Shown here piece after piece: positions 1 through 64,000 of a stretch of 64,000 nucleotides of DNA. Location of the stretch: the NCBI RefSeq assembly GCF_030412785.1, contig NZ_CP125295.1:1054001-1118000 (forward strand). Direction: 5' to 3'. Source of the stretch: Paraburkholderia sabiae. GTDB lineage: Bacteria > Pseudomonadota > Gammaproteobacteria > Burkholderiales > Burkholderiaceae. Each line of letters starts with the position of its first letter. Positions within the stretch are counted from its first letter, which is position 1. Below the pieces are notes generated by a model that was not told the origin of the DNA, ran no database searches, and saw nothing but the letters and a program-made list of their open reading frames with translations. The translations under genes and the position numbers were made by a program.

Positions 1-49
1 CACTATTCTTCGCGGTGTCGTTGCACACGCTCACAACCACGGAGAAAAC

Positions 50-1081
50 ATGAAACTGATGCAAACCGCGTTCGCTGGCATGGCTGGCGCTCTCTTTGCG
101 ATCGCAGCGCAAGCCGCCGACATCACCGGCGCGGGCAGCACCTTTGCAGCACCGATCTACACGAAGTGGGCCGATGCATACCAGAAGACGGGTGGCGGCA
201 AGGTTAACTATCAGGGCATCGGCTCGTCGGGCGGCATCAAGCAGATCGTCGCGAAGACGGTCGACTTCGCAGGCTCGGACGCTCCGCTGAAGGACGACGA
301 ACTGGCGAAGGAAGGCCTGTTCCAGTTCCCGACGGTCGTCGGCGGCGTGGTTCCCGTGATCAATGTGCCGGGCGTCAAGGCTGGCGAAATCACGCTGTCG
401 GGCGAAGTGCTCGGCGACATCTACCTCGGCAAGGTCAAGAAGTGGAATGACCCGGCAATCGCCGCGCTGAACCCGAAGGTCAAGCTGCCGGATACGGACA
501 TCGCTGTTGTCCGCCGCGCTGACGGTTCGGGCACGTCGTTCATCTGGACGAACTACCTGTCGAAGGTCAACACCGAGTGGAAGTCGAAGGTCGGCGAAGG
601 TTCGACGGTCAGCTGGCCGACGGGTACGGGCGGCAAGGGCAACGACGGCGTCGCAGCATTCGTGCAGCGTCTGCCGGGCGCAATCGGCTACGTCGAGTGG
701 GCGTACGCGAAGCAGAACCACATGGTCTACGTCGACCTGAAGAACTCGGCTGGTACGGTTGTCGAGCCGAAGACGGAAACGTTCAAGGCAGCGGCTGCTG
801 GCGCTGACTGGTCGAAGTCGTTCTACCAGATCCTGACGAACGAGCCGGGCAAGAACGCATGGCCGATCGTCGGCGCGACGTTCGTGCTGCTGCACACGAC
901 GCAAGAGAAGGGTCCGCAAGGCGCGGAAACGCTGAAGTTCTTCGACTGGGCGTTCAAGAACGGCGGCCAGGCTGCAAACGATCTGGACTACATCTCGCTG
1001 CCGGAATCGGTTGTGTCGGAAATCAAGACGCAGTGGAAGGCGAAGGTCAAGGACGCATCGGGCAAGTCGATCGCCGAGTAA
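50..1081 (+). CDS. pstS: Phosphate ABC transporter substrate-binding protein PstS
   Basis: Periplasmic receptor that captures inorganic phosphate and hands it to the PstCA channel. The 343-residue protein starts with a Sec signal peptide (hydrophobic stretch about 5-20, likely cleavage after AQA at 22), followed at once by the family's first phosphate-contact segment GAGSTF (27-32). Further contact loops are seen around IGSSGG and [10 protein letters not shown] (about 155-165). A purine-rich ribosome site (GGAG) precedes the ATG. It is the first gene of pstSCAB-phoU-phoBR; the window begins only 49 nt upstream, so the expected Pho-box promoter is outside. Two strong hairpins separate it from pstC, as is common after binding-protein genes that need higher expression. 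Confidence 0.97.
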
Positions 1082-1110
1082 TCCTCGACACGCAGCAACA
1101 GCAGCATCCA

Positions 1111-1172
1111 CCGCGCGCAGAGTCGTAACTGCGCGCGGCCGGCCGCCCGGCTTCGATGAGGCCCGGCGGCCG
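1111..1172 (+). promoter_or_regulatory. Double stem-loop in the pstS-pstC spacer
   Basis: Two consecutive inverted repeats follow the pstS stop. The first pairs ccgcgcgcag (1111-1120) with ctgcgcgcgg (1129-1138), a perfect 10-bp stem. The second pairs cggccgcc (1140-1147) with ggcggccg (1165-1172). No T tract follows, so a full terminator is unlikely. Inference: mRNA-stabilising or partial-termination structures that keep pstS message in excess over pstCAB. Confidence 0.6.
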
Positions 1173-1237
1173 TAGTACTGGCCGTCTGGCATACGCCATG
1201 CGGCAACCGGAAACCGGAAACAGGTTTATCAGCTCCC

Positions 1238-2236
1238 ATGTCCGACCTCCCTCTCACTTCTGACGCGGCCCGGTCGACTCCGCCCGGTAGCACGACGCAG
1301 AAAGCGCCCAGCCGCGCTGGCGACATCATCTTCGGCGGCATCGCCCGGCTTTCCGCCATCGTCACGTTACTGCTGCTCGGCGGCATTATCGTGTCGCTGA
1401 TCGTGGCTTCCATGCCGACGATCCAGAAATTCGGCCTCGCATTCCTGTGGACTTCCGACTGGGATCCACCTTCCGAACAGTTCGGCGCGCTGGTGCCCAT
1501 CTACGGCACGATTGCGACGTCGATCATTGCACTCATCATCGCGGTGCCCGTCAGCTTCGGCATCGCGCTCTTCCTGACCGAACTGTCGCCCGCCTGGCTG
1601 CGCCGGCCGCTCGGCATCGCGATCGAGCTGCTCGCCGCGATTCCGTCGATCGTGTACGGCATGTGGGGTCTGCTCGTGTTCGCGCCGATCTTCGCGACGT
1701 ACTTCGAAAAGCCGCTCGGCCAGCTGCTCGGCGGCATGCCCGTCATCGGCGCGCTGTTCAAGGGCGCGCCTATCGGTATCGGCATTCTGTGCGCGGGTGT
1801 GATTCTCGCGATCATGATCATCCCGTACATCGCGTCCGTGATGCGCGACGTGTTCGAAGTCACGCCCGTGCTGCTGAAGGAATCGGCATACGGCATCGGC
1901 TGCACGACGTGGGAAGTGATGTGGAAGATCGTCCTGCCGTTCACGAAGACGGGTGTGATCGGCGGCGTGATGCTCGGCCTCGGCCGCGCGCTCGGCGAGA
2001 CGATGGCCGTCACGTTCGTGATCGGCAATACGAACCTGCTCGACAACGTGTCGCTCTTTTCGCCGGGTAACAGCATCACGTCGGCGCTCGCGAACGAATT
2101 CGCGGAAGCAGCGCCTGGCCTGCATACGGCCGCGCTGATGGAACTCGGCCTGATCCTGTTTGTGATTACCTTCATCGTGCTGGCGATTTCGAAGATCATG
2201 CTGCTTCGCCTCGAGAAAGGGGAGGGCGCGAAATGA
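1238..2236 (+). CDS. pstC: Phosphate ABC transporter permease PstC
   Basis: Inner-membrane channel subunit that pairs with PstA. The 332-residue protein has a first membrane segment at about 38-57, a periplasmic stretch containing [13 protein letters not shown] (about 71-83) and a five-helix permease core after residue 90. The cytoplasmic EAA loop that docks on PstB lies around 214-233 ([17 protein letters not shown]). The stop overlaps the pstA start (ATGA), indicating translational coupling. No good Shine-Dalgarno precedes the chosen ATG; the extended hydrophilic N-terminus (1-30) could be partly untranslated, but no better in-frame start is apparent. Confidence 0.95.
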
Positions 2237-3129
2237 CGCAATCCTCATTGAACATGCCGGGCAGCACGGATGCCGCAGCGCTCGACGCGATGCGCAACAA
2301 GCTGCAAAAGCGCCGCAAGGCGACCAACGCGGTCGCGCTGACGATGTCGCTCGCCGCGATGGCCTTCGGTCTCCTGTGGCTCGTGTGGATTCTGTACACG
2401 ACGCTGCGCCTCGGCATCGGCGGTCTCTCCGTCGAACTGTTCACGCAGTCGACGCCGCCGCCGAACACGGATGGCGGCGGTCTCGCGAACGCGATCGTCG
2501 GCAGTCTGATGCTGGTCGTGCTGGCCACGTTCGTCGGTACGCCGATCGGCATCATGGCGGGCGTGTATCTCGCCGAGTATGGCCAGAAGGGCTGGCTCGC
2601 GAGCATCACGCGCTTCATCAACGACATTCTTTTGTCGGCGCCGTCGATCGTCGTGGGTCTGTTCGTGTATGCGCTCGTCGTCGCGAAGATGGGCCACTTC
2701 AGCGGCTGGGCGGGTGTGATCTCGCTCGCGCTGCTGCAGATTCCCATCGTGATCCGCACGACGGAGAACATGCTGAAGCTCGTGCCGAACGCACTGCGTG
2801 AAGCGGCTTTCGCACTCGGCACGCCGAAGTGGAAGATGGTGCTGTCGATCACGCTGAAGGCGTCGATCGCGGGCATCGTCACGGGCGTGCTGCTGGCCAT
2901 CGCACGTATCGCCGGCGAAACGGCGCCGCTGCTGTTCACGGCGCTGTCCAATCAGTTCTTCACGATGGACATGAATCAACCGGTTGCGAACCTGCCGGTT
3001 ACGATCTTCAAGTTCGCGATGAGCCCGTTTGCGCAGTGGCAATCCCTCGCGTGGGCCGGCGTATTCCTGATCACGCTCGGAGTGTTGGGTCTCAACATTC
3101 TCGCGCGTACGATCTTTTCGAAAAAGTAA
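2233..3129 (+). CDS. pstA: Phosphate ABC transporter permease PstA
   Basis: Second channel subunit of the Pst importer, 298 residues. An N-terminal cytoplasmic tail rich in K/R (about 20-32) precedes the first membrane helix (35-58). The permease core begins near residue 85, and the EAA-type loop is [15 protein letters not shown] (188-202). Its ATG overlaps the pstC TGA in a 4-nt ATGA junction, so the two subunits are co-translated. The next gene, pstB, begins 15 nt after its stop. Confidence 0.96.
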
Positions 3130-3144
3130 GGGCGGAGCGATCCG

Positions 3145-3993
3145 ATGAACATGGCAGAAAGTCACCTGAATCCCGTCGAACGCCCGGCGGCACCCGCCGG
3201 TTTCGACCCGGCGCAGAGCGGTCAAGCGGCAGCGCCCTCGCGCCCGAAGATCGAAGTCAACAACCTGAACTTCTTCTACAACAAGTATCACGCGCTGAAG
3301 AACATCAACCTGCAGATTCCCGAAGGCAAGGTGACGGCGTTCATCGGCCCGTCGGGTTGCGGCAAGTCGACGTTGCTGCGCACGTTCAACAAGATGTATG
3401 CGCTCTATCCGGAGCAGCGCGCCGAAGGCGAAATCCTGATGGACGGCGAGAACCTGCTGACGACGAAGCGCGATATCTCGCTGCTGCGCGCACGTATCGG
3501 CATGGTGTTCCAGAAGCCGACGCCGTTCCCGATGTCGATCTACGACAACATCGCATTCGGCGTGAAGATGTTCGAAACGCTGTCGCGTTCGGAGATGGAC
3601 GATCGCGTCGAATGGGCGCTGACGAAGGCTGCGCTGTGGAACGAAGTGAAGGACAAGCTGGGCCAGAGCGGCTACGGTCTGTCGGGTGGTCAGCAGCAGC
3701 GTCTGTGTATTGCACGCGGCATCGCGATCCGTCCGGAAGTGCTGTTGCTCGACGAACCGTGCTCGGCGCTCGACCCGATTTCGACGGGCCGTATCGAAGA
3801 GCTGATCGCCGAACTGAAGAGCGACTATACCGTCGTGATCGTCACGCACAACATGCAGCAGGCCGCGCGTTGTTCGGACTACACTGCCTATATGTATCTG
3901 GGCGAGCTGATCGAATTCGGCGACACCGAAAAGATCTTCATCAAGCCGGTCCGCAAGGAAACGGAAGACTACATCACGGGCCGCTTCGGTTAA
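3145..3993 (+). CDS. pstB: Phosphate ABC transporter ATPase PstB
   Basis: ATPase that powers phosphate import and takes part in PhoU/PhoR signalling. In 282 residues the sequence shows Walker [10 protein letters not shown] (68-76), Q-loop VFQKPTPFP, signature LSGGQ (179-183), Walker [12 protein letters not shown] (200-210) and the H-loop histidine (235). The Q-loop and CSALDP segments are typical of PstB. About 30 low-complexity residues precede the ABC domain, a common N-terminal extension in Burkholderiaceae. A ribosome site (GGAG) lies 6-9 nt before the ATG. It sits between pstA and phoU in one transcript. Confidence 0.97.
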
Positions 3994-4028
3994 GCGCTGA
4001 GCGCACGCACGAGCTTAGGGAGTAAGAC

Positions 4029-4733
4029 ATGTCCGACAAACACCTGTCCAGCCAGTTCGACGCCGACCTGAACCTGGTGTCCTCGAAGGTGCTCGAAATG
4101 GGCGGCCTCGTCGAGGCTCAGATCGTCGCCGCGATGAACGCGCTGAACGAATTCGACATTGGCATCGCCGATCAGGTCATCGCCGCCGAAGACCGTCTGA
4201 ACCAGATGGAAGTCGAGATCGACGAAGAGTGCAGCAACATCATCGCGCGACGCCAGCCGACGGCGCGCGACCTGCGCCTCGTGATGGCGATCTCGAAGAC
4301 GATCACGAACCTCGAACGCGCCGGCGACGAAGCCGAGAAGATCGCGAAGCGCACGAAGCGCCTGTCGGAAGACGGCGCGTCGCGCACGATCAACATCGCT
4401 GAAATCAAGCTGTCGGGCGATATGGCCGTGAGCATCCTGCGCCGCGCGCTCGATGCGTTCGCGCGTCTCGATACCGTGGCCGCTGCGCAGATCGTGCGCG
4501 ACGACAAGGCGATCGACGAGGAATTCCGCGCCTTCGTGCGCAAGCTGATTTCGTACATGACGGAAGATCCGCGCCTGATCTCCGTGGGTCTCGACTTCCT
4601 CTTCATCGCGAAGGCGATCGAGCGGATCGGCGATCACGCGAAGAACATCGCCGAGTTCATCATCTACGTGGTGAAGGGCACGGACGTGCGTCACATGGGC
4701 CGCGACGCGCTCGAGCGCGAAGCGCTCAGCTGA
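4029..4733 (+). CDS. phoU: Phosphate signalling regulator PhoU
   Basis: Negative regulator that links Pst occupancy to PhoR, keeping the Pho regulon off when phosphate is plentiful. The 234-residue protein has the two-fold PhoU architecture of helical bundles with conserved acidic metal-binding patches: EVEIDEEC in the first repeat, and DDKAIDEEF followed by ERIGDHAKNIAE in the second. The ribosome site GGGAG precedes the ATG. It is placed 35 nt after pstB and 64 nt before phoB, consistent with one operon. Confidence 0.96.
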   Translation: MSDKHLSSQFDADLNLVSSKVLEMGGLVEAQIVAAMNALNEFDIGIADQVIAAEDRLNQMEVEIDEECSNIIARRQPTARDLRLVMAISKTITNLERAGDEAEKIAKRTKRLSEDGASRTINIAEIKLSGDMAVSILRRALDAFARLDTVAAAQIVRDDKAIDEEFRAFVRKLISYMTEDPRLISVGLDFLFIAKAIERIGDHAKNIAEFIIYVVKGTDVRHMGRDALEREALS

Positions 4734-4797
4734 TCCGTCCGACGTTCGACGAATCCGCTCAGCCAAAACCGTATATACCGTTTATCAAGAGGCGCCG

Positions 4798-5499
4798 ATG
4801 CCCAGCAGTATTCTCGTTATCGAAGATGAACCCGCAATTTCCGAGCTGATCTCGGTCAACTTGCAACACGCGGGCCATTGTCCGATTCGTGCGTACAACG
4901 CCGAACAGGCGCAGAACCTGATCAGCGACGTGCTTCCCGATCTCGTGCTGCTCGACTGGATGCTGCCGGGCAAATCGGGTATCGCGTTCGCGCGCGACCT
5001 GCGCAACAACGAGCGCACCAAGCACATCCCGATCATCATGCTGACGGCGCGCGGCGATGAGCAGGACAAGGTGCTCGGCCTCGAGATCGGCGCCGACGAC
5101 TACGTGACGAAGCCCTTCTCGCCGAAGGAACTGATGGCGCGTATCAAGGCGGTGCTGCGCCGCCGCGCGCCGCAGCTGACGGAAGACGTCGTCGCGATCA
5201 ACGGTCTGAAGCTCGACCCGGCCACGCACCGCGTCGCCGCGCATGCGGAAGGCAGCGAGATCAAGCTGGATCTCGGTCCGACGGAATTCCGCCTGCTGCA
5301 CTTCTTCATGACGCATCCGGAGCGCGTGCATAGCCGCACGCAGTTGCTGGATCAGGTGTGGGGCGATCACGTGTTCGTCGAAGAACGTACCGTCGACGTG
5401 CACATCAAGCGTCTGCGCGCCGCGCTGAAGCCGGCGGGCTGCGATGCGATGATCGAGACGGTGCGCGGCAGCGGCTATCGCCTGGCCAAAAGCGCATAA
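4798..5499 (+). CDS. phoB: Phosphate regulon response regulator PhoB
   Basis: OmpR-family transcription factor that, when phosphorylated by PhoR, binds Pho boxes. The receiver domain (1-120) has acidic pocket D10/E11, phospho-acceptor D53 (LLDWMLPG), T83 and K105. The C-terminal winged helix (about 130-230) contains GPTEFRLLHFFMTHPERVHSR and the VDVHIKRLRAAL recognition helix typical of PhoB. GAGG lies 5-8 nt before the ATG. It is followed by a stable hairpin that separates it from phoR. Confidence 0.97.
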   Translation: MPSSILVIEDEPAISELISVNLQHAGHCPIRAYNAEQAQNLISDVLPDLVLLDWMLPGKSGIAFARDLRNNERTKHIPIIMLTARGDEQDKVLGLEIGADDYVTKPFSPKELMARIKAVLRRRAPQLTEDVVAINGLKLDPATHRVAAHAEGSEIKLDLGPTEFRLLHFFMTHPERVHSRTQLLDQVWGDHVFVEERTVDVHIKRLRAALKPAGCDAMIETVRGSGYRLAKSA

Positions 5500-5521
5500 G
5501 GTACACTGATCGAAAAACACG

Positions 5522-5560
5522 AAGCGCGCTGCGGGGTATCAACGCAGCGCGCTTTGTTGT
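5522..5560 (+). terminator. Stem-loop with weak T tract between phoB and phoR
   Basis: A perfect 12-bp inverted repeat (5522-5533 with 5543-5554, core agcgcgctgcg / cgcagcgcgct, 9-nt loop) is followed by ttgttgt. It has the form of a weak intrinsic terminator or attenuator. Inference: it would lower phoR expression relative to phoB, or stabilise the 3' end of the phoB message. It ends about 40 nt before the phoR start. Confidence 0.55.
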
Positions 5561-5601
5561 CTCTGAAGTCTTCAGGCTTGTTTTCAAGGTCGCAGGAACA
5601 C

Positions 5602-6915
5602 ATGAACATCATCTGGGCGCGTTCCCTGGTATCGCTTGTGCTCCTCGCTGTGCTGTGCGTGGCAGTCGGCATTTTCGTCAATACCAAGCTGGCGTTGTCG
5701 ATTGCCGTGCTCGCGCTGCTCGCGCAAGGCATCTTCAGCACGTTCCACAAGCAGCGTCTGTGGCGTCTGCTCGACGCGCCCGTCTACGGCGAAGTGCCGA
5801 GCGCGCCGGGCATCTGGGGCGAAATCTACTACCGGTTGCACAAGCTCGCGAAGCGCTGGCATGCGCAGGTGCGCCAGGTCGAGCAGCAGCATTCGCGTTT
5901 CATTCAGGCCATTCAGGCATCGCCGAACGGCGTTGCGATGCTCGACGATCACGATCAGATCGAGTGGTGCAACGCGATCTCCGAAGAGCATTTCGGCCTT
6001 GATGCGAAACGCGATCTGCGTCAGCACATCACGCATCTCGTGCGTCATCCCGACTTCGTCCGCTACCTGAACTCGCATCATTACGAAGAGATGCTGATCA
6101 TGCGCGGGATGGGCGACAAGCGCCAGAACGTGATCTCCGTGCAGGTGTTTCCGTACGGCGAGAATCGCAAGCTGGTGCTGTCGCAGGACATTACCGAACT
6201 TGAACGTACGGATGCGATGCGGCGCGACTTCGTTGCCAACGTGTCGCATGAACTGAAGACGCCGCTGACGGTGCTCTCCGGCTTTCTCGAAACGATGCGT
6301 GAGTTGCCGCTCGACGAAAGCGAGCGCGTGCGCTATCTCGATCTGATGATGCAGCAGGCGCAGCGGATGCAGCATATCGTCAGCGATCTGCTCGTGCTCG
6401 CGACGCTCGAAGGCGACAACAAACCGCCTAGCAATCAGATGGTCGATATGCGCGCCGTGCTGCGGCATTTGCAGGACGATGCGCAGAGTTTGTCGGGCGG
6501 ACGTCATCGGATTGGTTTTGACTCCGATGAAGCGTTGACGGTGACGGGTGTCGAGACGGAGATTCTGAGTGCGTTCGGCAATCTCGTGACGAATGCGATC
6601 CGGTATACGCCTGACGGCGGGTCGATCAATGTGAGCTGGCATGCTCAGGGTGGGCAGGCTGTGTTTGCGGTCTCCGATAGTGGGCTTGGGATTCCTGCTG
6701 CGGATATTCCGCGGTTGACTGAACGCTTTTATCGCGTTGACCGGAGTCGGTCGCGGGATACGGGTGGCACCGGGCTTGGGCTTGCTATCGTCAAGCATGT
6801 GCTGCAGCGGCATGATGCGCAGCTTGATGTGAAGAGTGAAGAGGGGCGGGGGAGTACTTTTACCGTGCGGTTTCCTGTTGCGCGGACCGCGCGGTTGCAG
6901 TCGACTGCTGCTTGA
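5602..6915 (+). CDS. phoR: Phosphate regulon sensor histidine kinase PhoR
   Basis: Membrane histidine kinase controlling PhoB. From the ATG at 5602 (preceded by AGGA) it is 437 residues; the frame is open from 5554, but that part overlaps the upstream hairpin. Two adjacent N-terminal membrane helices (about 7-45) are followed by a linker and a PAS domain (about 90-190). The dimerisation box is VANVSHELKTPLT with His216, and the ATPase domain has N-box NLVTNAIRYTPDGG and G-boxes DSGLGIP and GGTGLGLAIVKH. The last ~130 codons switch to T- and G-ending codons (GGG, CGG, AGT, GCT), unlike the first two thirds, just before palindromic element A. Confidence 0.96.
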   Translation: MNIIWARSLVSLVLLAVLCVAVGIFVNTKLALSIAVLALLAQGIFSTFHKQRLWRLLDAPVYGEVPSAPGIWGEIYYRLHKLAKRWHAQVRQVEQQHSRFIQAIQASPNGVAMLDDHDQIEWCNAISEEHFGLDAKRDLRQHITHLVRHPDFVRYLNSHHYEEMLIMRGMGDKRQNVISVQVFPYGENRKLVLSQDITELERTDAMRRDFVANVSHELKTPLTVLSGFLETMRELPLDESERVRYLDLMMQQAQRMQHIVSDLLVLATLEGDNKPPSNQMVDMRAVLRHLQDDAQSLSGGRHRIGFDSDEALTVTGVETEILSAFGNLVTNAIRYTPDGGSINVSWHAQGGQAVFAVSDSGLGIPAADIPRLTERFYRVDRSRSRDTGGTGLGLAIVKHVLQRHDAQLDVKSEEGRGSTFTVRFPVARTARLQSTAA

Positions 6916-6926
6916 AGTTGTTTTTT

Positions 6927-7580
6927 GTCTGCGACGCTAGTCGCCAGTCCTGGTTTTTTCGCTTTTTGTTTTTGCCTTTTGCTGCGGTGGCATCCGCGTT
7001 GACGTATCGGTTCTTCACGCGTTGCCCCTGTGCGGGGCGGCACCTACTTTTCTTTGCAGCGGCAAAGAAAAGTAGGCAAAAGAAAGCCGCTTCAAACCTC
7101 CGGTGCCTGCCAGGATAACGCCACGGCACACGGTGTTTGAGCTGTCGCGCAGCGACGCCAACACTCCGTAGAATGCCCGCAGTCAGGCGCGCGCGGCGCC
7201 AAAGATGACATCCCTTTGGGGCACATTCGGTCGGCCTGTTTTTGTGTGTTTGCCATCGGTCTGATTGCGGCGGTATGTGCTCCAGACGATGTGTGGGGCT
7301 TTCGCGCCGTGCGCGGTTGACTGCGGGCTTTCTACGGAGTGGGGACGTCGCTGCGCGATAGCTCAACTGCGGCATGCGGCAGCGTTATCCTGGCAGGCAC
7401 TGGAGGTTCAAAAGCGGCTTTCTTTTGCCTACTTTTCTTTGCCGCTGCAAAGAAAAGTAGGTGCCGCCCCGCACAGGGGCAACGCTAATAAACCGATACG
7501 AAATCGCGGACGCCAGCGCAGCAAAAAGCAAAAGCAAAAGCAAAAACAAAAAAGCAAGAATGGCGACTAGCGTCGCAGAC
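6927..7580 (+). repeat. Large palindromic intergenic element, copy A
   Basis: A 654-bp imperfect palindrome filling the space between the convergent phoR and ppx genes. Outer ends are gtctgcgacgctagtcgcca (6927-6946) and its exact reverse complement (7561-7580). Inside come a T-rich tract mirrored by an A-rich tract, and a ttgcccctgtgcggggc motif mirrored near 7475-7490. Each arm carries a perfect 15-bp hairpin, cctacttttctttgc / gcaaagaaaagtagg (7043-7057 with 7062-7076; 7428-7442 with 7447-7461). An asymmetric core (about 7200-7285, containing gcacattcggtcgg) gives it an orientation; copies B and C match it, copy D is reversed. It begins 11 nt after the phoR stop and ends 5 nt before the ppx stop. 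No transposase or credible coding sequence is inside. Confidence 0.9.
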
Positions 7581-7585
7581 AAAAA

Positions 7586-9190
7586 TCAATCGGTATACAC
7601 GACACGATACGGCGTCCGAATCTTCTCCCACTCAGCCGCCTCCTGAATAAGGCTATAGTCAGTAAGAGGATTATTCGCAACCCACGCATTCGGCAACCGA
7701 ACTTCATACCCGCCATTCGCCTCGGTAATGGTGATCTCCGGCAACCCGGCATCCGCCCGACGTCGACAAAACAGCGCGGCGAGCCGCAGACAGAACAGCA
7801 GCTTCCATTCGAGATCCCGCGTCTGCGCAAGCTTCCCGAGCTTGCCGGCATGCCCAACAACGAGCGCCGCAAGCCGCGCCTGGTCGGTACGCGAGAAACC
7901 AGGCATATCCGCATTGCTCGCGATATACGCCGAATGCTTGTGATACGCGCTATGCGAAATCGACAGCCCGATTTCATGCAGCGCGGCCGCCCAGCCAAGG
8001 AACATGCGGTTCTCTTCGCGCGCTTCCGTATCGGGCTCGTTGAGCTGATCGTAGAAATGCACCGCAAGCTCGCCGATACGGCTCGCCTGCGCACGATCGA
8101 CGCCGTAGCGGCGCATGAAACCCTCGACCGTGATCGTACGCATGTCCTGATGCTGCGAACGGCCCAGCAGGTCATACAGCACGCCAAGACGCAACGCGCC
8201 GTCCGTCGTGTCGACATAGTCGACGCCGAGTTCGTCGAACACCGCGATCATGATCGACAGGCCGCCCGCCAGCACCGGCACGCGGTCCGGTTTCAGCGCA
8301 ATGAGCTTCAGGCGGTTGACGTTCTCCGCCTTGATCAGTGCACGTTTCAGACGTTCAAGACCGCCACGCGAGATGCCGTGCGTGATGCCGGGATCGTTGA
8401 AGCCGTTCGCTTCGAGCAGTTCGGCCAGCGCACGCGCCGTGCCCGATGAGCCGATGCCCTGTTCCCAGCCCTCGGCCTTGTAGTCGGCCGAAATGATCTG
8501 GATTTCGCGCGAGGCCGCGAGTTCGGCCTGGCGCATCGTGTATTCGTCGACGTTTCCCGCCGGGAAGAACTGGCGGCTGTGGCTTACGCAGCCGATGTAC
8601 AGGCTCTCCATCCGGATCGGCGTGTAGTGCGAACCGATGATGAATTCCGTCGAGCCGCCGCCGATGTCGACGACGAGCCGCTTGCCCGCGCTCGCCGGCA
8701 CCGAATGTGCAGCGCCTGCATAAATCAGGCGCGCTTCCTCGCGGCCCGCGATCACTTCGATCGGGAAACCCAGCGCCGCTTCCGCTTCGCCGAGAAATTC
8801 CTGCGCGTTCTTCGCGACCCGCAACGTGTTGGTCGCGACGGCGCGCACGTGATCGGGATGGAAGTCGCGCAGACGTTCGCCGAAGCGCTTGAGCGCATCC
8901 CAGCCGCGCACCTGCGAAGCACGGTCGAGCATTTTTTCGCGCGACAGGCCCGCGCCGAGCCGCACCGGTTCGCGCAGCGCGTCGACCTGATAGATCTGGC
9001 TGCCCGCTTCGGTTTCTTCGACGCGGCCCACGATCAGACGGAAGCTGTTCGAGCCGAGATCGACGGCGGCAAGTAGTGGCGGAGTGTTGACCATCGGGTG
9101 TGAGGACCTCATGCGCGCAAACAGATCACCCATGCCGGGCGCGCTGGTTCGCGCGTTGTTCAAAGTCGCCATTTTAAGCGTACTGGACAT
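7586..9190 (-). CDS. ppx: Exopolyphosphatase (Ppx/GppA family)
   Basis: Removes terminal phosphate from polyphosphate chains. It has an ASKHA fold with AAVDLGSNSFRLIVG (about 38-52) and VVDIGGGSTEFIIG as the two phosphate-binding loops, followed by a C-terminal HD-type helical region. The start at 9190 is chosen because GGAGGTGA sits 7 nt upstream; it adds about 32 residues before the usual family start MVNTPPLLAAVDLG (ATG at 9094), which has a poor ribosome site, so the shorter form is possible. It is divergent from ppk across a Pho-box-like site and converges on phoR at element A. The 3' end again uses many A/T-ending codons. Confidence 0.94.
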   Translation of the reverse strand: MSSTLKMATLNNARTSAPGMGDLFARMRSSHPMVNTPPLLAAVDLGSNSFRLIVGRVEETEAGSQIYQVDALREPVRLGAGLSREKMLDRASQVRGWDALKRFGERLRDFHPDHVRAVATNTLRVAKNAQEFLGEAEAALGFPIEVIAGREEARLIYAGAAHSVPASAGKRLVVDIGGGSTEFIIGSHYTPIRMESLYIGCVSHSRQFFPAGNVDEYTMRQAELAASREIQIISADYKAEGWEQGIGSSGTARALAELLEANGFNDPGITHGISRGGLERLKRALIKAENVNRLKLIALKPDRVPVLAGGLSIMIAVFDELGVDYVDTTDGALRLGVLYDLLGRSQHQDMRTITVEGFMRRYGVDRAQASRIGELAVHFYDQLNEPDTEAREENRMFLGWAAALHEIGLSISHSAYHKHSAYIASNADMPGFSRTDQARLAALVVGHAGKLGKLAQTRDLEWKLLFCLRLAALFCRRRADAGLPEITITEANGGYEVRLPNAWVANNPLTDYSLIQEAAEWEKIRTPYRVVYTD

Positions 9191-9290
9191 CACGCTGTCA
9201 CCTCCGCCATTGTCGTGCGCTATGGTCACATAAACCTTGCGTCATATTTACGACATGGGTCGGCAAAAGCGTAAAATCACGTGACAAGTC

Positions 9291-9319
9291 ATTTCACGCA
9301 CCTGTCATCATACTGTGAG
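9291..9319 (+). promoter_or_regulatory. Pho-box-like direct repeats upstream of ppk
   Basis: CTGTCAT (9302-9308), then CATA, then CTGTGAG (9313-9319) reproduces the classic PhoB half-site arrangement of 7-bp direct repeats every 11 bp with a 4-bp spacer. A weaker upstream unit, ATTTCAC (9291-9297), keeps the same 11-bp phase. It lies 53 nt before the ppk ATG in the ppx/ppk divergent interval. PhoB control of polyphosphate metabolism is established in other proteobacteria; here it is inferred from the motif and from phoB lying upstream on the same chromosome segment. Confidence 0.6.
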
Positions 9320-9371
9320 AATTTCCGAGCGTCCTTTCGAGTCATCTTCCGACATTTCATTCACGGCGCCG

Positions 9372-11435
9372 ATGTCCAACCGCTATCCTCTTCTGAACCG
9401 CGAGCTGGGCATTCTGGGTTTTAACGAGCGTGTGCTCGCACAGGCCGCGGACCCGGCTGTCCCGCTTCTCGAACGCTTGCGCTTCATCTGCATCACCAGC
9501 AGCAACCTCGACGAATTCTTCGAAGTCCGCATGGCCGGTCTTCAGGAGCAGATGCGCGACAACCCCGGCGCGCTGTCGCCCGACGGCATGTCACTGCAGC
9601 ACTGCTATGACCTCGTGGTCGAACGCGCGCAGAAGCTCGTGCATCGTCAGTACACAATGTTGCAGGACACCGTGCTGCCCGCGCTCGAAGACGAAGGCAT
9701 CTATTTTCACGGCACGGAAGCCTGGAACGAAGCGCAGACCCAATGGGCGCGCGACTACTTCATCAATGAGCTGTTGCCCGTCCTGACGCCGATCGGCCTC
9801 GATCCCGCGCATCCGTTTCCGCGTGTGCTGAACAAGAGCCTGAACTTCGTCGTCGAGCTGGAAGGCAAGGATGCCTTCGGCCGGCAAGCCGTGATGGGCA
9901 TCGTGCAGGCGCCACGCGCACTGCCGCGCCTCGTGCGCATGCCGCAGGAGCTGTCGGGTTATCCGCATGGCTTCGTGCTGCTGAGCTCGCTGCTGCAACG
10001 TTTCGTCGGCGAGCTGTTCCCGGCGTTGCTCGTGCGCAGTTGCAACCAGTTCCGTATCACGCGCAATAGCGAACTGTTCGTCGATGAAGACGAAATTACG
10101 AATCTGCGCGTCGCGCTGCAGGGCGAACTGCCCGCGCGACATCTGGGTAACGCGGTGCGGCTCGAAGTGTCGGCGGACACGCCTGCGCATCTCGTACGTC
10201 GACTGCTTGACGAAAGCGGGTTGTCGCAGAAGGACTGCTACTACGTCGACGGCCCGGTGAATCTCGTGCGTCTGATGCAGTTGCCCGAGATGGTCGACCG
10301 GCCGGATCTGAAGTTCGTCCCGCACATTCCCGCGACGCCGCAGCAGATCGCCACCAGCGCGAGCCTGTTCGACGTGATCGATCAGGGCGATGTGCTGCTG
10401 CATCATCCGTACGAGAGCTTCCAGCCGGTGCTCGAACTGCTGCTGCAGGCCGCGAAGGATCCGAACGTCGTCGCGATCAAGCAGACCATCTATCGCACGG
10501 GCACGGATTCGCCGCTGATGGATGCGCTGATGCAGGCCGCGCGCAACGGCAAGGAAGTGACGGTGGTAGTCGAACTGCTCGCGCGCTTCGACGAAGAGAC
10601 GAACATCAACTGGGCGTCGCAGCTCGAAGCCGTCGGCGCGCACGTCGTGTACGGCGTGGTCGGCCACAAGTGCCACGCGAAGATGATGCTGATCGTGCGA
10701 CGTGTATCGGAAGGCGGCAAGTCGATCCTCAAGCGTTACGCGCACCTCGGCACGGGCAACTATCATCCGCGCACGGCGCGCCTCTATACCGACTTTGGCC
10801 TGATGACGGCGGACCAGAAGATCTGCGAAGACGTGCATCACGTGTTTCAGCAGTTGACTGGGATCGGTGGCGAGTTGCCGTTGCACGAGTTGTGGCAGTC
10901 GCCGTTCACGCTGCATCCGAAGCTCGTCGAATCGATTCGCGCCGAAGCCGAGCATGCGCGCGCGGGCAAGCGGGCGCGGATCGTTGCGAAGATGAATGCG
11001 CTGCTTGAGCCTACGGTTATCGCCGAGTTGTATGAGGCTTCACAGGCGGGCGTGAAGATCGATTTGATCGTGCGTGGTGTTTGTGCTTTGCAGCCGGGGG
11101 TGGAAGGGCTGTCGGAGAACATCACGGTGCGGTCGATCGTGGGGCGTTTTCTTGAGCATCATCGTATTTTTTATTTCTACGATAACGGGCGCGAGCAGGT
11201 TTATCTGTCCAGTGCGGACTGGATGGATCGGAATTTCTTCCGGCGTGTTGAAGTCGCGTTTCCGATCAATAACCGGCGGTTGAAGCGGCGTGTGATTGCT
11301 GAAGGGCTGTCGGCGTTTCTCGGGGATAATCAGGCCGCCTGGCTCATGCAGAGTGATGGGCATTATCGCCGGCGCAGGCCCGGGAAGTCCTCGCGGAATG
11401 CGCAGCTTAGTTTGTTGACGAAGTTCTGTTCTTAA
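9372..11435 (+). CDS. ppk: Polyphosphate kinase Ppk1
   Basis: Membrane-associated enzyme that makes polyphosphate from ATP. The 687-residue protein has the expected order: N-terminal helical domain (RELGILGFNERVLAQA, SSNLDEFFEVRMAGL), head domain, then two phospholipase-D-like catalytic domains. The second half shows IKQTIYRTGTDSPL, KCHAKMMLIVRR and HLGTGNYHPRTARLYTDFGL, carrying the conserved catalytic histidines. The ATG at 9372 is preferred to a GTG at 9315 because that GTG lies inside the Pho-box-like repeat. The last ~130 codons change to T/G-ending usage immediately before element B. Confidence 0.97.
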   Translation: MSNRYPLLNRELGILGFNERVLAQAADPAVPLLERLRFICITSSNLDEFFEVRMAGLQEQMRDNPGALSPDGMSLQHCYDLVVERAQKLVHRQYTMLQDTVLPALEDEGIYFHGTEAWNEAQTQWARDYFINELLPVLTPIGLDPAHPFPRVLNKSLNFVVELEGKDAFGRQAVMGIVQAPRALPRLVRMPQELSGYPHGFVLLSSLLQRFVGELFPALLVRSCNQFRITRNSELFVDEDEITNLRVALQGELPARHLGNAVRLEVSADTPAHLVRRLLDESGLSQKDCYYVDGPVNLVRLMQLPEMVDRPDLKFVPHIPATPQQIATSASLFDVIDQGDVLLHHPYESFQPVLELLLQAAKDPNVVAIKQTIYRTGTDSPLMDALMQAARNGKEVTVVVELLARFDEETNINWASQLEAVGAHVVYGVVGHKCHAKMMLIVRRVSEGGKSILKRYAHLGTGNYHPRTARLYTDFGLMTADQKICEDVHHVFQQLTGIGGELPLHELWQSPFTLHPKLVESIRAEAEHARAGKRARIVAKMNALLEPTVIAELYEASQAGVKIDLIVRGVCALQPGVEGLSENITVRSIVGRFLEHHRIFYFYDNGREQVYLSSADWMDRNFFRRVEVAFPINNRRLKRRVIAEGLSAFLGDNQAAWLMQSDGHYRRRRPGKSSRNAQLSLLTKFCS

Positions 11436-11447
11436 AAGGTTCTTTTT

Positions 11448-12074
11448 GTCTGCGACGCTAGTCGCCATTCTTTGCCTTTTGCGTTTTGCTTTTGGTTTTT
11501 GGCTGCGCTGGCATCCGCGGTTTCGTATCGGTGCTTCAAGCGTTGCCCCTGTGCGGGGCGGCACCTACTTTTCTTTGCAGCGGCAAAGAAAAGTAGGCAA
11601 AAGAAAGCCGCTTCAAACCTCCGGTCCCTGCCAGGATAACGCTACGGCACACGTTCCTTGATCTGTCGCGCAACAACGCAAACACTCCGTAGAAAGCCCG
11701 CAGTCAACCGTGCGCGGCGCGAAAGATGACATCCATCTGGGGCACATTCGGTCGGCTTGTCTTTGTGTGTTTGCCGTCGGTTTGAGCGGCGGTATGCGCT
11801 CAAAACTGTGTGTGGGTTTTTCGCGCCGTGCGCGCTTGACTGCGGGCTTTCTACGCAGTGCGGACGTCGCTGAGCGACAGCTCAACTGCGGCATGCCGCA
11901 CCGCTATGCTGGCAGGCACCGGAGGTTCAAAAGCGGCTTTCTTTTGCCTACTTTTCTTTGCCGCTGCAAAGAAAAGTAGGTGCCGCCCCGCACAGGGGCG
12001 ACGCATGAAGCACCGATACGAAACCGCGGATGCCAGCGCAGCAAAACACCCAGAATGGCGACTGCGTCGCAGAC
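11448..12074 (+). repeat. Large palindromic intergenic element, copy B
   Basis: Second copy, 627 bp, between the convergent ppk and olsB genes. The left terminal gtctgcgacgctagtcgcca is intact (11448-11467); the right terminal copy (12056-12074) has lost two bases (actgcgtcgc instead of actagcgtcgc). Both arms keep the hairpin cctacttttctttgc / gcaaagaaaagtagg, and the core motif gcacattcggtcgg near 11742 is in the same orientation as copy A. It starts 12 nt after the ppk stop and ends 6 nt before the olsB stop. Short open frames inside recur in all copies and follow from the repeat itself. Confidence 0.9.
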
Positions 12075-12080
12075 AAAAAA

Positions 12081-12896
12081 TCAACGGCCTAGCGCATCAC
12101 CAAGAAAATGCCGCGCATACCGCGCATTGATCTCCTCCAACCTGAACAGCGTCAAGAAATCAGCGGTATTGAAATCAGGATCCCACGCCGGGGCACCACA
12201 AATCTTCGCCCCGAGCCGCAAATAACCCTTGATCAGCGGCGGCGGCGCAACCTTCGCCCCAGTCTGCAATTCTTCGACAGGCAACGGCGTATGCGGAAAC
12301 GCACGATACTCCGGCGTCGTCAGCGCATCATCGGCCATCGATGCATACAGGTTGGCAGCATAGTGCCCACCGTCAGCCATCGCGACGCTCGCGCAGCCGA
12401 GCATCGTCTCGTAACCGTTGTGCTGCATGTACGAGCCGAGACCCGCCCACAGCGACATGATCACCGAGCCGCTGCGATAGTCGGGATGCACGCACGAGCG
12501 GCCCACTTCGACCATCTTCGAGCGCAAGTGCGTGAGACGCGATACATCGAACTCGCCCTCGGCATACAGGCGGCCGATACGCGCCGCCTGGTGCGGCGGC
12601 AGCACGCGGTACGTGCCGACCACCTTCAGCGTGTCGAGATCGCGGACGATCAGGTGATCGCAGTAAGCGTCGAACGAATCGACGTCGAGGCCGGCAGGAC
12701 CGGACAGGCGCGCGCCCATTTCCTCGGCGAAGACCCGGTAACGCAGACGCTGCGCTTCACGAAGCTCCTCGTCGGTGCGCGCCCACGACACTTGCAGACG
12801 ATGCTGGGCAGTGACCGTTTCTTCCGTGCGCGGCAAACGACGACGCGGCTCGAGGATCGATGCGAAGGGCAGGGTTGGCGTCGGCAGTTCTCGCAT
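12081..12896 (-). CDS. olsB: Ornithine-acyl-ACP N-acyltransferase-like protein (OlsB family, GNAT fold)
   Basis: Probable first enzyme of ornithine-lipid synthesis, transferring a 3-hydroxyacyl group from ACP to ornithine. The 271-residue protein has the OlsB/haemolysin-type layout: RLQVSWARTDEELREAQRLRYRVFAEEMGARL (about 30-62), the DHLIVRDLDTLKVVGTYRVL strand pair, VEVGRSCVHPDYRSG, and late PPLIKGYLRLGAKICGAPAWDPDFNTADF. The ATG at 12896 is chosen because AGGA lies 7 nt upstream; the frame continues to 12971 without support. Its position beside pst-pho-ppk fits a phosphate-limitation role, since ornithine lipids replace phospholipids. A generic acyltransferase cannot be excluded from sequence alone. 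Confidence 0.8.
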   Translation of the reverse strand: MRELPTPTLPFASILEPRRRLPRTEETVTAQHRLQVSWARTDEELREAQRLRYRVFAEEMGARLSGPAGLDVDSFDAYCDHLIVRDLDTLKVVGTYRVLPPHQAARIGRLYAEGEFDVSRLTHLRSKMVEVGRSCVHPDYRSGSVIMSLWAGLGSYMQHNGYETMLGCASVAMADGGHYAANLYASMADDALTTPEYRAFPHTPLPVEELQTGAKVAPPPLIKGYLRLGAKICGAPAWDPDFNTADFLTLFRLEEINARYARHFLGDALGR

Positions 12897-13061
12897 GTGG
12901 CGTTCCTGGTCGAAAATGTGAAATTCGCTTCGACGCCAATGTAGTAACGGCTGGTGACGCTCACGTGGCAACGTCGTGACGATTCAATGACGTGTCGTAA
13001 GGCCGCCGCTTTCGGCGCGCCTTCGGTGTTGTAATCACGCGACCCGCCAATGCGGCCTGAA

Positions 13062-13520
13062 TCAGATCAGGTCGCTGGTGATCGCCGCAAGCAGCACAGC
13101 CTGCTCGTCATTGCCGCGCGTGCGGCTCTCGATCCACCAGATCGCTGACTTCTTGATCGGCCAGCTCGCGCCGCTGTCGGCGAGCAGGCGGGCGACGACA
13201 TGGCCGAGCGTCGGCTGATGGCCGACCACCACGACGGTCGGCGCGATGCCGTTGGGCCAGCCGGCTGCCGTGAGCACATCCGCGGCACTCGCGTCCGGCG
13301 CGATCTCGCGCACGACGCGGTATTGGTCCGTCAACGATTCGGCCGTCTGGACGGTGCGCGTGGCAGGGCTCGCGAGGATCACGGCGTCGTCGGGAAGACG
13401 CGCGCGCAGCCATTTCGCGGACGCCTGCGCCTGCTTGCGGCCGCGTGTCGTCAGCTGGCGGGCGAGATCGCTCGAGGCCGTGTCTTCAGCTTCGGCGTGA
13501 CGCCAGAGAATCAGGTTCAT
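13062..13520 (-). CDS. sixA: Phosphohistidine phosphatase SixA-type
   Basis: Small (152-residue) histidine-phosphatase-superfamily protein. The catalytic motif LILWRHAEAED places the phosphate-accepting histidine at residue 8, and the partner histidine is in VVVVGHQPTLGHVV. SixA proteins remove phosphate from histidine residues of phosphotransfer proteins; length and motif spacing match that branch rather than the larger phosphoglycerate mutases. GGAG precedes the ATG by 8 nt. It lies on the minus strand upstream of olsB with about 165 nt between them, so it may or may not be co-transcribed. Confidence 0.87.
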   Translation of the reverse strand: MNLILWRHAEAEDTASSDLARQLTTRGRKQAQASAKWLRARLPDDAVILASPATRTVQTAESLTDQYRVVREIAPDASAADVLTAAGWPNGIAPTVVVVGHQPTLGHVVARLLADSGASWPIKKSAIWWIESRTRGNDEQAVLLAAITSDLI

Positions 13521-13710
13521 GGCGGTGTCTCCAGGTGCGTGTCGTGACGATCTTTCGATCTATCGACAAGTATGGACAACGTAGGGCGAGGGGAGTTTTG
13601 TCGTTCTGCGTTTCTGGATCGTTTCCGGATTTTTATCGCGCGCATGTTTCGGCCGTGCGATGGATCCGCGTTCGCGCCGCGAGAACCACGCAGCGGAAAA
13701 ACAACGGCAG

Positions 13711-13751
13711 AAAAACAAAAACCCGCGACACCGGAAGGTGAGGCGGGTTTT
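13711..13751 (-). terminator. Intrinsic terminator downstream of tRNA-Pro
   Basis: The stem aaaacccgc (13717-13725) pairs with gcgggtttt (13743-13751); an inner cacc/ggtg stem extends it. Read leftwards, the stem is followed by a T-rich run (complement of 13711-13720). It lies just past the 3' end of tRNA-Pro and would end that transcript. Confidence 0.65.
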
Positions 13752-13768
13752 CGTGTACGGCATGTTGG

Positions 13769-13845
13769 TGGTCGGAGCGATAGGATTCGAACCTACGACC
13801 CTCTGATCCCAAATCAGATGCGCTACCAGGCTGCGCTACGCTCCG
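13769..13845 (-). tRNA. tRNA-Pro (anticodon TGG)
   Basis: The minus strand reads CGGAGCG acceptor (13845-13839), D arm, anticodon stem CTGAT...ATCAG with loop TTTGGGA (anticodon TGG), T arm GTAGG-TTCGAAT-CCTAT, CGCTCCG, discriminator A and an encoded CCA (13771-13769). All arms pair, and the length with CCA is 77 nt. TGG decodes CCA/CCG-type proline codons. Confidence 0.96.
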
Positions 13846-13928
13846 ACGCGAGCCCGAGATTGTATCCGCATTGGTGTCCGCGAGTCAAATCTGCGGTTTA
13901 ACGCAGAAGCGAGGGCCGAAGTTCGGCG

Positions 13929-14087
13929 TCATATCTGACCCATCAGCAGCAACACGATCACCACGATCAGCACGACGCCGACGAGGCTCGTCGGACGATA
14001 GCCCCATTCGCGGCTGTACGGCCAGCTTGGGAGGGCGCCGATCAAAAGCAGGATCAGCACGATCAACAGAATGGTTCCGAGGGTCAT
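13929..14087 (-). CDS. Small DUF3309-type membrane protein
   Basis: A 52-residue, almost entirely hydrophobic protein: TM helix about 3-20, a short polar hinge PSWPYSREWGYRPTS (about 20-34) and a second TM helix 35-50. This LPxWPYSxxWGYxPSG-like hinge between two helices is the hallmark of the DUF3309 family, whose function is unknown. The start at 14087 is chosen because AAGGAGA lies 6 nt before the ATG. It stands alone downstream of the next small membrane gene and 80 nt from tRNA-Pro. Confidence 0.8.
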   Translation of the reverse strand: MTLGTILLIVLILLLIGALPSWPYSREWGYRPTSLVGVVLIVVIVLLLMGQI

Positions 14088-14393
14088 GTTATCTCTCCTT
14101 ATATGGCCGGGCCACAATTGGAGACCGCTTCAGCACGCAATGACAGCGCGGGTGCGCGCCGGCGGCCGGTTTATCGAGCGCGCGGGATGCGCGATCCATG
14201 CCTTACAGTCAGCAAGGCACGTGCCCGACGACGGCGAGAATCAGCGGAGAGGGATAACAGGAGAGGGCGCGCGAATCCTGACGCGCAAGCGCGCGCTCAG
14301 GCGAAGACGTCGCAGTCGGCCAAACGCCGACGCGCCGCCTTCATGTGCGGCGAAAGACAGTCGCGATGCGCCGCGGGTGCGACGCGTCGGGCT
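14088..14393. other. Intergenic stretch without an identified gene
   Basis: The interval between two small minus-strand genes contains only the ribosome site of the DUF3309-type gene (14093-14099) and GC-rich low-complexity sequence with scattered short GCGCGC inverted repeats near 14270-14300. No open frame with a credible ribosome site, tRNA or terminator was seen. Confidence 0.5.
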
Positions 14394-14567
14394 TCAGTGT
14401 CTGCGGCGCATTCTGTCGAAGACGTGATGCTCGGCCAGCCAGTGGTGCATCATCCCTTCGCCTTGATGTTCGCGGCGATAGGTGCGCGATTCGAAAACGG
14501 ATAACACCACGAGCACCAGCAAACCTATGGCCAGTCCAACCAGCCCTGCGATCGATTCGGCATCCAT
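14394..14567 (-). CDS. Small single-pass membrane protein
   Basis: A 57-residue protein with one TM helix (about 6-28, LAIGLLVLVVLSV) and a basic, histidine-rich tail (RREHQ...HHWLAEHHVFDRMRRRH). A very strong ribosome site (AAGGAGG) lies 5 nt before the ATG at 14567, which is the main evidence that it is translated. No family is recognised. It belongs to a run of small envelope proteins (the DUF3309-type gene on one side, a lipoprotein on the other). Confidence 0.65.
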   Translation of the reverse strand: MDAESIAGLVGLAIGLLVLVVLSVFESRTYRREHQGEGMMHHWLAEHHVFDRMRRRH

Positions 14568-14733
14568 GACGGCCTCCTTCGACGACTGCAATCATGCCTA
14601 CATAGTAGAGCAGGCGCAGCAAGATGGCGCAAGCAGGGCGATGCCCAGGTTCGGCGGCGCACATTGCGCTTTGCGGTTAGACTCGTGGCCCGCGACGTCA
14701 TCCGTCGATGCTCACACCCTGTCCGAAAAGTTT

Positions 14734-14907
14734 ATGAAGCGCTTCCTGCTGGCTGCCTCGCTGTTTTCGCTGTTCGCCCTGTCGGCGTGTGCCGACGATC
14801 CGACCATCCACCATCACGTGCCGCCCAAAGATCCCGCCGACTATCACGGCGTGCCGACGGACGATCGTCCGCCGTCGATGATCGACGCGCCCGCCGCGCC
14901 TCAATAA
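14734..14907 (+). CDS. Small proline-rich lipoprotein
   Basis: A 57-residue precursor with a lipoprotein signal: MKR, hydrophobic LLAASLFSLFAL, lipobox LSAC with the modified cysteine at residue 19. The mature peptide is only about 39 residues and rich in Pro, Asp and His (DDPTIHHHVPPKDPADYHGVPTDDRPPS). The start at 14734 is the only one that gives a signal sequence; the frame is open further upstream but codes for nothing recognisable. The ribosome site is weak. No family recognised. Confidence 0.6.
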   Translation: MKRFLLAASLFSLFALSACADDPTIHHHVPPKDPADYHGVPTDDRPPSMIDAPAAPQ

Positions 14908-14931
14908 ACGCGGCGAGCGCGCAGGCTCAGG

Positions 14932-16320
14932 TCACGCATGGCTCTGCGGCAACGCGGGGCCGATATCGCGTGTGAGACGCGGCAGCAGACGCGCGAGCGT
15001 GAGGCCGCGCGCTGCCATGAAGATCATCAGCGCCGCCCACAAGCCGTGGTTGCCGTGCGTGCCTGCGAGCGCCCACGAAGCGGCCAGAAACGCGCCGAGC
15101 GACACCACCATCGACGTCATCAGATCGCGCGTACGCGTCGCGCCGATGAACACGCCGTCGAGCAGAAAGCCCCACACGGAGACGATCGGCGATAGCGCCG
15201 TCCACGGCAGGAAAGCTTCCGCCGTCGCGCGCACGGCCGCCTGATCGGTCAGACGCTCGATGATCCACGTCCCCGTCATCCAGTAGACGAGCGAAAACGC
15301 GAGCGCACCAAGCGCCGACCACAGCAGCGTCACCTTGACGGCCTGGCGGAACGCATCGCGATTGCGCGCACCGATGGCCGCGCCGACGAGCGCTTCCGCC
15401 GCATGCGCGAAGCCGTCGAGTCCATAGCCCATGAAGGTCTGGAAATTGAGCAGCAGCGCGTTCGCCGCGAGCGTCGCGTCGCCCTGTTTCGCGCCGAGAT
15501 GGGCGAACCAGCCGAAGACGCCGAGCAGGCACATCGTCCGCACGAAGATGTCGCGGTTGATCGTCACCATGCGCCTCAGCGCGGCCGGATCGAATAGCGC
15601 GGCGCGTTCGAGCGCGGGCAGGCCGCGCGGGCGCATCTGCCAGAGCAGCACGGCGCCGAACACGAAGCCGAGCGCATCGGCCGTCGCTGTCGCCGCGCCG
15701 ATACCCGCCACGCCCCAATCGAACGCATACACGAACAGGCACACGGCGACGATGTTCACCGTGTTAATGAAGACTTGCGTCGCGAGCGCGACGCGCACGC
15801 GCTGCGTGCCGAGCAGCCAGCCCAGCACGACATAGTTGCCTAGCGCGAGCGGGGCCGCCCAGATGCGCGCATGACAGTAAGCGCGCGCGTGGCGCTGAAC
15901 CTCATCGCTGCCGCCGATCGTGCGTATCGCGAAGTCGATCAGCGGAACCTGCAGCGCGAGCACCACGGCGCCGATCGCAAACGCGAGCAGCATCGCGCGC
16001 ACGACGTTCATGCGCAGACCGGCCTGATCGTCGGCACCGAACGATTGCGCGACGAGCCCCGTCGTGCCCATGCGCAGAAAGCCGAAGCCCCAGAATACGA
16101 AGCTGAAGAACAGTCCACCGAGTGCGACGCCGCCGAGATACGACGCGCTGTCCAGGTGCCCGGCGACGGCGGTGTCGACGGCGCCGAGGATCGGCTGCGT
16201 CAGATTGGCGAGAACGATCGGGAGCGCGAGCGTCAGCACGCGCCGGTGCCAGTGCGTCGGCAGGGCGTCTGCCGTGGACGTGGTATCCAGCGCGGCTGCG
16301 TCGTCGCGGCGATCGTTCAA
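14932..16320 (-). CDS. MATE-family multidrug/cation exporter (DinF/NorM type)
   Basis: A 462-residue 12-helix exporter. The first helix holds LALPIVLANLTQPILGAVDTAVAGHL (about 26-51), a conserved MATE signature, and the matching motif of the second half is seen around NRDIFVRTMCLLGVFGWFAHLGA. No ATG is suitably placed; a TTG at 16320 is inferred as start because AGGAG lies 5 nt upstream and because it overlaps the stop of the preceding gene (TTGA), giving translational coupling. The frame stays open to 16671 without resemblance to MATE. Substrates cannot be told from sequence. Confidence 0.85.
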   Translation of the reverse strand: MNDRRDDAAALDTTSTADALPTHWHRRVLTLALPIVLANLTQPILGAVDTAVAGHLDSASYLGGVALGGLFFSFVFWGFGFLRMGTTGLVAQSFGADDQAGLRMNVVRAMLLAFAIGAVVLALQVPLIDFAIRTIGGSDEVQRHARAYCHARIWAAPLALGNYVVLGWLLGTQRVRVALATQVFINTVNIVAVCLFVYAFDWGVAGIGAATATADALGFVFGAVLLWQMRPRGLPALERAALFDPAALRRMVTINRDIFVRTMCLLGVFGWFAHLGAKQGDATLAANALLLNFQTFMGYGLDGFAHAAEALVGAAIGARNRDAFRQAVKVTLLWSALGALAFSLVYWMTGTWIIERLTDQAAVRATAEAFLPWTALSPIVSVWGFLLDGVFIGATRTRDLMTSMVVSLGAFLAASWALAGTHGNHGLWAALMIFMAARGLTLARLLPRLTRDIGPALPQSHA

Positions 16321-16625
16321 CCGCGCTCCTGCACACAGACCCACGGCGAGACCACGACGGCCCACAGGTCCGGGTCGCGCGCGGCGAAGTCGGCGGCCGT
16401 CTCCGCCTGCACACGTTCGACGAGTCCCGACGACAGCCATTGCGTGACCTGCGCGGCGTCGTCGCTGGCGATCGCTTCGGCGACGCTCACCAGATCGAGA
16501 TCGCGTGCCACGCGCAGCAGCATGCCGCGCGCAAAGAAGCGTTCGAGTTCGGACCAGCCGATCTTCGCGGTTTCGCCGAGCAGCTTTTGATAGAGAGGGC
16601 TTTGTGGGGTGTCGGAGGAAGTCAT
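16317..16625 (-). CDS. DUF2288-like small conserved protein
   Basis: A 102-residue protein beginning MTSSDTPQSPLYQKLLGETAKIGWSEL. The LLGETAxIxWxELxxFFARGxLLxV pattern, then LDLVxVAxAIxxDD and WVSPWVCVQER-like ending, matches the DUF2288 family of unknown function. Its TGA shares bases with the TTG start of the MATE exporter (4-nt overlap), so the two are almost certainly co-expressed. The ribosome site for the chosen ATG is weak; an upstream start at 16760 would add a basic, unconserved leader. Confidence 0.72.
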   Translation of the reverse strand: MTSSDTPQSPLYQKLLGETAKIGWSELERFFARGMLLRVARDLDLVSVAEAIASDDAAQVTQWLSSGLVERVQAETAADFAARDPDLWAVVVSPWVCVQERG

Positions 16626-17160
16626 GACGATATGAGCCAGCAGCACGTGACGGGGCGTAACTATAAACCATAGGCGACGCTGGACCGTCCGGCTGCGGGA
16701 TCGCAATAGTCCGCTCGTGAGCCCGTTCACGACGGTGCCAATGCGCCGATTAACAGGCACACGTTTGCGGATTAAAACTCATACGCATTGCACGCATATC
16801 GGCACATTAAAGCGATGCTCGCGTGCCGGTTAAATCAGAGGAATTCGCTGTTGTGAATTGCGATCGAAAGGTGCGTTGGCGCACCAAGTCTCGCGATTGC
16901 CGCCATCGAAGTGAAATGCGTGAATCGGCCGTATATGGCAGTGCAGATCAATTCGCGTGCGACATTTTTATGTTCTTCCGAAAGCCGCGCCCGTCGTGGC
17001 TTTCGGGGGAGTTGCGTATAGCCCGATGCGAGTATCGGATGGCGCGCGCCGCGTTGATTCGGTTTCCCGATTGACACGTGCGTCATTCAGTTCGCCATTG
17101 AACCGTGCGCCGACTCACACTATTTGCACAATTAATCGATTGCGTGGGTATAGGGGCGTT
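16626..17160. other. AT-richer intergenic region upstream of a candidate sRNA
   Basis: This stretch has lower GC than its surroundings and no convincing gene. It contains a perfect 9-bp hairpin, ccgaaagcc (16978-16986) with ggctttcgg (16998-17006), without a T tract, and near its right end the promoter elements proposed for the 17161-17250 RNA. Short open frames here lack ribosome sites and family resemblance. Confidence 0.45.
17124..17154 (+). promoter_or_regulatory. Predicted sigma70 promoter of the sRNA candidate
   Basis: The -35-like TTGCAC (17124-17129) and -10-like TATAGG (17149-17154) are separated by 19 bp, slightly long, with AT-rich sequence between. Transcription would start near 17161. 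Confidence 0.4.
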
Positions 17161-17250
17161 GCTAGATTTCGTTTCGGCGCATGGTGAACCGGTCCTTTGC
17201 CGATATGCGCCGAACCCCCGTTTGCCCGGCCTCGTGCCGGGCCTTTTTTT
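17161..17250 (+). ncRNA. Candidate trans-acting small RNA with intrinsic terminator
   Basis: About 90 nt with the layout of a bacterial sRNA. A perfect 10-bp stem, ttcggcgcat (17173-17182) with atgcgccgaa (17205-17214), encloses a 22-nt loop containing the pyrimidine run GGTCCTTTG, which could pair with ribosome sites. A short single-stranded cccccgttt linker follows, then a Rho-independent terminator gcccggc/gccgggc (17224-17230 with 17236-17242) ending in seven T. Promoter-like elements precede it at the right distance. No open frame fits inside. The family is not recognised; a short leader or 3'UTR fragment is the alternative. Confidence 0.55.
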
Positions 17251-17301
17251 GTCCGCGCTCATTAAACGTCAGACGACGCCGACCGCACGCACAAAGCCGA
17301 A

Positions 17302-17631
17302 CTACTGCTTGCAGCGGATCACCATAGAGCGGTTCTTCACGTTGGCGCCGAGCACGCCGCCGAGCGTGCCGCCCGCCGTGCCGCCCGTGTCCACATCTTT
17401 CGAGATCACGTCGTAGCCGTACGCGCCGCAGGCTTCGCCCGCGCGCTTGTAGCACTCGCCCCAGTTCTGGCTCGCGTCGCTGCCGCTGCAGTTGATCGCG
17501 AAGCCGGGGTCGCCGTTCGGCAGATAGGTGAGCGTCGTCGAGCCGGAACTTGCGCAGCCTGCGAGACCCGCCAGAGACGCGATCGCGAGGGCCGCTGCCG
17601 TCGCTCGAACTGCCGCAAAGGCGTATTTCAT
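17302..17631 (-). CDS. Putative lipoprotein of unknown function
   Basis: A 109-residue precursor with a lipoprotein signal (MKYAFAAVRATAAALAIASLAGLAGC, lipobox LAGC with cysteine near residue 26). The mature part has four further cysteines (INCSGSD, ECYKRAGEACG, IRCKQ) that could form two disulphides, and a glycine-rich TGGTAGGTLGGVLGA segment. The start at 17631 is chosen for the signal sequence; the ribosome site is weak. No named family is assigned. Confidence 0.7.
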   Translation of the reverse strand: MKYAFAAVRATAAALAIASLAGLAGCASSGSTTLTYLPNGDPGFAINCSGSDASQNWGECYKRAGEACGAYGYDVISKDVDTGGTAGGTLGGVLGANVKNRSMVIRCKQ

Positions 17632-17838
17632 CGGAGTGTCCTCTTTGTGTCGTTGCGCGTAGGGACGCGGTGTCGGCAGACGTGGCACGGAGCGTGCCCG
17701 CCCGCCTCTGTGATGGAGCCCTGCAAGGCCCGTTGGGTTCCCGGACGCCGCGTATGCCGCTTCGTGCGCGCGTCCACAGGATATCCGCCGCCGCGCGCAT
17801 GGCGGCGGCTAAGGCGCCTGGGGACGCCCAAGGGCGCG

Positions 17839-18552
17839 TTAGCGCGGTGGCAGCGAGCGTGCCGGATCGATCGAACGGCCCGCGTAACGCAGCTCGAAAT
17901 GCAGCATCACGCGATCGTTGTCGGAATCGCCCATTTCGGCGATCTTCTGGCCTTGCTGCACCGTTTCGCCTTCCTTCACGAGCAGCGTGCGGTTGTGCGC
18001 GTAGGCCGTCAGATAGTCGGCGTTGTGCTTGATGATCAGCAGATTGCCGTAGCCGCGCAAGCCGTTGCTCGCATACACGACGGTGCCGCCCGCCGCGGCG
18101 AACACGGGCGTGCCCGCGGCGTTGGCGATATCGATGCCCTTCGAATTGTTGCCGTCGAAGCCGCGAATCACGTTGCCCGTCGCCGGCCAGATCAGCGAGA
18201 TCGACGACGCAGGCGCCGACGGCGTATCCGCTGCCGCACTGCGCGACGAAGACGACGTTCCCGCCGACGCGCTCGCGCTGCTGCTGCTTCGCGACGAACC
18301 CGTGCTCGCCGTTGCCGTGCCGGGCGGCGGCGAGACGCGCAGCACCTGACCGACCTCGATCGAATCGGGGTTCGACAGGTTGTTCCAGCGGACGATGTTC
18401 TGTACCGACGTGCGGTTGCTACGCGCGACCTTGTACAGCGTGTCGCCCCGTTCGACGCGATAGAAACCCGGACCTACAGGTGCCGAGCCACATGCGGCCA
18501 GTGCTGCGACCATGACCCCGCAGACGAGCCGTCTGATTTTTGTTGTCAACAT
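17839..18552 (-). CDS. NlpD-like lipoprotein: LysM plus degenerate LytM (M23) domain
   Basis: Probable outer-membrane lipoprotein that binds peptidoglycan and activates amidases. It has 237 residues: lipobox LAAC with Cys21; LysM domain about 29-75 ([29 protein letters not shown]); a serine-rich linker 80-115; and a LytM domain about 120-230. The zinc ligands are incomplete: the first histidine of the HxxxD motif is replaced (NNSKGIDIA), and in the HLHFE motif the first histidine is Met (VMLHFE). This loss is typical of non-enzymatic activators such as NlpD/EnvC. GAGG lies before the ATG. Confidence 0.88.
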
Positions 18553-18704
18553 TGGACCTCGCAAGACGCCGCCGCGCGCCGATCCCGATCACGCGACAGT
18601 TGCAAAACGCCAGATTCTAACGGTTTTGCAAGGCAAACCCCGTTTTCGGACTCATGCGCGGCCCGCTGCAAGGGCCGCGCACGATGCGAAATGATGCGTG
18701 GCGC

Positions 18705-19622
18705 TCAGGGCAGCGTGCCGACAGCTATGCGCAGCGACGCCGTTTCCGTGTCGCCCGCATCGAGCCAGCGCAGGCCGAGACCGTTGTGGATCGCGTCGGG
18801 CAGGCCGAGCCACGGCTCGACGCAGAAGAAGCCGGATTCGGGCTTTTCCGTCCACGTCGTGACGGCGTACCAGGGCACCGAGCCGGGACGCTGCAGATCG
18901 ATCGTGATGCTGCGGTTCAGGCCGAGCGCGACCACGCGCACGAGGTGATCCGGCGCGCCGTCGAGGCAATGGAAGCGGTCCATGATGCGCGGATCGTCGA
19001 GACGGTAGTCCGGCTCGCCCGCTTCGCCCGGCGTGATCGCGCCGTCGGGCAACTGATGACGGCGCACCGTGCGCGGCAGTTCGAGCACGGTCTCGCCGCG
19101 TTGCGTGTGCGGCAGCGTGAAATAGAAGTGATGACCCGCGTAGTAGGGCAGCGGCGCGCTGCCTGCCGCGCCCGTGTTGGTCGTGATGAATTCGACGTCG
19201 AGCGTGTGCGGGTCGACCAGCGTGTAACGGGTTTCGAAGCGGAAGCTGAACGGATAGCCCGTGCGCGTCGCGTCACTGTCGGTCAGCGTCATGCTGATCG
19301 AGCGGGCCGCTTCGTCGACCGTGGCTTCGAACGGCAGGTCGCGCGCGAAGCCGTGCATCGGCAGTTCGCGCACGGTGCCTTGCGCGTCCTTCCAGCGGCC
19401 GATCTGTCCGTCGACGAAATGTCGGCCGAGAAACGGAAAGAGCAGCGGATTGCCGCCGCGCACGCGCGCGGGCTGGCTCCAGTCCGCCTGGTCGGGCCAG
19501 AAGATCACCGACTGGCCGTCGATGTCCCACGACAGCAGGCGGCCGCCCGCCTGCGGAGCGACGCGCAGCAAGGAGGCGTCGCGTGCGATCTCGATGATGT
19601 CCTGTTGCTGGAATTGAGGCAT
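18705..19622 (-). CDS. Aldose 1-epimerase / galactose-mutarotase-like protein
   Basis: A 305-residue beta-sandwich sugar-binding protein of the mutarotase superfamily. Visible features are GGRLLSWDIDGQSVIFW, GGNPLLFPFLGRHF, the catalytic-type MHGFARDLPFE segment, YYAGHHFYFTLP and the late acidic CVEPWLGLPDA carrying the probable general base. Such proteins interconvert sugar anomers in the cytoplasm. It is transcribed alone on the minus strand. The substrate sugar cannot be deduced. Confidence 0.82.
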   Translation of the reverse strand: MPQFQQQDIIEIARDASLLRVAPQAGGRLLSWDIDGQSVIFWPDQADWSQPARVRGGNPLLFPFLGRHFVDGQIGRWKDAQGTVRELPMHGFARDLPFEATVDEAARSISMTLTDSDATRTGYPFSFRFETRYTLVDPHTLDVEFITTNTGAAGSAPLPYYAGHHFYFTLPHTQRGETVLELPRTVRRHQLPDGAITPGEAGEPDYRLDDPRIMDRFHCLDGAPDHLVRVVALGLNRSITIDLQRPGSVPWYAVTTWTEKPESGFFCVEPWLGLPDAIHNGLGLRWLDAGDTETASLRIAVGTLP

Positions 19623-19750
19623 GGCAATGGCAGTAGAAAAGCGGTTGGGAAGGGAGTGGACGTGCACGATTCTGGCGCAAAGCGTGCGGAGAACGCCGAT
19701 TTTGCTCCGCTTTATGCTACGGGGAAACCCTTCTGGGGAAATTGCGGGTG

Positions 19751-19778
19751 TTGCCGCACAGTCAGCGCAATCGATAAT
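19751..19778 (+). promoter_or_regulatory. Predicted promoter for the 28-residue ORF transcript
   Basis: TTGCCG (19751-19756) and GATAAT (19773-19778) are separated by 16 bp, giving a start near 19785 and a roughly 45-nt leader before the small ORF. Confidence 0.4.
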
Positions 19779-19830
19779 GTGTTCAGACCGGCTCCGGCTG
19801 GACTCGATCACTCGGTTTTTGGGAGGGGCG

Positions 19831-19917
19831 ATGGATCTCGCAATGGCAATGAGCGTGGCACTGTTCGGTATGTTCACGGGCAGTACGATTTATTTCTTTT
19901 ATAAATTTGCACGCTGA
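19831..19917 (+). CDS. Candidate 28-residue membrane protein
   Basis: A very short ORF, MDLAMAMSVALFGMFTGSTI then YFFYKFAR, encoding one amphipathic-to-hydrophobic helix that ends in aromatic and basic residues, as expected for a small inner-membrane protein. Support for translation is a strong ribosome site (GGGAGGGG ending 2 nt before the ATG) and a predicted promoter about 50 nt upstream. It is followed by a structured 3' region and an intrinsic terminator. No homologous family is recognised; it could also be the coding part of a dual-function small RNA. Confidence 0.5.
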   Translation: MDLAMAMSVALFGMFTGSTIYFFYKFAR

Positions 19918-19944
19918 CACGGGGCGACGAGATACCACGTTGAG

Positions 19945-20012
19945 CCGTCGGCACGTACCGACGGTCCACGCAGCCTCCGCACGCAGGCCCGCCTTCCCGG
20001 CGGGCCTTTTTG
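19945..20012 (+). terminator. Stem-loop plus intrinsic terminator after the small ORF
   Basis: A 7-bp hairpin ccgtcgg/ccgacgg (19945-19951 with 19958-19964) is followed by the terminator stem ggcccgcc/ggcgggcc (19986-19993 with 19999-20006) and TTTTT (20007-20011). It would end the transcript carrying the 28-residue ORF. Confidence 0.7.
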
Positions 20013-20189
20013 CTTTCATGGCCGTAATCGGCCTTTCAATAATGGTGCGACGCCGCAAGGTACGCAAAAAGCCGAATTTTTGTCCTTGGCGCACCGGGGT
20101 CGCCCCGTCATAATCGACGCGCCTTCAGATGCCGGACATCATGCTCCGGCAAGCTGTCCAACCTCCCCACTTTTCAAAAGGACCGACGC

Positions 20190-21020
20190 GTGAGCCTGTC
20201 GTTTTTGATCTTTTTGAGCGTGCTGCAGGGCGTCACGGAACTGTTTCCGGTGAGCAGTCTTGGTCACACGCTGCTCGTTCCCGCCCTGTTCGGCATGCAT
20301 ATCGACAAGCATGCACCGCAACTGCTGCCGTTCCTCGTCGCGCTGCACCTCGGCACGGCGTTCGCGCTGCTGTGGTACTTCCGGACGCGCTGGATCGAGC
20401 TGATAAGCGGCTTTTTCGCGTCGCTGTCGGGTCGCCGCAATGACGAAGGTCATATGATGTGGGCGCTCATCATCGGGACGATTCCGGCCGGTCTGGTGGG
20501 TCTCGTGCTCGAAAAGCGCCTCGAGCGTGTGTTCCACGATCTGCGCATCGTGGCCATCGCGCTGATCGTCAACGGTATCCTGCTGTGGTTCGGCGACCGT
20601 TTGCAGCGCTCGCGCGCGCATCGTGCGCCGGAGAAGCTGACGTTCAAGCAGGCGTTCCTCGTCGGCCTTGCGCAGATCGGCGCGCTGATTCCCGGTTTCT
20701 CGCGCAGCGGTCTGACGATGATCGCCGGCAACGGCGCCGGCCTCACCTCCGAGAAAGCGGCCGAATTCTCGTTCCTGCTCGGCACGCCGATCATTTTCGC
20801 AGCGGGCATCCTCGAACTGCCGAAGCTGTTCCACGCGCCGGGCCAACTCGCCGACGCGTTGCTGGGCGGCGTGCTGACGGCCATCGCGGCGTATCTGAGC
20901 GTGCGCTTCCTGATGCGCTACTTCGAAGGACGCGGCCGGCTGGCAGCGTTCGGCGTGTACTGCGTGATCGCGGGCGTGGTGTTTCTCGGCTGGTTCATGA
21001 CGCATCCGCAGCCCGTCTGA
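20190..21020 (+). CDS. uppP: Undecaprenyl-diphosphatase UppP (BacA)
   Basis: Integral membrane phosphatase recycling the lipid carrier for peptidoglycan synthesis; it also confers bacitracin tolerance. The 276-residue protein has the family's two active-site motifs, [14 protein letters not shown] (13-26) and [11 protein letters not shown] (166-176), amid about eight membrane helices. The start is a GTG at 20190 with AAAGGA about 8 nt upstream. It lies alone between a terminator and tRNA-Arg. Confidence 0.95.
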
Positions 21021-21049
21021 CGGCGCGGTTCGATCGGTTATAATCGCGG

Positions 21050-21075
21050 GCCCGGCGCTGCTGCCGGGCCTTTCT
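21050..21075 (+). terminator. Intrinsic terminator downstream of uppP
   Basis: gcccggc (21050-21056) pairs with gccgggc (21063-21069) around a 6-nt loop, followed by ctttctgtct. It lies 30 nt after the uppP stop. Confidence 0.55.
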
Positions 21076-21139
21076 GTCTGGGCATCACAGCAAGTCCGAT
21101 GTCCTCGACCGGCCGCCATCCGTGATGGTTGCGCCAGGT

Positions 21140-21145
21140 TAAAAT
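21140..21145 (+). promoter_or_regulatory. Possible -10 element of tRNA-Arg
   Basis: TAAAAT sits 12 nt before the mature tRNA start, the right place for a -10 box with a short leader. No good -35 hexamer was found at 16-18 bp. Confidence 0.35.
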
Positions 21146-21156
21146 TCCGGTTTCGC

Positions 21157-21231
21157 CTCCCCATAGTTCAACGGATAGAACACGGGTCTTCTAAACCTGA
21201 AATCGAGGTTCGATTCCTCGTGGGGGGGCCA
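21157..21231 (+). tRNA. tRNA-Arg (anticodon TCT)
   Basis: Acceptor CTCCCCA pairs with TGGGGGG (one G-T wobble); D arm GTTC/GAAC; anticodon stem CGGGT/ACCTG with loop CTTCTAA (anticodon TCT); T arm CGAGG-TTCGATT-CCTCG; discriminator G and encoded CCA at 21229-21231. It decodes AGA/AGG, rare arginine codons in this GC-rich genome. Confidence 0.95.
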
Positions 21232-21433
21232 TCCATCCTGTGCATGCGTTCATGCCGCGTGCGCGTCCCGCGCCGTTTCTCCCTCGCAGCGTGTAAATAA
21301 AAAAGGGCAGCCGAAGCTGCCCTGAAGCGTTTGCGCATCGAACGTGGAGAAATGCGCTGTTGCTGTTGCCGCCCGTACTTCGTCGATGACGGGCGACGGG
21401 CTCGCCCATGTTGCCGCGTGCTTACTTCCCGGC

Positions 21434-23011
21434 TTACTTCTTGATATCGAGCGCGTTCGTCAGGTCGCCCATCGCCTGACCGCCGTTCGCGACGAGCGCG
21501 TTGTCGCGCGCCGTCAGGCCCGCGAGCGTCGGCAGATTGAAGCGGTGCGTGATGAAGCGCAGGATCGACGTCGTGTCGTACTGCGTATGATCGACGAACC
21601 CCTTCTTCGCATACGGCGATACGACGATCGCCGGAATGCGCGTGCCCGGACCCCAGCGGTCGCCCTTCGGCGGCGCGACGTGATCCCAGAAACCGCCGTT
21701 CTCGTCGTACGTGACGATCACGACCATGTTGTTCCACTGCGGGCTCTTCTGCAGATGCGAGATCACGTCGGCGATGTGCTGGTCGCCTTGCGACACGTCG
21801 GTGTAGCCCGCATGCTCGTTCAGGTTGCCTTGCGGCTTGTAGAACGCGACTTGCGGCAGCGTGCCGGCGTCGATCGCCTTGATGAACTCCGAGCCGTTCA
21901 GGCCGCCGTCGAGCAGATGCTTCGTGCGGTTGTCCGTGCCCGGCGCGAGGTCCGCGAAGTAGTTGAACGGCTGATGGTGCGGCTGGAAGTTCGGCGAGGT
22001 CAGGTTCGCACCGTAGATCACGTTCGCCGTGTTGTTCTGCGCGGCGGAGACGGCATCGCCCCATGCGCCGCCGTACCACGCCCACGTCACGCCTGCGCTG
22101 TTGAGCAGATCGCCGATGTGCTGGTTGGTCTGCGGCGGCAGCGTCGTCTTGTTGGTCGGGTCGGCGAGATTCGCGTCGCCGCCCGACGCCGCCTTGTTGC
22201 CGCTCGGCTGATACGGCGGCTGCATCGTGTTGACCGCGTAGAAGTCAGGCGTGAGCGTGCCCGAGTTGACGAAGGTCGGCACATCGGTCAGCGCCGATGC
22301 CGCCGAGGTCGACTTGAGCGTCAGCGTGACGCCGTCCGCGTCGACACTCGACAGCGAGGTCGAAGCCGGGCTCGTGTTTGCGTTCGGATAGAACGGCGTG
22401 CACGCGCAAACCAGCCACTGGTGATTCAGGAACGAGCCGCCGAATGCGCCCATGAAGAAGTTGTCGGCGAGCGTGAATTGCTGCGCGAGCTTGTAGAGCG
22501 GCAGCTTGTCGGCGTTCGGCGTGTAGTGACCCATCACGAGACCGCCCGAATCGGCCCACGCGGCGAACATGTCGTTCTTGCCGCCGTGGATCTGCATCTG
22601 GTTCTCGTAGAAGCGGTGATACAGGTCGCGCGTCGTGAGGTTCATGCCGGTGTTGAAGCCGTTCGGATCGTCGATCGCGAACGGCGCGTTCGGCAGGTTC
22701 GCCGTCATCGCCTGCGTGATCACGGGCGTCACGCCTGCCTGCGTGAGGCCGCCCCAGACGGGCGGCAGCGTCGCGAGCACGGAGCCGTCGCGGTCGAGCT
22801 GACGCGAGTTCGCCGTCGTGACGTTCTGCAGGCCGTTGGCGCCCGGGAAGTTGCCATAGAGGTTGTCGAAGCTGCGGTTCTCGGCGTAGATCACCACGAC
22901 GTTCTTCACGGAAGACAGCGTCGGCTTCGAGTTCGAATTGCCACCACATGCGTACAGCCCGATTGCTGCCGCGATCGCGATAGGCGTCGCGCAGATCAGT
23001 TTTATGTTCAT
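21434..23011 (-). CDS. Secreted acid phosphatase / phosphoesterase-family lipoprotein
   Basis: A 525-residue exported hydrolase of the phosphoesterase family (acid phosphatase AcpA/phospholipase C-like). A lipobox-type signal ends YAC at residue 22. The metal/nucleophile region VVVIYAENRSFDNLYGNFPGANG (38-60) is conserved at the N-terminus; later active-site segments are NEHAGYTDVSQGDQHIAD and VIVTYDENGGFWDHVAPPKGDRWGPGTRIPAIVVSP. It probably releases phosphate from organic esters in the periplasm or outside. It is divergent from a di-haem peroxidase gene with a 217-nt shared promoter region. Confidence 0.88.
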   Translation of the reverse strand: MNIKLICATPIAIAAAIGLYACGGNSNSKPTLSSVKNVVVIYAENRSFDNLYGNFPGANGLQNVTTANSRQLDRDGSVLATLPPVWGGLTQAGVTPVITQAMTANLPNAPFAIDDPNGFNTGMNLTTRDLYHRFYENQMQIHGGKNDMFAAWADSGGLVMGHYTPNADKLPLYKLAQQFTLADNFFMGAFGGSFLNHQWLVCACTPFYPNANTSPASTSLSSVDADGVTLTLKSTSAASALTDVPTFVNSGTLTPDFYAVNTMQPPYQPSGNKAASGGDANLADPTNKTTLPPQTNQHIGDLLNSAGVTWAWYGGAWGDAVSAAQNNTANVIYGANLTSPNFQPHHQPFNYFADLAPGTDNRTKHLLDGGLNGSEFIKAIDAGTLPQVAFYKPQGNLNEHAGYTDVSQGDQHIADVISHLQKSPQWNNMVVIVTYDENGGFWDHVAPPKGDRWGPGTRIPAIVVSPYAKKGFVDHTQYDTTSILRFITHRFNLPTLAGLTARDNALVANGGQAMGDLTNALDIKK

Positions 23012-23228
23012 GATTTATCTCTCTCGCGTTGGGGACCGGCGGCGAATCCTTGTAAGGAAAGCCGGCGGCGAGAGTGTCGCAAGGCTTTTTGACAGAACGA
23101 TTAATTTCTTACGCAACTATTCCATTTAGCTTTTGTCGTGAGTTGAACAGTCGGCTTTATGTCATTTAGGCGACATGTCAGTGAAATAACCTCGCGCAGT
23201 CGATCAACACGAGCAGGTAAGAAAAGAT

Positions 23229-24635
23229 ATGCGGCGCGATGTGGCAGGGGTTCGAAAAGGGATGGCCTTCGGGCGCACGGGATGGCTCGGTGTGCTGGGC
23301 GTTTCAGCGTTGTTCGCCGTGGTGCTGACGGGCTGCGATGCAGGCAACGCACAGGCCGATGGCGCGCATACGTCTGCAGCGCAAGCCGCCGATGCGAGTG
23401 GTGCGCAGATCCGGAAAGTGTCAGCGGATGGCGCTGCCGTCTTGCCCGCCGGCGGTCAGACGCGTGCTCAGGTGTATGAGTCCGTCAGGAAGATGACGGC
23501 CGTCGGTAAGCAGCTTTTCTTCGATCCGTCACTGTCGGGTTCGGGCAAGCTCGCGTGCGCGTCGTGTCATAGCCCGCAGCATGCGTTCGGTCCGCCGAAC
23601 GCGCTGGCCGTGCAGCTCGGTGGTCAGGACATGCATCAGCAAGGCATGCGTGCCGCGCCGAACATCAAGTATCTGCAGAAAGTGCCGTCGTTCACCGAGC
23701 ACTATCACGATTCGGACGACGAAGGCGACGAAAGCGTCGACGCAGGCCCGACAGGCGGGCTGATGTGGGACGGCCGCGTGAACCACGCGCGCGACCAGGC
23801 GCGCATGCCGCTGACGTCGTCGTTCGAAATGGGTAGCAGCCCGCAGAAAGTGGCGTCGGCCGTGAAGGCTGCGCCGTATGCGAACGAGTTTCGCGACGCG
23901 TTCGGCGCGCATGTTTTCGACAGCGACGACACGACGTTCAAGGCGGTGCTGGAGGCGCTCGAAGTGTTCCAGCAAACGCCTGAACTGTTTTATCCGTACA
24001 CAAGCAAGTACGACGCGTATCTCGCAGGCAAGGCTCAGTTGACCAAAGCCGAGTTGCACGGCCTGCAGCTTTTCAACGACGAAACCAAGGGTAACTGCGC
24101 GAGCTGCCACATCAGTCAGCGTGCGCTCGACGGCGCGCCGCCCGCGTTCACCGATTTCGGTCTGATTGCGCTCGGCGTGCCGCGCAACCGCTCGCTGTCC
24201 GTGAATCGCGATGCGCATTTCTACGATCTGGGCGCGTGCGGTCCGGAGCGCACGGATCTGAAGGGGCAGGGCGAGTATTGCGGCATTTTCCGTACGCCGA
24301 CGCTGCGCAACGTCGCGCTGCGCAAGACCTTTTTTCACAACGGGATCTATCACTCGCTCGACGACGTCGTGCGCTTCTATGCGCAGCGCGATACGAACCC
24401 GGAGAAGTTCTATCCCGTCGTGAAGGGCAAGGTGCAGAAGTTCGACGATCTGCCGAAGAAGTATTGGGCGAATCTGAATACCGATCCGCCGTTCGATCGC
24501 AAGCCGGGCGACAAGCCTGCGCTGGATGAATCAGAGATCAAGGACGTGGTCGCGTTCCTCAAGACGCTGACGGACGGTTATCAACCGGAAGCGCCACAGC
24601 AGCATGCGGACGCTCACATCGTCAGCAGCAAATAG
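23229..24635 (+). CDS. Di-haem cytochrome c peroxidase / MauG-family lipoprotein
   Basis: A 468-residue exported protein with a lipoprotein signal (LTGC, Cys36) and two c-type haem sites, CASCH (110-114) and CASCH (290-294). The interdomain region includes WDGRVNHARDQARMPL and MGSSPQKV. The C-terminal half holds FRTPTLRNVALRKTFFHNG. Bacterial cytochrome c peroxidases reduce H2O2 in the periplasm; MauG relatives instead oxidise partner proteins, and sequence alone does not decide. It is divergent from the acid phosphatase and its 3' end overlaps a convergent small gene by 22 nt. Confidence 0.9.
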   Translation: MRRDVAGVRKGMAFGRTGWLGVLGVSALFAVVLTGCDAGNAQADGAHTSAAQAADASGAQIRKVSADGAAVLPAGGQTRAQVYESVRKMTAVGKQLFFDPSLSGSGKLACASCHSPQHAFGPPNALAVQLGGQDMHQQGMRAAPNIKYLQKVPSFTEHYHDSDDEGDESVDAGPTGGLMWDGRVNHARDQARMPLTSSFEMGSSPQKVASAVKAAPYANEFRDAFGAHVFDSDDTTFKAVLEALEVFQQTPELFYPYTSKYDAYLAGKAQLTKAELHGLQLFNDETKGNCASCHISQRALDGAPPAFTDFGLIALGVPRNRSLSVNRDAHFYDLGACGPERTDLKGQGEYCGIFRTPTLRNVALRKTFFHNGIYHSLDDVVRFYAQRDTNPEKFYPVVKGKVQKFDDLPKKYWANLNTDPPFDRKPGDKPALDESEIKDVVAFLKTLTDGYQPEAPQQHADAHIVSSK

Positions 24636-24919
24636 CAGCCTGCGATCAACAGCACGAACGACGCGAGCAGGCAGGCGAGGCCGGCTCGCGTCAGCACGCA
24701 TGGCCACCTGCGGCGGCGCAGGCCGCGAATACGCACGATAGTCGGCGTCGGCGCGGGATCGATGCGCATGACGACGACCGTCAGCGTGATGCAGATCAGC
24801 GTCAGCATCGCGGCGAAAAACTGGAGAGCGAACGAGAGGTCCATGAGCGGCAGTCGCAACGCGTAAGCGTTCGATATACGGTTGAATTTGACCGGGTTCA
24901 TGTTAGGGATGGGCTTCAT
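24614..24919 (-). CDS. Small two-helix membrane protein, hypothetical
   Basis: The frame encodes up to 101 residues with two membrane helices: LSFALQFFAAMLTLICITLTVVVM (about 28-51) and LTRAGLACLLASFVLLIAGCYLLL (about 76-99), separated by a strongly basic loop (RIRGLRRRRW). It starts at 24919, where AGG lies 6 nt upstream; an ATG at 24844 directly before the first helix is an alternative. It overlaps the tail of the peroxidase gene by 22 nt on the opposite strand. No family recognised. Confidence 0.5.
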   Translation of the reverse strand: MKPIPNMNPVKFNRISNAYALRLPLMDLSFALQFFAAMLTLICITLTVVVMRIDPAPTPTIVRIRGLRRRRWPCVLTRAGLACLLASFVLLIAGCYLLLTM

Positions 24920-25148
24920 CAGTGCCTATGAGACGCGTCCTAAAATGGTCTGAACAGGCTTGTGGATGGCGGGTAGCGCGACGAGCGTTATCTCAATGAT
25001 GCTTCCGGCTTGCGTTGAAGTGCGTCGATGAACGCATGTCCGCGACGAACCTGTGTGCCGGATCGACGTGCTATGCTTTTGGGGTCCAGATCGCGCGACT
25101 TAATGGCCGCGCCGATCGTGCCCGAACCCGACTTCAGCGGAGAACTAC

Positions 25149-25538
25149 ATGTCGATGCGAATCCGAGCCGCGTTTCAACTCTCCGTGGGCGGGCTGCTGC
25201 TCGCTGGCGCAGTCGGCGCGCACGCTGCCAATCTCGGCTTTCTTAACGACACGCCGATTTCCTACATGAAGCAGGCCGACAACGATTCGCTGAAAGCCGC
25301 CGCATTCGATGCGCTCGACAAGAAGCAGGACGGCGAGTCGGTCACCTGGAACAACGATGGCCTGCGCAACAGCACGAAAATCGAGGCGCAACTGACGCCC
25401 GACGCCACCTCGAAAACGGGCGACCGCACGTGCCGTCAGATGCACGTCGTGTTGAGCGCGAAAGGGCAGTCGATGAATCTCAACCCGCAGTTCTGCCGCG
25501 AGGGCACGGGCCGCTGGGTGCTGCAGAAGAAGCATTGA
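25149..25538 (+). CDS. RT0821/Lpp0805-like surface-antigen protein
   Basis: A 129-residue exported protein. The signal peptide runs to about AHA at 26. The mature part shows the small surface-antigen pattern: ALDKKQDGESVTWNNDGLRNSTKIEAQLTP, then a conserved disulphide-type pair in DRTCRQMHVVL and NPQFCREGTGRWVL. Such domains are attached to outer-membrane proteins of unknown role. An ATG at 25155 is equally possible. Its TGA overlaps a TTG that probably starts the Nudix gene, so the two may be coupled. Confidence 0.68.
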   Translation: MSMRIRAAFQLSVGGLLLAGAVGAHAANLGFLNDTPISYMKQADNDSLKAAAFDALDKKQDGESVTWNNDGLRNSTKIEAQLTPDATSKTGDRTCRQMHVVLSAKGQSMNLNPQFCREGTGRWVLQKKH

Positions 25539-25993
25539 GCGCGCGCACGGTTTCTTGCGGCGTCGTTCTGCTCGATCCCAACGGGCGCGTGCTGCTCGCG
25601 CACGCGACGGAAACGACGCATTGGGACATTCCCAAAGGGCAGGGCGAGGAGGGCGAAGCGCCGCACGTGACGGCGCTGCGTGAGATGGAGGAGGAAACGG
25701 GTCTCACGGTCGAGCCCGAACGTCTGACGGACCTTGGGCGTTTCGTGTATCGGCGGGACAAGGATCTGCATCTGTTCGCCGCGCGCGCCCGCGCCGACGA
25801 ACTCGATCTCACGCGTTGCACGTGCACGTCGATGTTTCCGCGCCGCTCGGACGGCACGATGATTCCCGAAATGGACGCGTTCCGCTGGGCCGCACCGGAT
25901 GAAGTCGAGCACTACGCGAGCCGCAGTCTCACGCGGCTCTTTCAGACGACGCTATCGCTTGCCGAGTTGCATCAATCGCTTGAAGCGTCCTGA
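25535..25993 (+). CDS. Nudix hydrolase (diadenosine-polyphosphate/RppH type)
   Basis: A 152-residue Nudix protein. The Nudix box GQGEEGEAPHVTALREMEEETGL (about 35-57) fits G-x5-E-x7-REVxEExGx with the metal-binding REMEEET. It is preceded by SCGVVLLDPNGRVLLAHATETTHWDIPKG, typical of enzymes acting on nucleoside diphosphate-linked substrates. The start is inferred to be the TTG at 25535, overlapping the previous stop (TTGA); no in-frame ATG lies close enough. Confidence 0.83.
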   Translation: MSARTVSCGVVLLDPNGRVLLAHATETTHWDIPKGQGEEGEAPHVTALREMEEETGLTVEPERLTDLGRFVYRRDKDLHLFAARARADELDLTRCTCTSMFPRRSDGTMIPEMDAFRWAAPDEVEHYASRSLTRLFQTTLSLAELHQSLEAS

Positions 25994-26007
25994 GTACGAC
26001 GTAAGCG

Positions 26008-26922
26008 TCAGTCCAGCGCCTTGTCGTTCGGATGCGCGAACAGCGTGCGCATTTCCGACGACAGCGGATAGTTCAGGTTGATTCCGTGCGGCGGGATCGG
26101 CTGCGTGAACCAGACGTTGTATAGCCGCTCGGCTTCGCCCGACGTCTGCATCTTCGAAATCACACGGTTCACCAGCTCGCGGAACGGCGCGTCGCCCTTG
26201 CGGAACATGCACGCATAGGTTTCATAGCCGAGCGGTGTGCCCGTCACGACGAAGTCGTCGGGACGCGGATCGGTGGCGCGAAAGCCGTAGAGAATCGGCT
26301 CGTCCATCACGAACGCGACCGCGCGGTCGGCCTTCACGGCTGCGAACGCATCGGAATGATCCTTGGCGCTCGCGATGCGCATGTTCAACTGCTTCTCGCT
26401 GTTCAACTGACGCACGAGCCGTTCGTCCGACGTGCCCGCCGTCGTGACGACGGGCTTGCCGGCGAGGTCGGCGAAGTCGGTGATGCCCGCGTTCTTGCGC
26501 GCGATCATCCGCACCGCGTACTGGAAGAAGCTGTTCGAAAAGGCCGCGACGTTTTCGCGTTCGCGCGTATGCGTGGTCGAGCCGCATTCGAGATCGATCT
26601 GGTTGTTGGCCAGCATCATGAAGCGGTTCGCCGATGTGATGGGCACTTCGCGCACGCGCAGATTGGGCATCGCGAGCGTCTTCCTGATCTCGTCGACGAT
26701 GGCGAGCGCGATGGTCTGCGAATAGCCGATCGTGCGATCGCCGTCGGCGTAGGAGAAGGGAATCGACGCTTCACGTACGCCGAGCGCGATGACGCCGTCG
26801 TCGTGAATCTTCTTGAGCGTTCCCGTGGGTTCGTCGGCGTGTGCGGACGGCACGAACGACGCAAGCGCCGCGGCCGCGATGATAGCGAGTGCCACTCGCC
26901 TGTGTTTGATTGCAACCTTCAT
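26008..26922 (-). CDS. Amino-acid ABC transporter substrate-binding protein (glutamate/aspartate type)
   Basis: A 304-residue periplasmic receptor of the family 3 solute-binding proteins. The signal peptide is cleaved after AHA (29). The domain begins GTLKKIHDDGVIALGVREASIPFSY and contains CGSTTHTRERENVAAFSNSFF, the GltI-like ligand loop, and AGTSDERLV. It imports glutamate/aspartate in well-studied relatives. No permease or ATPase genes lie beside it, so it is an orphan receptor that must use components encoded elsewhere. GGGGG precedes the ATG at 26922. Confidence 0.87.
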   Translation of the reverse strand: MKVAIKHRRVALAIIAAAALASFVPSAHADEPTGTLKKIHDDGVIALGVREASIPFSYADGDRTIGYSQTIALAIVDEIRKTLAMPNLRVREVPITSANRFMMLANNQIDLECGSTTHTRERENVAAFSNSFFQYAVRMIARKNAGITDFADLAGKPVVTTAGTSDERLVRQLNSEKQLNMRIASAKDHSDAFAAVKADRAVAFVMDEPILYGFRATDPRPDDFVVTGTPLGYETYACMFRKGDAPFRELVNRVISKMQTSGEAERLYNVWFTQPIPPHGINLNYPLSSEMRTLFAHPNDKALD

Positions 26923-27063
26923 TTTTCCCCCTGGGGCCGGCAGCAATCAGTCCGGCTGCACTGTCACGCCGTGCATGGCGATGTCCTTCGTGCTGCACCA
27001 CGGCCACGGCATGCGTGCGCTAAAAACGCCGCATGCCGCGCGTGACGCAACCAGACAATCAGC

Positions 27064-28785
27064 TTACGCCGGCTTTCCCCAACTGTCTCTCAGACTGACG
27101 ATCCGGTTGAATACGGGTTTGCCCGGCTTCGTGTCATAGCGGTCGGCGACGAAGTAGCCGTGACGCTCGAACTGATAGCGCTGTTCCGGCTCGATGTCGC
27201 GCAGACCCGGCTCGACGAACGCATGCATGACGCGCTTCGAATCGGGATTGAGCGCTTCGAGGAAATCGCGGCCGCCCGCGTCGGGCTGCGCTTCCTTGAA
27301 CAGGCGATCGTAGATGCGCACTTCGACGGGCACCGCCTGGGTCGCGCTGATCCAGTGGATCGTGCCCTTCACCTTGTAGTTGTTCGCGCCTTCCGTGCCC
27401 GAACGGCTATCCGGGAAGTAGTTGCAGTGCACGGCGATCACGTTGCCGTTCTCGTCCTTCTCCGCGCCCGTGCATTCGACGACATAACCGTACTTCAGGC
27501 GCACCTTGTTGCCGGGGAACAGGCGGAAATAGCCCTTCGGCGCGCTTTCCATGAAGTCTTCGCGCTCGATCCACAGTTCGCGCGAGAACGGGAACGTGCG
27601 CACGCCGCGATCCGGATGATGCGGATGGACGGGCGCGCTGCATTCTTCCGTCTGGCCTTCCGGATAGTTGTCGATGACGAGCTTCAGCGGATCGAGCACG
27701 CAGGTCGCGCGCGGCGCCTTTTCGTCGAGATCGTCGCGCAGCGCGCCTTCGAACACGCTCATGTCGATCCACGAATCGACTTTCGTGATGCCGATGCGCT
27801 CGCAGAACAGCCTGATGCCGTCCGGCGTGAAGCCGCGCCGGCGCACACCGACGATGGTCGGCATACGCGGATCGTCCCAGCCGTCGACATGGCCTTCGTT
27901 GACGAGCTGCAGCAGCTTGCGCTTGCTGGTGATCGCGTACGTGAGATTCAGGCGCGAAAACTCGATCTGCTGCGGCAGCGGACGCGCGAAGATGCCGGCG
28001 TCGGCGAGTTCGTTGAGGATCCAGTCGTACAGCGGACGGTGATCTTCGAACTCGAGCGTGCACAGCGAATGCGTGATGTTTTCGAGCGCGTCCGAAATGC
28101 AGTGCGTGTAGTCGTACATCGGATACACGCACCACTTGTCGCCCGTCCGGTAGTGGTGGGCGAAGCGGATGCGGTAGATGACGGGATCGCGCATGTTGAA
28201 GTTCGGCGACGACATGTCGATCTTCGCGCGCAGCACGTGTTCGCCTTCCTTGAACTCGCCCGCCTTCATGCGGCGGAAGAGGTCCAGGTTTTCGTCGACG
28301 CTGCGGTCGCGGAAACGCGACGGCGTGCCGACTTCCGTCGCCGAGCCGCGGTTCGCGCGCATTTCTTCGGCGCTCTGGCTGTCCACGTAGGCCTTGCCGC
28401 GCGTGATCAGCAGTTCGGCGAATTCGTACAGCTTGTCGTAGTAGTCGCTCGCGAAGTAAAGGTGCTCCTGCTTGTCATCTTTCCATTCGAAGCCGAGCCA
28501 CTTCACGGCGTCGACGATCGAGTCGACGTATTCGAAGCTTTCCTTTTCCGGGTTCGTGTCGTCGAAGCGCAAATGGCACACGCCGCCGTAGCTTTGCGCG
28601 ATGCCGAAGTTCAGGCAGATGCTCTTCGCGTGGCCGATGTGCAGATAACCGTTCGGCTCCGGCGGAAAGCGCGTTTCCACGCGCTGGCTCCACTTATCCG
28701 AGCGGTTGTCGTCGTCGATGATGTTGCGGATGAAATTCGAAACGGGCGCGTCGTTGCGCTCGGCGTCTTTGCGATCGTTGTTCAT
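27064..28785 (-). CDS. glnS: Glutamine--tRNA ligase
   Basis: Class I aminoacyl-tRNA synthetase charging tRNA-Gln, 573 residues from the ATG at 28785. The HIGH motif lies in RFPPEPNGYLHIGHAKS (39-55), followed by the Rossmann fold with LRFDDTNPEKE. The KMSKS-equivalent is ITSKRKLLQLV, a little degenerate as is usual for GlnRS. The C-terminal beta-barrel anticodon domain covers the last ~200 residues. The frame extends upstream to 28854 through a possible operator/promoter region and is not used. Confidence 0.97.
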   Translation of the reverse strand: MNNDRKDAERNDAPVSNFIRNIIDDDNRSDKWSQRVETRFPPEPNGYLHIGHAKSICLNFGIAQSYGGVCHLRFDDTNPEKESFEYVDSIVDAVKWLGFEWKDDKQEHLYFASDYYDKLYEFAELLITRGKAYVDSQSAEEMRANRGSATEVGTPSRFRDRSVDENLDLFRRMKAGEFKEGEHVLRAKIDMSSPNFNMRDPVIYRIRFAHHYRTGDKWCVYPMYDYTHCISDALENITHSLCTLEFEDHRPLYDWILNELADAGIFARPLPQQIEFSRLNLTYAITSKRKLLQLVNEGHVDGWDDPRMPTIVGVRRRGFTPDGIRLFCERIGITKVDSWIDMSVFEGALRDDLDEKAPRATCVLDPLKLVIDNYPEGQTEECSAPVHPHHPDRGVRTFPFSRELWIEREDFMESAPKGYFRLFPGNKVRLKYGYVVECTGAEKDENGNVIAVHCNYFPDSRSGTEGANNYKVKGTIHWISATQAVPVEVRIYDRLFKEAQPDAGGRDFLEALNPDSKRVMHAFVEPGLRDIEPEQRYQFERHGYFVADRYDTKPGKPVFNRIVSLRDSWGKPA

Positions 28786-29282
28786 GCGAGATGGAGAGAG
28801 TCGGTCCTGGACACTATATGTGTCCGTTAGTCTGTCAATTCTACCTGACGACACATTCGACGACAGCCTTTAAGCCTGCGCAATACGGCGTGCAGCTTGC
28901 ACGTGCCCATTTTGTCCGGATTTTCGGGGTGCGATCCCCGCTGTAACAGGACGTAAATTGCATTGGCCCCGCGCAATGCACGCGCTTAGCATGCGTCGCG
29001 CTGCGCCGTCCTGCGACCGTGCGCGGCATCGTTTTTTGTGCGTCTCTTTCGTCTGCCGCAGTTCAGCCAGCAACCGGCTTGCCCGGCGGTTCTGGCGACG
29101 CGCCGCGTGCCTGTGGCGCCTCCGGCGGCGTTTTTCGGCAGACACTGCATTTCCGTTATTCTGTCGTGGCCTGGGCGGGCGCCGCCCGTCCCGCCGCTTC
29201 ACGCGACCTGTCCTTGCCGCGAGCCCGCCGTCTCTGGCGTTGCGCACGGGCGAGCCGGTCCATCGATCCCGGAGTTCCTCGG
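28786..29282. other. Divergent intergenic region between glnS and the gamma-glutamyltransferase gene
   Basis: The region has a perfect inverted repeat GGACAC-TATAT-GTGTCC (28809-28825) just upstream of glnS, and on the minus strand a TTGACA hexamer (28838-28833) before it. Spacing to a TATA-like -10 is short, so a normal promoter is uncertain. From 28870 to 29282 the sequence is GC-rich with no credible gene; the open frame leading into the gamma-glutamyltransferase gene from 29019 looks non-coding. Confidence 0.4.
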
Positions 29283-31088
29283 ATGTCTCTTCCGACGTCG
29301 CGCGCGCTGCGCGCACTTTCTGGTGCCGATATGCATGTCGAAACTCGTGCTGGCACCCACGCCGAATCATCTGCCGCGCGCGCCTTGGCGCGCGTCGCGA
29401 CCACGCTGGCGCTCACGGGCGCGCTGCTCGCGAGTTTCGTCGCGGCGCCTGTGGCCGATGCGAAAACGCCCCAGCCGAAGCCCGCGCTCGACGCATCCGC
29501 GGTCGCCGTGCCCGACCGCTATGCCGCGGACGCCGCGCAGCAAATCTTCGCGGCGGGCGGCAACGCCGTCGACGCCGCCGTCGCAGTCGCCTTCACGCTC
29601 GCCGTCACGTACCCGGATGCGGGCAACATCGGCGGCGGCGGGTTCATGACGGTGTACATGGACGGCAAGCCGTACTTCCTCGACTACCGCGAAAAAGCGC
29701 CGCAAAGCGCGACGCGCGACATGTACATCGACGACAAGGGCAACGTGATCAAGGGCATGAGCGCCGTCGGGCATCGCGCGGTGGCCGTGCCGGGCACCGT
29801 CGACGGCATGTGGGAGGCGCAGAAGCGCTTCGGCAAGCTCAAATGGAAGCAGGTGCTCGCGCCCGCGATCAAGTACGCGACGGACGGCTTCACCGTCGAA
29901 CCGTGGATGCAGAAGCGTCGCGAAGTCGCGTCGCAGAGCTTCGGCGGCAAGACCAATTTCGATGCGTATTTTTCGAACCTGAAGGCGGGCGTCGTGTACC
30001 GCCAGCCCGAACTCGCGCAGACGCTGACGCGAATTGCGTCCGACGGCGGCCGCGAGTTCTACGAAGGGCAGACGGCCGACCTGATCGCGCATCAGATGTA
30101 CGGCCACGGCCTCGTTACGAAAGCGGATCTGCTGCAGTACAAGGCCGTGTGGCGTCAGCCCGTGACGGCGAGCTGGAACGGCTATCAGATCGTCACGGCG
30201 CCGCCGCCGAGTTCGGGCGGCATCGGGCTGATCCAGCTGTTGAAGATGAAAGCGGACCTGAAGCCGCAATTCGACGGCGTGGCGCTCAATTCGGAGCCGT
30301 ATGTCCACCTGGTCGCGCAGATCGAGGACCGCGCGTTCGCCGATCGCCAGCAGTACATCGGCGACCCCGATTCGTACCGCGTGCCCGTCGACAAGCTGAT
30401 CGACGACGCGTATCTCGCGAAGCGCGTCGAAGACATCACGCCGGATGAAGTGCCGGGCGCCGCGCCCGTCAAGCCGGGTCTCGGCGACTCGATGCCCGAA
30501 AAGGCGCAGACGACGCATTTCTCCGTCGTCGACAAGTGGGGCAATGCCGTGTCGAACACGTACACGCTGAACGGGTCGTTCGGGTCGGGCGTGGTGGTTG
30601 ATGGCGGCGGCTTCGTTCTGAACGACGCGATGGACGACTTCGAGGCGAAAGCGGGCGTGAAGAACCAGTCCGGCGTAACGAGCGGCGACGTCAACACGAT
30701 CGCGCCGGGCCGCAGACCGTTGTCGTCGATGACGCCGACCATTCTGCTCAAGGACGGCAAGGTGGCGCTCGTGATCGGCACGCCGGGCGGCTCGCGCATT
30801 TTCACGTCGATCTTCCAGGTGATGACCGATCTGTACGACTTCAACCTGCCGCCCGCCGATGCGCTCTCCGCGATGCGCTTTCATCATCAGCTGTTGCCGC
30901 AGAAGACGATCTATTGGGAGCCGTATCACCCGATCGACGGCGAACTGGCCGAGCAGCTGAAGGCGCGCGGTTATACGGTGGAGGGGCAGACGTTCAACGG
31001 CGACGTGCAGATGATCCGCATCGATGGCACGACGCCGCAACCGGCCGCTGATCCGCGCGGCGTCGGCGTGGGCCGTGTGATTCAATAG
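29283..31088 (+). CDS. ggt: Gamma-glutamyltranspeptidase
   Basis: Periplasmic N-terminal-nucleophile hydrolase that cleaves glutathione and transfers glutamyl groups. The 601-residue precursor from the ATG at 29283 (GGAG 8 nt upstream) has a hydrophobic export segment at about 44-62. The large-subunit motif GGGFMTVYMDGKPYFLDYREKAP is followed by the self-cleavage site KAQ-TTHFSVVD, with the catalytic Thr at about 410. The small subunit shows NGSFGSGVVVDGGGFVLND, PLSSMTPTI and GTPGGSRI, the glutamate-binding region. It is a single gene followed by a hydrolase 52 nt later. Confidence 0.95.
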   Translation: MSLPTSRALRALSGADMHVETRAGTHAESSAARALARVATTLALTGALLASFVAAPVADAKTPQPKPALDASAVAVPDRYAADAAQQIFAAGGNAVDAAVAVAFTLAVTYPDAGNIGGGGFMTVYMDGKPYFLDYREKAPQSATRDMYIDDKGNVIKGMSAVGHRAVAVPGTVDGMWEAQKRFGKLKWKQVLAPAIKYATDGFTVEPWMQKRREVASQSFGGKTNFDAYFSNLKAGVVYRQPELAQTLTRIASDGGREFYEGQTADLIAHQMYGHGLVTKADLLQYKAVWRQPVTASWNGYQIVTAPPPSSGGIGLIQLLKMKADLKPQFDGVALNSEPYVHLVAQIEDRAFADRQQYIGDPDSYRVPVDKLIDDAYLAKRVEDITPDEVPGAAPVKPGLGDSMPEKAQTTHFSVVDKWGNAVSNTYTLNGSFGSGVVVDGGGFVLNDAMDDFEAKAGVKNQSGVTSGDVNTIAPGRRPLSSMTPTILLKDGKVALVIGTPGGSRIFTSIFQVMTDLYDFNLPPADALSAMRFHHQLLPQKTIYWEPYHPIDGELAEQLKARGYTVEGQTFNGDVQMIRIDGTTPQPAADPRGVGVGRVIQ

Positions 31089-31140
31089 CGATGGCGGCGC
31101 GGCCGCTTTCCATGAACACACGACAAAAACGGGGAACGGA

Positions 31141-31692
31141 ATGACATTGGAGCAGCGGAGCGTAATCGTGTTGCCGGGTTACATGAACTCGGGCGACGGC
31201 CACTGGCAGACGCGCTGGGAAGCGCGCTACCCGAACTTTTCGCGCGTGCCGATGCGCGACTGGGATCATCCCGTCTGCGAAGAATGGTGCGACACGCTCG
31301 ACGCCACGATTGCCGCTTCGAAGACCCCCGTTCTGTTTGCCGCGCACAGCCTTGGCTGCCTGACGGTCGCGTTCTGGGCGGCGCGCCATGCGTCGAAAGA
31401 TGCGCTCGCGAAAGTGGCGGGGGCATTGCTGGTCGCGTTGCCCGATCCCGCGGGTCCGGGATTTCCCGCTGATGCCGCCGGTTTCGACGACGTGCCGATG
31501 TTGACGCTGCCGTTTCCGTCGATCGTCGTCGCGAGCACGGACGATCCGTATGGCGGCGTGCCGTTCTCGCAGGCCTGTGCGGCCGCGTGGGGCAGCCGCT
31601 GGGAGAACATCGGCCCGCGAGGTCATATCAACGCGGACAGCGGGTTGGGCGAGTGGGACGAAGGACAGCGCTGGCTGGGGTCGATGGCGTGA
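31141..31692 (+). CDS. RBBP9/YdeN-type alpha/beta hydrolase
   Basis: A 183-residue minimal serine hydrolase. The oxyanion segment is LPGYMNSGDGHWQTRWE (11-27), the nucleophile elbow AAHSLGC puts Ser70 in place, the acid is in ASTDDPYG (about 134-135), and the histidine is in GHINADSGLG (His162). This spacing identifies the RBBP9/YdeN family; physiological substrates are unknown. It follows the ggt gene closely on the same strand and converges with a CoA-transferase gene. Confidence 0.87.
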   Translation: MTLEQRSVIVLPGYMNSGDGHWQTRWEARYPNFSRVPMRDWDHPVCEEWCDTLDATIAASKTPVLFAAHSLGCLTVAFWAARHASKDALAKVAGALLVALPDPAGPGFPADAAGFDDVPMLTLPFPSIVVASTDDPYGGVPFSQACAAAWGSRWENIGPRGHINADSGLGEWDEGQRWLGSMA

Positions 31693-31768
31693 GGCGGCGC
31701 AGGCTGCCAATACTTCGGTTTAGCCTGCACGCCACCACTGGGACGCGCCCGTTCAACGGCGTGTCGCT

Positions 31769-32989
31769 TCAGATCACCGAGCGGCCCCGCAACCCGTCGA
31801 TCTGCTCGTCGCCATAACCGAGCACGTCTCGCAACACTGCTTCCGTATGTTCGCCGAGCGTCGGCGGATGCGCCTGCGCTTCGGGCGGCGTCGCGCTCAT
31901 CCGGATAGGGTTGCGCACCAGCTTGACCGTACCGCCCGACGGATGCGGCAGTTGCAGCTGCATGCCGCGAGCGACCACCTGTTCGTTGTCGAACACCTCT
32001 TCCAGATCGTTGATCGGGCCGCACGGCACGCCCGCGGCTTCGAGCGCATCGATCCATTCGTGCTTGCTGCGCGTGCGAACCATCTCCGCGAGAATCGGCA
32101 CGAGAATCTCGCGGTTGCGCACGCGAGCCGGGTTGGTCGCGAAGCGGTCGTCGTCGGCGAGCTCCGCGCGCTGGCCCGCTTCGACGAACTTGCGGAACTG
32201 CCCATCGTTGCCGACGGCGACGATGATCCAGCTGTCGCTCGTCTGGAACGTCTGATACGGAACGATGTTCGGATGCGCGTTGCCCCAGCGCGCGGGCGGC
32301 TTGCCGCTCGCGAGGAAATTCGAATTCATGTTGGCGAGCATCGCGACCTGCACATCGAGCAGCGCCATGTCGATGTACTGGCCTTCGCCCGTGCGGTCGC
32401 GGTGCGCGAGCGCTGTCAGCACGGCGACTGTCGAGTACATGCCCGTCATCAGATCGGCGATGGCGACGCCTGCTTTCTGCGGACCGCCGCCCGGCTGCCC
32501 GTCGCGCTCGCCCGTGATGCTCATGAAGCCGCCGATGCCCTGCACGATGAAGTCGTAGCCCGCGCGCTGAGCATACGGCCCCGTCTGCCCGAAGCCCGTT
32601 ACCGAGCAGTAGACGATATCCGGCTTCACGGCCTTTAGCGATTCATAGTCGAGCCCGTACTTCTTCAATTGGCCGACCTTGTAGTTCTCCAGCACGACGT
32701 CGCTTTGCGCGGCCAGTTCGCGGACGATCTGCTGTCCTTCTGGCGTCGCGATGTCGACCGTCACCGAGCGCTTGTTGCGGTTCGCCGCCAGATAGTAGGC
32801 GGCCTCGCGCGTGTCCGCGCCGTCCGGCGTTTTCAGATACGGCGGCCCCCAATGACGCGTGTCGTCGCCGGCGCCCGGACGCTCGACCTTGATCACGTCG
32901 GCGCCGAAATCGGCGAGCGTTTGCGCGCACCACGGACCAGCGAGCACGCGGGTGAGGTCCAGCACGCGGATATGACTGAGTGCGCCCAT
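31769..32989 (-). CDS. Class III (CaiB/BaiF family) CoA-transferase
   Basis: A 406-residue enzyme that moves CoA between carboxylic acids. It has the family N-terminus LSHIRVLDLTRVLAGPWCAQTLADFGADVIKVERP (4-38), SVTVDIATPEGQQI, DVVLENYKVGQLKKYGLDY and the catalytic aspartate in VAIADLMTGMYS (Asp179). The C-terminal half includes RWGNAHPNIVPYQTFQTSD and GVPCGPINDLEEVF. The ATG at 32989 is taken for homology; its ribosome site is weak and the frame runs to 33112. It stands alone, so the acyl substrate is not indicated (formyl-, succinyl- or mesaconyl-type all possible). Confidence 0.9.
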   Translation of the reverse strand: MGALSHIRVLDLTRVLAGPWCAQTLADFGADVIKVERPGAGDDTRHWGPPYLKTPDGADTREAAYYLAANRNKRSVTVDIATPEGQQIVRELAAQSDVVLENYKVGQLKKYGLDYESLKAVKPDIVYCSVTGFGQTGPYAQRAGYDFIVQGIGGFMSITGERDGQPGGGPQKAGVAIADLMTGMYSTVAVLTALAHRDRTGEGQYIDMALLDVQVAMLANMNSNFLASGKPPARWGNAHPNIVPYQTFQTSDSWIIVAVGNDGQFRKFVEAGQRAELADDDRFATNPARVRNREILVPILAEMVRTRSKHEWIDALEAAGVPCGPINDLEEVFDNEQVVARGMQLQLPHPSGGTVKLVRNPIRMSATPPEAQAHPPTLGEHTEAVLRDVLGYGDEQIDGLRGRSVI

Positions 32990-33206
32990 ATTCTGTCTAC
33001 GTCTCCAATGTGATGGGGCACGCGCCGCGCGGGCGCTGCCCGATTCGATCGATGTGTTGCATCTTAAGCGATCGGCCGCGCCTGGCCTATCCAGCCTGAC
33101 GGCATAGGACAAATGACAGCCGGGGCATTTTTCGAGGAAAAACTGGCCGGATGGCCAATGCCGCGCGCAACCCGCGCCACGCCGCCGCGCGAGAACGCCG
33201 ATCCCG

Positions 33207-33212
33207 TATAAT
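33207..33212 (+). promoter_or_regulatory. -10 element upstream of alaS
   Basis: A perfect TATAAT hexamer lies 88 nt before the alaS ATG in an interval otherwise rich in GC. The -35 region at 17 bp has no clear match, so only the -10 box is claimed. Confidence 0.4.
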
Positions 33213-33299
33213 CGACCGTTCAGGAAACAATCTATTGCGACGGCCGGTCAGTCTTCCGCAGCCGTCGGCTCAAGCCAGGACCGTCCCCAAAAGCACGCT

Positions 33300-35924
33300 A
33301 TGAAAGCCGCCGAAATCCGCGAGAAATTCCTCAAGTTCTTCGAATCGAAGGGCCATACGATCGTCCGTTCGTCGAGCCTCGTGCCCGGCAACGACCCGAC
33401 GCTGCTCTTCACCAATTCGGGCATGGTGCAGTTCAAAGATGTGTTTCTCGGCGCCGAATCGCGTCCGTACTCGCGGGCCACGACGGCGCAGCGGAGCGTG
33501 CGCGCGGGCGGCAAGCACAACGACCTGGAAAACGTCGGCTACACCGCGCGTCACCACACGTTCTTCGAAATGCTCGGCAACTTCTCGTTCGGCGACTATT
33601 TCAAGCGCGACGCGATCCACTACGCGTGGGAACTGCTGACGGGCGTCTACCAGCTGCCGAAGGAAAAGCTCTGGGTCACCGTCTATCAGGAAGACGACGA
33701 AGCCTTCGGCATCTGGGAAAAAGAAGTCGGCGTGCCGGCTGAGCGCATCATCCGCATCGGCGACAACAAGGGTGCGCGCTACGCGTCGGACAACTTCTGG
33801 CAGATGGCCGACGTCGGCCCGTGCGGCCCGTGCTCGGAAATCTTCTACGACCACGGTCCGGACGTGTGGGGCGGCCCGCCGGGATCGCCTGAAGAAGACG
33901 GCGATCGTTACATCGAGATCTGGAATCTCGTGTTCATGCAGTTCAGCCGCGACGCGCAGGGCAACATGACGCCGCTGCCCAAGCAGTGCGTGGACACGGG
34001 CATGGGCCTGGAACGTATCGCGGCCGTGCTGCAGCACGTGCACAGCAACTACGAGATCGACCTGTTCCAGGCGCTCATCAAGGCTGCCGGCCGTGAAACG
34101 GGAATCGAAGATCTGTCGAACAACTCGCTGAAGGTGATCGCCGATCACATCCGCGCGTGCTCGTTCCTGATCGTCGACGGCGTGATCCCCGGCAACGAAG
34201 GCCGTGGCTACGTGCTGCGCCGTATCGTGCGCCGTGCTATCCGTCATGGCTACAAGCTCGGCCGCAAGGGTTCGTTCTTCCACAAGCTGGTCGCGGATCT
34301 CGTCGCGCAGATGGGCGGCGCGTATCCCGAACTGGCTGATGCCGAACAGCGCGTCACGGACGTTCTGCGCCAGGAAGAAGAGCGCTTCTTCGAGACCATC
34401 GAACACGGCATGTCGATTCTCGAAGCCGCGTTGGCGGACCTCAAATCGAAGGGCGGCAAGACGCTCGACGGCGAAGTCGCGTTCAAACTGCACGACACCT
34501 ACGGCTTCCCGCTCGATCTGACGGCGGACGTGTGCCGCGAGCGCGGCGTCACGGTCGACGAACCGGCGTTCGACGAAGCGATGGCCCGTCAGCGCGAACA
34601 GGCGCGCGCGGCCGGCAAGTTCAAGATGGCGCAGGGCCTGGAATACACGGGCGCGAAGACCACGTTCCACGGCTACGAAGAGATCGTCTTCGATGACGCA
34701 AAGGTCACCGCGCTGTACGTCGACGGCGCATCCGTCAACGAAGTGACGAAGGGCCAGCAGGCTGTCGTCGTGCTCGATCACACGCCGTTCTACGCGGAGT
34801 CGGGCGGTCAGGTCGGCGATCAGGGCGTGCTCGCGAATGCGAACATCCGCTTTGGCGTCGTCGATACGCTGAAGGTGCAGGCCGACGTCGTGGGCCACCA
34901 CGGCACGCTGGAGCAGGGCACGCTGAAAATCGGCGACGTCGTGAAGGCGGAAATCGACGCCGTCCGCCGTGCGCGCACGGCTCGCAACCACTCGGCCACG
35001 CACCTGATGCACAAGGCGCTGCGCGAAGTGCTCGGCGGTCACGTGCAGCAGAAGGGCTCGCTGGTCGACGCGGACAAGACCCGCTTCGACTTCGCGCACA
35101 ACGCGCCGATGACGGACGAACAGATTCGCCGCGTCGAAGAAATCGTCAACGCCGAAGTGCTGGCGAACGCGCCGGGCATCGTGCGCGTGATGTCGTACGA
35201 CGACGCGGTGAAGGGCGGCGCGATGGCGCTGTTCGGCGAAAAGTACGGCGACGAAGTGCGCGTGCTCGACTTGGGCTTCTCGCGGGAACTCTGCGGCGGT
35301 ACGCACGTGAATCGCACGGGCGACATCGGCTTCTTCAAGATCGTGATGGAAGGCGGCGTCGCGGCGGGCATCCGTCGCGTCGAAGCGATCACGGGTGACA
35401 ACGCGGTGCGCTTCGTGCAGGAACTGGACGCGCGCATCAATGCCGCAGCAGCCGCGCTGAAGGCGCAGCCGTCGGAACTGACGCAGCGCATTTCGCTGGT
35501 TCAGGACCAGGTAAAGGCGCTCGAAAAGGAACTGGGCGCGCTGAAGTCGAAGATGGCGTCGAGCCAGGGCGATGAACTGGCGGGTCAGGCAATCGAGGTG
35601 TCCGGCGTGCAGGTGCTGGCGGCAACGCTCGAAGGCGCGGACGTCAAGACGCTGCGCGAAACCGTCGACAAGCTGAAGGACAAGCTCAAGAGCGCGGCCA
35701 TCGTGCTGGCGTCTGTCGAAGGCGGCAAGGTCAGCCTGATCGCGGGCGTCACGGCCGAGGCAAGCAAGAAGGTCAAGGCGGGCGAACTGGTGAACTTCGT
35801 CGCGCAGCAGGTCGGTGGCAAGGGCGGCGGACGTCCGGACATGGCGCAGGCAGGCGGCACCGAGCCGGCTAATCTGCCCGCTGCGCTGGCAGGCGTGAAG
35901 GGCTGGGTGGAAGCGCAACTCTGA
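33300..35924 (+). CDS. alaS: Alanine--tRNA ligase
   Basis: An 874-residue class II synthetase of full length. It begins [19 protein letters not shown]. The catalytic core has [50 protein letters not shown] and DTGMGLERI (motif 3). The editing domain has [16 protein letters not shown] (zinc/editing HxxxH) and [14 protein letters not shown]. The C-terminal oligomerisation/DHHA1 domain ends [14 protein letters not shown]. It is followed by a symmetrical terminator. Confidence 0.98.
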
Positions 35925-35969
35925 GCGCGCCCGGAGCGGGGCAGATAGCTTCCGCTTTTGCATAAAAGA

Positions 35970-36003
35970 AAGCCGCGAGTCGATGAGACTCGCGGCTTTT
36001 TGC
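35970..36003. terminator. Bidirectional terminator between alaS and the LysR gene
   Basis: agccgcgagtc and gactcgcggct form a perfect 11-bp stem around the loop gatga, with a T run on the right (ttttt, after about 35996) and an A-rich stretch on the left (aaaagaa). It can stop alaS transcription and, read leftwards, the convergent LysR-type regulator gene. Confidence 0.8.
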
Positions 36004-36044
36004 TTTTCGTGGGCAGACCACTCATTCACGCAAATAAAGCGCGC

Positions 36045-36950
36045 TCACACGGCCGCTTCTTCCGAACCCATCTCCTGCACGTTCCCGCTCGCGACCAGCA
36101 TCCCGCGCAGCGCATTCAGCGCCGACGAGAAATGACCGCGCCGCCAGATCAGCAGCGTGTCGATACTGCCCAGTTCATCGAGCGTATGCACGGCGATATC
36201 GTTCGATTCCGGCAGCAGCGCCAGCACCGAGCGCGGCGCGACGGCTACGCCCGCGCCCGCCGCCACGCAGGCGACGATCGCGTGATACGAACCGAGTTCC
36301 AGCACGCGCGCCGGGCGCATGCCGCGATCCATGTACCACTTTTCGACATGCGTGCGATACGCACAGCCCGTTTCGAAGGCGATCAGCGTCGACAGCGTGA
36401 CGTCGCTGGCGTGACGGATAGGCGGATGGCCGCGCGGCGTCAGCATCACCAGTTCTTCGCGAAACACGGGCTCGATCTCATACATATCGCCGATCCAGCC
36501 CGGATCGAGTGGCGTCGCGACGATCGCGGCATCCACTTCGAACTCGCGCACCCGGTCGATCAGCTTGCCCGTCGTCCCTGTTTCCAGTTCGAGCGCGACG
36601 TCGGGCCACGTCTGGTGATAGTGCGCCAGCAGGCCCGGCAGACGGGTCGCGGCGACGCTTTCCATCGTGCCGAGCCGCAGCCGGCCGCTCGGACGCGCGT
36701 CCTTGATCGCATGCCGCGCTTCATCGGCGAGTGCGAGCAGCCGTTCGGCATAGGGCAGCAGCGTTTCGCCGGCGGGCGTGAGCACAAGCCGCCGGCCGTC
36801 GCGAATGAAAAGCTCCGTGCCCAGCTGTTCTTCGAGTTGCTTGATGCGCGTCGTCACGTTCGATTGCACGCGATTGAGCTTCGCGGCGGCACGCGTCACG
36901 CCGTTTTCGCGCACGACGGCGCGAAAAATGGTGAGAGCGGCAAGATCCAT
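36045..36950 (-). CDS. LysR-family transcriptional regulator
   Basis: A 301-residue regulator. The N-terminal winged helix (1-60) begins MDLAALTIFRAVVRENGVTRAAAKLNRVQSNVTTRIKQLEEQLG, and the effector-binding domain covers about 90-290. The start at 36950 is supported by GGAGAG 4 nt upstream; the frame is open beyond to 37049. It is divergent from an MFS transporter gene with a 98-nt gap, the usual arrangement in which a LysR protein controls its neighbour. Sequence of the ligand pocket does not reveal the inducer. Confidence 0.9.
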   Translation of the reverse strand: MDLAALTIFRAVVRENGVTRAAAKLNRVQSNVTTRIKQLEEQLGTELFIRDGRRLVLTPAGETLLPYAERLLALADEARHAIKDARPSGRLRLGTMESVAATRLPGLLAHYHQTWPDVALELETGTTGKLIDRVREFEVDAAIVATPLDPGWIGDMYEIEPVFREELVMLTPRGHPPIRHASDVTLSTLIAFETGCAYRTHVEKWYMDRGMRPARVLELGSYHAIVACVAAGAGVAVAPRSVLALLPESNDIAVHTLDELGSIDTLLIWRRGHFSSALNALRGMLVASGNVQEMGSEEAAV

Positions 36951-37048
36951 TAATCTCTCCATGAGATTCAATCTATCCGTATTATTCATTTTATGAGATT
37001 GATGGGTCAAGCTACGATTTCGGTAAAACAGCCACGGCCGTAACCGCA

Positions 37049-38293
37049 ATGTCCTCGATGAACGATCTCGCCTCTCGCACCTTCACGCACCACGCCGCCC
37101 CCGGCGATGCCCGGCGCGCCGCGCTAGCTTGCATGGCGGCGCTGGCTGTCGCGCTCGGCGTCGGCCGGTTCGCCTTCACGCCGCTGCTGCCGTTGATGCT
37201 CCACGGCGGCGAACTCGACATCAAACACGGCGGCTGGCTCGCTTCGCTCAATTACGCGGGCTATTTTCTTGGCGCGATCGCCTGTGTCGCGCTGCGCATG
37301 GACGCCGCGCGCGTCGTGAAGACGGGCCTCGCGTTGACGGTGTTGCTAGTGCTCGCGATGGGCGTCACGCATCAGTTCTGGGTCTGGGCCGTGGTGCGCT
37401 TCGTCGCGGGCGCCGTCAGCGCGTGGACCTTCGTGTTCGCGTCGCAGTGGGGCTTGCGGCGGCTTGCCGAACTGGGGGCGAACGAGTGGGGCGGCGTGAT
37501 CTACACGGGCCCGGGCTTCGGCATTGCGGCGACGGGCCTGCTGGTCAGCGCGGCGGGCGGCCTCGGGGCGACGGCGGGCTGGATCGGCTTCGGGCTCGTG
37601 TCGGCCGTGCTCACGGCGCTGGTGTGGCGCACGTTCACGATCACCACATCGACTGCCAAAACAGGCGCAAGCGCGAACAAAGCGTCGCCGCAGATGCATG
37701 CGCAACACCATCACGCGCATCTGCATCGCGCGGATGCCTTCTGGCTGATCGTCCTCTACGGCGTGCCCGGCTTCGGATACATCATCACCGCGACGTTCCT
37801 GCCTGTCATCGCACGCGCCGCGTTGCCTGTGGGTTCGCCATGGCCCGATCTGTTCTGGCCGATGTTCGGCGGCGCGCTGGTGGCGGGGGCACTGACGGGC
37901 GCGCGTTTGCCGTCGCACTTGGACAACCGCACGCTGCTGGCCGGCTGCTATGTGTTGCAGGCATTGGGCATCATCGCGGGCATCGTGTCGCCGACGGCGG
38001 GCGGATTCGCAATCGGCAGCGCGCTGATCGGTTTGCCATTCACGGCGATCACGCTGTTCGCGATGCGCGAAGCGCGTCGCCTGCATGGCGACAACGCGGC
38101 GGGACTGATGGGTTACGCGACGGCGGCATACGGTCTCGGACAGATCGCCGGGCCGCTCGTCGCTGCGCCGATCGCCGCGCACAGCGGCTCGTTCACGCCC
38201 GCGTTGTGGCTCGCGGCTCTGGCGCTGGTGGCCGGCGCGGTGGGACTCGTCGCGGTGACGCTGATGCGGCCGGCGCCACGCGCCCAGGCGTAA
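37049..38293 (+). CDS. YbfB/YjiJ-type MFS transporter
   Basis: A 414-residue protein with about 12 membrane helices. The start of the transporter domain, ACMAALAVALGVGRFAFTPLLPLMLHGGELDI, is characteristic of the YbfB/YjiJ family of uncharacterised MFS exporters. A histidine-rich central loop (MHAQHHHAHLHRADAF, about 212-227) between helices 6 and 7 is unusual and could bind metal. An ATG at 37058 is an alternative start. It is divergent from the LysR gene, its probable regulator. Confidence 0.85.
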   Translation: MSSMNDLASRTFTHHAAPGDARRAALACMAALAVALGVGRFAFTPLLPLMLHGGELDIKHGGWLASLNYAGYFLGAIACVALRMDAARVVKTGLALTVLLVLAMGVTHQFWVWAVVRFVAGAVSAWTFVFASQWGLRRLAELGANEWGGVIYTGPGFGIAATGLLVSAAGGLGATAGWIGFGLVSAVLTALVWRTFTITTSTAKTGASANKASPQMHAQHHHAHLHRADAFWLIVLYGVPGFGYIITATFLPVIARAALPVGSPWPDLFWPMFGGALVAGALTGARLPSHLDNRTLLAGCYVLQALGIIAGIVSPTAGGFAIGSALIGLPFTAITLFAMREARRLHGDNAAGLMGYATAAYGLGQIAGPLVAAPIAAHSGSFTPALWLAALALVAGAVGLVAVTLMRPAPRAQA

Positions 38294-38489
38294 AGCAGCG
38301 CGCCGAATCGCGCGACGGAACCTTGCGCGCGAACGGACCCGCGGCGCTTCGCGTCACTCGCGCCGTATAGGCCATTCGGCCAATCCGCAGTCCGCCTTAA
38401 ATCTCCAGCAGCAAAATCAGAACCCTCGGCACTAAAATGTCCGCTTTCCGGTCATCTTCGCGTGCCCATCGCCGGGCGCGCCGCCTGCC

Positions 38490-39521
38490 ATGCAACATTT
38501 CGCGTCGGACAACTACGCCGGCATCTGCCCCGAGGCGCTCGATGCGCTGATCGCCGCCAACAACAGCGGCCACGAACCGGCCTATGGCGACGACTCGTGG
38601 ACGCAGCAGGTCTGCGACCGTCTGCGCAACCTGTTCCAGACCGACTGCGAAGTGTTCTTCGTGTTCAACGGCACCGCGGCGAACTCGCTGGCGCTTGCGT
38701 CGCTGTGCCAGTCGTATCACTCGGTGATCTGCCACGAACTCGCGCATATCGAAACGGACGAATGCGGCGGTCCCGAGTTCTTCTCGAACGGCTCGAAGCT
38801 GCTGACGGCGCCGGGCATCGGCGGCAAGCTCACGCCGGATGCGATCGAAGCCGTCGTTACGCGCCGCGCCGATATCCACTATCCGAAGCCCAAGGTCGTC
38901 ACGCTGACGCAATCCACTGAGGTGGGCACTGTCTACAGCGTCGAGGAGATCCGCGCGATCGCGGCCATCGCGAAGCGTCGTCATCTGAAGGTGCATATGG
39001 ACGGCGCGCGCTTCGCGAATGCAGTCGCCGCGCTCGACGTGCATCCGTCGGAGATCACTTGGCGCGCGGGCGTCGACGTGCTGTGCTTTGGCGGCACGAA
39101 GAACGGTTTGCCCGTCGGTGAAGTGGTGGTGTTCTTCGACCGCGCGCTCGCCGACGACTTCGCGTATCGCCTGAAGCAGGCGGGACAGCTCGCGTCGAAG
39201 ATGCGCTTCATTTCCGCGCCGTGGCTCGGCTTGCTCGATAACGATGTGTGGCTGCGCAACGCGCGTCACGCGAACGCAATGGCGAAGCTGATGGAGTCGC
39301 GTCTCGCGGAGATTCCGGGCGTGAGCATCATGTTCCCGACCGAGTCGAATGCCGTGTTCGCGCAATTGCCGCCGCAGGTCGCGAAGGCGATGCGCACGCG
39401 CGGCTGGAAGTTCTACGAGTTCATCGGTGCGGGCGGCTGCCGGCTGATGTGTGCATGGGATACGCAGCCCGAAACGGTCGAGCGTTTCGTCGACGAAGTG
39501 CGTGCGCTGTGCGCCGCGTGA
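38490..39521 (+). CDS. ltaE: Low-specificity L-threonine aldolase
   Basis: A PLP enzyme splitting threonine into glycine and acetaldehyde. The 343-residue protein begins FASDNYAGICPEALDALIAAN, has FVFNGTAANSLALASL (PLP phosphate region), HELAHIETDECGGPE (stacking histidine), HMDGARFANA (Asp171) and the Schiff-base lysine in CFGGTKNGLPVGE (Lys204). Length and motifs fit the bacterial LtaE family. It is followed by a Nudix gene 42 nt downstream on the same strand. Confidence 0.92.
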   Translation: MQHFASDNYAGICPEALDALIAANNSGHEPAYGDDSWTQQVCDRLRNLFQTDCEVFFVFNGTAANSLALASLCQSYHSVICHELAHIETDECGGPEFFSNGSKLLTAPGIGGKLTPDAIEAVVTRRADIHYPKPKVVTLTQSTEVGTVYSVEEIRAIAAIAKRRHLKVHMDGARFANAVAALDVHPSEITWRAGVDVLCFGGTKNGLPVGEVVVFFDRALADDFAYRLKQAGQLASKMRFISAPWLGLLDNDVWLRNARHANAMAKLMESRLAEIPGVSIMFPTESNAVFAQLPPQVAKAMRTRGWKFYEFIGAGGCRLMCAWDTQPETVERFVDEVRALCAA

Positions 39522-39563
39522 GCATTGGCTAAACAGCCGCCACCGCCGACCGACTCTACGCCC

Positions 39564-40094
39564 ATGACCGAATACCGCTTCTGCCCGCGTTGCGCGACGC
39601 CGCTCGTCGAGCGCGCCGATCCCGAGCACGAAGGCGCACGCGTTCGTCAAAGCTGTCCCGACGAAACCTGCGGGTACGTGCACTGGAACAACCCGCTGCC
39701 CGTCGTCGCGGCTATCGTCGAGTACGACGGCAAGATCCTGCTCGCGCGCAACGCTGCATGGCCCGAAGCGATGTTCGCGCTGATCACCGGCTTCCTCGAA
39801 AACGGCGAGACGCCCGAACAGGGCATCGCGCGCGAAGTGCAGGAAGAAACGTCGCTCGTCGCGGATTCCGTTGAGCTGGTCGGCGTGTACGAATTCATCC
39901 GCAAGAACGAGCTGATCATCGCGTATCACGTGCGCGCGAGCGGCGAGATCGCGCTGTCGCCGGAGTTGCTCGAATACCGGCTGATCGATCCGCCGAAGCT
40001 GCGTCCGTGGCCCGTGGCAACGGGACTCGCGCTCGCCGACTGGATGCGTGCGCGCGGCTTGCCGTTCGAGTTCGTCGAGCGGCCGGGGCAGTAA
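39564..40094 (+). CDS. Nudix hydrolase with zinc ribbon (NudC-like)
   Basis: A 176-residue protein. An N-terminal zinc ribbon, CPRC (7-10) and CPDETC (31-36), is joined to a Nudix domain with GFLENGETPEQGIAREVQEET (76-96). This combination resembles the second half of NADH pyrophosphatases, but the protein is shorter and lacks the extra NudC N-terminal domain and the SQPWPFPxS motif, so its substrate is uncertain. The ATG at 39564 precedes the zinc ribbon directly. It is probably co-transcribed with ltaE. Confidence 0.86.
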   Translation: MTEYRFCPRCATPLVERADPEHEGARVRQSCPDETCGYVHWNNPLPVVAAIVEYDGKILLARNAAWPEAMFALITGFLENGETPEQGIAREVQEETSLVADSVELVGVYEFIRKNELIIAYHVRASGEIALSPELLEYRLIDPPKLRPWPVATGLALADWMRARGLPFEFVERPGQ

Positions 40095-40161
40095 GCAGTA
40101 TTGCGCTGTACACCGCAGTGGTCTCAGTCGTCACACACCGATAACCAGGAGACGCATCGAC

Positions 40162-41310
40162 ATGGCCTACATCTACTATCTGACGCACATTCATCTCGGT
40201 TACGACGCGCTCGCGCAGTTGCCCGCCGAATGCGAGCGCGCGGGCATCAGGCGGCCGCTCGTGGTGACGGACAAGGGCGTGATGGCGGCGGGCGTCGCGC
40301 AACAGGCGATCGATGCGTTGAAGATTCCCGGTGCGCCCGTCTTCGACGACACGCCGTCGAACCCGACGGAAGCAATGGTCATGTCGGCCGTGCAGCGTTA
40401 CCGCGACGAAGGCTGCGACGGGCTGTTGGCGATCGGCGGCGGCTCGTCGATCGATCTCGCCAAAGGCGTCGCGATCATGGCCACGCATCCGGGCGCGCTG
40501 ACGGACTACGCGACCATCGAAGGCGGCAGCGGCAAGATCACCGACAAGGCCGCGCCGCTGATCGCGATTCCGACCACGGCGGGCACGGGCAGCGAAGTGG
40601 CGCGCGGCGCGATCGTGATTCTGAACGACGGCCGTAAGCTCGGTTTTCACTCGTGGCATCTGCTGCCAAAGGCTGCGATCTGCGATCCCGGTCTCACGCT
40701 GGGTCTGCCGCCGATGCTGACGGCCGCAACCGGCATGGACGCGATCGCGCATTGCATCGAAACGTTTCTCGCGCCGTCGTTCAATCCGCCCGCCGACGGC
40801 ATCGCGCTCGACGGGCTGGAGCGCGCCTGGGCGAACATCGAACTGGCGACGCACGACGGCCAGCATCGCGACGCGCGCCTCAACATGATGAGCGCATCGA
40901 TGCAAGGCGCGATGGCGTTCCAGAAAGGGCTCGGCTGCGTGCATTCGCTGTCGCATCCGCTCGGCGGCGTGCCCGTCAACGGGCGCACGTCGCTGCATCA
41001 CGGCACGTTGAACGCCGTCGTGCTGCCTGCCGTGCTGCGTTTCAACGAGAGCGCGGAAACGGTCGTCGCGAATCGCCGCTATGCGCGCATGCGTCGCGTG
41101 ATGAATCTGCCCGACAATGCCGATCTCGCGCAGGCGCTGCACGACATGACGGCGCGCCTCGGCCTGCCGACGGGTCTGCGGCAAATGGGCGTCGACGAAA
41201 GTGCGTTCGACAAGGTGATCAAGGGCGCGCTTGCCGATCATTGCCACAAGACGAACCCGCGCGAAGCGACGGCCGACGATTACCGGCGCATGCTTCAGGA
41301 GTCGATGTAG
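40162..41310 (+). CDS. Iron-containing alcohol dehydrogenase
   Basis: A 382-residue group III dehydrogenase. The NAD(P)-binding motif is GGGSSIDLAKG (about 93-103), followed by PTTAGTGSEVA. The metal-binding residues come from ICDPGL, GMDAIAHCIETF, HSLSHPLGG and HHGTLNAV, so all expected histidines are present. A ribosome site (CAGGAGA, about 9 nt upstream) supports the ATG. It begins a run of same-strand genes with a thioesterase and a livHMGF-type transporter, suggesting a catabolic operon for an unidentified alcohol or aldehyde. Confidence 0.9.
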   Translation: MAYIYYLTHIHLGYDALAQLPAECERAGIRRPLVVTDKGVMAAGVAQQAIDALKIPGAPVFDDTPSNPTEAMVMSAVQRYRDEGCDGLLAIGGGSSIDLAKGVAIMATHPGALTDYATIEGGSGKITDKAAPLIAIPTTAGTGSEVARGAIVILNDGRKLGFHSWHLLPKAAICDPGLTLGLPPMLTAATGMDAIAHCIETFLAPSFNPPADGIALDGLERAWANIELATHDGQHRDARLNMMSASMQGAMAFQKGLGCVHSLSHPLGGVPVNGRTSLHHGTLNAVVLPAVLRFNESAETVVANRRYARMRRVMNLPDNADLAQALHDMTARLGLPTGLRQMGVDESAFDKVIKGALADHCHKTNPREATADDYRRMLQESM

Positions 41311-41344
41311 GCGCACAAGGCTCATTCAATCAACCGAACACGAC

Positions 41345-41803
41345 ATGAACAAACCCGCAATCGCGCCGCGCACGGCCTATCCGCACTTTCTCGCCATCGG
41401 TACGCGCTGGATGGACAACGACATATACGGCCATGTGAACAACGTCGTCTATTACAGCTACTTCGATACGGTCGTGAACGAGTACCTGATTCGCACCGGC
41501 GCGCTCGATATCGAGCACAGCACGACGATCGGCCTCGTCGTCGAAACGCAGTGCAACTACTTCGCGCCGATCGTGTTTCCGGACCGTATCGATGCAGGCC
41601 TGCGTGTGGTGCGGCTCGGCACGTCGAGCGTGCGCTACAAAGTGGGCCTTTTCAGGGAAGGCGACGATCAGCCCGCCGCGCAAGGGCATTTCGTGCATGT
41701 CTACGTGGATCGCGAGACGCGCCGTCCGGTTGCGTTGCCCGATGCACTGCGCGCGGCGCTCGAGCCGCTCGTCGTGCAGAACGGGCAAACGGCGCAGGAC
41801 TGA
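41345..41803 (+). CDS. Hot-dog-fold acyl-CoA thioesterase (YbgC/FadM type)
   Basis: A 152-residue thioesterase. The motif RWMDNDIYGHVNNVVYYSYFD (21-41) carries the catalytic Asp and the HVNN signature of 4-hydroxybenzoyl-CoA thioesterase-like enzymes. It hydrolyses acyl-CoA or acyl-ACP in the cytoplasm. It lies 34 nt after the dehydrogenase and only 3 nt before the permease gene, so it belongs to the same transcript; this placement hints that the imported substrate is handled as a CoA ester. Confidence 0.88.
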   Translation: MNKPAIAPRTAYPHFLAIGTRWMDNDIYGHVNNVVYYSYFDTVVNEYLIRTGALDIEHSTTIGLVVETQCNYFAPIVFPDRIDAGLRVVRLGTSSVRYKVGLFREGDDQPAAQGHFVHVYVDRETRRPVALPDALRAALEPLVVQNGQTAQD

Positions 41804-41806
41804 CGC

Positions 41807-42745
41807 GTGCAGTCGTTCGTCATCGATGCGCTGAACGGTGTGAGCTACGGCTTGCTGCTGTTCATGCTGTCGGCGGGATTGACGCTGATTTTCAGCATGC
41901 TCGGCGTGCTGAACTTCGCGCACGCGAGCTTCTACATGCTCGGCGCGTATGTCGGGTTTTCGGTGGCGGCGCGCGCGGGGTTCTGGTGGGCGCTCCTGAT
42001 CGCGCCGCTCGTCGTCGGGCTGATGGGCGCGGCGCTCGAACGATGGTTGTTGCGGCGCGTGCGTCCGCACGGGCATCTGGCGGAACTGCTGCTGACGTTC
42101 GGCGCGGCTTATCTGATCGGCGAAGGCGTCAAGCTCGTGTGGGGTTTGCAGGCGCTCAGCGTGAGCGTGCCGCCGGCGCTCGATGGTCCCTTGTTCGATG
42201 TCTACGGCCTCGCGTTTTCGCGTTATCGGGCGTTCATGATGGCCGTCGCGCTCGCGATGCTGGTCGTGCTGTTTGCTGTGCTGCGCGTGTCGAAAGCAGG
42301 GTTGATCGTGCGGGCCGCGCTCACGCATCCGCAAGCCGTCGAAGCGCTCGGTCACGACGTGCCGCGCGTGTTCACGGGCGTGTTCGCGGCGGGCACGGCG
42401 CTCGCCGCGTTGGCGGGCGTGATCGGCGCGCCGCTCTTCGTGGTCGAACCGGCGATGGCCGAATCGGTGGGATCGATCGTGTTCGTCGTGGTCGTGATCG
42501 GCGGATTGGGGTCGCTGGGCGGCGCGCTCGTGGCGTCGCTCGTGATCGGCTGTCTGCAGACCTTCGCGGTATCGACGGACCTTCCGCTCGGCGAGTTGTT
42601 CGGCGATCTGGACCATACGCTGCCCGCCGCGTGGAGCGCGTTGACGCTCGCGCAACTCGCACCGCTCGTGCCATATGTGCTGCTCGTCGCGATGCTCGCC
42701 GTGCGTTCGCGCGGCTTCTTCGGACAACGCGACGACGATGCGTGA
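41807..42745 (+). CDS. Branched-chain-type ABC transporter permease (LivH)
   Basis: A 312-residue inner-membrane permease with eight or more helices. It begins NGVSYGLLLFMLSAGLTLIFSMLGVLNFAHASFYMLGAY (10-48), the hallmark LivH N-terminus, and contains the cytoplasmic loop TGVFAAGTALAALAGVIGAPL. The start is a GTG at 41807, 3 nt after the thioesterase stop. It ends 8 nt inside the next permease gene. The family carries branched-chain amino acids, amides, urea and aromatic acids. Confidence 0.9.
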   Translation: MQSFVIDALNGVSYGLLLFMLSAGLTLIFSMLGVLNFAHASFYMLGAYVGFSVAARAGFWWALLIAPLVVGLMGAALERWLLRRVRPHGHLAELLLTFGAAYLIGEGVKLVWGLQALSVSVPPALDGPLFDVYGLAFSRYRAFMMAVALAMLVVLFAVLRVSKAGLIVRAALTHPQAVEALGHDVPRVFTGVFAAGTALAALAGVIGAPLFVVEPAMAESVGSIVFVVVVIGGLGSLGGALVASLVIGCLQTFAVSTDLPLGELFGDLDHTLPAAWSALTLAQLAPLVPYVLLVAMLAVRSRGFFGQRDDDA

Positions 42746-43997
42746 CGAGTTCAACGTACACGACGCGCGGCCCGTTTCGCTACGCGCGCAGCAAGGTCGC
42801 GCCGCACTGCCGTGGATCGCGCTTGCGCTGCTGCTCGTCGTGCCGCCTTGCGTGTCGTCGCAAAGCTGGCTCGTCGCATGGCTCGCGCAGACGGCGGCGA
42901 TGATCGTGTTCGCGCTGTCGTACAACCTGCTGCTCGGCGGCGCGGGGCTGCTGTCGTTCGGACATGCGGCGTCGTCGGGGATCGGCGCGCTGATCGCGGC
43001 GCAGCTGTTCAATCGTTTCGGCCTGCCGTTGCCCTTGTTGCCGTTGATTGGCGGCATCGGCGGCGCGCTATTCGGCGCGTTGTACGGCCTCGTCGCGACG
43101 CGCCGCTCAGGCACCGCGTTCGCGATGATCACGCTCGGCATCGGCGAACTCGTCGCGGCGGCGGCGTGGACCTTGCCCGACTGGTTCGGCGGCGAAGCGG
43201 GCGTCGCGATCGACCGCACGGCGGGACTCGCCGTGCCCGGCTTCACGTTCGGCCCCGCGCGCGAGGCGTATGCGCTGATCGCGCTGTGGTGCGCGCTCGC
43301 CGTGCTCGCGATGTACGCGCTATCGCGCACGCCGTTCATGCGGCTCGCGCATGCCGTACGCGACAACCCGATGCGCGCGGCGGCTATCGGCTGCTATCCG
43401 CGCCGCGTGCGTTACGAGGTGGTCGTGTGGTCGTCGTTCTTTGCGGGCATCGCGGGCACGCTCGGGCTGATCAATGTCGAACTGGTGTTGACGGAAAGCG
43501 TCGGCATGCTGCGCTCGGGCTCGGTGCTGATCGCGACGGTGATCGGTGGCAGCGGCGTGTTTTTCGGGCCGGTCGTGGGCGCTGTCGTGCTGACGTTTTT
43601 CAGCGTCGTCGTGGCGAGCACGACGCGCGCGTGGCTGCTGTATCTCGGGCTTTTCTTCGTGACCGTGGTCGTGAGTTCGCCCGACGGTATCGCGGGATGG
43701 ATTCGGCGTCAGGCCGCGCGTTTCGCGCACGACGGCTGGCGCGTCTGTCTGCCGTGGCTCGCGTATCGCGTGATGAGCGTGTGCGCATGGACGCTTGCCG
43801 TTGTGCTCGGCGTGCAATGGGTCTACGCACAGCGTTTCGGCACGGAAGAGCGCGTGAGTGTCTTGTTGACGATGAATCCTGTCTGGCTCGTGGCGGCCGT
43901 GCTGTGTCTCGCCGGCATCGGCTGGCTGACGATGAACATCGCGGCACGGCGCGACCGTTTGCTTTCCGCTGAAGTCAACGCAGGAGCGCGACCATGA
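42738..43997 (+). CDS. Branched-chain-type ABC transporter permease (LivM) with C-terminal extension
   Basis: A 419-residue permease. The core (about 25-320) has FALSYNLLLGGAGLLSFGHAASSGIGAL, typical of LivM, and the coupling loop RDNPMRAAAIGCYPRRVRYEVVVWSSFFAGIAGTL. After the usual end it continues for about 100 residues with two more predicted helices (LAYRVMSVCAWTLAVVLGVQWV and NPVWLVAAVLCLAGIGWLTM), an unusual tail. Its start overlaps livH by 8 nt and its stop overlaps the ATPase gene (ATGA). Confidence 0.9.
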   Translation: MRDEFNVHDARPVSLRAQQGRAALPWIALALLLVVPPCVSSQSWLVAWLAQTAAMIVFALSYNLLLGGAGLLSFGHAASSGIGALIAAQLFNRFGLPLPLLPLIGGIGGALFGALYGLVATRRSGTAFAMITLGIGELVAAAAWTLPDWFGGEAGVAIDRTAGLAVPGFTFGPAREAYALIALWCALAVLAMYALSRTPFMRLAHAVRDNPMRAAAIGCYPRRVRYEVVVWSSFFAGIAGTLGLINVELVLTESVGMLRSGSVLIATVIGGSGVFFGPVVGAVVLTFFSVVVASTTRAWLLYLGLFFVTVVVSSPDGIAGWIRRQAARFAHDGWRVCLPWLAYRVMSVCAWTLAVVLGVQWVYAQRFGTEERVSVLLTMNPVWLVAAVLCLAGIGWLTMNIAARRDRLLSAEVNAGARP

Positions 43998-44764
43998 TCC
44001 CGGCTATCGCGGTGCGGCGTCTCGACAAGCGCTTCGGCGCGACGCGCGTGTTGCGCGGCGTCGATCTGCTCGTCGAGCCGCACGAACGTCACGCGCTGAT
44101 CGGCCCGAACGGCGCGGGCAAATCGACGCTCTTCAATCTGATCGCGGGCGCGGCGCGGCCGAGCGCGGGGCGCATCGAACTGTATGGCGCCGATATCACG
44201 CGGCTCGCGCCCGCTGCGATCTGTCGACGCGGACTCGCGCGCAGTTTTCAGACGACACGTTGTTTCGCGAAGCTCAGCGTGTTCGACAACTTGCGTTGCG
44301 CCGCGCAGATCGCGAATCGCGATCGCATGCGATGGTGGCAGCGCTACACCACGACGCGCGAAGCCGACGAGGCCGCCGAAGCCGTGCTGGAATCGGTCGC
44401 GCTCGGCGAACGGCGCGATGCGATTGCGGGCACGCTGAGCTACGCGGAACAACGCGCGCTCGATCTGGGCCTTGCGCTGGCGAGCGGCGCACACACGCTG
44501 CTGCTCGACGAACCGACGGCAGGCATGAATCGCGCTGAAGCGGCGCGTGCCGTCGAACTGATTCGCAGCGCGACGGCGGGGCGCACGCTGCTGATGGTCG
44601 AGCACGATATGGACGTGGTGTTCGGTCTCGCGGACCGGATCAGCGTGCTGGTGCAAGGCGAGGTGATCGCGACGGGCACGCCCGACGCCATTCGCTCCGA
44701 TCCCGCCGTGCGCGCCGCGTATCTTGGCGACATCGACGATGTGACTCATGGAGCGGCGCGATGA
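43994..44764 (+). CDS. Branched-chain-type ABC transporter ATPase (LivG)
   Basis: A 256-residue ATPase with Walker A GPNGAGKST (about 35-43) and Q-loop FQTTRCF. The signature is weakened to LSYAEQRALDLGLALAS, as is normal in LivG where the site reads LSYGxQR. Walker B is LLLDEPTAGMN and the H-loop VEHDMDVVF. It is coupled by 4-nt overlaps to livM upstream and livF downstream. Confidence 0.92.
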   Translation: MIPAIAVRRLDKRFGATRVLRGVDLLVEPHERHALIGPNGAGKSTLFNLIAGAARPSAGRIELYGADITRLAPAAICRRGLARSFQTTRCFAKLSVFDNLRCAAQIANRDRMRWWQRYTTTREADEAAEAVLESVALGERRDAIAGTLSYAEQRALDLGLALASGAHTLLLDEPTAGMNRAEAARAVELIRSATAGRTLLMVEHDMDVVFGLADRISVLVQGEVIATGTPDAIRSDPAVRAAYLGDIDDVTHGAAR

Positions 44765-45474
44765 ACCCGCTACTGGAGATTCACGATCTTCGCGCGTGGT
44801 ACGGCGCGAGCCAGGCGCTGCATGGCGTGAGCCTGCAAATCGAAGCAGGCGAAGCGGTCGCGCTCGCGGGCCGCAATGGCTCCGGACGCTCGACGTTGGC
44901 GAAGGCGATCATGGGCATGTTGCGTACGCAGGGCGTGATGCGTTTCGCGGGAAGCTCGCTCGCCGGGCAACGCACTTTCGAAATCGCGCGTCTCGGCATC
45001 GGCTACGTGCCCGAACAACGCGACGTGTTTCCGACGCTGACAGTGCGCGAGAACCTGCTGCTCGGCATCAAACCGCGCGAGGGCAAGCGTGCCGCACGCT
45101 TCACACTCGACGATGCGCACAGGCTGTTCCCCGTGCTGCGCGAACGTGGGCGCACGAAAGCGGGCGCGTTGTCGGGCGGTGAGCAGCAGATGCTGTCGGT
45201 GGCACGCGCGCTGCTCGGCGATCCCGATCTCGTCGTGATCGACGAACCGACGGAAGGGCTCGCGGGTCAGGTCGTCGCGCAGCTTGCCGCGGCGCTGACG
45301 CTGTTGCGCGAGCGGGGCGTCGCGATGCTGCTGATCGAGCAAAGGCTCGTGATCGCGGATCGCCTTGCAAGCCGCATCGCCGTGATGGGACATGGCGAGA
45401 TCGTGTTCGACGACACGCTCGAAACGTTCCGTCGTCGGCCCGATGTGATGCAGGAATGGCTCGGCGTGGGCTGA
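44761..45474 (+). CDS. Branched-chain-type ABC transporter ATPase (LivF)
   Basis: A 237-residue second ATPase. Walker A is GRNGSGRST (39-47), where Arg replaces the invariant Lys of GxxGxGKS/T; then Q-loop VPEQRDVFPTLTVRENLLLG, signature LSGGEQQMLSVARALL, Walker B VVIDEPTEGLA and IEQRLVIADRLA. The loss of the Walker A lysine is notable because it normally contacts ATP phosphates. This is the last gene of the transporter; no periplasmic binding protein gene is adjacent. Confidence 0.9.
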   Translation: MNPLLEIHDLRAWYGASQALHGVSLQIEAGEAVALAGRNGSGRSTLAKAIMGMLRTQGVMRFAGSSLAGQRTFEIARLGIGYVPEQRDVFPTLTVRENLLLGIKPREGKRAARFTLDDAHRLFPVLRERGRTKAGALSGGEQQMLSVARALLGDPDLVVIDEPTEGLAGQVVAQLAAALTLLRERGVAMLLIEQRLVIADRLASRIAVMGHGEIVFDDTLETFRRRPDVMQEWLGVG

Positions 45475-45693
45475 GCTTGCGTCGCGTCACATCGGTTGGC
45501 TGTTTGAGCGAATCTCCCGTTATCGCGCGAAGCACCGTGCGATAAGCCTCTTCGACGCCTGTTTTCATCGAATCAAACGCGCTCGCGTTTGGTGAACGTC
45601 CTCCAGAAATCTTGTCGGCAGCGCGCGGACAAACCACGACAATCATCAGAAGCGCATGGCCCGTCATCGAACGAGCCGGCGAGAGGAGGAGAC

Positions 45694-47850
45694 ATGATCG
45701 ACGAGATACGCGCGCTTCGACGCGACATCGTGCGCTGCATGCTGGCCGCAGCGATGTTGTACGCGTCACTGATCGTATCGGCGTGTGCCGATGCAAACTC
45801 CGCTGCGCCGCAAGCATCGTCCGCGTTGCCTTCGATCGAAGCGTCGAAGCAAAAGCAGCTTTCCGCCGAACAGGTGATCGCGAACCGCGAGCCGTCCGCA
45901 AGCGGCATGAGCATGAAGCGCGTGCGTCCTTTGACGTTGCGCGATTCAGGCATCGACGGTTCGATGATGTTCGCGCGCGATGTCGATTTTCGCGTGACGG
46001 GCGACATCGGCTTTCAGATCCAGAGGATGGCGGCGACGCTCGTGCCTGTGCGCGCGGGCGCGCCGATCGTGTTCGACGATCCGAACAGCGTCACCATCGA
46101 CGTGCATCGCGGCGAAGTGACGCTCGATGCCGCGAAGCTCACGGCGATTTTCGACCGTTATCTGTTCCAGTATCGAGGGCCGCCGTTGCGCAACATGCGC
46201 GTCGTGCCGGAAGAAGGGCGCTTGCGCATCACGGGCGAAATGCAGCGTGGCGGCTGGGTGCCTATCGTGCTGACGGGCACGCTGTCGATGCGCAACGCGA
46301 ACGAGATGGCGTTCCATGCAGAGCATGTCGAAGTGGCGGGCGTCGCCGCGGACAAACTGATGCAGGCCGCGCACGTGAAGATGGCCGATCTGCTGAACGT
46401 GGAGACGCCGATTGCGCGGCTCGATGGCGACGATGTCGTGATGCAGGTCGCGAAGCTCACGCCGCCGCCCGCGTTGAAGATGACGATTACGCAGATCGCG
46501 ATTCATCCCGATGGCGTGCGCTTCACGCTCGACGATCACACGCTGAACGACATTGCGTGGCCCGCATCGATGCCTGTGCGCGGATTGTTGATCGAAGGCG
46601 GCGACGTGAAGTTCATGCGCTCGATGCCGATGAACATCGACATGGCGATCACGCCCATCGATACCAACGCGCCGTTCGTGCTCGATCTGTATCGCTATCG
46701 CGAGCAGATGGCGGCGGGCTATCTGACCTTCGACGAAGCGGGCGCGCTGAATGTGCATCTGCCGTCGTATGTGGCGCTCGCGGGGGCATCGCGAGATACG
46801 GAGCGTGGCGTCGGTATCGGTATCGGCAGCGCGAGCGCGAAATTGAACGACAGTTTTATCCGCACGCAGCAGGCCGAACTGGCATCGGCGCGGGCGCAAT
46901 GGCAGCGTGTGCCGTTTTTGCGCGACGCGGGCGCGAGAGCGGTGCCCGTGAGTCTCGATACAACGAAGTCTGGCGCGATATCGGACGAACGAAATTCGCC
47001 TGGCCCCGCGCCGCTGATTCACATGCAGAACGTGGACTTCTATGTATCGGGGCGGATCGGTTTTCATGTGCGGTCGCTCGATGCGCAGATGGTGCCGAAG
47101 CATCCCGGACAGCCTGTCGATCTCGACGATCCGACGCAATACGACATACACATCATCGATGGCGAAGTGGTCGAGCCGTGGCCCGCGATGGCGGCGCTCT
47201 TCAACGATTATCTGCTCGACTATGCGCCGCGTTCGCTGAACGATCTGCAACTGACGCCTGTCGATGGCGAGTTGCAGGTGACGGGCGGCATCAAGCTATG
47301 GAATCACTTTCCGGGCACGTGGCTGCCGACGACGATGCGGGGGACGATCGCTGTGCGCGATGAGCGGCATATCGTTTATCGGCCCGAGTCGGTGAAGGTG
47401 CTTGGTGTGCCGCAAGCGGGGATGTTGCGGGCTTTGGATGTGCCGCTTTCTTCGTTGACGCCGTTTGAGCGCAAGGGTGTTGTATTGAACGGGAACGAAC
47501 TCGTGTTCGATCAGTATTCGGTGTTTCCTGCGCCATTGCTGCAGGGGCGTCTTGCCGGTGCTCGAGTTACCGATGAAGGGCTCGTGCTTCGGTTCAAGCG
47601 TGATTTGTCTTTGCCTGTCGGGAAGGTGCCCGCTGACGCGGGGAGTAGTTTTGTTTTTATCGAGTCCGGCGATGTCAAGATGTTCAATTCGCTTGTTGTG
47701 AATGGGCGGACTTTGATTCATGACACTCGACGTGGTGGGGCCGAACCGATGCGGTTCGAGCTTTATGCCTATCGGCGTGATGTCGCTAAAGGGAAAGTGA
47801 TGATGCGGGAAGATGGTGCGTTGGTTGTTGATCTTGCCGGTCGGCGTTGA
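45694..47850 (+). CDS. Large lipoprotein with two tandem copies of an unknown domain
   Basis: A 718-residue exported protein with strong ribosome site GAGGAGGA. A lipobox-like VSAC ends at Cys31. Residues about 91-360 and 440-718 are two copies of the same domain: NVDF/DVDF...TGDIGFQIQRMAATLVPVRAG matches SGRIGFHVRSLDAQMVPKHPG; IFDRYLFQYRGPPLRNMRV matches LFNDYLLDYAPRSLNDLQL; IEGGDVKFMRS matches IESGDVKMFNS; and each ends in a beta-rich FVLDLYRYREQMAAG / MRFELYAYRRDVAKG segment. No family is recognised; the beta-rich pattern could be a lipid-binding or surface domain. The last ~150 codons shift to T/G-ending codons before element C. Confidence 0.72.
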   Translation: MIDEIRALRRDIVRCMLAAAMLYASLIVSACADANSAAPQASSALPSIEASKQKQLSAEQVIANREPSASGMSMKRVRPLTLRDSGIDGSMMFARDVDFRVTGDIGFQIQRMAATLVPVRAGAPIVFDDPNSVTIDVHRGEVTLDAAKLTAIFDRYLFQYRGPPLRNMRVVPEEGRLRITGEMQRGGWVPIVLTGTLSMRNANEMAFHAEHVEVAGVAADKLMQAAHVKMADLLNVETPIARLDGDDVVMQVAKLTPPPALKMTITQIAIHPDGVRFTLDDHTLNDIAWPASMPVRGLLIEGGDVKFMRSMPMNIDMAITPIDTNAPFVLDLYRYREQMAAGYLTFDEAGALNVHLPSYVALAGASRDTERGVGIGIGSASAKLNDSFIRTQQAELASARAQWQRVPFLRDAGARAVPVSLDTTKSGAISDERNSPGPAPLIHMQNVDFYVSGRIGFHVRSLDAQMVPKHPGQPVDLDDPTQYDIHIIDGEVVEPWPAMAALFNDYLLDYAPRSLNDLQLTPVDGELQVTGGIKLWNHFPGTWLPTTMRGTIAVRDERHIVYRPESVKVLGVPQAGMLRALDVPLSSLTPFERKGVVLNGNELVFDQYSVFPAPLLQGRLAGARVTDEGLVLRFKRDLSLPVGKVPADAGSSFVFIESGDVKMFNSLVVNGRTLIHDTRRGGAEPMRFELYAYRRDVAKGKVMMREDGALVVDLAGRR

Positions 47851-47857
47851 TTTTTTT

Positions 47858-48517
47858 GTCTGCGACGCTAGTCGCCATTCCATTCTTTTGGTTTTTGGTT
47901 TTTTGTTTTTGCTTTTGCTGCGCTGGCATCCGCGGTTTCATGTCCGTCTGCTAGCGTTGCCCCTGTGCGGGGCAGCACCTACTTTTCTTTGCAGCGGCAA
48001 AGAAAAGTAGGCAAAAGAAAGCCGCTTCAAACCTCCGGTGCCAGCCAGAATAGCGCTACGGCACACGGTCTTTGAGCGGTCGCGCAGTGACGCAAACACT
48101 CCGTAGAAAGCCCGCAGTCAGGCGCGCGCGGCGCGAACGACGACATCCGCCTGGGGCACATTCGGCCAGCACGTTTTTTTGCCTTTTCCGTCGGTCTGAT
48201 TGCGGCGGTATGTGCTCCAAACTGTGTGTGGGCTTTTCGCGCCGTGCGCGCCTGACTACGGGCTTTCTACGGAGTGTGGAGGTTGCTGCGCGACAGCTCA
48301 ACTGCAGCATGCCGCGGCGCTGCCCTGGCGGGCACCGGAGGTACAAAAGCGGCTTTCTTTTGCCTACTTTTCTTTGCCGCTGCAAAGAAAAGTAGGTGCT
48401 GCCCCGCACAGGGGCGACGCTAGCAAAACGAAACGAAATCGCGGATGCCCAAGCTGACACATACGGCGACTAGCGTCGCAGACAGAAAAAACCAGAATGG
48501 CGACTAGCGTCGCAGAC
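47858..48517 (+). repeat. Large palindromic intergenic element, copy C
   Basis: Third copy, 660 bp, between the duplicated-domain lipoprotein gene and convergent iolB. The left terminal gtctgcgacgctagtcgcca starts 7 nt after the lipoprotein stop. The right terminal sequence is present twice, at 48464-48483 and 48498-48517, the second ending 8 nt before the iolB stop. Core orientation (gcacattcgg near 48156) matches copies A and B. Both arms keep the 15-bp cctacttttctttgc hairpin. Confidence 0.9.
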
Positions 48518-48525
48518 AAAAAAAA

Positions 48526-49332
48526 TCAAGATTTGGAATCACGCTCAATGATCCACTCATGCTTAGGATCATTCTTGAAATGCCATGTCCTGGCAGGCCC
48601 AGCCATAACATTGAGATAGTACGAGTCATACCCGTAGGGAACAACAACAGGATGATACCCACGCGGCACCATCACAACATCGTGATCCTCAACAGCCAGC
48701 GATTCATCGATATCGCGCGAATCGGTATACACGCGCTGAAACGCAAACCCTTGCGTTGGACTAAGCCGATGATAGTAAGTCTCTTCGAGCGAGCTTTCCG
48801 CAGGAACATTCTCCGTATCGTGCTTATGCGGCGGATAGCTCGACGAATGCCCGCCAGGCGTGCGCACCTCGACAACGAGCAATGACTCAGCAGGCTCAGT
48901 CTGCGGAAGAATATCGCACACGAACCGCGTATTCGCGCCCTTGCCGCGCACCGAGCGCTTCATCTGCGAAGGCTCGATCAGCCGCGCCGGATATTCCCCC
49001 TTCGCAGGCGCACTGGCCACGCCAACCTCGGCAAAACGATTAGCACGCACAATCGCCCGCGTATTCGGCGGCAAATAAAGAGCAACAGGCGCGCTATCTT
49101 CGAACACACTGTCACGCGATCCAAGCGCGGACCACGTTTGCGCATCCGTTTCGATATCGACGGCGCCCGCCATCACCACGATGCACACCTCGCGCGATGC
49201 TTCGAGCACATGCACCACTTCATTCGGCTCCATCCGGTAAGCGGCGAATCCGACATACCTCCAGCCCGCCGATTCCGGCGTGACACGCGCGATCGTCTGT
49301 CCTTCGCGCGTCGCTTTCACGAGCAAACTCAT
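48526..49332 (-). CDS. iolB: 5-deoxy-glucuronate isomerase IolB
   Basis: Converts 5-deoxy-glucuronate to 2-deoxy-5-keto-gluconate in myo-inositol catabolism. The 268-residue double-cupin shows GGHSSSYPPHKHDTE (metal-binding histidines, about 160-175), EETYYHRL and PRGYHPVVVPYGYDSYYLNVMAGP, all IolB hallmarks. AGGAGG lies 4 nt before the ATG, and the start overlaps the iolE stop (ATGA). It is the last gene of the seven-gene minus-strand inositol operon, ending against element C, and shows relaxed codon use at its 3' end. Confidence 0.95.
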   Translation of the reverse strand: MSLLVKATREGQTIARVTPESAGWRYVGFAAYRMEPNEVVHVLEASREVCIVVMAGAVDIETDAQTWSALGSRDSVFEDSAPVALYLPPNTRAIVRANRFAEVGVASAPAKGEYPARLIEPSQMKRSVRGKGANTRFVCDILPQTEPAESLLVVEVRTPGGHSSSYPPHKHDTENVPAESSLEETYYHRLSPTQGFAFQRVYTDSRDIDESLAVEDHDVVMVPRGYHPVVVPYGYDSYYLNVMAGPARTWHFKNDPKHEWIIERDSKS

Positions 49333-50249
49333 GCTGCCTCCTGTGCGACATCGAGGGGCGCATCGACGAGCGTGCGCAACGTGCGATACCCCTTCTGCGC
49401 ATAAGCATACGACGGTGCGACGGCCGGGTCCTGCTCCGCTTCGACCACGAGCCAGCCGCGATAACCATGACGCTTCAACGTATCGATGATCGCAGGGAAA
49501 TCGACTGCGCCGTCGCCGGGCACCGTGAACGCTCCTGCGATCACCGCATCGAGAAAACTCCAGTTGCGATTGCGCGCGAGTTTCATCACGGAAGGGCGCA
49601 CGTCCTTGCAATGCACATGACACACGCGTCCGATGTGCCGGTTCAACACGGCAAGCGCGTCGCCGCCCGCGAACGTAATGTGGCCCGCGTCGAACAGCAG
49701 CCCCACGTCTTCGGTCGTCAACGACATCAAGCGATCGACGTCGGCAGACGTTTCGACATACGCGCCCATATGATGGTGATACGCGACACGCACGCCCTTG
49801 CTCAACGTATAGCGCGCGAATTCGTTCAGGCGCTGTGCGTATGTGTTCCATTGCTCGTCGGTGAAAAAGCGCGGCCGCTGATAAAGCGGGAAGGGCGAAC
49901 CCTGAATCGTGTTGTGCACTTCGCCGTACACCATCACCGTCGCGCCGTTCTTCGCGAGCAATTCCAGATGCGCATCGGCGGCTTTGCATTCGTCGTCGAT
50001 GCTGCGGCTAAAGTCCGCGAGCCGACCCGAATACCAGCCCGACACGAGCGACAGGTCGTACTGTTTGAACAGCGCCTTCAACGCTTCGGGCTCGCGAGGA
50101 AACTTGTTGCCCAGCTCGAACCCCTGATAGCCGATTTCGCGTCCTTCCGTGAGCGCGACGTCGAGCGGCGTCTCGCCGCCGAGCGACGGCAGATCGTCGT
50201 TCATCCACGACAGCGGATTGATGCCGATGCGTACTTCGAACTGACTCAT
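49329..50249 (-). CDS. iolE: Inosose dehydratase IolE
   Basis: Removes water from 2-keto-myo-inositol to give the trihydroxycyclohexanedione. The 306-residue TIM-barrel begins VRIGINPLSWMNDDLPSLGGETPLD. Metal ligands appear in YHHHMGAYVETSADVDRLM, LLFDAGHITFAGGD, HVHCKDVRP and VVEAEQDPAVAPS. GGA precedes the ATG at 50249. It lies 10 nt after iolD and overlaps iolB by 4 nt. Confidence 0.95.
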   Translation of the reverse strand: MSQFEVRIGINPLSWMNDDLPSLGGETPLDVALTEGREIGYQGFELGNKFPREPEALKALFKQYDLSLVSGWYSGRLADFSRSIDDECKAADAHLELLAKNGATVMVYGEVHNTIQGSPFPLYQRPRFFTDEQWNTYAQRLNEFARYTLSKGVRVAYHHHMGAYVETSADVDRLMSLTTEDVGLLFDAGHITFAGGDALAVLNRHIGRVCHVHCKDVRPSVMKLARNRNWSFLDAVIAGAFTVPGDGAVDFPAIIDTLKRHGYRGWLVVEAEQDPAVAPSYAYAQKGYRTLRTLVDAPLDVAQEAA

Positions 50250-50259
50250 GTGCGCTTCC

Positions 50260-52197
50260 TCACTCGTTGTTTCGGCCACGCGCATTCATATGCGCTTCGT
50301 AATCGGCGCGTGCGCTGCGCACGCCTTCGCGCGGCGACACTTCGGGCACGGCGACTTCCCACCACCAGCCGCCTTCGTCCGTGGTGCGCGCGGCATCGGT
50401 GTCGATGCAGATCAGGTACGTGCGATCCGAGGCGCGCGCGCGTTGCATCGCGGCTTCGAGTTCCTGCACGTTCGCGACGTGCTCGGCCTGCGCACCCATC
50501 GCGCGCGCGTGTGCAGCGAAGTCGATTTGCGGCGCGCCGGGCGAGCCTTGTACGCAGTCGTCGAACATGTTGTTGAACGGTGCACCGCCGCAGGCCTGCT
50601 GCAAGCGGTTGATGCAGCCATAGCCGCGATTGTCGAGCACGACGACGATCAGCCTCGCGCCGAGCATCACCGATGTCGCGATTTCGCTGTTCATCATCAG
50701 ATAGCTGCCGTCGCCGACCATCACAATGACTTCGCGCTCAGGACGCGCGAGCTTCGCGCCGAGTCCGCCCGCGATCTCGTAGCCCATGCACGAATAACCG
50801 TACTCGACGTGATACGCGCCCGGACGTCCCGCGCGCCACAGCTTGTGCAATTCGGCAGGCAGTGTGCCGGCGGCGCAGACGACGATGTCGTCGGTTGTGG
50901 AGCGTCCGCTCGAACGTTGTACTGCGCCGATTACGTCGGCGTCGTAGGGAAGCACGTTGTCGCGTTGCTGCGCATGCGTGAGCTTCTGCACGATGTCGCG
51001 CCACTCGTTCGCGTGTTGTTGCGCACGTGCGGTCCACGCGCTGTCCGCTATCCATCCTTCCAGTCGCGAGCCGAACGCTTCAAGTGCGAGCTTTGCGTCG
51101 GCCTGCACGATGCAACCGCGATGCTTGAGGCCATCGAATGCATTCGCATTGATGCCGATCACCTGCGCCTGCGTGAAGAGCGTGTTCGAGCCCGTCGTGA
51201 AGTCCTGCAGACGCGTGCCGACAGCGAGCACGCAATCGGCTTCGTGCGCGATCCCGTTCGCTCCGGGCGAACCGGTGACGCCGAGCGCACCGAGATTCAG
51301 CGGATCGTCCCATGCGAGCGCGCTCTTGCCCGCCTGCGTTTCAGCGACGGGAACGCCGTGCTTCGTCGCGAACGCCTTCAGCGCATCGGTCGCGCGGCCA
51401 TACAGCACGCCGCCGCCCGCGACGATCATCGGACGCTTCGCGTTGCGCAGCACGAGCAGCGCATCGGCGAGTTCGTGTTCGACGGGCGAGGGCGCATGAA
51501 ACTTGACGACGCGCGGTTCGAAGAAATCGGCGGGATAGTCGTATGCGGTGGCCTGCACGTCTTGCGGCAGCGCGAGCGTGACAGGACCGCACAACGCGGC
51601 ATCTGTCAGAACGCGAATCGCGCGCGGCAACGCGTTGAGCAATTGCGCCGGATGCACGATGCGATCGAAGTATCGCGACACTGGCTTGAACGCGTCGTTC
51701 GCCGAGATGCCGCCGTCGTGGAAATCCTCGACCTGCTGCAACACAGGATCCGGCGCACGCGACACGAAGATATCGCCGGGCAGCAGCAACACGGGCAAGC
51801 GGTTCACATGCGCGAGCGCCGCCGCCGTCACGAGATTCGTCGCGCCGGGGCCGATCGATGTCGTCACGGCCATCATGCGTCGACGGAAATGTGCCTTCGC
51901 GAAAGCGATTGCGCTATGCGCCATCGCCTGTTCGTTGTGCGCGCGGTAAGTCGGCAGTTCGTGACGATGCTGATAAAGCGCTTCGCCGAGTCCCGCGACG
52001 TTGCCGTGCCCGAAGATCGCGAACACGCCGCCGAACAGCGGCTCCGTGCCCGCGCCGTCCTCCGTTTCGACGAATTGCGCAGCGAGATAGCGAACGACGG
52101 CCTGTGCCGCCGTCAGACGGATCGTGCCGTCGGCATTGGCCTGAGCAACGGCATCGGGCGATGCCGCGACATCATGATGCAACACGCGCTGATTCAT
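50260..52197 (-). CDS. iolD: Trihydroxycyclohexane-1,2-dione acylhydrolase IolD
   Basis: A ThDP-dependent enzyme that opens the cyclohexanedione ring to 5-deoxy-glucuronate. The 645-residue protein has the catalytic glutamate region at the N-terminus (FVETEDGAGTEPLFGGVFAIFGHGNV), the phosphate loop GPGATNLVTAAALAHVNRLPVLLLPGDIF and the C-terminal ThDP-magnesium motif GDGSYLMMNSEIATSVMLGARLIVVVLDN. It starts within the iolC stop (4-nt overlap). Confidence 0.95.
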   Translation of the reverse strand: MNQRVLHHDVAASPDAVAQANADGTIRLTAAQAVVRYLAAQFVETEDGAGTEPLFGGVFAIFGHGNVAGLGEALYQHRHELPTYRAHNEQAMAHSAIAFAKAHFRRRMMAVTTSIGPGATNLVTAAALAHVNRLPVLLLPGDIFVSRAPDPVLQQVEDFHDGGISANDAFKPVSRYFDRIVHPAQLLNALPRAIRVLTDAALCGPVTLALPQDVQATAYDYPADFFEPRVVKFHAPSPVEHELADALLVLRNAKRPMIVAGGGVLYGRATDALKAFATKHGVPVAETQAGKSALAWDDPLNLGALGVTGSPGANGIAHEADCVLAVGTRLQDFTTGSNTLFTQAQVIGINANAFDGLKHRGCIVQADAKLALEAFGSRLEGWIADSAWTARAQQHANEWRDIVQKLTHAQQRDNVLPYDADVIGAVQRSSGRSTTDDIVVCAAGTLPAELHKLWRAGRPGAYHVEYGYSCMGYEIAGGLGAKLARPEREVIVMVGDGSYLMMNSEIATSVMLGARLIVVVLDNRGYGCINRLQQACGGAPFNNMFDDCVQGSPGAPQIDFAAHARAMGAQAEHVANVQELEAAMQRARASDRTYLICIDTDAARTTDEGGWWWEVAVPEVSPREGVRSARADYEAHMNARGRNNE

Positions 52198-54227
52198 GCC
52201 GCCTGCTCCTGATGAACGTTACGCGATGAGCCCGCATGCGCTGTGCCATCACCCGCGCCCGCTGCCGCGCGATGCTCGCGCCACGACTGGATCAGCGTTT
52301 CGAATGTGCGTCGTACGCGCGCGATCACTTCGTCGTCACTGATTTCGCCTGCAAGCCACGCGTGACTCGGCTCATAGTGAATCGTGCGGCCGACCGTGAA
52401 GCCCTTGCAGGTCTTCGATTGCGCCGCCGCGCGGAAGCCTTCCATCATCTGCTCGACGGGCGCAGACAGCCCAAGCAGCACGACGCCGCGGCAATACGGA
52501 TCGCGCTCCTGGATCAGCGCATCGACGGCTTGCCATTGCGATGCATCCATTGGTTCGAGCTTCCACCATTCCGGATAGATGCCGATGTTGTACAACCGTT
52601 TCAGCGCGCGAAACACGACGTCCGGTCCGCCGGGCAGATGCTTCGGCGGAATCACTTCGAGCAGCAGTTCATGGCCGGATTCCTGCACGGCGTCGTAGAG
52701 GGCGCGCAGTTGCGCTTCCTGTTCGATGCGCTGTTCGATCGGTTCGTCGGGATGAAATTGCACGAGGCATTTCACGACATGCTCGCGCGGCCAGCTCGTC
52801 AGCGTCGTGCCGACCGAGCGGCCATGATCGAATACGAGCGGCACAGAGCCCGGCAACTCCACAGGACGGCCGATCCACCAGCCGCGTCCCGTCGCTTCGT
52901 TGAGCGCATCCTGACCGTAGCGATCGTCGATCAGCACGGCGACCTTGCCTTGCAGGCCGAGCGCTTCTTCCGTCTGTTTGACGGCTTCGACGAACAGGCG
53001 CTTGAGCGTCGAAATGCGCGCCGGGTCCGCGCCCGTCTGCTGCGCGAGTTCGAAGAACTGGTTGCGATGATCGAACGCGAAGCCGAGCACTTCATCGTAC
53101 GTTTTGCGAGCGGGCGTCACGCGATGCAGCCGCGCGAGCGTCGCATCGCGGTCGGGGCGGCGCATGCGTGCCGGGTCCGCTTTCGCTTCGCGCAGGAAGT
53201 AGTCGAGTTCGGCGGGCGTCGGCATCGCGGGCGCGCAGCCGTGACGCGACACGACCAGCGCGCCGCTCGCGTTCGCCGAGCGCGCGCACGCTTCGAGCGG
53301 CTCGTCGCGCAGCCAGCCGGACAGGAAGCCCGACGCGAACGCATCGCCTGCGCCGAGCACGTTCAGCACTTCGACTTCGACGCCGCCTTGAATCGGCGCG
53401 TCGTCGATGGAAGCGGGCACGTCGCCCTCGATGATCTGGCAGCCGAGCGGCCCGCGCTTCACGACGAGCGTCGCGGCCGTCACCTTGCGCACCTGCGCGA
53501 GCGAGTCGATCAGCGTGTCCTTGCCGCCCGCGATGCGAAACTCTTCTTCCGTGCCGATCACGAGATCGAAGAGCGGCAGGATGCTCTGGATATGCGTGCT
53601 CACGCCGTCGTTTGCGACGAAGCGCGTCTCGCCGTCAGCCTTTCCCGTAAGTCCCCACAACACCGGCCGATAGTCGATGTCGAGCACGGTACGCACATCG
53701 TTACGTCGCGCGTATTCGAGCGCGCGACGGCTCGTGCGGTTCACCTGTTCCGTCGAAAAATGCGTGCCCGTAATGAGCAGCGCTTTCGACGAAGCGATGT
53801 ACGCCTCGTCGAAGTCGTTTTCATCGACGGCCATGTCCGCGCAGTTCTCGCGATAGAAGATCAGCGGGAACGTATCGCGGTCTTTCAGGCCGAGCAGCAC
53901 GAGAGCCGTTAGACGCTCATGATCGACGCGCACGTGCTCGACGTCGCAACCTTCCTTCGTGAGCGTTTCGGTGAGAAAGCGGCCCATGTGGTCGTTGCCG
54001 ACGCGCGCGAGCATCGACGCATTCAGCCCGAGTCGCGCGCAGCCGAACGCGATGTTCGCCGACGAGCCGCCCAGATACTTCGCGAAGCTCGCGACGTCTT
54101 CGAGACGCGAGCCGACCTGCTGCGCGTACAGATCGACGGCTAGCCGGCCTAGGCAGATGATGTCGCGGCTGCGGCCCGCCGCGAAGCGGCTCGCGTCGCG
54201 AGGCGTGGGGTTGCTGGTAAGAGCCAT
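52194..54227 (-). CDS. iolC: 5-dehydro-2-deoxygluconokinase fused to aldolase-like DUF2090 domain (IolC)
   Basis: A 677-residue two-domain enzyme. Residues about 20-345 are a PfkB sugar kinase (YLGGSSANIAFGCARLG substrate loop; catalytic NVLGAGDAFASGFLSGWL near the domain end). Residues about 365-650 form a class I aldolase-like DUF2090 domain (DRYGQDALNEATGRGWWIGRPVELPGS, FHPDEPIEQR, LLEVIPPKHL, GFTVGRTIHYEPSHAWL). The fusion joins phosphorylation of 2-deoxy-5-keto-gluconate to its probable cleavage into malonate semialdehyde and DHAP, making a separate IolJ unnecessary. It lies 46 nt after the ABC ATPase gene. Confidence 0.93.
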   Translation of the reverse strand: MALTSNPTPRDASRFAAGRSRDIICLGRLAVDLYAQQVGSRLEDVASFAKYLGGSSANIAFGCARLGLNASMLARVGNDHMGRFLTETLTKEGCDVEHVRVDHERLTALVLLGLKDRDTFPLIFYRENCADMAVDENDFDEAYIASSKALLITGTHFSTEQVNRTSRRALEYARRNDVRTVLDIDYRPVLWGLTGKADGETRFVANDGVSTHIQSILPLFDLVIGTEEEFRIAGGKDTLIDSLAQVRKVTAATLVVKRGPLGCQIIEGDVPASIDDAPIQGGVEVEVLNVLGAGDAFASGFLSGWLRDEPLEACARSANASGALVVSRHGCAPAMPTPAELDYFLREAKADPARMRRPDRDATLARLHRVTPARKTYDEVLGFAFDHRNQFFELAQQTGADPARISTLKRLFVEAVKQTEEALGLQGKVAVLIDDRYGQDALNEATGRGWWIGRPVELPGSVPLVFDHGRSVGTTLTSWPREHVVKCLVQFHPDEPIEQRIEQEAQLRALYDAVQESGHELLLEVIPPKHLPGGPDVVFRALKRLYNIGIYPEWWKLEPMDASQWQAVDALIQERDPYCRGVVLLGLSAPVEQMMEGFRAAAQSKTCKGFTVGRTIHYEPSHAWLAGEISDDEVIARVRRTFETLIQSWREHRAAAGAGDGTAHAGSSRNVHQEQAA

Positions 54228-54273
54228 GTGTGTGTCCCGGTTGTGCTGTAGGCAAAAGAGAGAGCGCCAGGGC

Positions 54274-55077
54274 TCAGATCTCCGCGCCTTCCAGTTCGCT
54301 GATCATCTTCTGCATCTCCGCGCCGCCCGCCATCATGTCGAGCACTTCGTCCTTCGAAATGGTGTCCTTCGTGTACGTGCCCATCGACTTGCCGCGATTG
54401 AGCAGCGTGAACGAATCGCCGATGGGGTACGCGTGATGCACGTTGTGCGTGATGAAGATCACGGAGATGCCTTTCGCGCGCGCCTTGTGAATCAGCTTGA
54501 GCACATTGAAACTCTGCTTCACGCCGAGTGCGGCTGTCGGTTCGTCGAGAATCAGTACGCGTGCGCCGAAGTGAATCGCACGCGCAATCGCCAGACATTG
54601 CCGTTCGCCGCCCGACATCGTGCCGATCGGCTGATGCGGGTCGCGCACCATGATGCCCATTTCAGCGAGCTTGTCGCGGGCGATGCGTGCGCTCGTGTCG
54701 AGGTCCATCACGTTGACGAGGCCGAAGAGCTTCTTCTGCGGCTCGCGTCCCATGAAGAAATTGCGCGCGACGGACAAGAGCGGCACCAGCGCGAGATCCT
54801 GATAGACGGTGGCGATGCCCATATCGAGCGCGTCGCTCGGCGATTCGAAGTTGACCTTCTTGCCGTCCACGAGGTAATCGCCGGAAGAGGGCTGGTGCAC
54901 GCCCGCGAGCGTCTTGATGAGCGTGGACTTGCCTGCGCCGTTGTCGCCGAGCAGGCAGTGCACTTCGCCGCGCTTCAGCCGCAGCGTGACGCCTGACAGC
55001 GCGATCACCTTGCCGAAATACTTGCTGACGTTTTCGAGCGACAGGATGACGTCGTCCTGCTTGAGAGTGTCGGACAT
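54274..55077 (-). CDS. Sugar ABC transporter ATPase, single nucleotide-binding domain
   Basis: A 267-residue ATPase of the carbohydrate-uptake-2 type. Walker A is GDNGAGKST (about 38-46), followed by [19 protein letters not shown], signature [15 protein letters not shown], Walker [11 protein letters not shown] and the H-loop [10 protein letters not shown]. Ribose/arabinose-type importers usually use a double-length ATPase of about 500 residues; this half-length form matches the FrcA/inositol type. It sits between the permease and iolC, so it is the energiser of the inositol importer. Confidence 0.9.
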
Positions 55078-55095
55078 GATCGTTTCCCCTGTCGA

Positions 55096-56274
55096 TTACG
55101 ACTGCGCCACGCGACGGCGCACATAGTGGTTGAACAGCACCGCGATCAGCAGCATCACGCCGAGGAACACGCGGAACCAGTCGGAACTGACGTTCGTATA
55201 GGTGATGCCGATCTGCACGACGCCGAAGATCAGCGCGCCGAAGCACGCGCCCACTACCGAGCCATAACCGCCCGTCAGCAGCGTGCCGCCGATCACCGCG
55301 GCGATGATCGCTTCGAATTCTTTTTGCAGGCCGCGGTCGGCGGCAGCGGAACCGATGTCGCACACCTGCAGCACGGCGAACAGGCACGAGCAGAAGGCCG
55401 TCAGCACGAAGAGGGAAATCTTCACGCGGCGCACGGGCACGCCGACATTCTTCGCGGCATTCGCATCGCCGCCGACGGCGAGCACCCAGTTGCCGTAGCG
55501 CGTCTTCGCGAGGACGAACGCACCCACAGCGGCCAATGCGAACCACCACAGCAGCACTTTGGGAATGCCGGGGACGAGCGGCTGGCCGTTGTCGAGCAGC
55601 GAGCCGATGCCCATGTGCGCGAGGCTCGTGAAGAGGCCGTGCAGCGCGACGCCATGAAACAGGAAGTTGGTCACGGCATCAGCCTGCGCGAGATCGCCGA
55701 CACCGGAGATGATCGTGCGGTCCGCGACCATGATCGACAGCGCGAGCGTCAGGCCGCGCAGAATGAAGAGGAACGCGAGCGTCACGATGAACGACGGCAG
55801 GCGCGTGCGCATCACGAGATAGCCGTTCAGTGCGCCGAGCGCCATCGAGCCTGCGAACGCGAAGATGATGGACGCCCAGATCGGCCAGTGAAAATAGACG
55901 GCGGGAATCGCGACCATCATGCCCGCGAAGCCGATCATCGAGCCTATGGAAAGATCGAACTCGCCGGCGATCATCAGCAGACACGCGCCGACGGCGAGAA
56001 TGCCGAGATACGCGGACACCTGCGACCAGTTCATCACGCCGTCGAGGTTGAACATGCCCGAGCTGCCCGCCGTGAGCGCGAACACGAGGAAGACCAGCAC
56101 GGTGCCCGAGATCGCGGCGAATTCCGGCCGGTTCAGCACATGGCCGAAGAACGATTCCTTGCGGATGCGTTCGTCAGCGGGGTTCGCCGGTGCGGTGGAT
56201 TGCGCGGTGGCGTCCGACGCGTCGTTCGGTGCGTCGTGACCATGCGATGGAAAGTGTTTGCCGGCTACGCCCAT
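55096..56274 (-). CDS. Sugar (probable myo-inositol) ABC transporter permease
   Basis: A 392-residue permease of the RbsC family. A long hydrophilic N-terminus (about 1-45) precedes ten or so membrane helices. The motif IAGEFDLSIGSMIGFAGMMVA and the coupling loop NYG/RYGNWVLAVGGDANAAKNVGVPVRRVKISLFVLTAFCSCLFAVL are typical. The start at 56274 is chosen because GGAG lies 5 nt upstream; an in-frame ATG at 56292 is the alternative. It is preceded in the transcript by a strong stem-loop that separates it from the binding-protein gene. Confidence 0.9.
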   Translation of the reverse strand: MGVAGKHFPSHGHDAPNDASDATAQSTAPANPADERIRKESFFGHVLNRPEFAAISGTVLVFLVFALTAGSSGMFNLDGVMNWSQVSAYLGILAVGACLLMIAGEFDLSIGSMIGFAGMMVAIPAVYFHWPIWASIIFAFAGSMALGALNGYLVMRTRLPSFIVTLAFLFILRGLTLALSIMVADRTIISGVGDLAQADAVTNFLFHGVALHGLFTSLAHMGIGSLLDNGQPLVPGIPKVLLWWFALAAVGAFVLAKTRYGNWVLAVGGDANAAKNVGVPVRRVKISLFVLTAFCSCLFAVLQVCDIGSAAADRGLQKEFEAIIAAVIGGTLLTGGYGSVVGACFGALIFGVVQIGITYTNVSSDWFRVFLGVMLLIAVLFNHYVRRRVAQS

Positions 56275-56422
56275 GATGTCTCCAATGTCCATGCATTCAG
56301 CTCTGACGCGCGGTTTCACTCGTGAGAGTGGCGAGAGACGCGCGGAAAGCCGGTGAAGATCGCGGTCGGGGCGCCCGACGATGGCGGCTGTCATCGCACA
56401 AAAAAAAGCGTGCAAAGGTCCG

Positions 56423-56451
56423 CCGGGGTCGCGCGATGCTGGCGCGCCCGG
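56423..56451 (-). promoter_or_regulatory. Stem-loop between the binding-protein and permease genes
   Basis: ccggg and cgcgc (56423-56434, 2-nt bulge) pair with gcgcg and cccgg (56442-56451) around a 7-nt loop, with no T tract. It parallels the stem-loops between pstS and pstC and may protect the binding-protein mRNA. This is inferred from position and structure only. Confidence 0.45.
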
Positions 56452-56481
56452 TACCGCGTATTGGCTAAAGAAGTCAGTCCG

Positions 56482-57537
56482 TCAGCGGTACTGGCCCGCG
56501 TACTTGATGACCTTGTCGATATTCGCCTTCGTGATGAAGCCCGGACCGGAACGGATGTTCTTCGGCCCATACGACGGCTCGAGGCCGTAAGTTTGCAGAC
56601 GCTCCTTGAACTTCGGATTGGCCTGCAGGATCTGCCGGATCTTCGTCGGATCGGTCGTGTGTTCTTTCTTCACGATCGCCAGCACGGCGACGGCGATATA
56701 GCCTTGCAGATACGGCTGCTGATCGATCGCGAACTGGATCGTGCCGTCCTGGATGCCCTTCGCGATGTCGTCCGAGAAGTCGAACGTGGCGAAGTAGATT
56801 TTGCCCGCGAGGCCCATCTGCTGCACGGCCTTGATCGTCGCCGAAGCGGGCGTCGGTCCGAGCGTCAGGATCGCGCCCGTCTTCGGATGGTTGCGCAGAT
56901 AGGCGCTGACCTTCGACTGGATTTCCGTCGGGTCCTGGCCCGAATCGATCGTGGAGGTCTTGTAGTTCACGCCGAGCGCATCCGCGAAACCGCGGCAACG
57001 CTCGAACGACACGACGTTGGTCGCGAAGTGGTTCACGCACAGGAACGACTTCACGCCGGCAGCCTTGGCTTTTTCGCCCGCTGCCTTGCCCGCCACGTAT
57101 TCAGGCTGGCCGATGTGCATGATCGCGCCGAGTTGCGCGCTCTGTTCTTCCGTGCCCGAGTTGATCGTGACGAGCGGAATCTTCTTGCCCGTGACCTTGC
57201 CGAGCGAGCTCTTCAGCACGTCGAAATCGGCGATGGTCACGATCACGCCGTCATAGTTGCGCGCGGCCGCCTGCTCGATCAGGCGCGACATGTCGGCGAG
57301 ATCGCCGTTGGGCGGGTTGCGGTAGTCGGTTTCGACGTTGAAATCTTCGTCGGCCTGCTTGATCGCATTCTTGATGGTGTTCCACCACGAGTCGGAGTCC
57401 GGCGCGTGGCTGATCAGCACGAACTTCGCGTCCGCCGCCTGCGCCGTCGATGCCGCCGTCATCGCGCCGATGCCCGCCGCCAGCGTCAGCGCTGCTGCCA
57501 GAACCTTGAACGAAGCCTTGCCTTTGCAAAGTCTCAT
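56482..57537 (-). CDS. Sugar (probable myo-inositol) ABC transporter substrate-binding protein
   Basis: A 351-residue periplasmic receptor of the ribose-binding/LacI-like fold. The signal peptide is cleaved near AQA-ADA (about 35). The domain starts KFVLISHAPDSDSWWNTIKNAIKQADEDF and has VTIADFDVLKSSL, LVTINSGTEEQSA, NHFATNVVSFERCRGFADAL and FATFDFSDDIAKGIQDGTIQFAIDQQPYLQGYIAV, the hinge-type segments of this family. GGAG 3 nt before the ATG at 57537 decides the start. First gene of the inositol operon, reading away from the RpiR regulator. Confidence 0.9.
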   Translation of the reverse strand: MRLCKGKASFKVLAAALTLAAGIGAMTAASTAQAADAKFVLISHAPDSDSWWNTIKNAIKQADEDFNVETDYRNPPNGDLADMSRLIEQAAARNYDGVIVTIADFDVLKSSLGKVTGKKIPLVTINSGTEEQSAQLGAIMHIGQPEYVAGKAAGEKAKAAGVKSFLCVNHFATNVVSFERCRGFADALGVNYKTSTIDSGQDPTEIQSKVSAYLRNHPKTGAILTLGPTPASATIKAVQQMGLAGKIYFATFDFSDDIAKGIQDGTIQFAIDQQPYLQGYIAVAVLAIVKKEHTTDPTKIRQILQANPKFKERLQTYGLEPSYGPKNIRSGPGFITKANIDKVIKYAGQYR

Positions 57538-57656
57538 TGTCTCCACCTTTGTCTGTTCGTATTTGAGGGGAGCGTCTGACGCTTTGCGAGGTGATGCCGG
57601 CTCGCCGTTGCGTCATCGCTCAGGACCAAGAGTAGGCCAGTTTTTCGAGACGTGCA

Positions 57657-57669
57657 ATGAAAATTTCAT
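57657..57669. promoter_or_regulatory. Palindromic operator-like site in the iol divergent promoter
   Basis: ATGAAA-A-TTTCAT is a 13-bp palindrome about 120 nt upstream of the binding-protein ATG and 150 nt before the regulator ATG. It is a candidate secondary operator for the RpiR regulator; it resembles, but does not match, the GGAA-N6-TTCC pattern. Confidence 0.4.
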
Positions 57670-57680
57670 GTCAAAGAAAA

Positions 57681-57700
57681 AATGGAAAATCCATTCCATT
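57681..57700. promoter_or_regulatory. Candidate IolR operator GGAA-N6-TTCC
   Basis: AATGGAA (57681-57687), AATCCA, TTCCATT (57694-57700) is a perfect 7-bp inverted repeat with a 6-nt spacer. The core GGAA-N6-TTCC is the motif reported for RpiR-type IolR in rhizobial inositol genes. It lies in the divergent interval between the importer operon and the regulator, where it could control both. Confidence 0.6.
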
Positions 57701-57819
57701 TGCTTTCGGTTCTGCCTATACTCCGCAACGTCGGGACAGTGCATTTCCGTTCGTTTGCGTTCTGCGAAACGCGTTTCGGGTGCGGTTTTGCGCTGCAAAA
57801 AAACACAGAGGTCAGCGCC

Positions 57820-58701
57820 ATGCCGGAAGACAGCACAGAAGAGTTGCCGAGCGTCGAAGAATTGATGCAGCGCATCGCGGAGAACTACGAGTCGTTGCCG
57901 CGTCAGTTGAAGAGCGTCGCGACGTATCTCGAGCAGCATCGTTCGAGCGTGATGGTCGATCGCACCAGCGACATCGCGGCGAGTTGCGGCGTGCATCCGT
58001 CCGCCGTGGTGCGCTTCGCGCAGCGTTTCGGTTTCTCGGGCTTTTCCGATCTGCAGGCGGTGTTCCGTCAGGCGTACACGACGCAGGGCGGTTCGGCGCA
58101 GAGCTATCAGCAGCGCATCCGCAAGCTGATCGACGAGAAGCCTGGGCGGCTGTCGGGCGGCAGTGTCGCGCGGGAATTCGTGGCCGCGTGCCGCGACGGT
58201 CTGGACGAACTCGAAGGCTCGCTCGACGACGCGCAGTTCGACGCCGCCGTGAAGATGCTGCAGCAGGCGGACAACATCTATGTGATCGGCGTGCGGCGCT
58301 CGTTTCCCGTCGCGAGCTACATCGTCTACGCGTTGCAGCACACGCCGAAGCGCGTGCATCTGGTGTCGGGATTCGGCGGGATGTATCGCGAGCAGATTCG
58401 CAGCGTGAAGAAGGGCGATGTCGTGATCGCGATCAGCTTCGCGCCGTACGGCAAGGAGACGCAGTATTGCCTGCGCGTCGCGCATCACCATCAGGCGAAG
58501 ACGCTCGTCATTACGGATAGCCAGCTATCGCCGCTCGCGCGCTATGCGAGCACGCAGCTGTATGTGAAAGAGGGCAGCGCGTTTGCGTTCCGCTCGCTGA
58601 CCAGCACGATCTGCCTGTGCCAGGCGCTGTTCATCGCGCTCGCGTACAAGCTCGAATTGAACGTAGAAGAGTCGACAGACACTGGAGGATACGATGACTG
58701 A
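57820..58701 (+). CDS. iolR: RpiR-family regulator of inositol catabolism
   Basis: A 293-residue regulator: N-terminal HTH_6 domain (about 10-85, with VATYLEQHRSSVMVDRTSDIAASCGVHPSAVVRFAQRFGFSGFSDLQ) and C-terminal SIS sugar-phosphate domain (about 125-270, NIYVIGVRRSFPVASYIVYAL, GDVVIAISFAPYGKET, AKTLVITDSQLSPLA). The start at 57820 follows AGAGG; upstream in-frame ATG 57682 lies inside the proposed operator and is unlikely. Position at the head of iolG and divergent from the importer supports control by an inositol-derived sugar phosphate. Confidence 0.9.
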   Translation: MPEDSTEELPSVEELMQRIAENYESLPRQLKSVATYLEQHRSSVMVDRTSDIAASCGVHPSAVVRFAQRFGFSGFSDLQAVFRQAYTTQGGSAQSYQQRIRKLIDEKPGRLSGGSVAREFVAACRDGLDELEGSLDDAQFDAAVKMLQQADNIYVIGVRRSFPVASYIVYALQHTPKRVHLVSGFGGMYREQIRSVKKGDVVIAISFAPYGKETQYCLRVAHHHQAKTLVITDSQLSPLARYASTQLYVKEGSAFAFRSLTSTICLCQALFIALAYKLELNVEESTDTGGYDD

Positions 58702-59713
58702 AGTGGCAGGCAAGACGATCGACGTGGCAGTGTTCGGCGCGGGGCGCATCGGCAAGATTCATGCGTCCAATCTCGCGCGGCAGCCGGGCGTGCGGCTCAA
58801 GTATGTGGTCGACGTGAATCGCGAGGCGGCGGCAGCGCTCGCCGCGCAATACGGCGCGCAGGTGGCCGATATCGACGGCGCGATGGGCGATGCGTCGGTC
58901 GGCGCGACGGTGATCTGTTCGAGCACCGACACGCACGCCGATCTGATCCTGCAATCGGCGGCGCAGAAGAAGCACGTGTTCTGCGAGAAGCCCGTCGATC
59001 TGACGCTGGAACGCGCGCGCGCCTGCGCCGATGCCGTCGCGAAGGCGGGCGTCGTGTGCATGATCGGCTTCCAGCGCCGCTTCGATCCGACGTTCGCGGC
59101 GCTGAAGGCGCGCATCGATGCGGGCGAAATCGGCACGCCGGAAATGCTCGTCGTGACGAGCCGCGATCCGGGCGCGCCGCCCGTCGAGTACATCAAGCAC
59201 TCGGGCGGCATTTTCAAGGACATGCTGATTCACGACTTCGACATCTTCCGCTGGATTCTCGACGACGACGCGGAGACCGTGCACGCGACGGGCAGTTGTC
59301 TGTCCGATCCGGCGATCGCCGAGGCGGGTGATATCGGTTCGACGGCGGTGACGATCCGCACGAAACGCGGCCGACTTTGCCAGATCAATACGGCGCGGCG
59401 TGCCGCGTATGGCTATGACCAGCGCTTCGAAGTGCTCGGCAGCGAAGGGATGCTGCAGGCGGGCAACGTGCGTCCGACGGAAGTGACGGCGTATTCGAAG
59501 TCGGCCGTATCGAGCGACGTGCCGGAGCACTTCTTTCTCGAACGTTATCGCGCTGCGTACGCGCTCGAAATCGCGCATTTCTTCGAAGCCGTCACGCAAG
59601 GCAAGCCGGTGCGCACGACAGTCGCCGACGGCATGAAGGCGCTCGAACTCGCCGAAGCCGCGACGCGTTCGTGGCGCGAAGGCCGCGCGGTGAAGCTCAA
59701 CGAGGCGCTGTGA
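58694..59713 (+). CDS. iolG: Inositol 2-dehydrogenase IolG
   Basis: Oxidises myo-inositol to 2-keto-myo-inositol with NAD. The 339-residue Gfo/Idh/MocA protein has the Rossmann motif VFGAGRIGKIHASNLA (about 10-26), the FCEKPVDLTLERA segment with catalytic Lys (about 97) and HDFDIFRWIL with the active-site Asp/His pair. AQKKHVFCEKPVDL and GFQRRFDPTFAALK are typical of bacterial IolG. It overlaps the regulator gene by 8 nt and the next dehydrogenase by 1 nt (TGATG). Confidence 0.92.
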   Translation: MTEVAGKTIDVAVFGAGRIGKIHASNLARQPGVRLKYVVDVNREAAAALAAQYGAQVADIDGAMGDASVGATVICSSTDTHADLILQSAAQKKHVFCEKPVDLTLERARACADAVAKAGVVCMIGFQRRFDPTFAALKARIDAGEIGTPEMLVVTSRDPGAPPVEYIKHSGGIFKDMLIHDFDIFRWILDDDAETVHATGSCLSDPAIAEAGDIGSTAVTIRTKRGRLCQINTARRAAYGYDQRFEVLGSEGMLQAGNVRPTEVTAYSKSAVSSDVPEHFFLERYRAAYALEIAHFFEAVTQGKPVRTTVADGMKALELAEAATRSWREGRAVKLNEAL

Positions 59714-60735
59714 TGAGCGGCGGACCATTGCGGGTCGGTATCGTCGGGTTGGGGCGGCTTGGCAAGCGGCACGCGGAGAACCTCGCGTACCGCGTGTCGG
59801 GCGCGGCGCTCGTGGCCGCGTGCAGTCCCGTCGAAGCCGAGCGCGAGTGGGCGCGCAACGCGCTGCCCGCGCCGCGTCTTTACGACGATTACGCCGCGTT
59901 GCTCGACGATCGCGATGTGGATGCCGTGTGGCTCGTCACGCCGTCCGCGCTGCACGCGCAGCAGATCGTCGATGCGTTGCGTGCGGGCAAGCATGTGTTC
60001 TGCGAGAAGCCGCTGTCGCTGGATCTTGCCGAGTGCGAGCGCGTGATCGCCGAGTCGCAGCGTCATCCGCAGTTGCAGGCGACGATCGGCTTCATGCGCC
60101 GTTTCGATCCCAGCTATCGCGACGCGTTCGAGAAGATCGAGGCGGGCGCGATCGGCCGTCCGTTCATGGTGCGTTCGCAGACTTGCGACCAGAACGATCC
60201 CGAGGGCTTTTTCGTGCGCTTTGCGCCGACGTCAGGCGGCATTTTTCTCGACTGCACGGTGCACGATATCGACGTCGCGCGCTGGCTGCTCGGCATGCCG
60301 AAGGTGAAGCGCGTATATGCGAGCGGCGTGATTGCGCTGCACGAAGGCTTGCGGGAGTTCGGCGATGTCGACAACGGCGTGGCGATCTGCGAGTTCGAGG
60401 GAGGGCGGATGGCGATGTTCTACGCGTCGCGGACGCTGGCGCATGGCAACGACACGGGCAGCGAAGTGATCGGTACGGCGGGCGCGCTGTATGTCGGGCG
60501 CAATCCGCGTCTGAATCGCGTAGAAATCGCGGATGCGAGCGGTATCCGCAACGAGTGCACGCCGACGTTCTTCGATCGCTTCGAGGACGCGTTCCTGCAT
60601 GAAGCGCGGGCGTTCGTCGCGGCTGTCAGGGAAGGGCGGCAAAGCGGGGCGACGTTGGCCGACGCGATGGAGGCGACGCGGATTGGTTTTGCGTTGCGTG
60701 AATCGCTTTCGAGCGGGCAGGCCGTCGACCTGTGA
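59713..60735 (+). CDS. Second Gfo/Idh/MocA oxidoreductase (inositol-like substrate)
   Basis: A 340-residue paralogue of the preceding gene. It shows VGIVGLGRLGKRHAENLAYRV (about 8-28), GKHVFCEKPLSLDLAECERVI with the catalytic Lys, IGFMRRFDPSYRDAFEKIEAGAIG and HDIDVARWLLG. Coupling to iolG by a TGATG junction says it acts in the same pathway; oxidation of another inositol isomer (scyllo- or D-chiro-inositol) is a reasonable inference but not shown. Its last ~30 codons use more G/T-ending triplets, as does the following tusA-like gene. Confidence 0.85.
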   Translation: MSGGPLRVGIVGLGRLGKRHAENLAYRVSGAALVAACSPVEAEREWARNALPAPRLYDDYAALLDDRDVDAVWLVTPSALHAQQIVDALRAGKHVFCEKPLSLDLAECERVIAESQRHPQLQATIGFMRRFDPSYRDAFEKIEAGAIGRPFMVRSQTCDQNDPEGFFVRFAPTSGGIFLDCTVHDIDVARWLLGMPKVKRVYASGVIALHEGLREFGDVDNGVAICEFEGGRMAMFYASRTLAHGNDTGSEVIGTAGALYVGRNPRLNRVEIADASGIRNECTPTFFDRFEDAFLHEARAFVAAVREGRQSGATLADAMEATRIGFALRESLSSGQAVDL

Positions 60736-60846
60736 TCGTCGTGGGCGCGTCCGGGTTTTCGCGGCCTGGGCGCGCTTTGTGTGCTTACGTTAAAATTTGA
60801 GCCTTCTGCATGGCGCTGAGTGCGCCGCCTCGGAAGGTCATCGTCG

Positions 60847-61083
60847 ATGGAAATTCAGATTCACAAGGAAGTGGACGCGCGCGGGCTGAAATGCCCGTTG
60901 CCGATTCTGCGCGCCAAGAAGGCGCTGGCTGATATGGAAAGCGGTCAGATTCTTAAAGTGCTGGCTACGGATCCCGGCTCGCAGCGGGATTTTGCTGCTT
61001 TTTCCAAGCAGACAGGGAATGAAATCGTCGATAGCTCGACGATGCCGGATAAGGTTTTTGTGTTTTTGATGCGGCGGCGTTGA
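60847..61083 (+). CDS. TusA-family sulfurtransferase-like protein
   Basis: A 78-residue TusA/SirA/YedF-type protein. EVDARGLKCPLPILRAKKALADM contains the CPxP motif with the persulphide-forming cysteine (Cys16). Such proteins relay sulphur for tRNA thiolation, molybdenum cofactor or other pathways; the partner is unknown here. The ATG at 60847 fits the family N-terminus. The gene has T-rich codon usage in its 3' half and ends 9 nt before element D. Confidence 0.9.
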   Translation: MEIQIHKEVDARGLKCPLPILRAKKALADMESGQILKVLATDPGSQRDFAAFSKQTGNEIVDSSTMPDKVFVFLMRRR

Positions 61084-61092
61084 AGGGTTTTT

Positions 61093-61680
61093 GTCTGCGA
61101 CGCTAGTCGCCAGTTTTTGCTTTTTTGCTTTTTGCTTTTTGCTTTGGCTGCGGTGGCATCCGCGAATTCGTTTCGGTGCTTCAGGCGTTGCCCCTGTGCG
61201 GGGCGGCACCTACTTTTCTTTGCCGCGGCAAAGAAAAGTAGGCAAAAGAAAGCCGCTTTTGTACCTCCGGTGCCCGCCAGGGCAGCGCCGCGGCATGCCG
61301 CAGTTGAGCTGTCGCGCAGCGACCCCCGCACTCTGTAGAAAGCCCGCAGTTAACTGCGCACGGCGCGAAAGCACACACACAGTCTGAGCACATACCGCCG
61401 CAATCAACCGACGGCAAACGCACAAAAACAAGCCGACCGAATGTGCTCCAAGTGGATGTCTTTTTTCGCGCCGCGCGCGGCTGACTGCGGGCTTTCTACG
61501 AAGTGTTGGCGGCGCTGTGCGACCGCTCAAAGAAACGTGTGCCGTAGCGTTATCCTGGCCGGCACCGGAGGTTTGAAGCGGCTTTCTTTTGCCTACTTTT
61601 CTTTGCCGCTGCAAAGAAAAGTAGGTGCCGCCCCGCACAGGGGCAACACTAGCAAACCGATACGAATTCGCGGATGCCAG
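61093..61680 (-). repeat. Large palindromic intergenic element, copy D (reversed, right end degenerate)
   Basis: Fourth copy, between the TusA-like gene and convergent galU. The left end gtctgcgacgctagtcgcca is intact (61093-61112). Hairpin arms are at 61209-61223 with 61228-61242 and near 61592-61625. The core reads ccgaccgaatgtgc (61433-61446), the reverse complement of copies A-C, so this copy is inverted. The right terminal sequence is lost; in its place gatgccagc is repeated three times (about 61673-61716). A separate terminator then precedes the galU stop. Confidence 0.85.
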
Positions 61681-61719
61681 CGAACGAGGATGCCAGCGAA
61701 ATCGCTGGATGCCAGCAAC

Positions 61720-61753
61720 AAAAAGAAAAAAGCCGTCGCGAGACACGACGGCT
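61720..61753 (-). terminator. Intrinsic terminator of galU
   Basis: Read on the minus strand, AGCCGTCG (61753-61746) pairs with CGACGGCT (61738-61731), followed by TTTTTTCTTTTT (complement of 61719-61730). It lies about 40 nt after the galU stop, between the gene and element D. Confidence 0.8.
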
Positions 61754-61790
61754 GTGATGCAAAAAACAAAGCCTGCTGCAGGCAAAAACC

Positions 61791-62672
61791 TCAACCTTCC
61801 AGCACAGGCGACCGAGTCCGCAAATACTCTTCGAAGTCGGCAGCGACTTCAGGATGCCGCAAGGCAAACTCAACAGTAGCTTTCAGATATCCAAGCTTGC
61901 TACCGCAGTCAAACCGCGTGCCGTGGTACTTATAAGCAAGAACCTGCTCATCAGCGAGCAGCGACTGAATCGCATCCGTAAGCTGCAACTCACCACCCGC
62001 ACCAGGCTTCAACGCGCGGATATGATCGAAAATCCGCGGCTTCAGCACATAACGCCCGACCACGCCCAGGTTAGACGGCGCAACCTCAGGCGCCGGCTTC
62101 TCGACGATGCCCGACATCTTGATGATCGCGTCTTCCCACTCCTTGCCGTCGACGATACCGTACGACTTCGTCTCCGACGGCGGAATCTCTTCGACGCCGA
62201 TCACCGAGCTGTGATAGTGATCGAACACCTCGATCATCTGCTGCATCACGGGCGGCTTGCCGTACAGCAAGTCGTCTGCAAGGATCACCGCGAACGGGTT
62301 GTCGCCCACCAGCTTTTCCGCGCACAGCACAGCGTGGCCAAGACCCAACGCTTCCGGCTGACGCACGTAGAAACAGTCCACATGGCTCGGCTTGATGCTG
62401 CGGACCAGTTCCAGCAGCTTCGCCTTGCCGCGCGCTTCCAGTTCAGCCTCGATTTCGTACGACTTGTCGAAGTGATCTTCGATCGCGCGCTTGCTGCGGC
62501 CCGTCACGAAGATCATTTCGGTGATGCCGGCCGCCATCGCTTCCTCGACAGCGTACTGAATCAGCGGCTTGTCGACGATCGGCAGCATCTCCTTCGGGCT
62601 GGCCTTGGTGGCAGGGAGGAAGCGGGTGCCGAGACCCGCGACCGGAAAGACTGCCTTTGTAACTTTTAGCAT
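61791..62672 (-). CDS. galU: UTP--glucose-1-phosphate uridylyltransferase GalU
   Basis: Makes UDP-glucose for capsule, LPS and other glycans. The 293-residue enzyme begins [43 protein letters not shown], the nucleotidyltransferase signature, and has [35 protein letters not shown] plus [17 protein letters not shown]-terminal [18 protein letters not shown] is typical of GalU. It lies 72 nt downstream of valS. Its 3' end has A/T-ending codons like other genes next to the palindromic elements. Confidence 0.95.
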
Positions 62673-62744
62673 GTGTGTACCCTGCTTCCTCTGGTTTGGG
62701 ATGCGCGCCGACGCCGGATGGCGCGACGCGCATGGGTCGTCGAA

Positions 62745-64000
62745 TCAGGCAGGCAAGCGCGACAGTTGTGCGGTCAGCTTGCCAATCGTGGTCTGGTATT
62801 CTGCCAGCCTTTTTTGCTCCTGCTCAACGACCGCCGGCGGTGCTTTTGCAACAAAACTCTCGTTCTGGAGCTTGGCGTTACATTTCGAAACTTCTGCGTT
62901 CAATCTCGCGATTTCTTTTGACAGTCGCTCGCGTTCCGCTGCGACATCGATTTCCACTTTCAGAACGAGCTTGTCCGTACCAACAATAGCAATTGGCGCG
63001 CCATGTGCCTGCGCATCCAGCGTCGCTTCGTCCGCGATGATCTGCACCTCGGACAAACGCGCCAACGCCTGCGCGTAAGGTGCGAACGACGCGAGACGCT
63101 CCGCGTTGCCCGTCACCAGCAGCGGCACCTTCGTCGCCGGCGACAGGCTCATCTCGCCGCGCAGGTTCCGGCATGCATCGATCACGGCTTTCAGATCGGC
63201 GGCCCATTGCTCGGCCGATTCGTCGATCTTGCCCGCTTCGGCGAGCGGGTAGGGCTGCGTCATGATCGACGCTTCGCCTTCCGCCTTGCCTTCCGGGTAC
63301 TTCGCCGCGAGCGGCGCCACCTTCTGCCACAACGCTTCCGTAATAAAAGGAATCACCGGGTGCGCGAGACGCAGCACCGTTTCGAGCACACGCAGCAGCG
63401 TGCGGCGCGTGGCGCGCTGCTGCTCGGGCGTGCCCGTCTGGATCTGCACCTTCGCAAGTTCGAGATACCAGTCACAGTATTCGTCCCATACGAACTTGTA
63501 TAGGGCGTTCGCCACATTGTCGAAGCGATAGTCGGCAAAGCCTTTTTCGACTTCCGTTTCGACGCGCTGAAGCAGCGACACGATCCAGCGGTCGGCCTGC
63601 GAGAAGTCCGTGTAGCCGCCCGGGCCGCAATCGCCCGGCTGGCACGCGCCCGGCTTCGAGAAGCCGCAGTCGTGGCCTTCGCAGTTCATCAGCACGAAGC
63701 GCGTCGCGTTCCACAGCTTGTTGCAGAAGTTGCGATAGCCTTCGCAGCGTGCAAGGTCGAAGTTGACGTTGCGGCCGAGCGTGGCCATCGACGCCATCGT
63801 GAAGCGCAGCGCGTCCGTACCGAACGCGGGGATGCCGTCGGGGAATTCCTTGCGCGTCTTCTTTTCGATCGACGCGGCCTGCTTCGGATTCATCAGGCCC
63901 GTCGTGCGCTTCGCGACGAGCGCGTCGAGACCGATGCCGTCGACGATATCGATCGGGTCGAGCGTGTTGCCCTTGCTCTTCGACATCTTCTGGCCTTCGG
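62745..64000 (-). CDS. valS: Valine--tRNA ligase, C-terminal part (runs off the window)
   Basis: The last 418 codons of a class I synthetase, open to the window edge. At its upstream end [23 protein letters not shown] carries the KMSKS motif. [27 protein letters not shown] leads into the helical anticodon-binding domain. The final ~70 residues ([27 protein letters not shown]) form the coiled-coil tRNA-binding arm specific to ValRS. The HIGH-containing N-terminal part is outside the window. Confidence 0.97.

Follow-up and report, generated by a model that had tools for sequence, protein, structure and literature searches.

Between the convergent genes phoR and ppx of Paraburkholderia sabiae, and again between ppk and olsB, stands a copy of one and the same palindrome (phoR, ppx and olsB are named here as in the preliminary description). 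This raises the question of what kind of element it is, by which rule it is placed and what it does to the genes on either side. The window, meaning the whole stretch of DNA that was analysed, covers 64,000 nt of the forward strand (GCF_030412785.1, NZ_CP125295.1, positions 1,054,001-1,118,000), and the coordinates given below refer to it.

Structure of the window copies

Four related and mutually alignable copies are present in the window, as had been described: copy 1 (6927..7580, + strand) between phoR and ppx, copy 2 (11448..12074, +) between ppk and olsB, copy 3 (47858..48517, +) and copy 4 (61093..61733, - strand), whose core has the opposite orientation. The flanking genes are convergent in 4/4 cases, the small gene to the left of copy 4 being called at a lower score threshold only. 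Copy 4 had been assigned a right end at 61680; the profile match extends to about 61733, where the element, lacking a terminal repeat on this side, adjoins a terminator-like hairpin that looks like galU's own terminator. The terminal inverted repeats, the T-rich and A-rich tracts and the asymmetric core were all seen again. The terminal repeat, GTCTGCGACGCTAGTCGCCA, is a small hairpin facing inward and followed by a T-rich tract; it lies at 6927..6946 (+) and 7561..7580 (-) in copy 1, at 11448..11467 (+) on the left of copy 2, at 47858..47877 (+) and 48498..48517 (-) in copy 3, and at 61093..61112 (+) on the left of copy 4. The right end of copy 3 consists of two such repeats in tandem, the second at 48464-48483 with one mismatch. 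Each element carries two subterminal hairpins, as reported, with a stem of 14 bp and not of 15. They are located, without strand, at 7044..7075 (14-bp stem, 4-nt loop) and 7429..7460 in copy 1, 11565..11596 and 11948..11979 in copy 2, 47979..48010 and 48364..48395 in copy 3, and 61210..61241 and 61593..61624 in copy 4. The short distances to the stop codons were likewise recovered, with 11, 12, 7 and 9 nt on the left and 5, 6 and 8 nt on the right of copies 1-3.

Copy 1, the window copy on which whole-element folding was performed, forms as DNA one end-to-end hairpin of -313 kcal/mol (z -41.8 against 20 shuffles), and the interiors fold far above shuffles in 8/8 cases tested (z -11 to -20). 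All 214 detected hairpins have perfect 13-bp arms, the inner 6 pairs being a detection requirement, and the stem ends in GTAG. Two different hairpin types are combined within one copy in 22 of the 97 two-hairpin copies, and the capacity to form hairpins is retained across subfamilies with differing interiors. Covariation within the genome gave 8 pairs changed on both sides against 4.7 +/- 1.7 in shuffles (84/115 copies, those scoring under 560 or carrying inserts being dropped), which is not convincingly higher, and it was set aside as weak structural proof. Most full copies measure ~540-700 bp. The element matches no RNA family in Rfam, two tRNAs alone reaching gathering scores over the window, and a phage origin was rejected since the phage collection gave no match.

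Placement across the genome

The genome-wide search supports a real, structured and dispersed family with a placement rule. It recovered 115 element clusters, 58 in convergent, 52 in co-directional and 5 in divergent gaps, against a background in the same stretches of 120 convergent, 496 co-directional and 175 divergent gaps among 791 of at least 50 nt. Convergent gaps are thus enriched for elements (Fisher p = 8e-16), an enrichment that is understated because the background counts element-bearing gaps too. Among copies facing a 3' end the convergent share is 58/110, compared with 240/736 of gene 3' ends (p = 1.5e-5). The absence of copies from divergent and co-directional gaps, as first described, is true of the window; genome-wide the preference is strong, but the 52 co-directional and 5 divergent clusters refute exclusively convergent placement. 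The element stands directly downstream of a stop codon in 103/115 clusters, and the rule of placement is immediately after a stop codon, not convergent gaps alone. A collision barrier between converging polymerases, which had also been considered, is unsupported as the main explanation, because a single neighbour reads inward in 52/115 clusters and none in 5. In the annotation of one deposited record, an element lies where a MOSC gene and a tautomerase gene converge.

With up to 4 mismatches allowed, the terminal repeat was found at both ends in 19/115 clusters, at one end in 46 and at neither in 50. With at most 1 mismatch it occurs at 73 places genome-wide, 7 of them outside recovered elements, and the proposition that the terminal repeats are common free-standing terminators was rejected on this count.

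Terminators in related genomes

The element is absent from many relatives, and in most of those the gap contains an intrinsic terminator where the element stands in this genome. Wherever an empty relative was comparable, the native terminator had been replaced by the element; empty sites thus exist, and at occupied sites the native flanking sequence is replaced. In related species the same gap may contain the element, lack it or contain an apparent remnant. Copies 1 and 2 have terminator-like calls at either end, which comprise inward hairpins and T-containing tails (e.g. ACCTACTTTT or CATTCTTTGC). Such sites number 11 in 5.4 kb against 6.3 expected, and their tails are not canonically placed right after the stem. 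The terminator-like role suggested earlier is plausible, given that the element occupies the intrinsic-terminator position of most relatives; that its ends act as the terminators they displaced is a weaker proposition, and they may do so.

C-to-T footprint beside the elements

Genes beside the elements carry an excess of T over C at third codon positions. In stop-facing genes (n = 161), third-position T/(T+C) falls from 0.728 over the final 60 nt to 0.196 at distances above 1.6 kb, with controls at 0.19-0.25. Of the 139 abutting genes (a gene had to lie within 60 nt of the element edge to be counted), 136 surpass the 95th percentile of the controls. Where no element is present, gene ends have next to no footprint (0.249 convergent, 0.223 co-directional). 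The signal decays over ~1 kb on both sides, and the strand affected is the one pointing 5'->3' at the element. In start-facing genes (n = 53, sides on which a further element lay less than 6 kb away being dropped) the median is 0.279 versus 0.167 in 494 controls (p = 2e-14), and 26/53 lie above the control 95th percentile; here it is the template strand of the outward gene that carries the excess. On stop sides the footprint has roughly double the strength seen on start sides, and therefore transcription probably contributes. For the 5 divergent copies the ratio within 600 nt is 0.22-0.32, the counts being small.

The same trend is apparent when the window genes are compared with relatives counted as element-free. 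In the last 300 nt before the stop, T3/(T3+C3) is 0.72 for phoR (6613..6912, +) compared with an average of 0.256 over 68 relatives, 0.62 for ppx (7589..7888, -) against 0.269 in 73, 0.62 for ppk (11133..11432, +) against 0.235 in 73, and 0.69 for olsB (12084..12383, -) against 0.224 in 63. Counted from relative-conserved bases in four window genes (sites less than 85% conserved among relatives being dropped), C>T changes affect 38/338 C sites in the 400 nt nearest the stop and 22/608 at more than 800 nt from it, and C>G changes 14/338 and 5/608, respectively; G>A shows no rise near the stop in these genes. The T-rich and A-rich tracts of the element look like the peak of this footprint.

The stop-side footprint is also found in two further genomes, G249 (17 genes) and G261 (10 genes), and in 5/7 genes of other records (0.50-0.74). 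Caballeronia L189 has the element in 1/2 gaps, and the footprint is confined to the genes of that gap; at three further Caballeronia copies it is modest (L195 and L209, 0.31-0.36) and weak or absent (L302, 0.37 and 0.25). The start sides hardly replicate elsewhere (0.36 in G249, 3 genes; 0.28 then 0.19 in G261, 4 genes). Some gene ends affected by the footprint were missed or poorly scored by the gene finder.

Concerted evolution at shared sites

In the compared stretch, the site of the element is shared with G249 at 7/8 adjacent gene pairs and with G261 at 7/7. Orthologous copies are no more alike than non-orthologous ones (0.55-0.56 for this genome, 0.74 for the other two). Within a genome, by contrast, the likeness between copies is 0.81-0.88; IS-carrying copies were dropped from this comparison, and L189, L195, L209 and three distant outgroups from another. 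The interiors differ between species at shared sites. The palindromes are thereby shown to evolve in concert, homogenised species by species at sites that are mostly shared. The ppx-ppk block, bounded by copies 1 and 2, is inverted relative to relatives, and the number of hairpins of the main type ranges from 0 to 342 per genome across species.

Candidate mobilising and cutting enzymes

An IS481-family insertion sequence occupies the left-hairpin loop position in 13 other copies. It was rejected as the mobiliser of the family, having its own, different ends, with the hairpin loop as its target. The genome-wide search for a Y1 transposase (PF01797) gave one match, in a 3291-base locus without family hairpin or anchor, and RAYT mobilisation was discarded. 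No SbcD in this genome exceeds the curated cut-off (best 51.4 bits, cut-off 77.65), and SbcCD was rejected as the cutter on that ground. Among the other 11 genomes searched, SbcD is below the cut-off in 10 and over it in G213, which has 97 hairpins together with it. Cells that have SbcCD do not stably maintain long palindromes.

Proposed mechanism and alternatives

We propose that the palindrome repeatedly exposes 3'-ended single strands, which are repaired from sister copies, and that it occupies the position of the terminator, a model whose chances of being right or wrong we consider evenly balanced. Single-strand exposure at the elements is well supported as a reading of the mutation footprint, that is, of indirect base composition; the breaking step, its enzyme and the terminator role are what we infer. 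The palindrome would extrude a hairpin or cruciform, which would then be opened or cut. The 5'-ended strands would be resected, leaving 3'-ended single strands on which cytosines deaminate; an equivalent process exposing 3'-ended strands could take the place of breakage and resection. Homologous-recombination repair would copy from other elements, and this copying would homogenise the family, swap interiors and, on occasion, flip the segment lying between two copies. Dispensable flanking DNA would be eroded over time to the first essential base, whether that belongs to a stop codon or to the promoter of the next gene. It can be tentatively hypothesised, with rather less than even confidence, that this is a natural repeat, selfish or tolerated, which maintains itself through breakage, with recurrent exposure of 3' single strands at more than 100 fixed sites, rewrites itself from its sisters so that entire interiors are exchanged and the palindrome is retained, replaces terminators and hypermutates the last kilobase of adjoining genes in a strand-specific manner.

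The footprint could also be driven by transcription. The element would then be a strong bidirectional terminator or pause site, at which stalled polymerase and R-loops expose the non-template strand to cytosine deamination, and concerted evolution would be ordinary gene conversion among repeats. The terminator position, the T-tailed inward hairpins called at either end of copies 1 and 2, the strength of the footprint on the coding strand of genes reading into the element, and start sides that are weaker and hardly replicated in G249 (3 genes) and G261 (4 genes) are all consistent with it. However, the start-facing excess of the 53 genes lies on the outward gene's template strand, opposite to what R-loops of that gene would give, so that antisense transcription reaching the element would be needed, and gene ends without an element are almost flat; we consider it unlikely, if still worth keeping in mind. 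A smaller probability attaches to selection for a regulatory module that protects 3' ends or terminates transcription in both directions and has spread through its effect on expression; the bias would then be a side effect of U-rich 3' regions being favoured. It is in keeping with the position, the terminator replacement and the REP-like stop-codon distance, REPs at most 15 nt from the stop being described as affecting translation in PMC12306157. Yet the bias reaches third codon positions hundreds of bases into genes and affects the template strand of outward genes, and many relatives manage without the element.

Equally improbable is a non-autonomous transposable element, a giant REP/BIME- or MITE-like unit with a strict choice of sites near terminators and a transposase lost or located elsewhere. 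High copy number, terminal inverted repeats, the variation in copy number between species (0-342 main-type hairpins per genome) and the 3' extragenic location known for REPs speak for it. Against it stand the single Y1 match, whose locus contains no family hairpin or anchor, the many ends without terminal repeats, the sharing of most sites in the compared stretch and the differing interiors at those sites. It may describe the family's origin. If the model of repeated exposure and repair is true, some bacterial chromosomes hold more than 100 built-in sites of recurrent single-strand exposure, which shape nearby codon usage, stop codons, terminators and gene order, and which offer a natural replicated system for break-associated mutagenesis, concerted evolution and the survival of long palindromes in bacteria. 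On the practical side, a warning is warranted that such repeats can end contigs.

Relation to known systems

Terminator replacement, concerted evolution and the C-to-T footprint are new beyond the preliminary description. The palindrome family is undescribed in the titles and abstract openings searched, a scope that excluded most subscription papers and bioRxiv preprints; of six motif strings sought in the literature, one occurs in a single unrelated rat paper and five in none. PMC3733652 presents REP/BIME sequences, with GTAG- and CGTC-tagged families, as dispersed extragenic palindromes. The present family resembles them in its location, which is predominantly 3' to genes, near stop codons and in gaps of the co-directional or convergent kind (110/115 clusters), and in serving as an IS target. 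It differs in its length of ~600 bp against REP units of 20-40 bp, the element being no tagged 20-40-mer although its stem ends in GTAG, and no RAYT association was found here, where the genome-wide search gave the one Y1 match. It also begins at the stop codon and stands in for the terminator, its interiors vary between species, and it has a strand-specific mutation footprint. With MITEs it shares a non-coding nature, high copy number and, at some of its ends, terminal inverted repeats; however, its ends are often missing, its sites are mostly shared with relatives in the compared stretch, a non-exhaustive search found no transposase with matching ends, and no target duplication is visible, native flanks being replaced. 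Bidirectional intrinsic terminators occupy the same place between convergent genes and likewise have inward hairpins followed by T-containing tracts, but the element is several times longer and its tails do not directly follow the stem. In E. coli, long palindromes have been studied as break sites in work on SbcCD and RecBCD, as single engineered sites. The likeness would lie in a DNA hairpin being opened or cut, with recombination carrying out the repair, whereas here a natural family of more than 100 members inhabits genomes that are mostly without a recognisable SbcD.

Results

Copies in the genome and their placement

The four palindromic copies described in the window are present at 6927-7580, 11448-12074, 47858-48517 and 61093-61733 and can be aligned with one another. 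Across the P. sabiae genome (G000; 9.9 Mb, four contigs), the hairpin pattern gave 197 matches per strand with up to three mismatches, and the reversed pattern gave none; the asymmetric core pattern occurs at 105 places and a second hairpin type at 41, several of those listed falling within these same elements. The listed matches, those of the hairpin and core patterns among them, were compiled into 111 places, of which 110 regions were fetched and merged with the window into 1.52 Mb. Genes therein were called by a self-trained coding model, elements were located by profile, and pieces less than 1.7 kb apart were joined, giving at least 115 clusters (at least 108 on contig C1 and at least 7 on C2). 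C1:2414040-2416755 is a tandem of three element units, the last one with an insertion sequence (IS), and C1:6485836-6486425 bears a similar non-standard terminator-like hairpin at both ends, resembling an extended inverted repeat, which would fit the copying of one flank to the opposite side.

Exclusive placement between convergent genes, stated in the preliminary description for the four copies, does not hold genome-wide: the 115 clusters comprise 58 convergent, 52 co-directional and 5 divergent gaps, against a background of 120, 496 and 175, respectively, among gaps 50 nt or longer across these regions (element gaps counted in). Adjacency to a stop codon is the sharper placement rule. A facing stop lies within 150 nt of the inner anchor at one end or more in 103/115 clusters, and at both ends in 43 of the 58 convergent ones; the terminal repeat, where present and stop-facing, is 4-22 nt from the stop in 65 of 71 cases. 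Some of the ends that seem far from a stop apparently adjoin missed genes, as before C1:2826080. TAG is enriched among element-facing stops (44/145 vs 93/988; chi-square p = 1e-12).

An IS481-family IS sits within the hairpin loop of 13 element copies (e.g. L031:8300-9700, in a fetched locus), with an apparent short target duplication. Fifteen copies of this IS were found in the genome, the other two no more than ~260 nt from a copy of the terminal repeat, and the element hairpin may be its sole target there. Contig C1, with 6,584,006 bases, is nearly twice as long as C1 of the close relatives G249 (3,759,946) and G261 (3,707,493). This difference may reflect a chromosome-chromid fusion, as reported for Cupriavidus necator KK10 (PMC8729776), or an assembly join.

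A C-to-T footprint in flanking genes

Third-position T/(T+C), read on the strand pointing 5' to 3' at the element, is 0.728 in the last 60 nt of 161 stop-facing genes and falls with distance to 0.560 (240-300 nt), 0.415 (400-500), 0.274 (700-900) and 0.196 (beyond 1.6 kb), the control remaining at 0.19-0.25 throughout (494 genes). The last 100 nt of element-free gene ends give 0.249 (convergent, 148 genes) and 0.223 (co-directional, 419). The footprint is equal on the left and right sides of the element (0.672 vs 0.654), and of the 139 genes that abut an element, 136 lie above the 95th percentile of the controls. On the start-facing sides of co-directional copies the values are 0.345 (0-100 nt, 114 sites), 0.418 (100-200), 0.30 (200-400) and 0.24 (400-600), compared with 0.16-0.20 beyond; the divergent copies, with small counts, show 0.22-0.32 in the first 600 nt. 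The per-gene start-side median is 0.279 (53 genes) vs 0.167 in 494 controls (p = 2e-14), rising to 0.342 for the 28 genes starting within 150 nt of the element.

In the four window genes, changes away from bases that are conserved among as many as 32 relatives were counted less than 400 nt and more than 800 nt from the stop. C>T changes affect 38/338 sites near the stop vs 22/608 far from it (relatives, 0.021 per site), C>G 14/338 vs 5/608, G>T 11/404 vs 3/625 and G>A 6/404 vs 12/625.

The footprint recurs in independent cases. The four window genes stand at 0.62-0.72, their relatives' means at 0.22-0.27 (63-73 relatives). In the Caballeronia locus L189, where the element occupies solely the ppk/phoR gap, ppk and phoR reach 0.55 and 0.56, and ppx and olsB are both at 0.25. 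The 85-nt ppk/phoR gap of L190 is T-rich then A-rich without an element body, between genes at 0.58 and 0.62, and this stretch looks like the remnant of a lost element. Two loci with the element, L195 and L209, show modest values (0.31-0.36); the top ppk value among loci counted as element-free, 0.66 in L187, comes from a contig that stops ~600 nt past ppk. The stop-facing last 100 nt give 0.714 in G249 (17 genes) and 0.655 in G261 (10 genes), the start sides 0.36 in G249 (only 3 genes) and 0.28 dropping to 0.19 in G261 (only 4 genes). Seven stop-facing genes from five further records have 0.74, 0.37, 0.25, 0.60, 0.68, 0.50 and 0.54 over backgrounds of 0.18-0.24, both low values (0.37 and 0.25) coming from one Caballeronia copy.

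Replacement of native terminators and inversion of ppx-ppk

Among 80 ppk loci compared, ppk is convergent with phoR in 71/71 with a readable gap and olsB with ppx in 64/64; no locus shows the pairing seen in the window (phoR/ppx, ppk/olsB). The ppx-ppk block between two element copies (window 6927-12074) is inverted relative to the 71 readable loci and to G249, which has both elements in the usual gene order. Three Caballeronia loci carry the element in the ppk/phoR gap. Leaving aside these and three distant outgroups, a terminator-like site is present in 49/68 ppk/phoR gaps (median gap 96.5 nt) and 41/58 olsB/ppx gaps (113 nt) of the relatives, and no element was found in these 68 and 58 gaps. 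Element-free orthologous gaps, which the preliminary description proposed to look for, do exist; mostly they carry a terminator-like site. In the window the element occupies both gaps, and the native spacer is recognisable in neither.

In one co-directional gap, G251 has a stop, a terminator and a downstream stretch; P. sabiae, G249 and G261 have the stop, the element and the same downstream stretch. In a second, G249 has a terminator-like hairpin without element, and P. sabiae and G261 have the element. The galU gap holds elements of differing sequence in P. sabiae, G249, G261 and G262, and a terminator-like hairpin in G251, whose GalU is 100% identical in protein to that of P. sabiae, and in others.

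Shared sites, unshared sequence

Eleven elements at 1.05-1.45 Mb of P. sabiae C1, with flanking genes 82-96% identical, were compared by site; one was testable in neither G249 nor G261 and three more not in G261. The same gap is occupied for 7/8 adjacent gene pairs in G249 and 7/7 in G261, and G249 has the element at two further sites, which are rearranged. Orthologous copies resemble each other no more closely than non-orthologous ones: between-anchor similarity of orthologous copies is 0.561 for P. sabiae-G249 (n=8), 0.553 for P. sabiae-G261 (n=5) and 0.741 for G249-G261 (n=3), and that of non-orthologous copies 0.558, 0.553 and 0.738; copies within a genome reach 0.879, 0.812 and 0.877 in the three genomes. 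Interiors fold as long hairpins in 8/8 cases (z -11 to -20; two each from these three genomes, one each from two Caballeronia loci). Perfect 13-bp arms occur in 214/214 detected hairpins, detection itself requiring the inner 6 pairs, and of the 97 insert-free copies in which two hairpins, no more and no fewer, are present, 22 have unlike types at the two ends. We read these comparisons as concerted evolution in which the palindrome is preserved. Covariation within P. sabiae is weak (84 copies, 89% alike).

The main hairpin type occurs in 13 of 249 family genomes, P. sabiae included, all within the 30 of its own genus; this pattern overlooks subtypes, since G262 has the element with 0 matches. 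The 21 matching plasmid records are all from Paraburkholderia, Caballeronia or Burkholderia. A related pattern occurs in 4/160 genomes of the order (P. sabiae included); two of these four, which belong to another family, have a single related hairpin between putative nrdA and nrdB genes (L295, L296 ~1500), beside GC-rich sequence.

Discussion

On both sides of the element, the affected strand has its 3' end toward it, and this geometry is that of a resected two-ended break. Single strands in which uracil and abasic sites are bypassed would be expected to show C>T together with C>G. We strongly infer that the affected strand is recurrently single. An R-loop of the outward gene itself is no explanation because A/(A+G) decreases, rather than increases, on stop-facing and start-facing sides alike. 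The start-facing sides speak for breakage, as against transcription, as the possible source of the single strand; the signal is twice as strong on the stop sides, which suggests an additional share of transcription. It can be hypothesised that ectopic repair would bring about homogenisation, mixed hairpins, tandem units (C1:2414040-2416755) and the ppx-ppk inversion, and that repeated loss of dispensable DNA would have eroded the native spacer as far as the stop codon.

Long palindromes are unstable where SbcCD is present. No SbcD over the cut-off was found in 11 of the 12 genomes searched, P. sabiae included, so that the classical cutter is seemingly absent here; the same search matched SbcD in 13/14 control genomes (E. 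coli included), over the cut-off in 8. This absence may be the reason why such palindromes persist, with G213, which has 97 hairpins plus SbcD, as an exception.

Among known repeats, REPs are the nearest kind, sharing with the element its location, palindromy and closeness to stop codons (PMC3733652, PMC12306157, PMC1590033, PMC6060812). The element differs from them in its size, in its lack of a RAYT partner, in replacing the terminator and in the footprint around it. By analogy, it may work partly like a terminator and partly like an engineered break palindrome.
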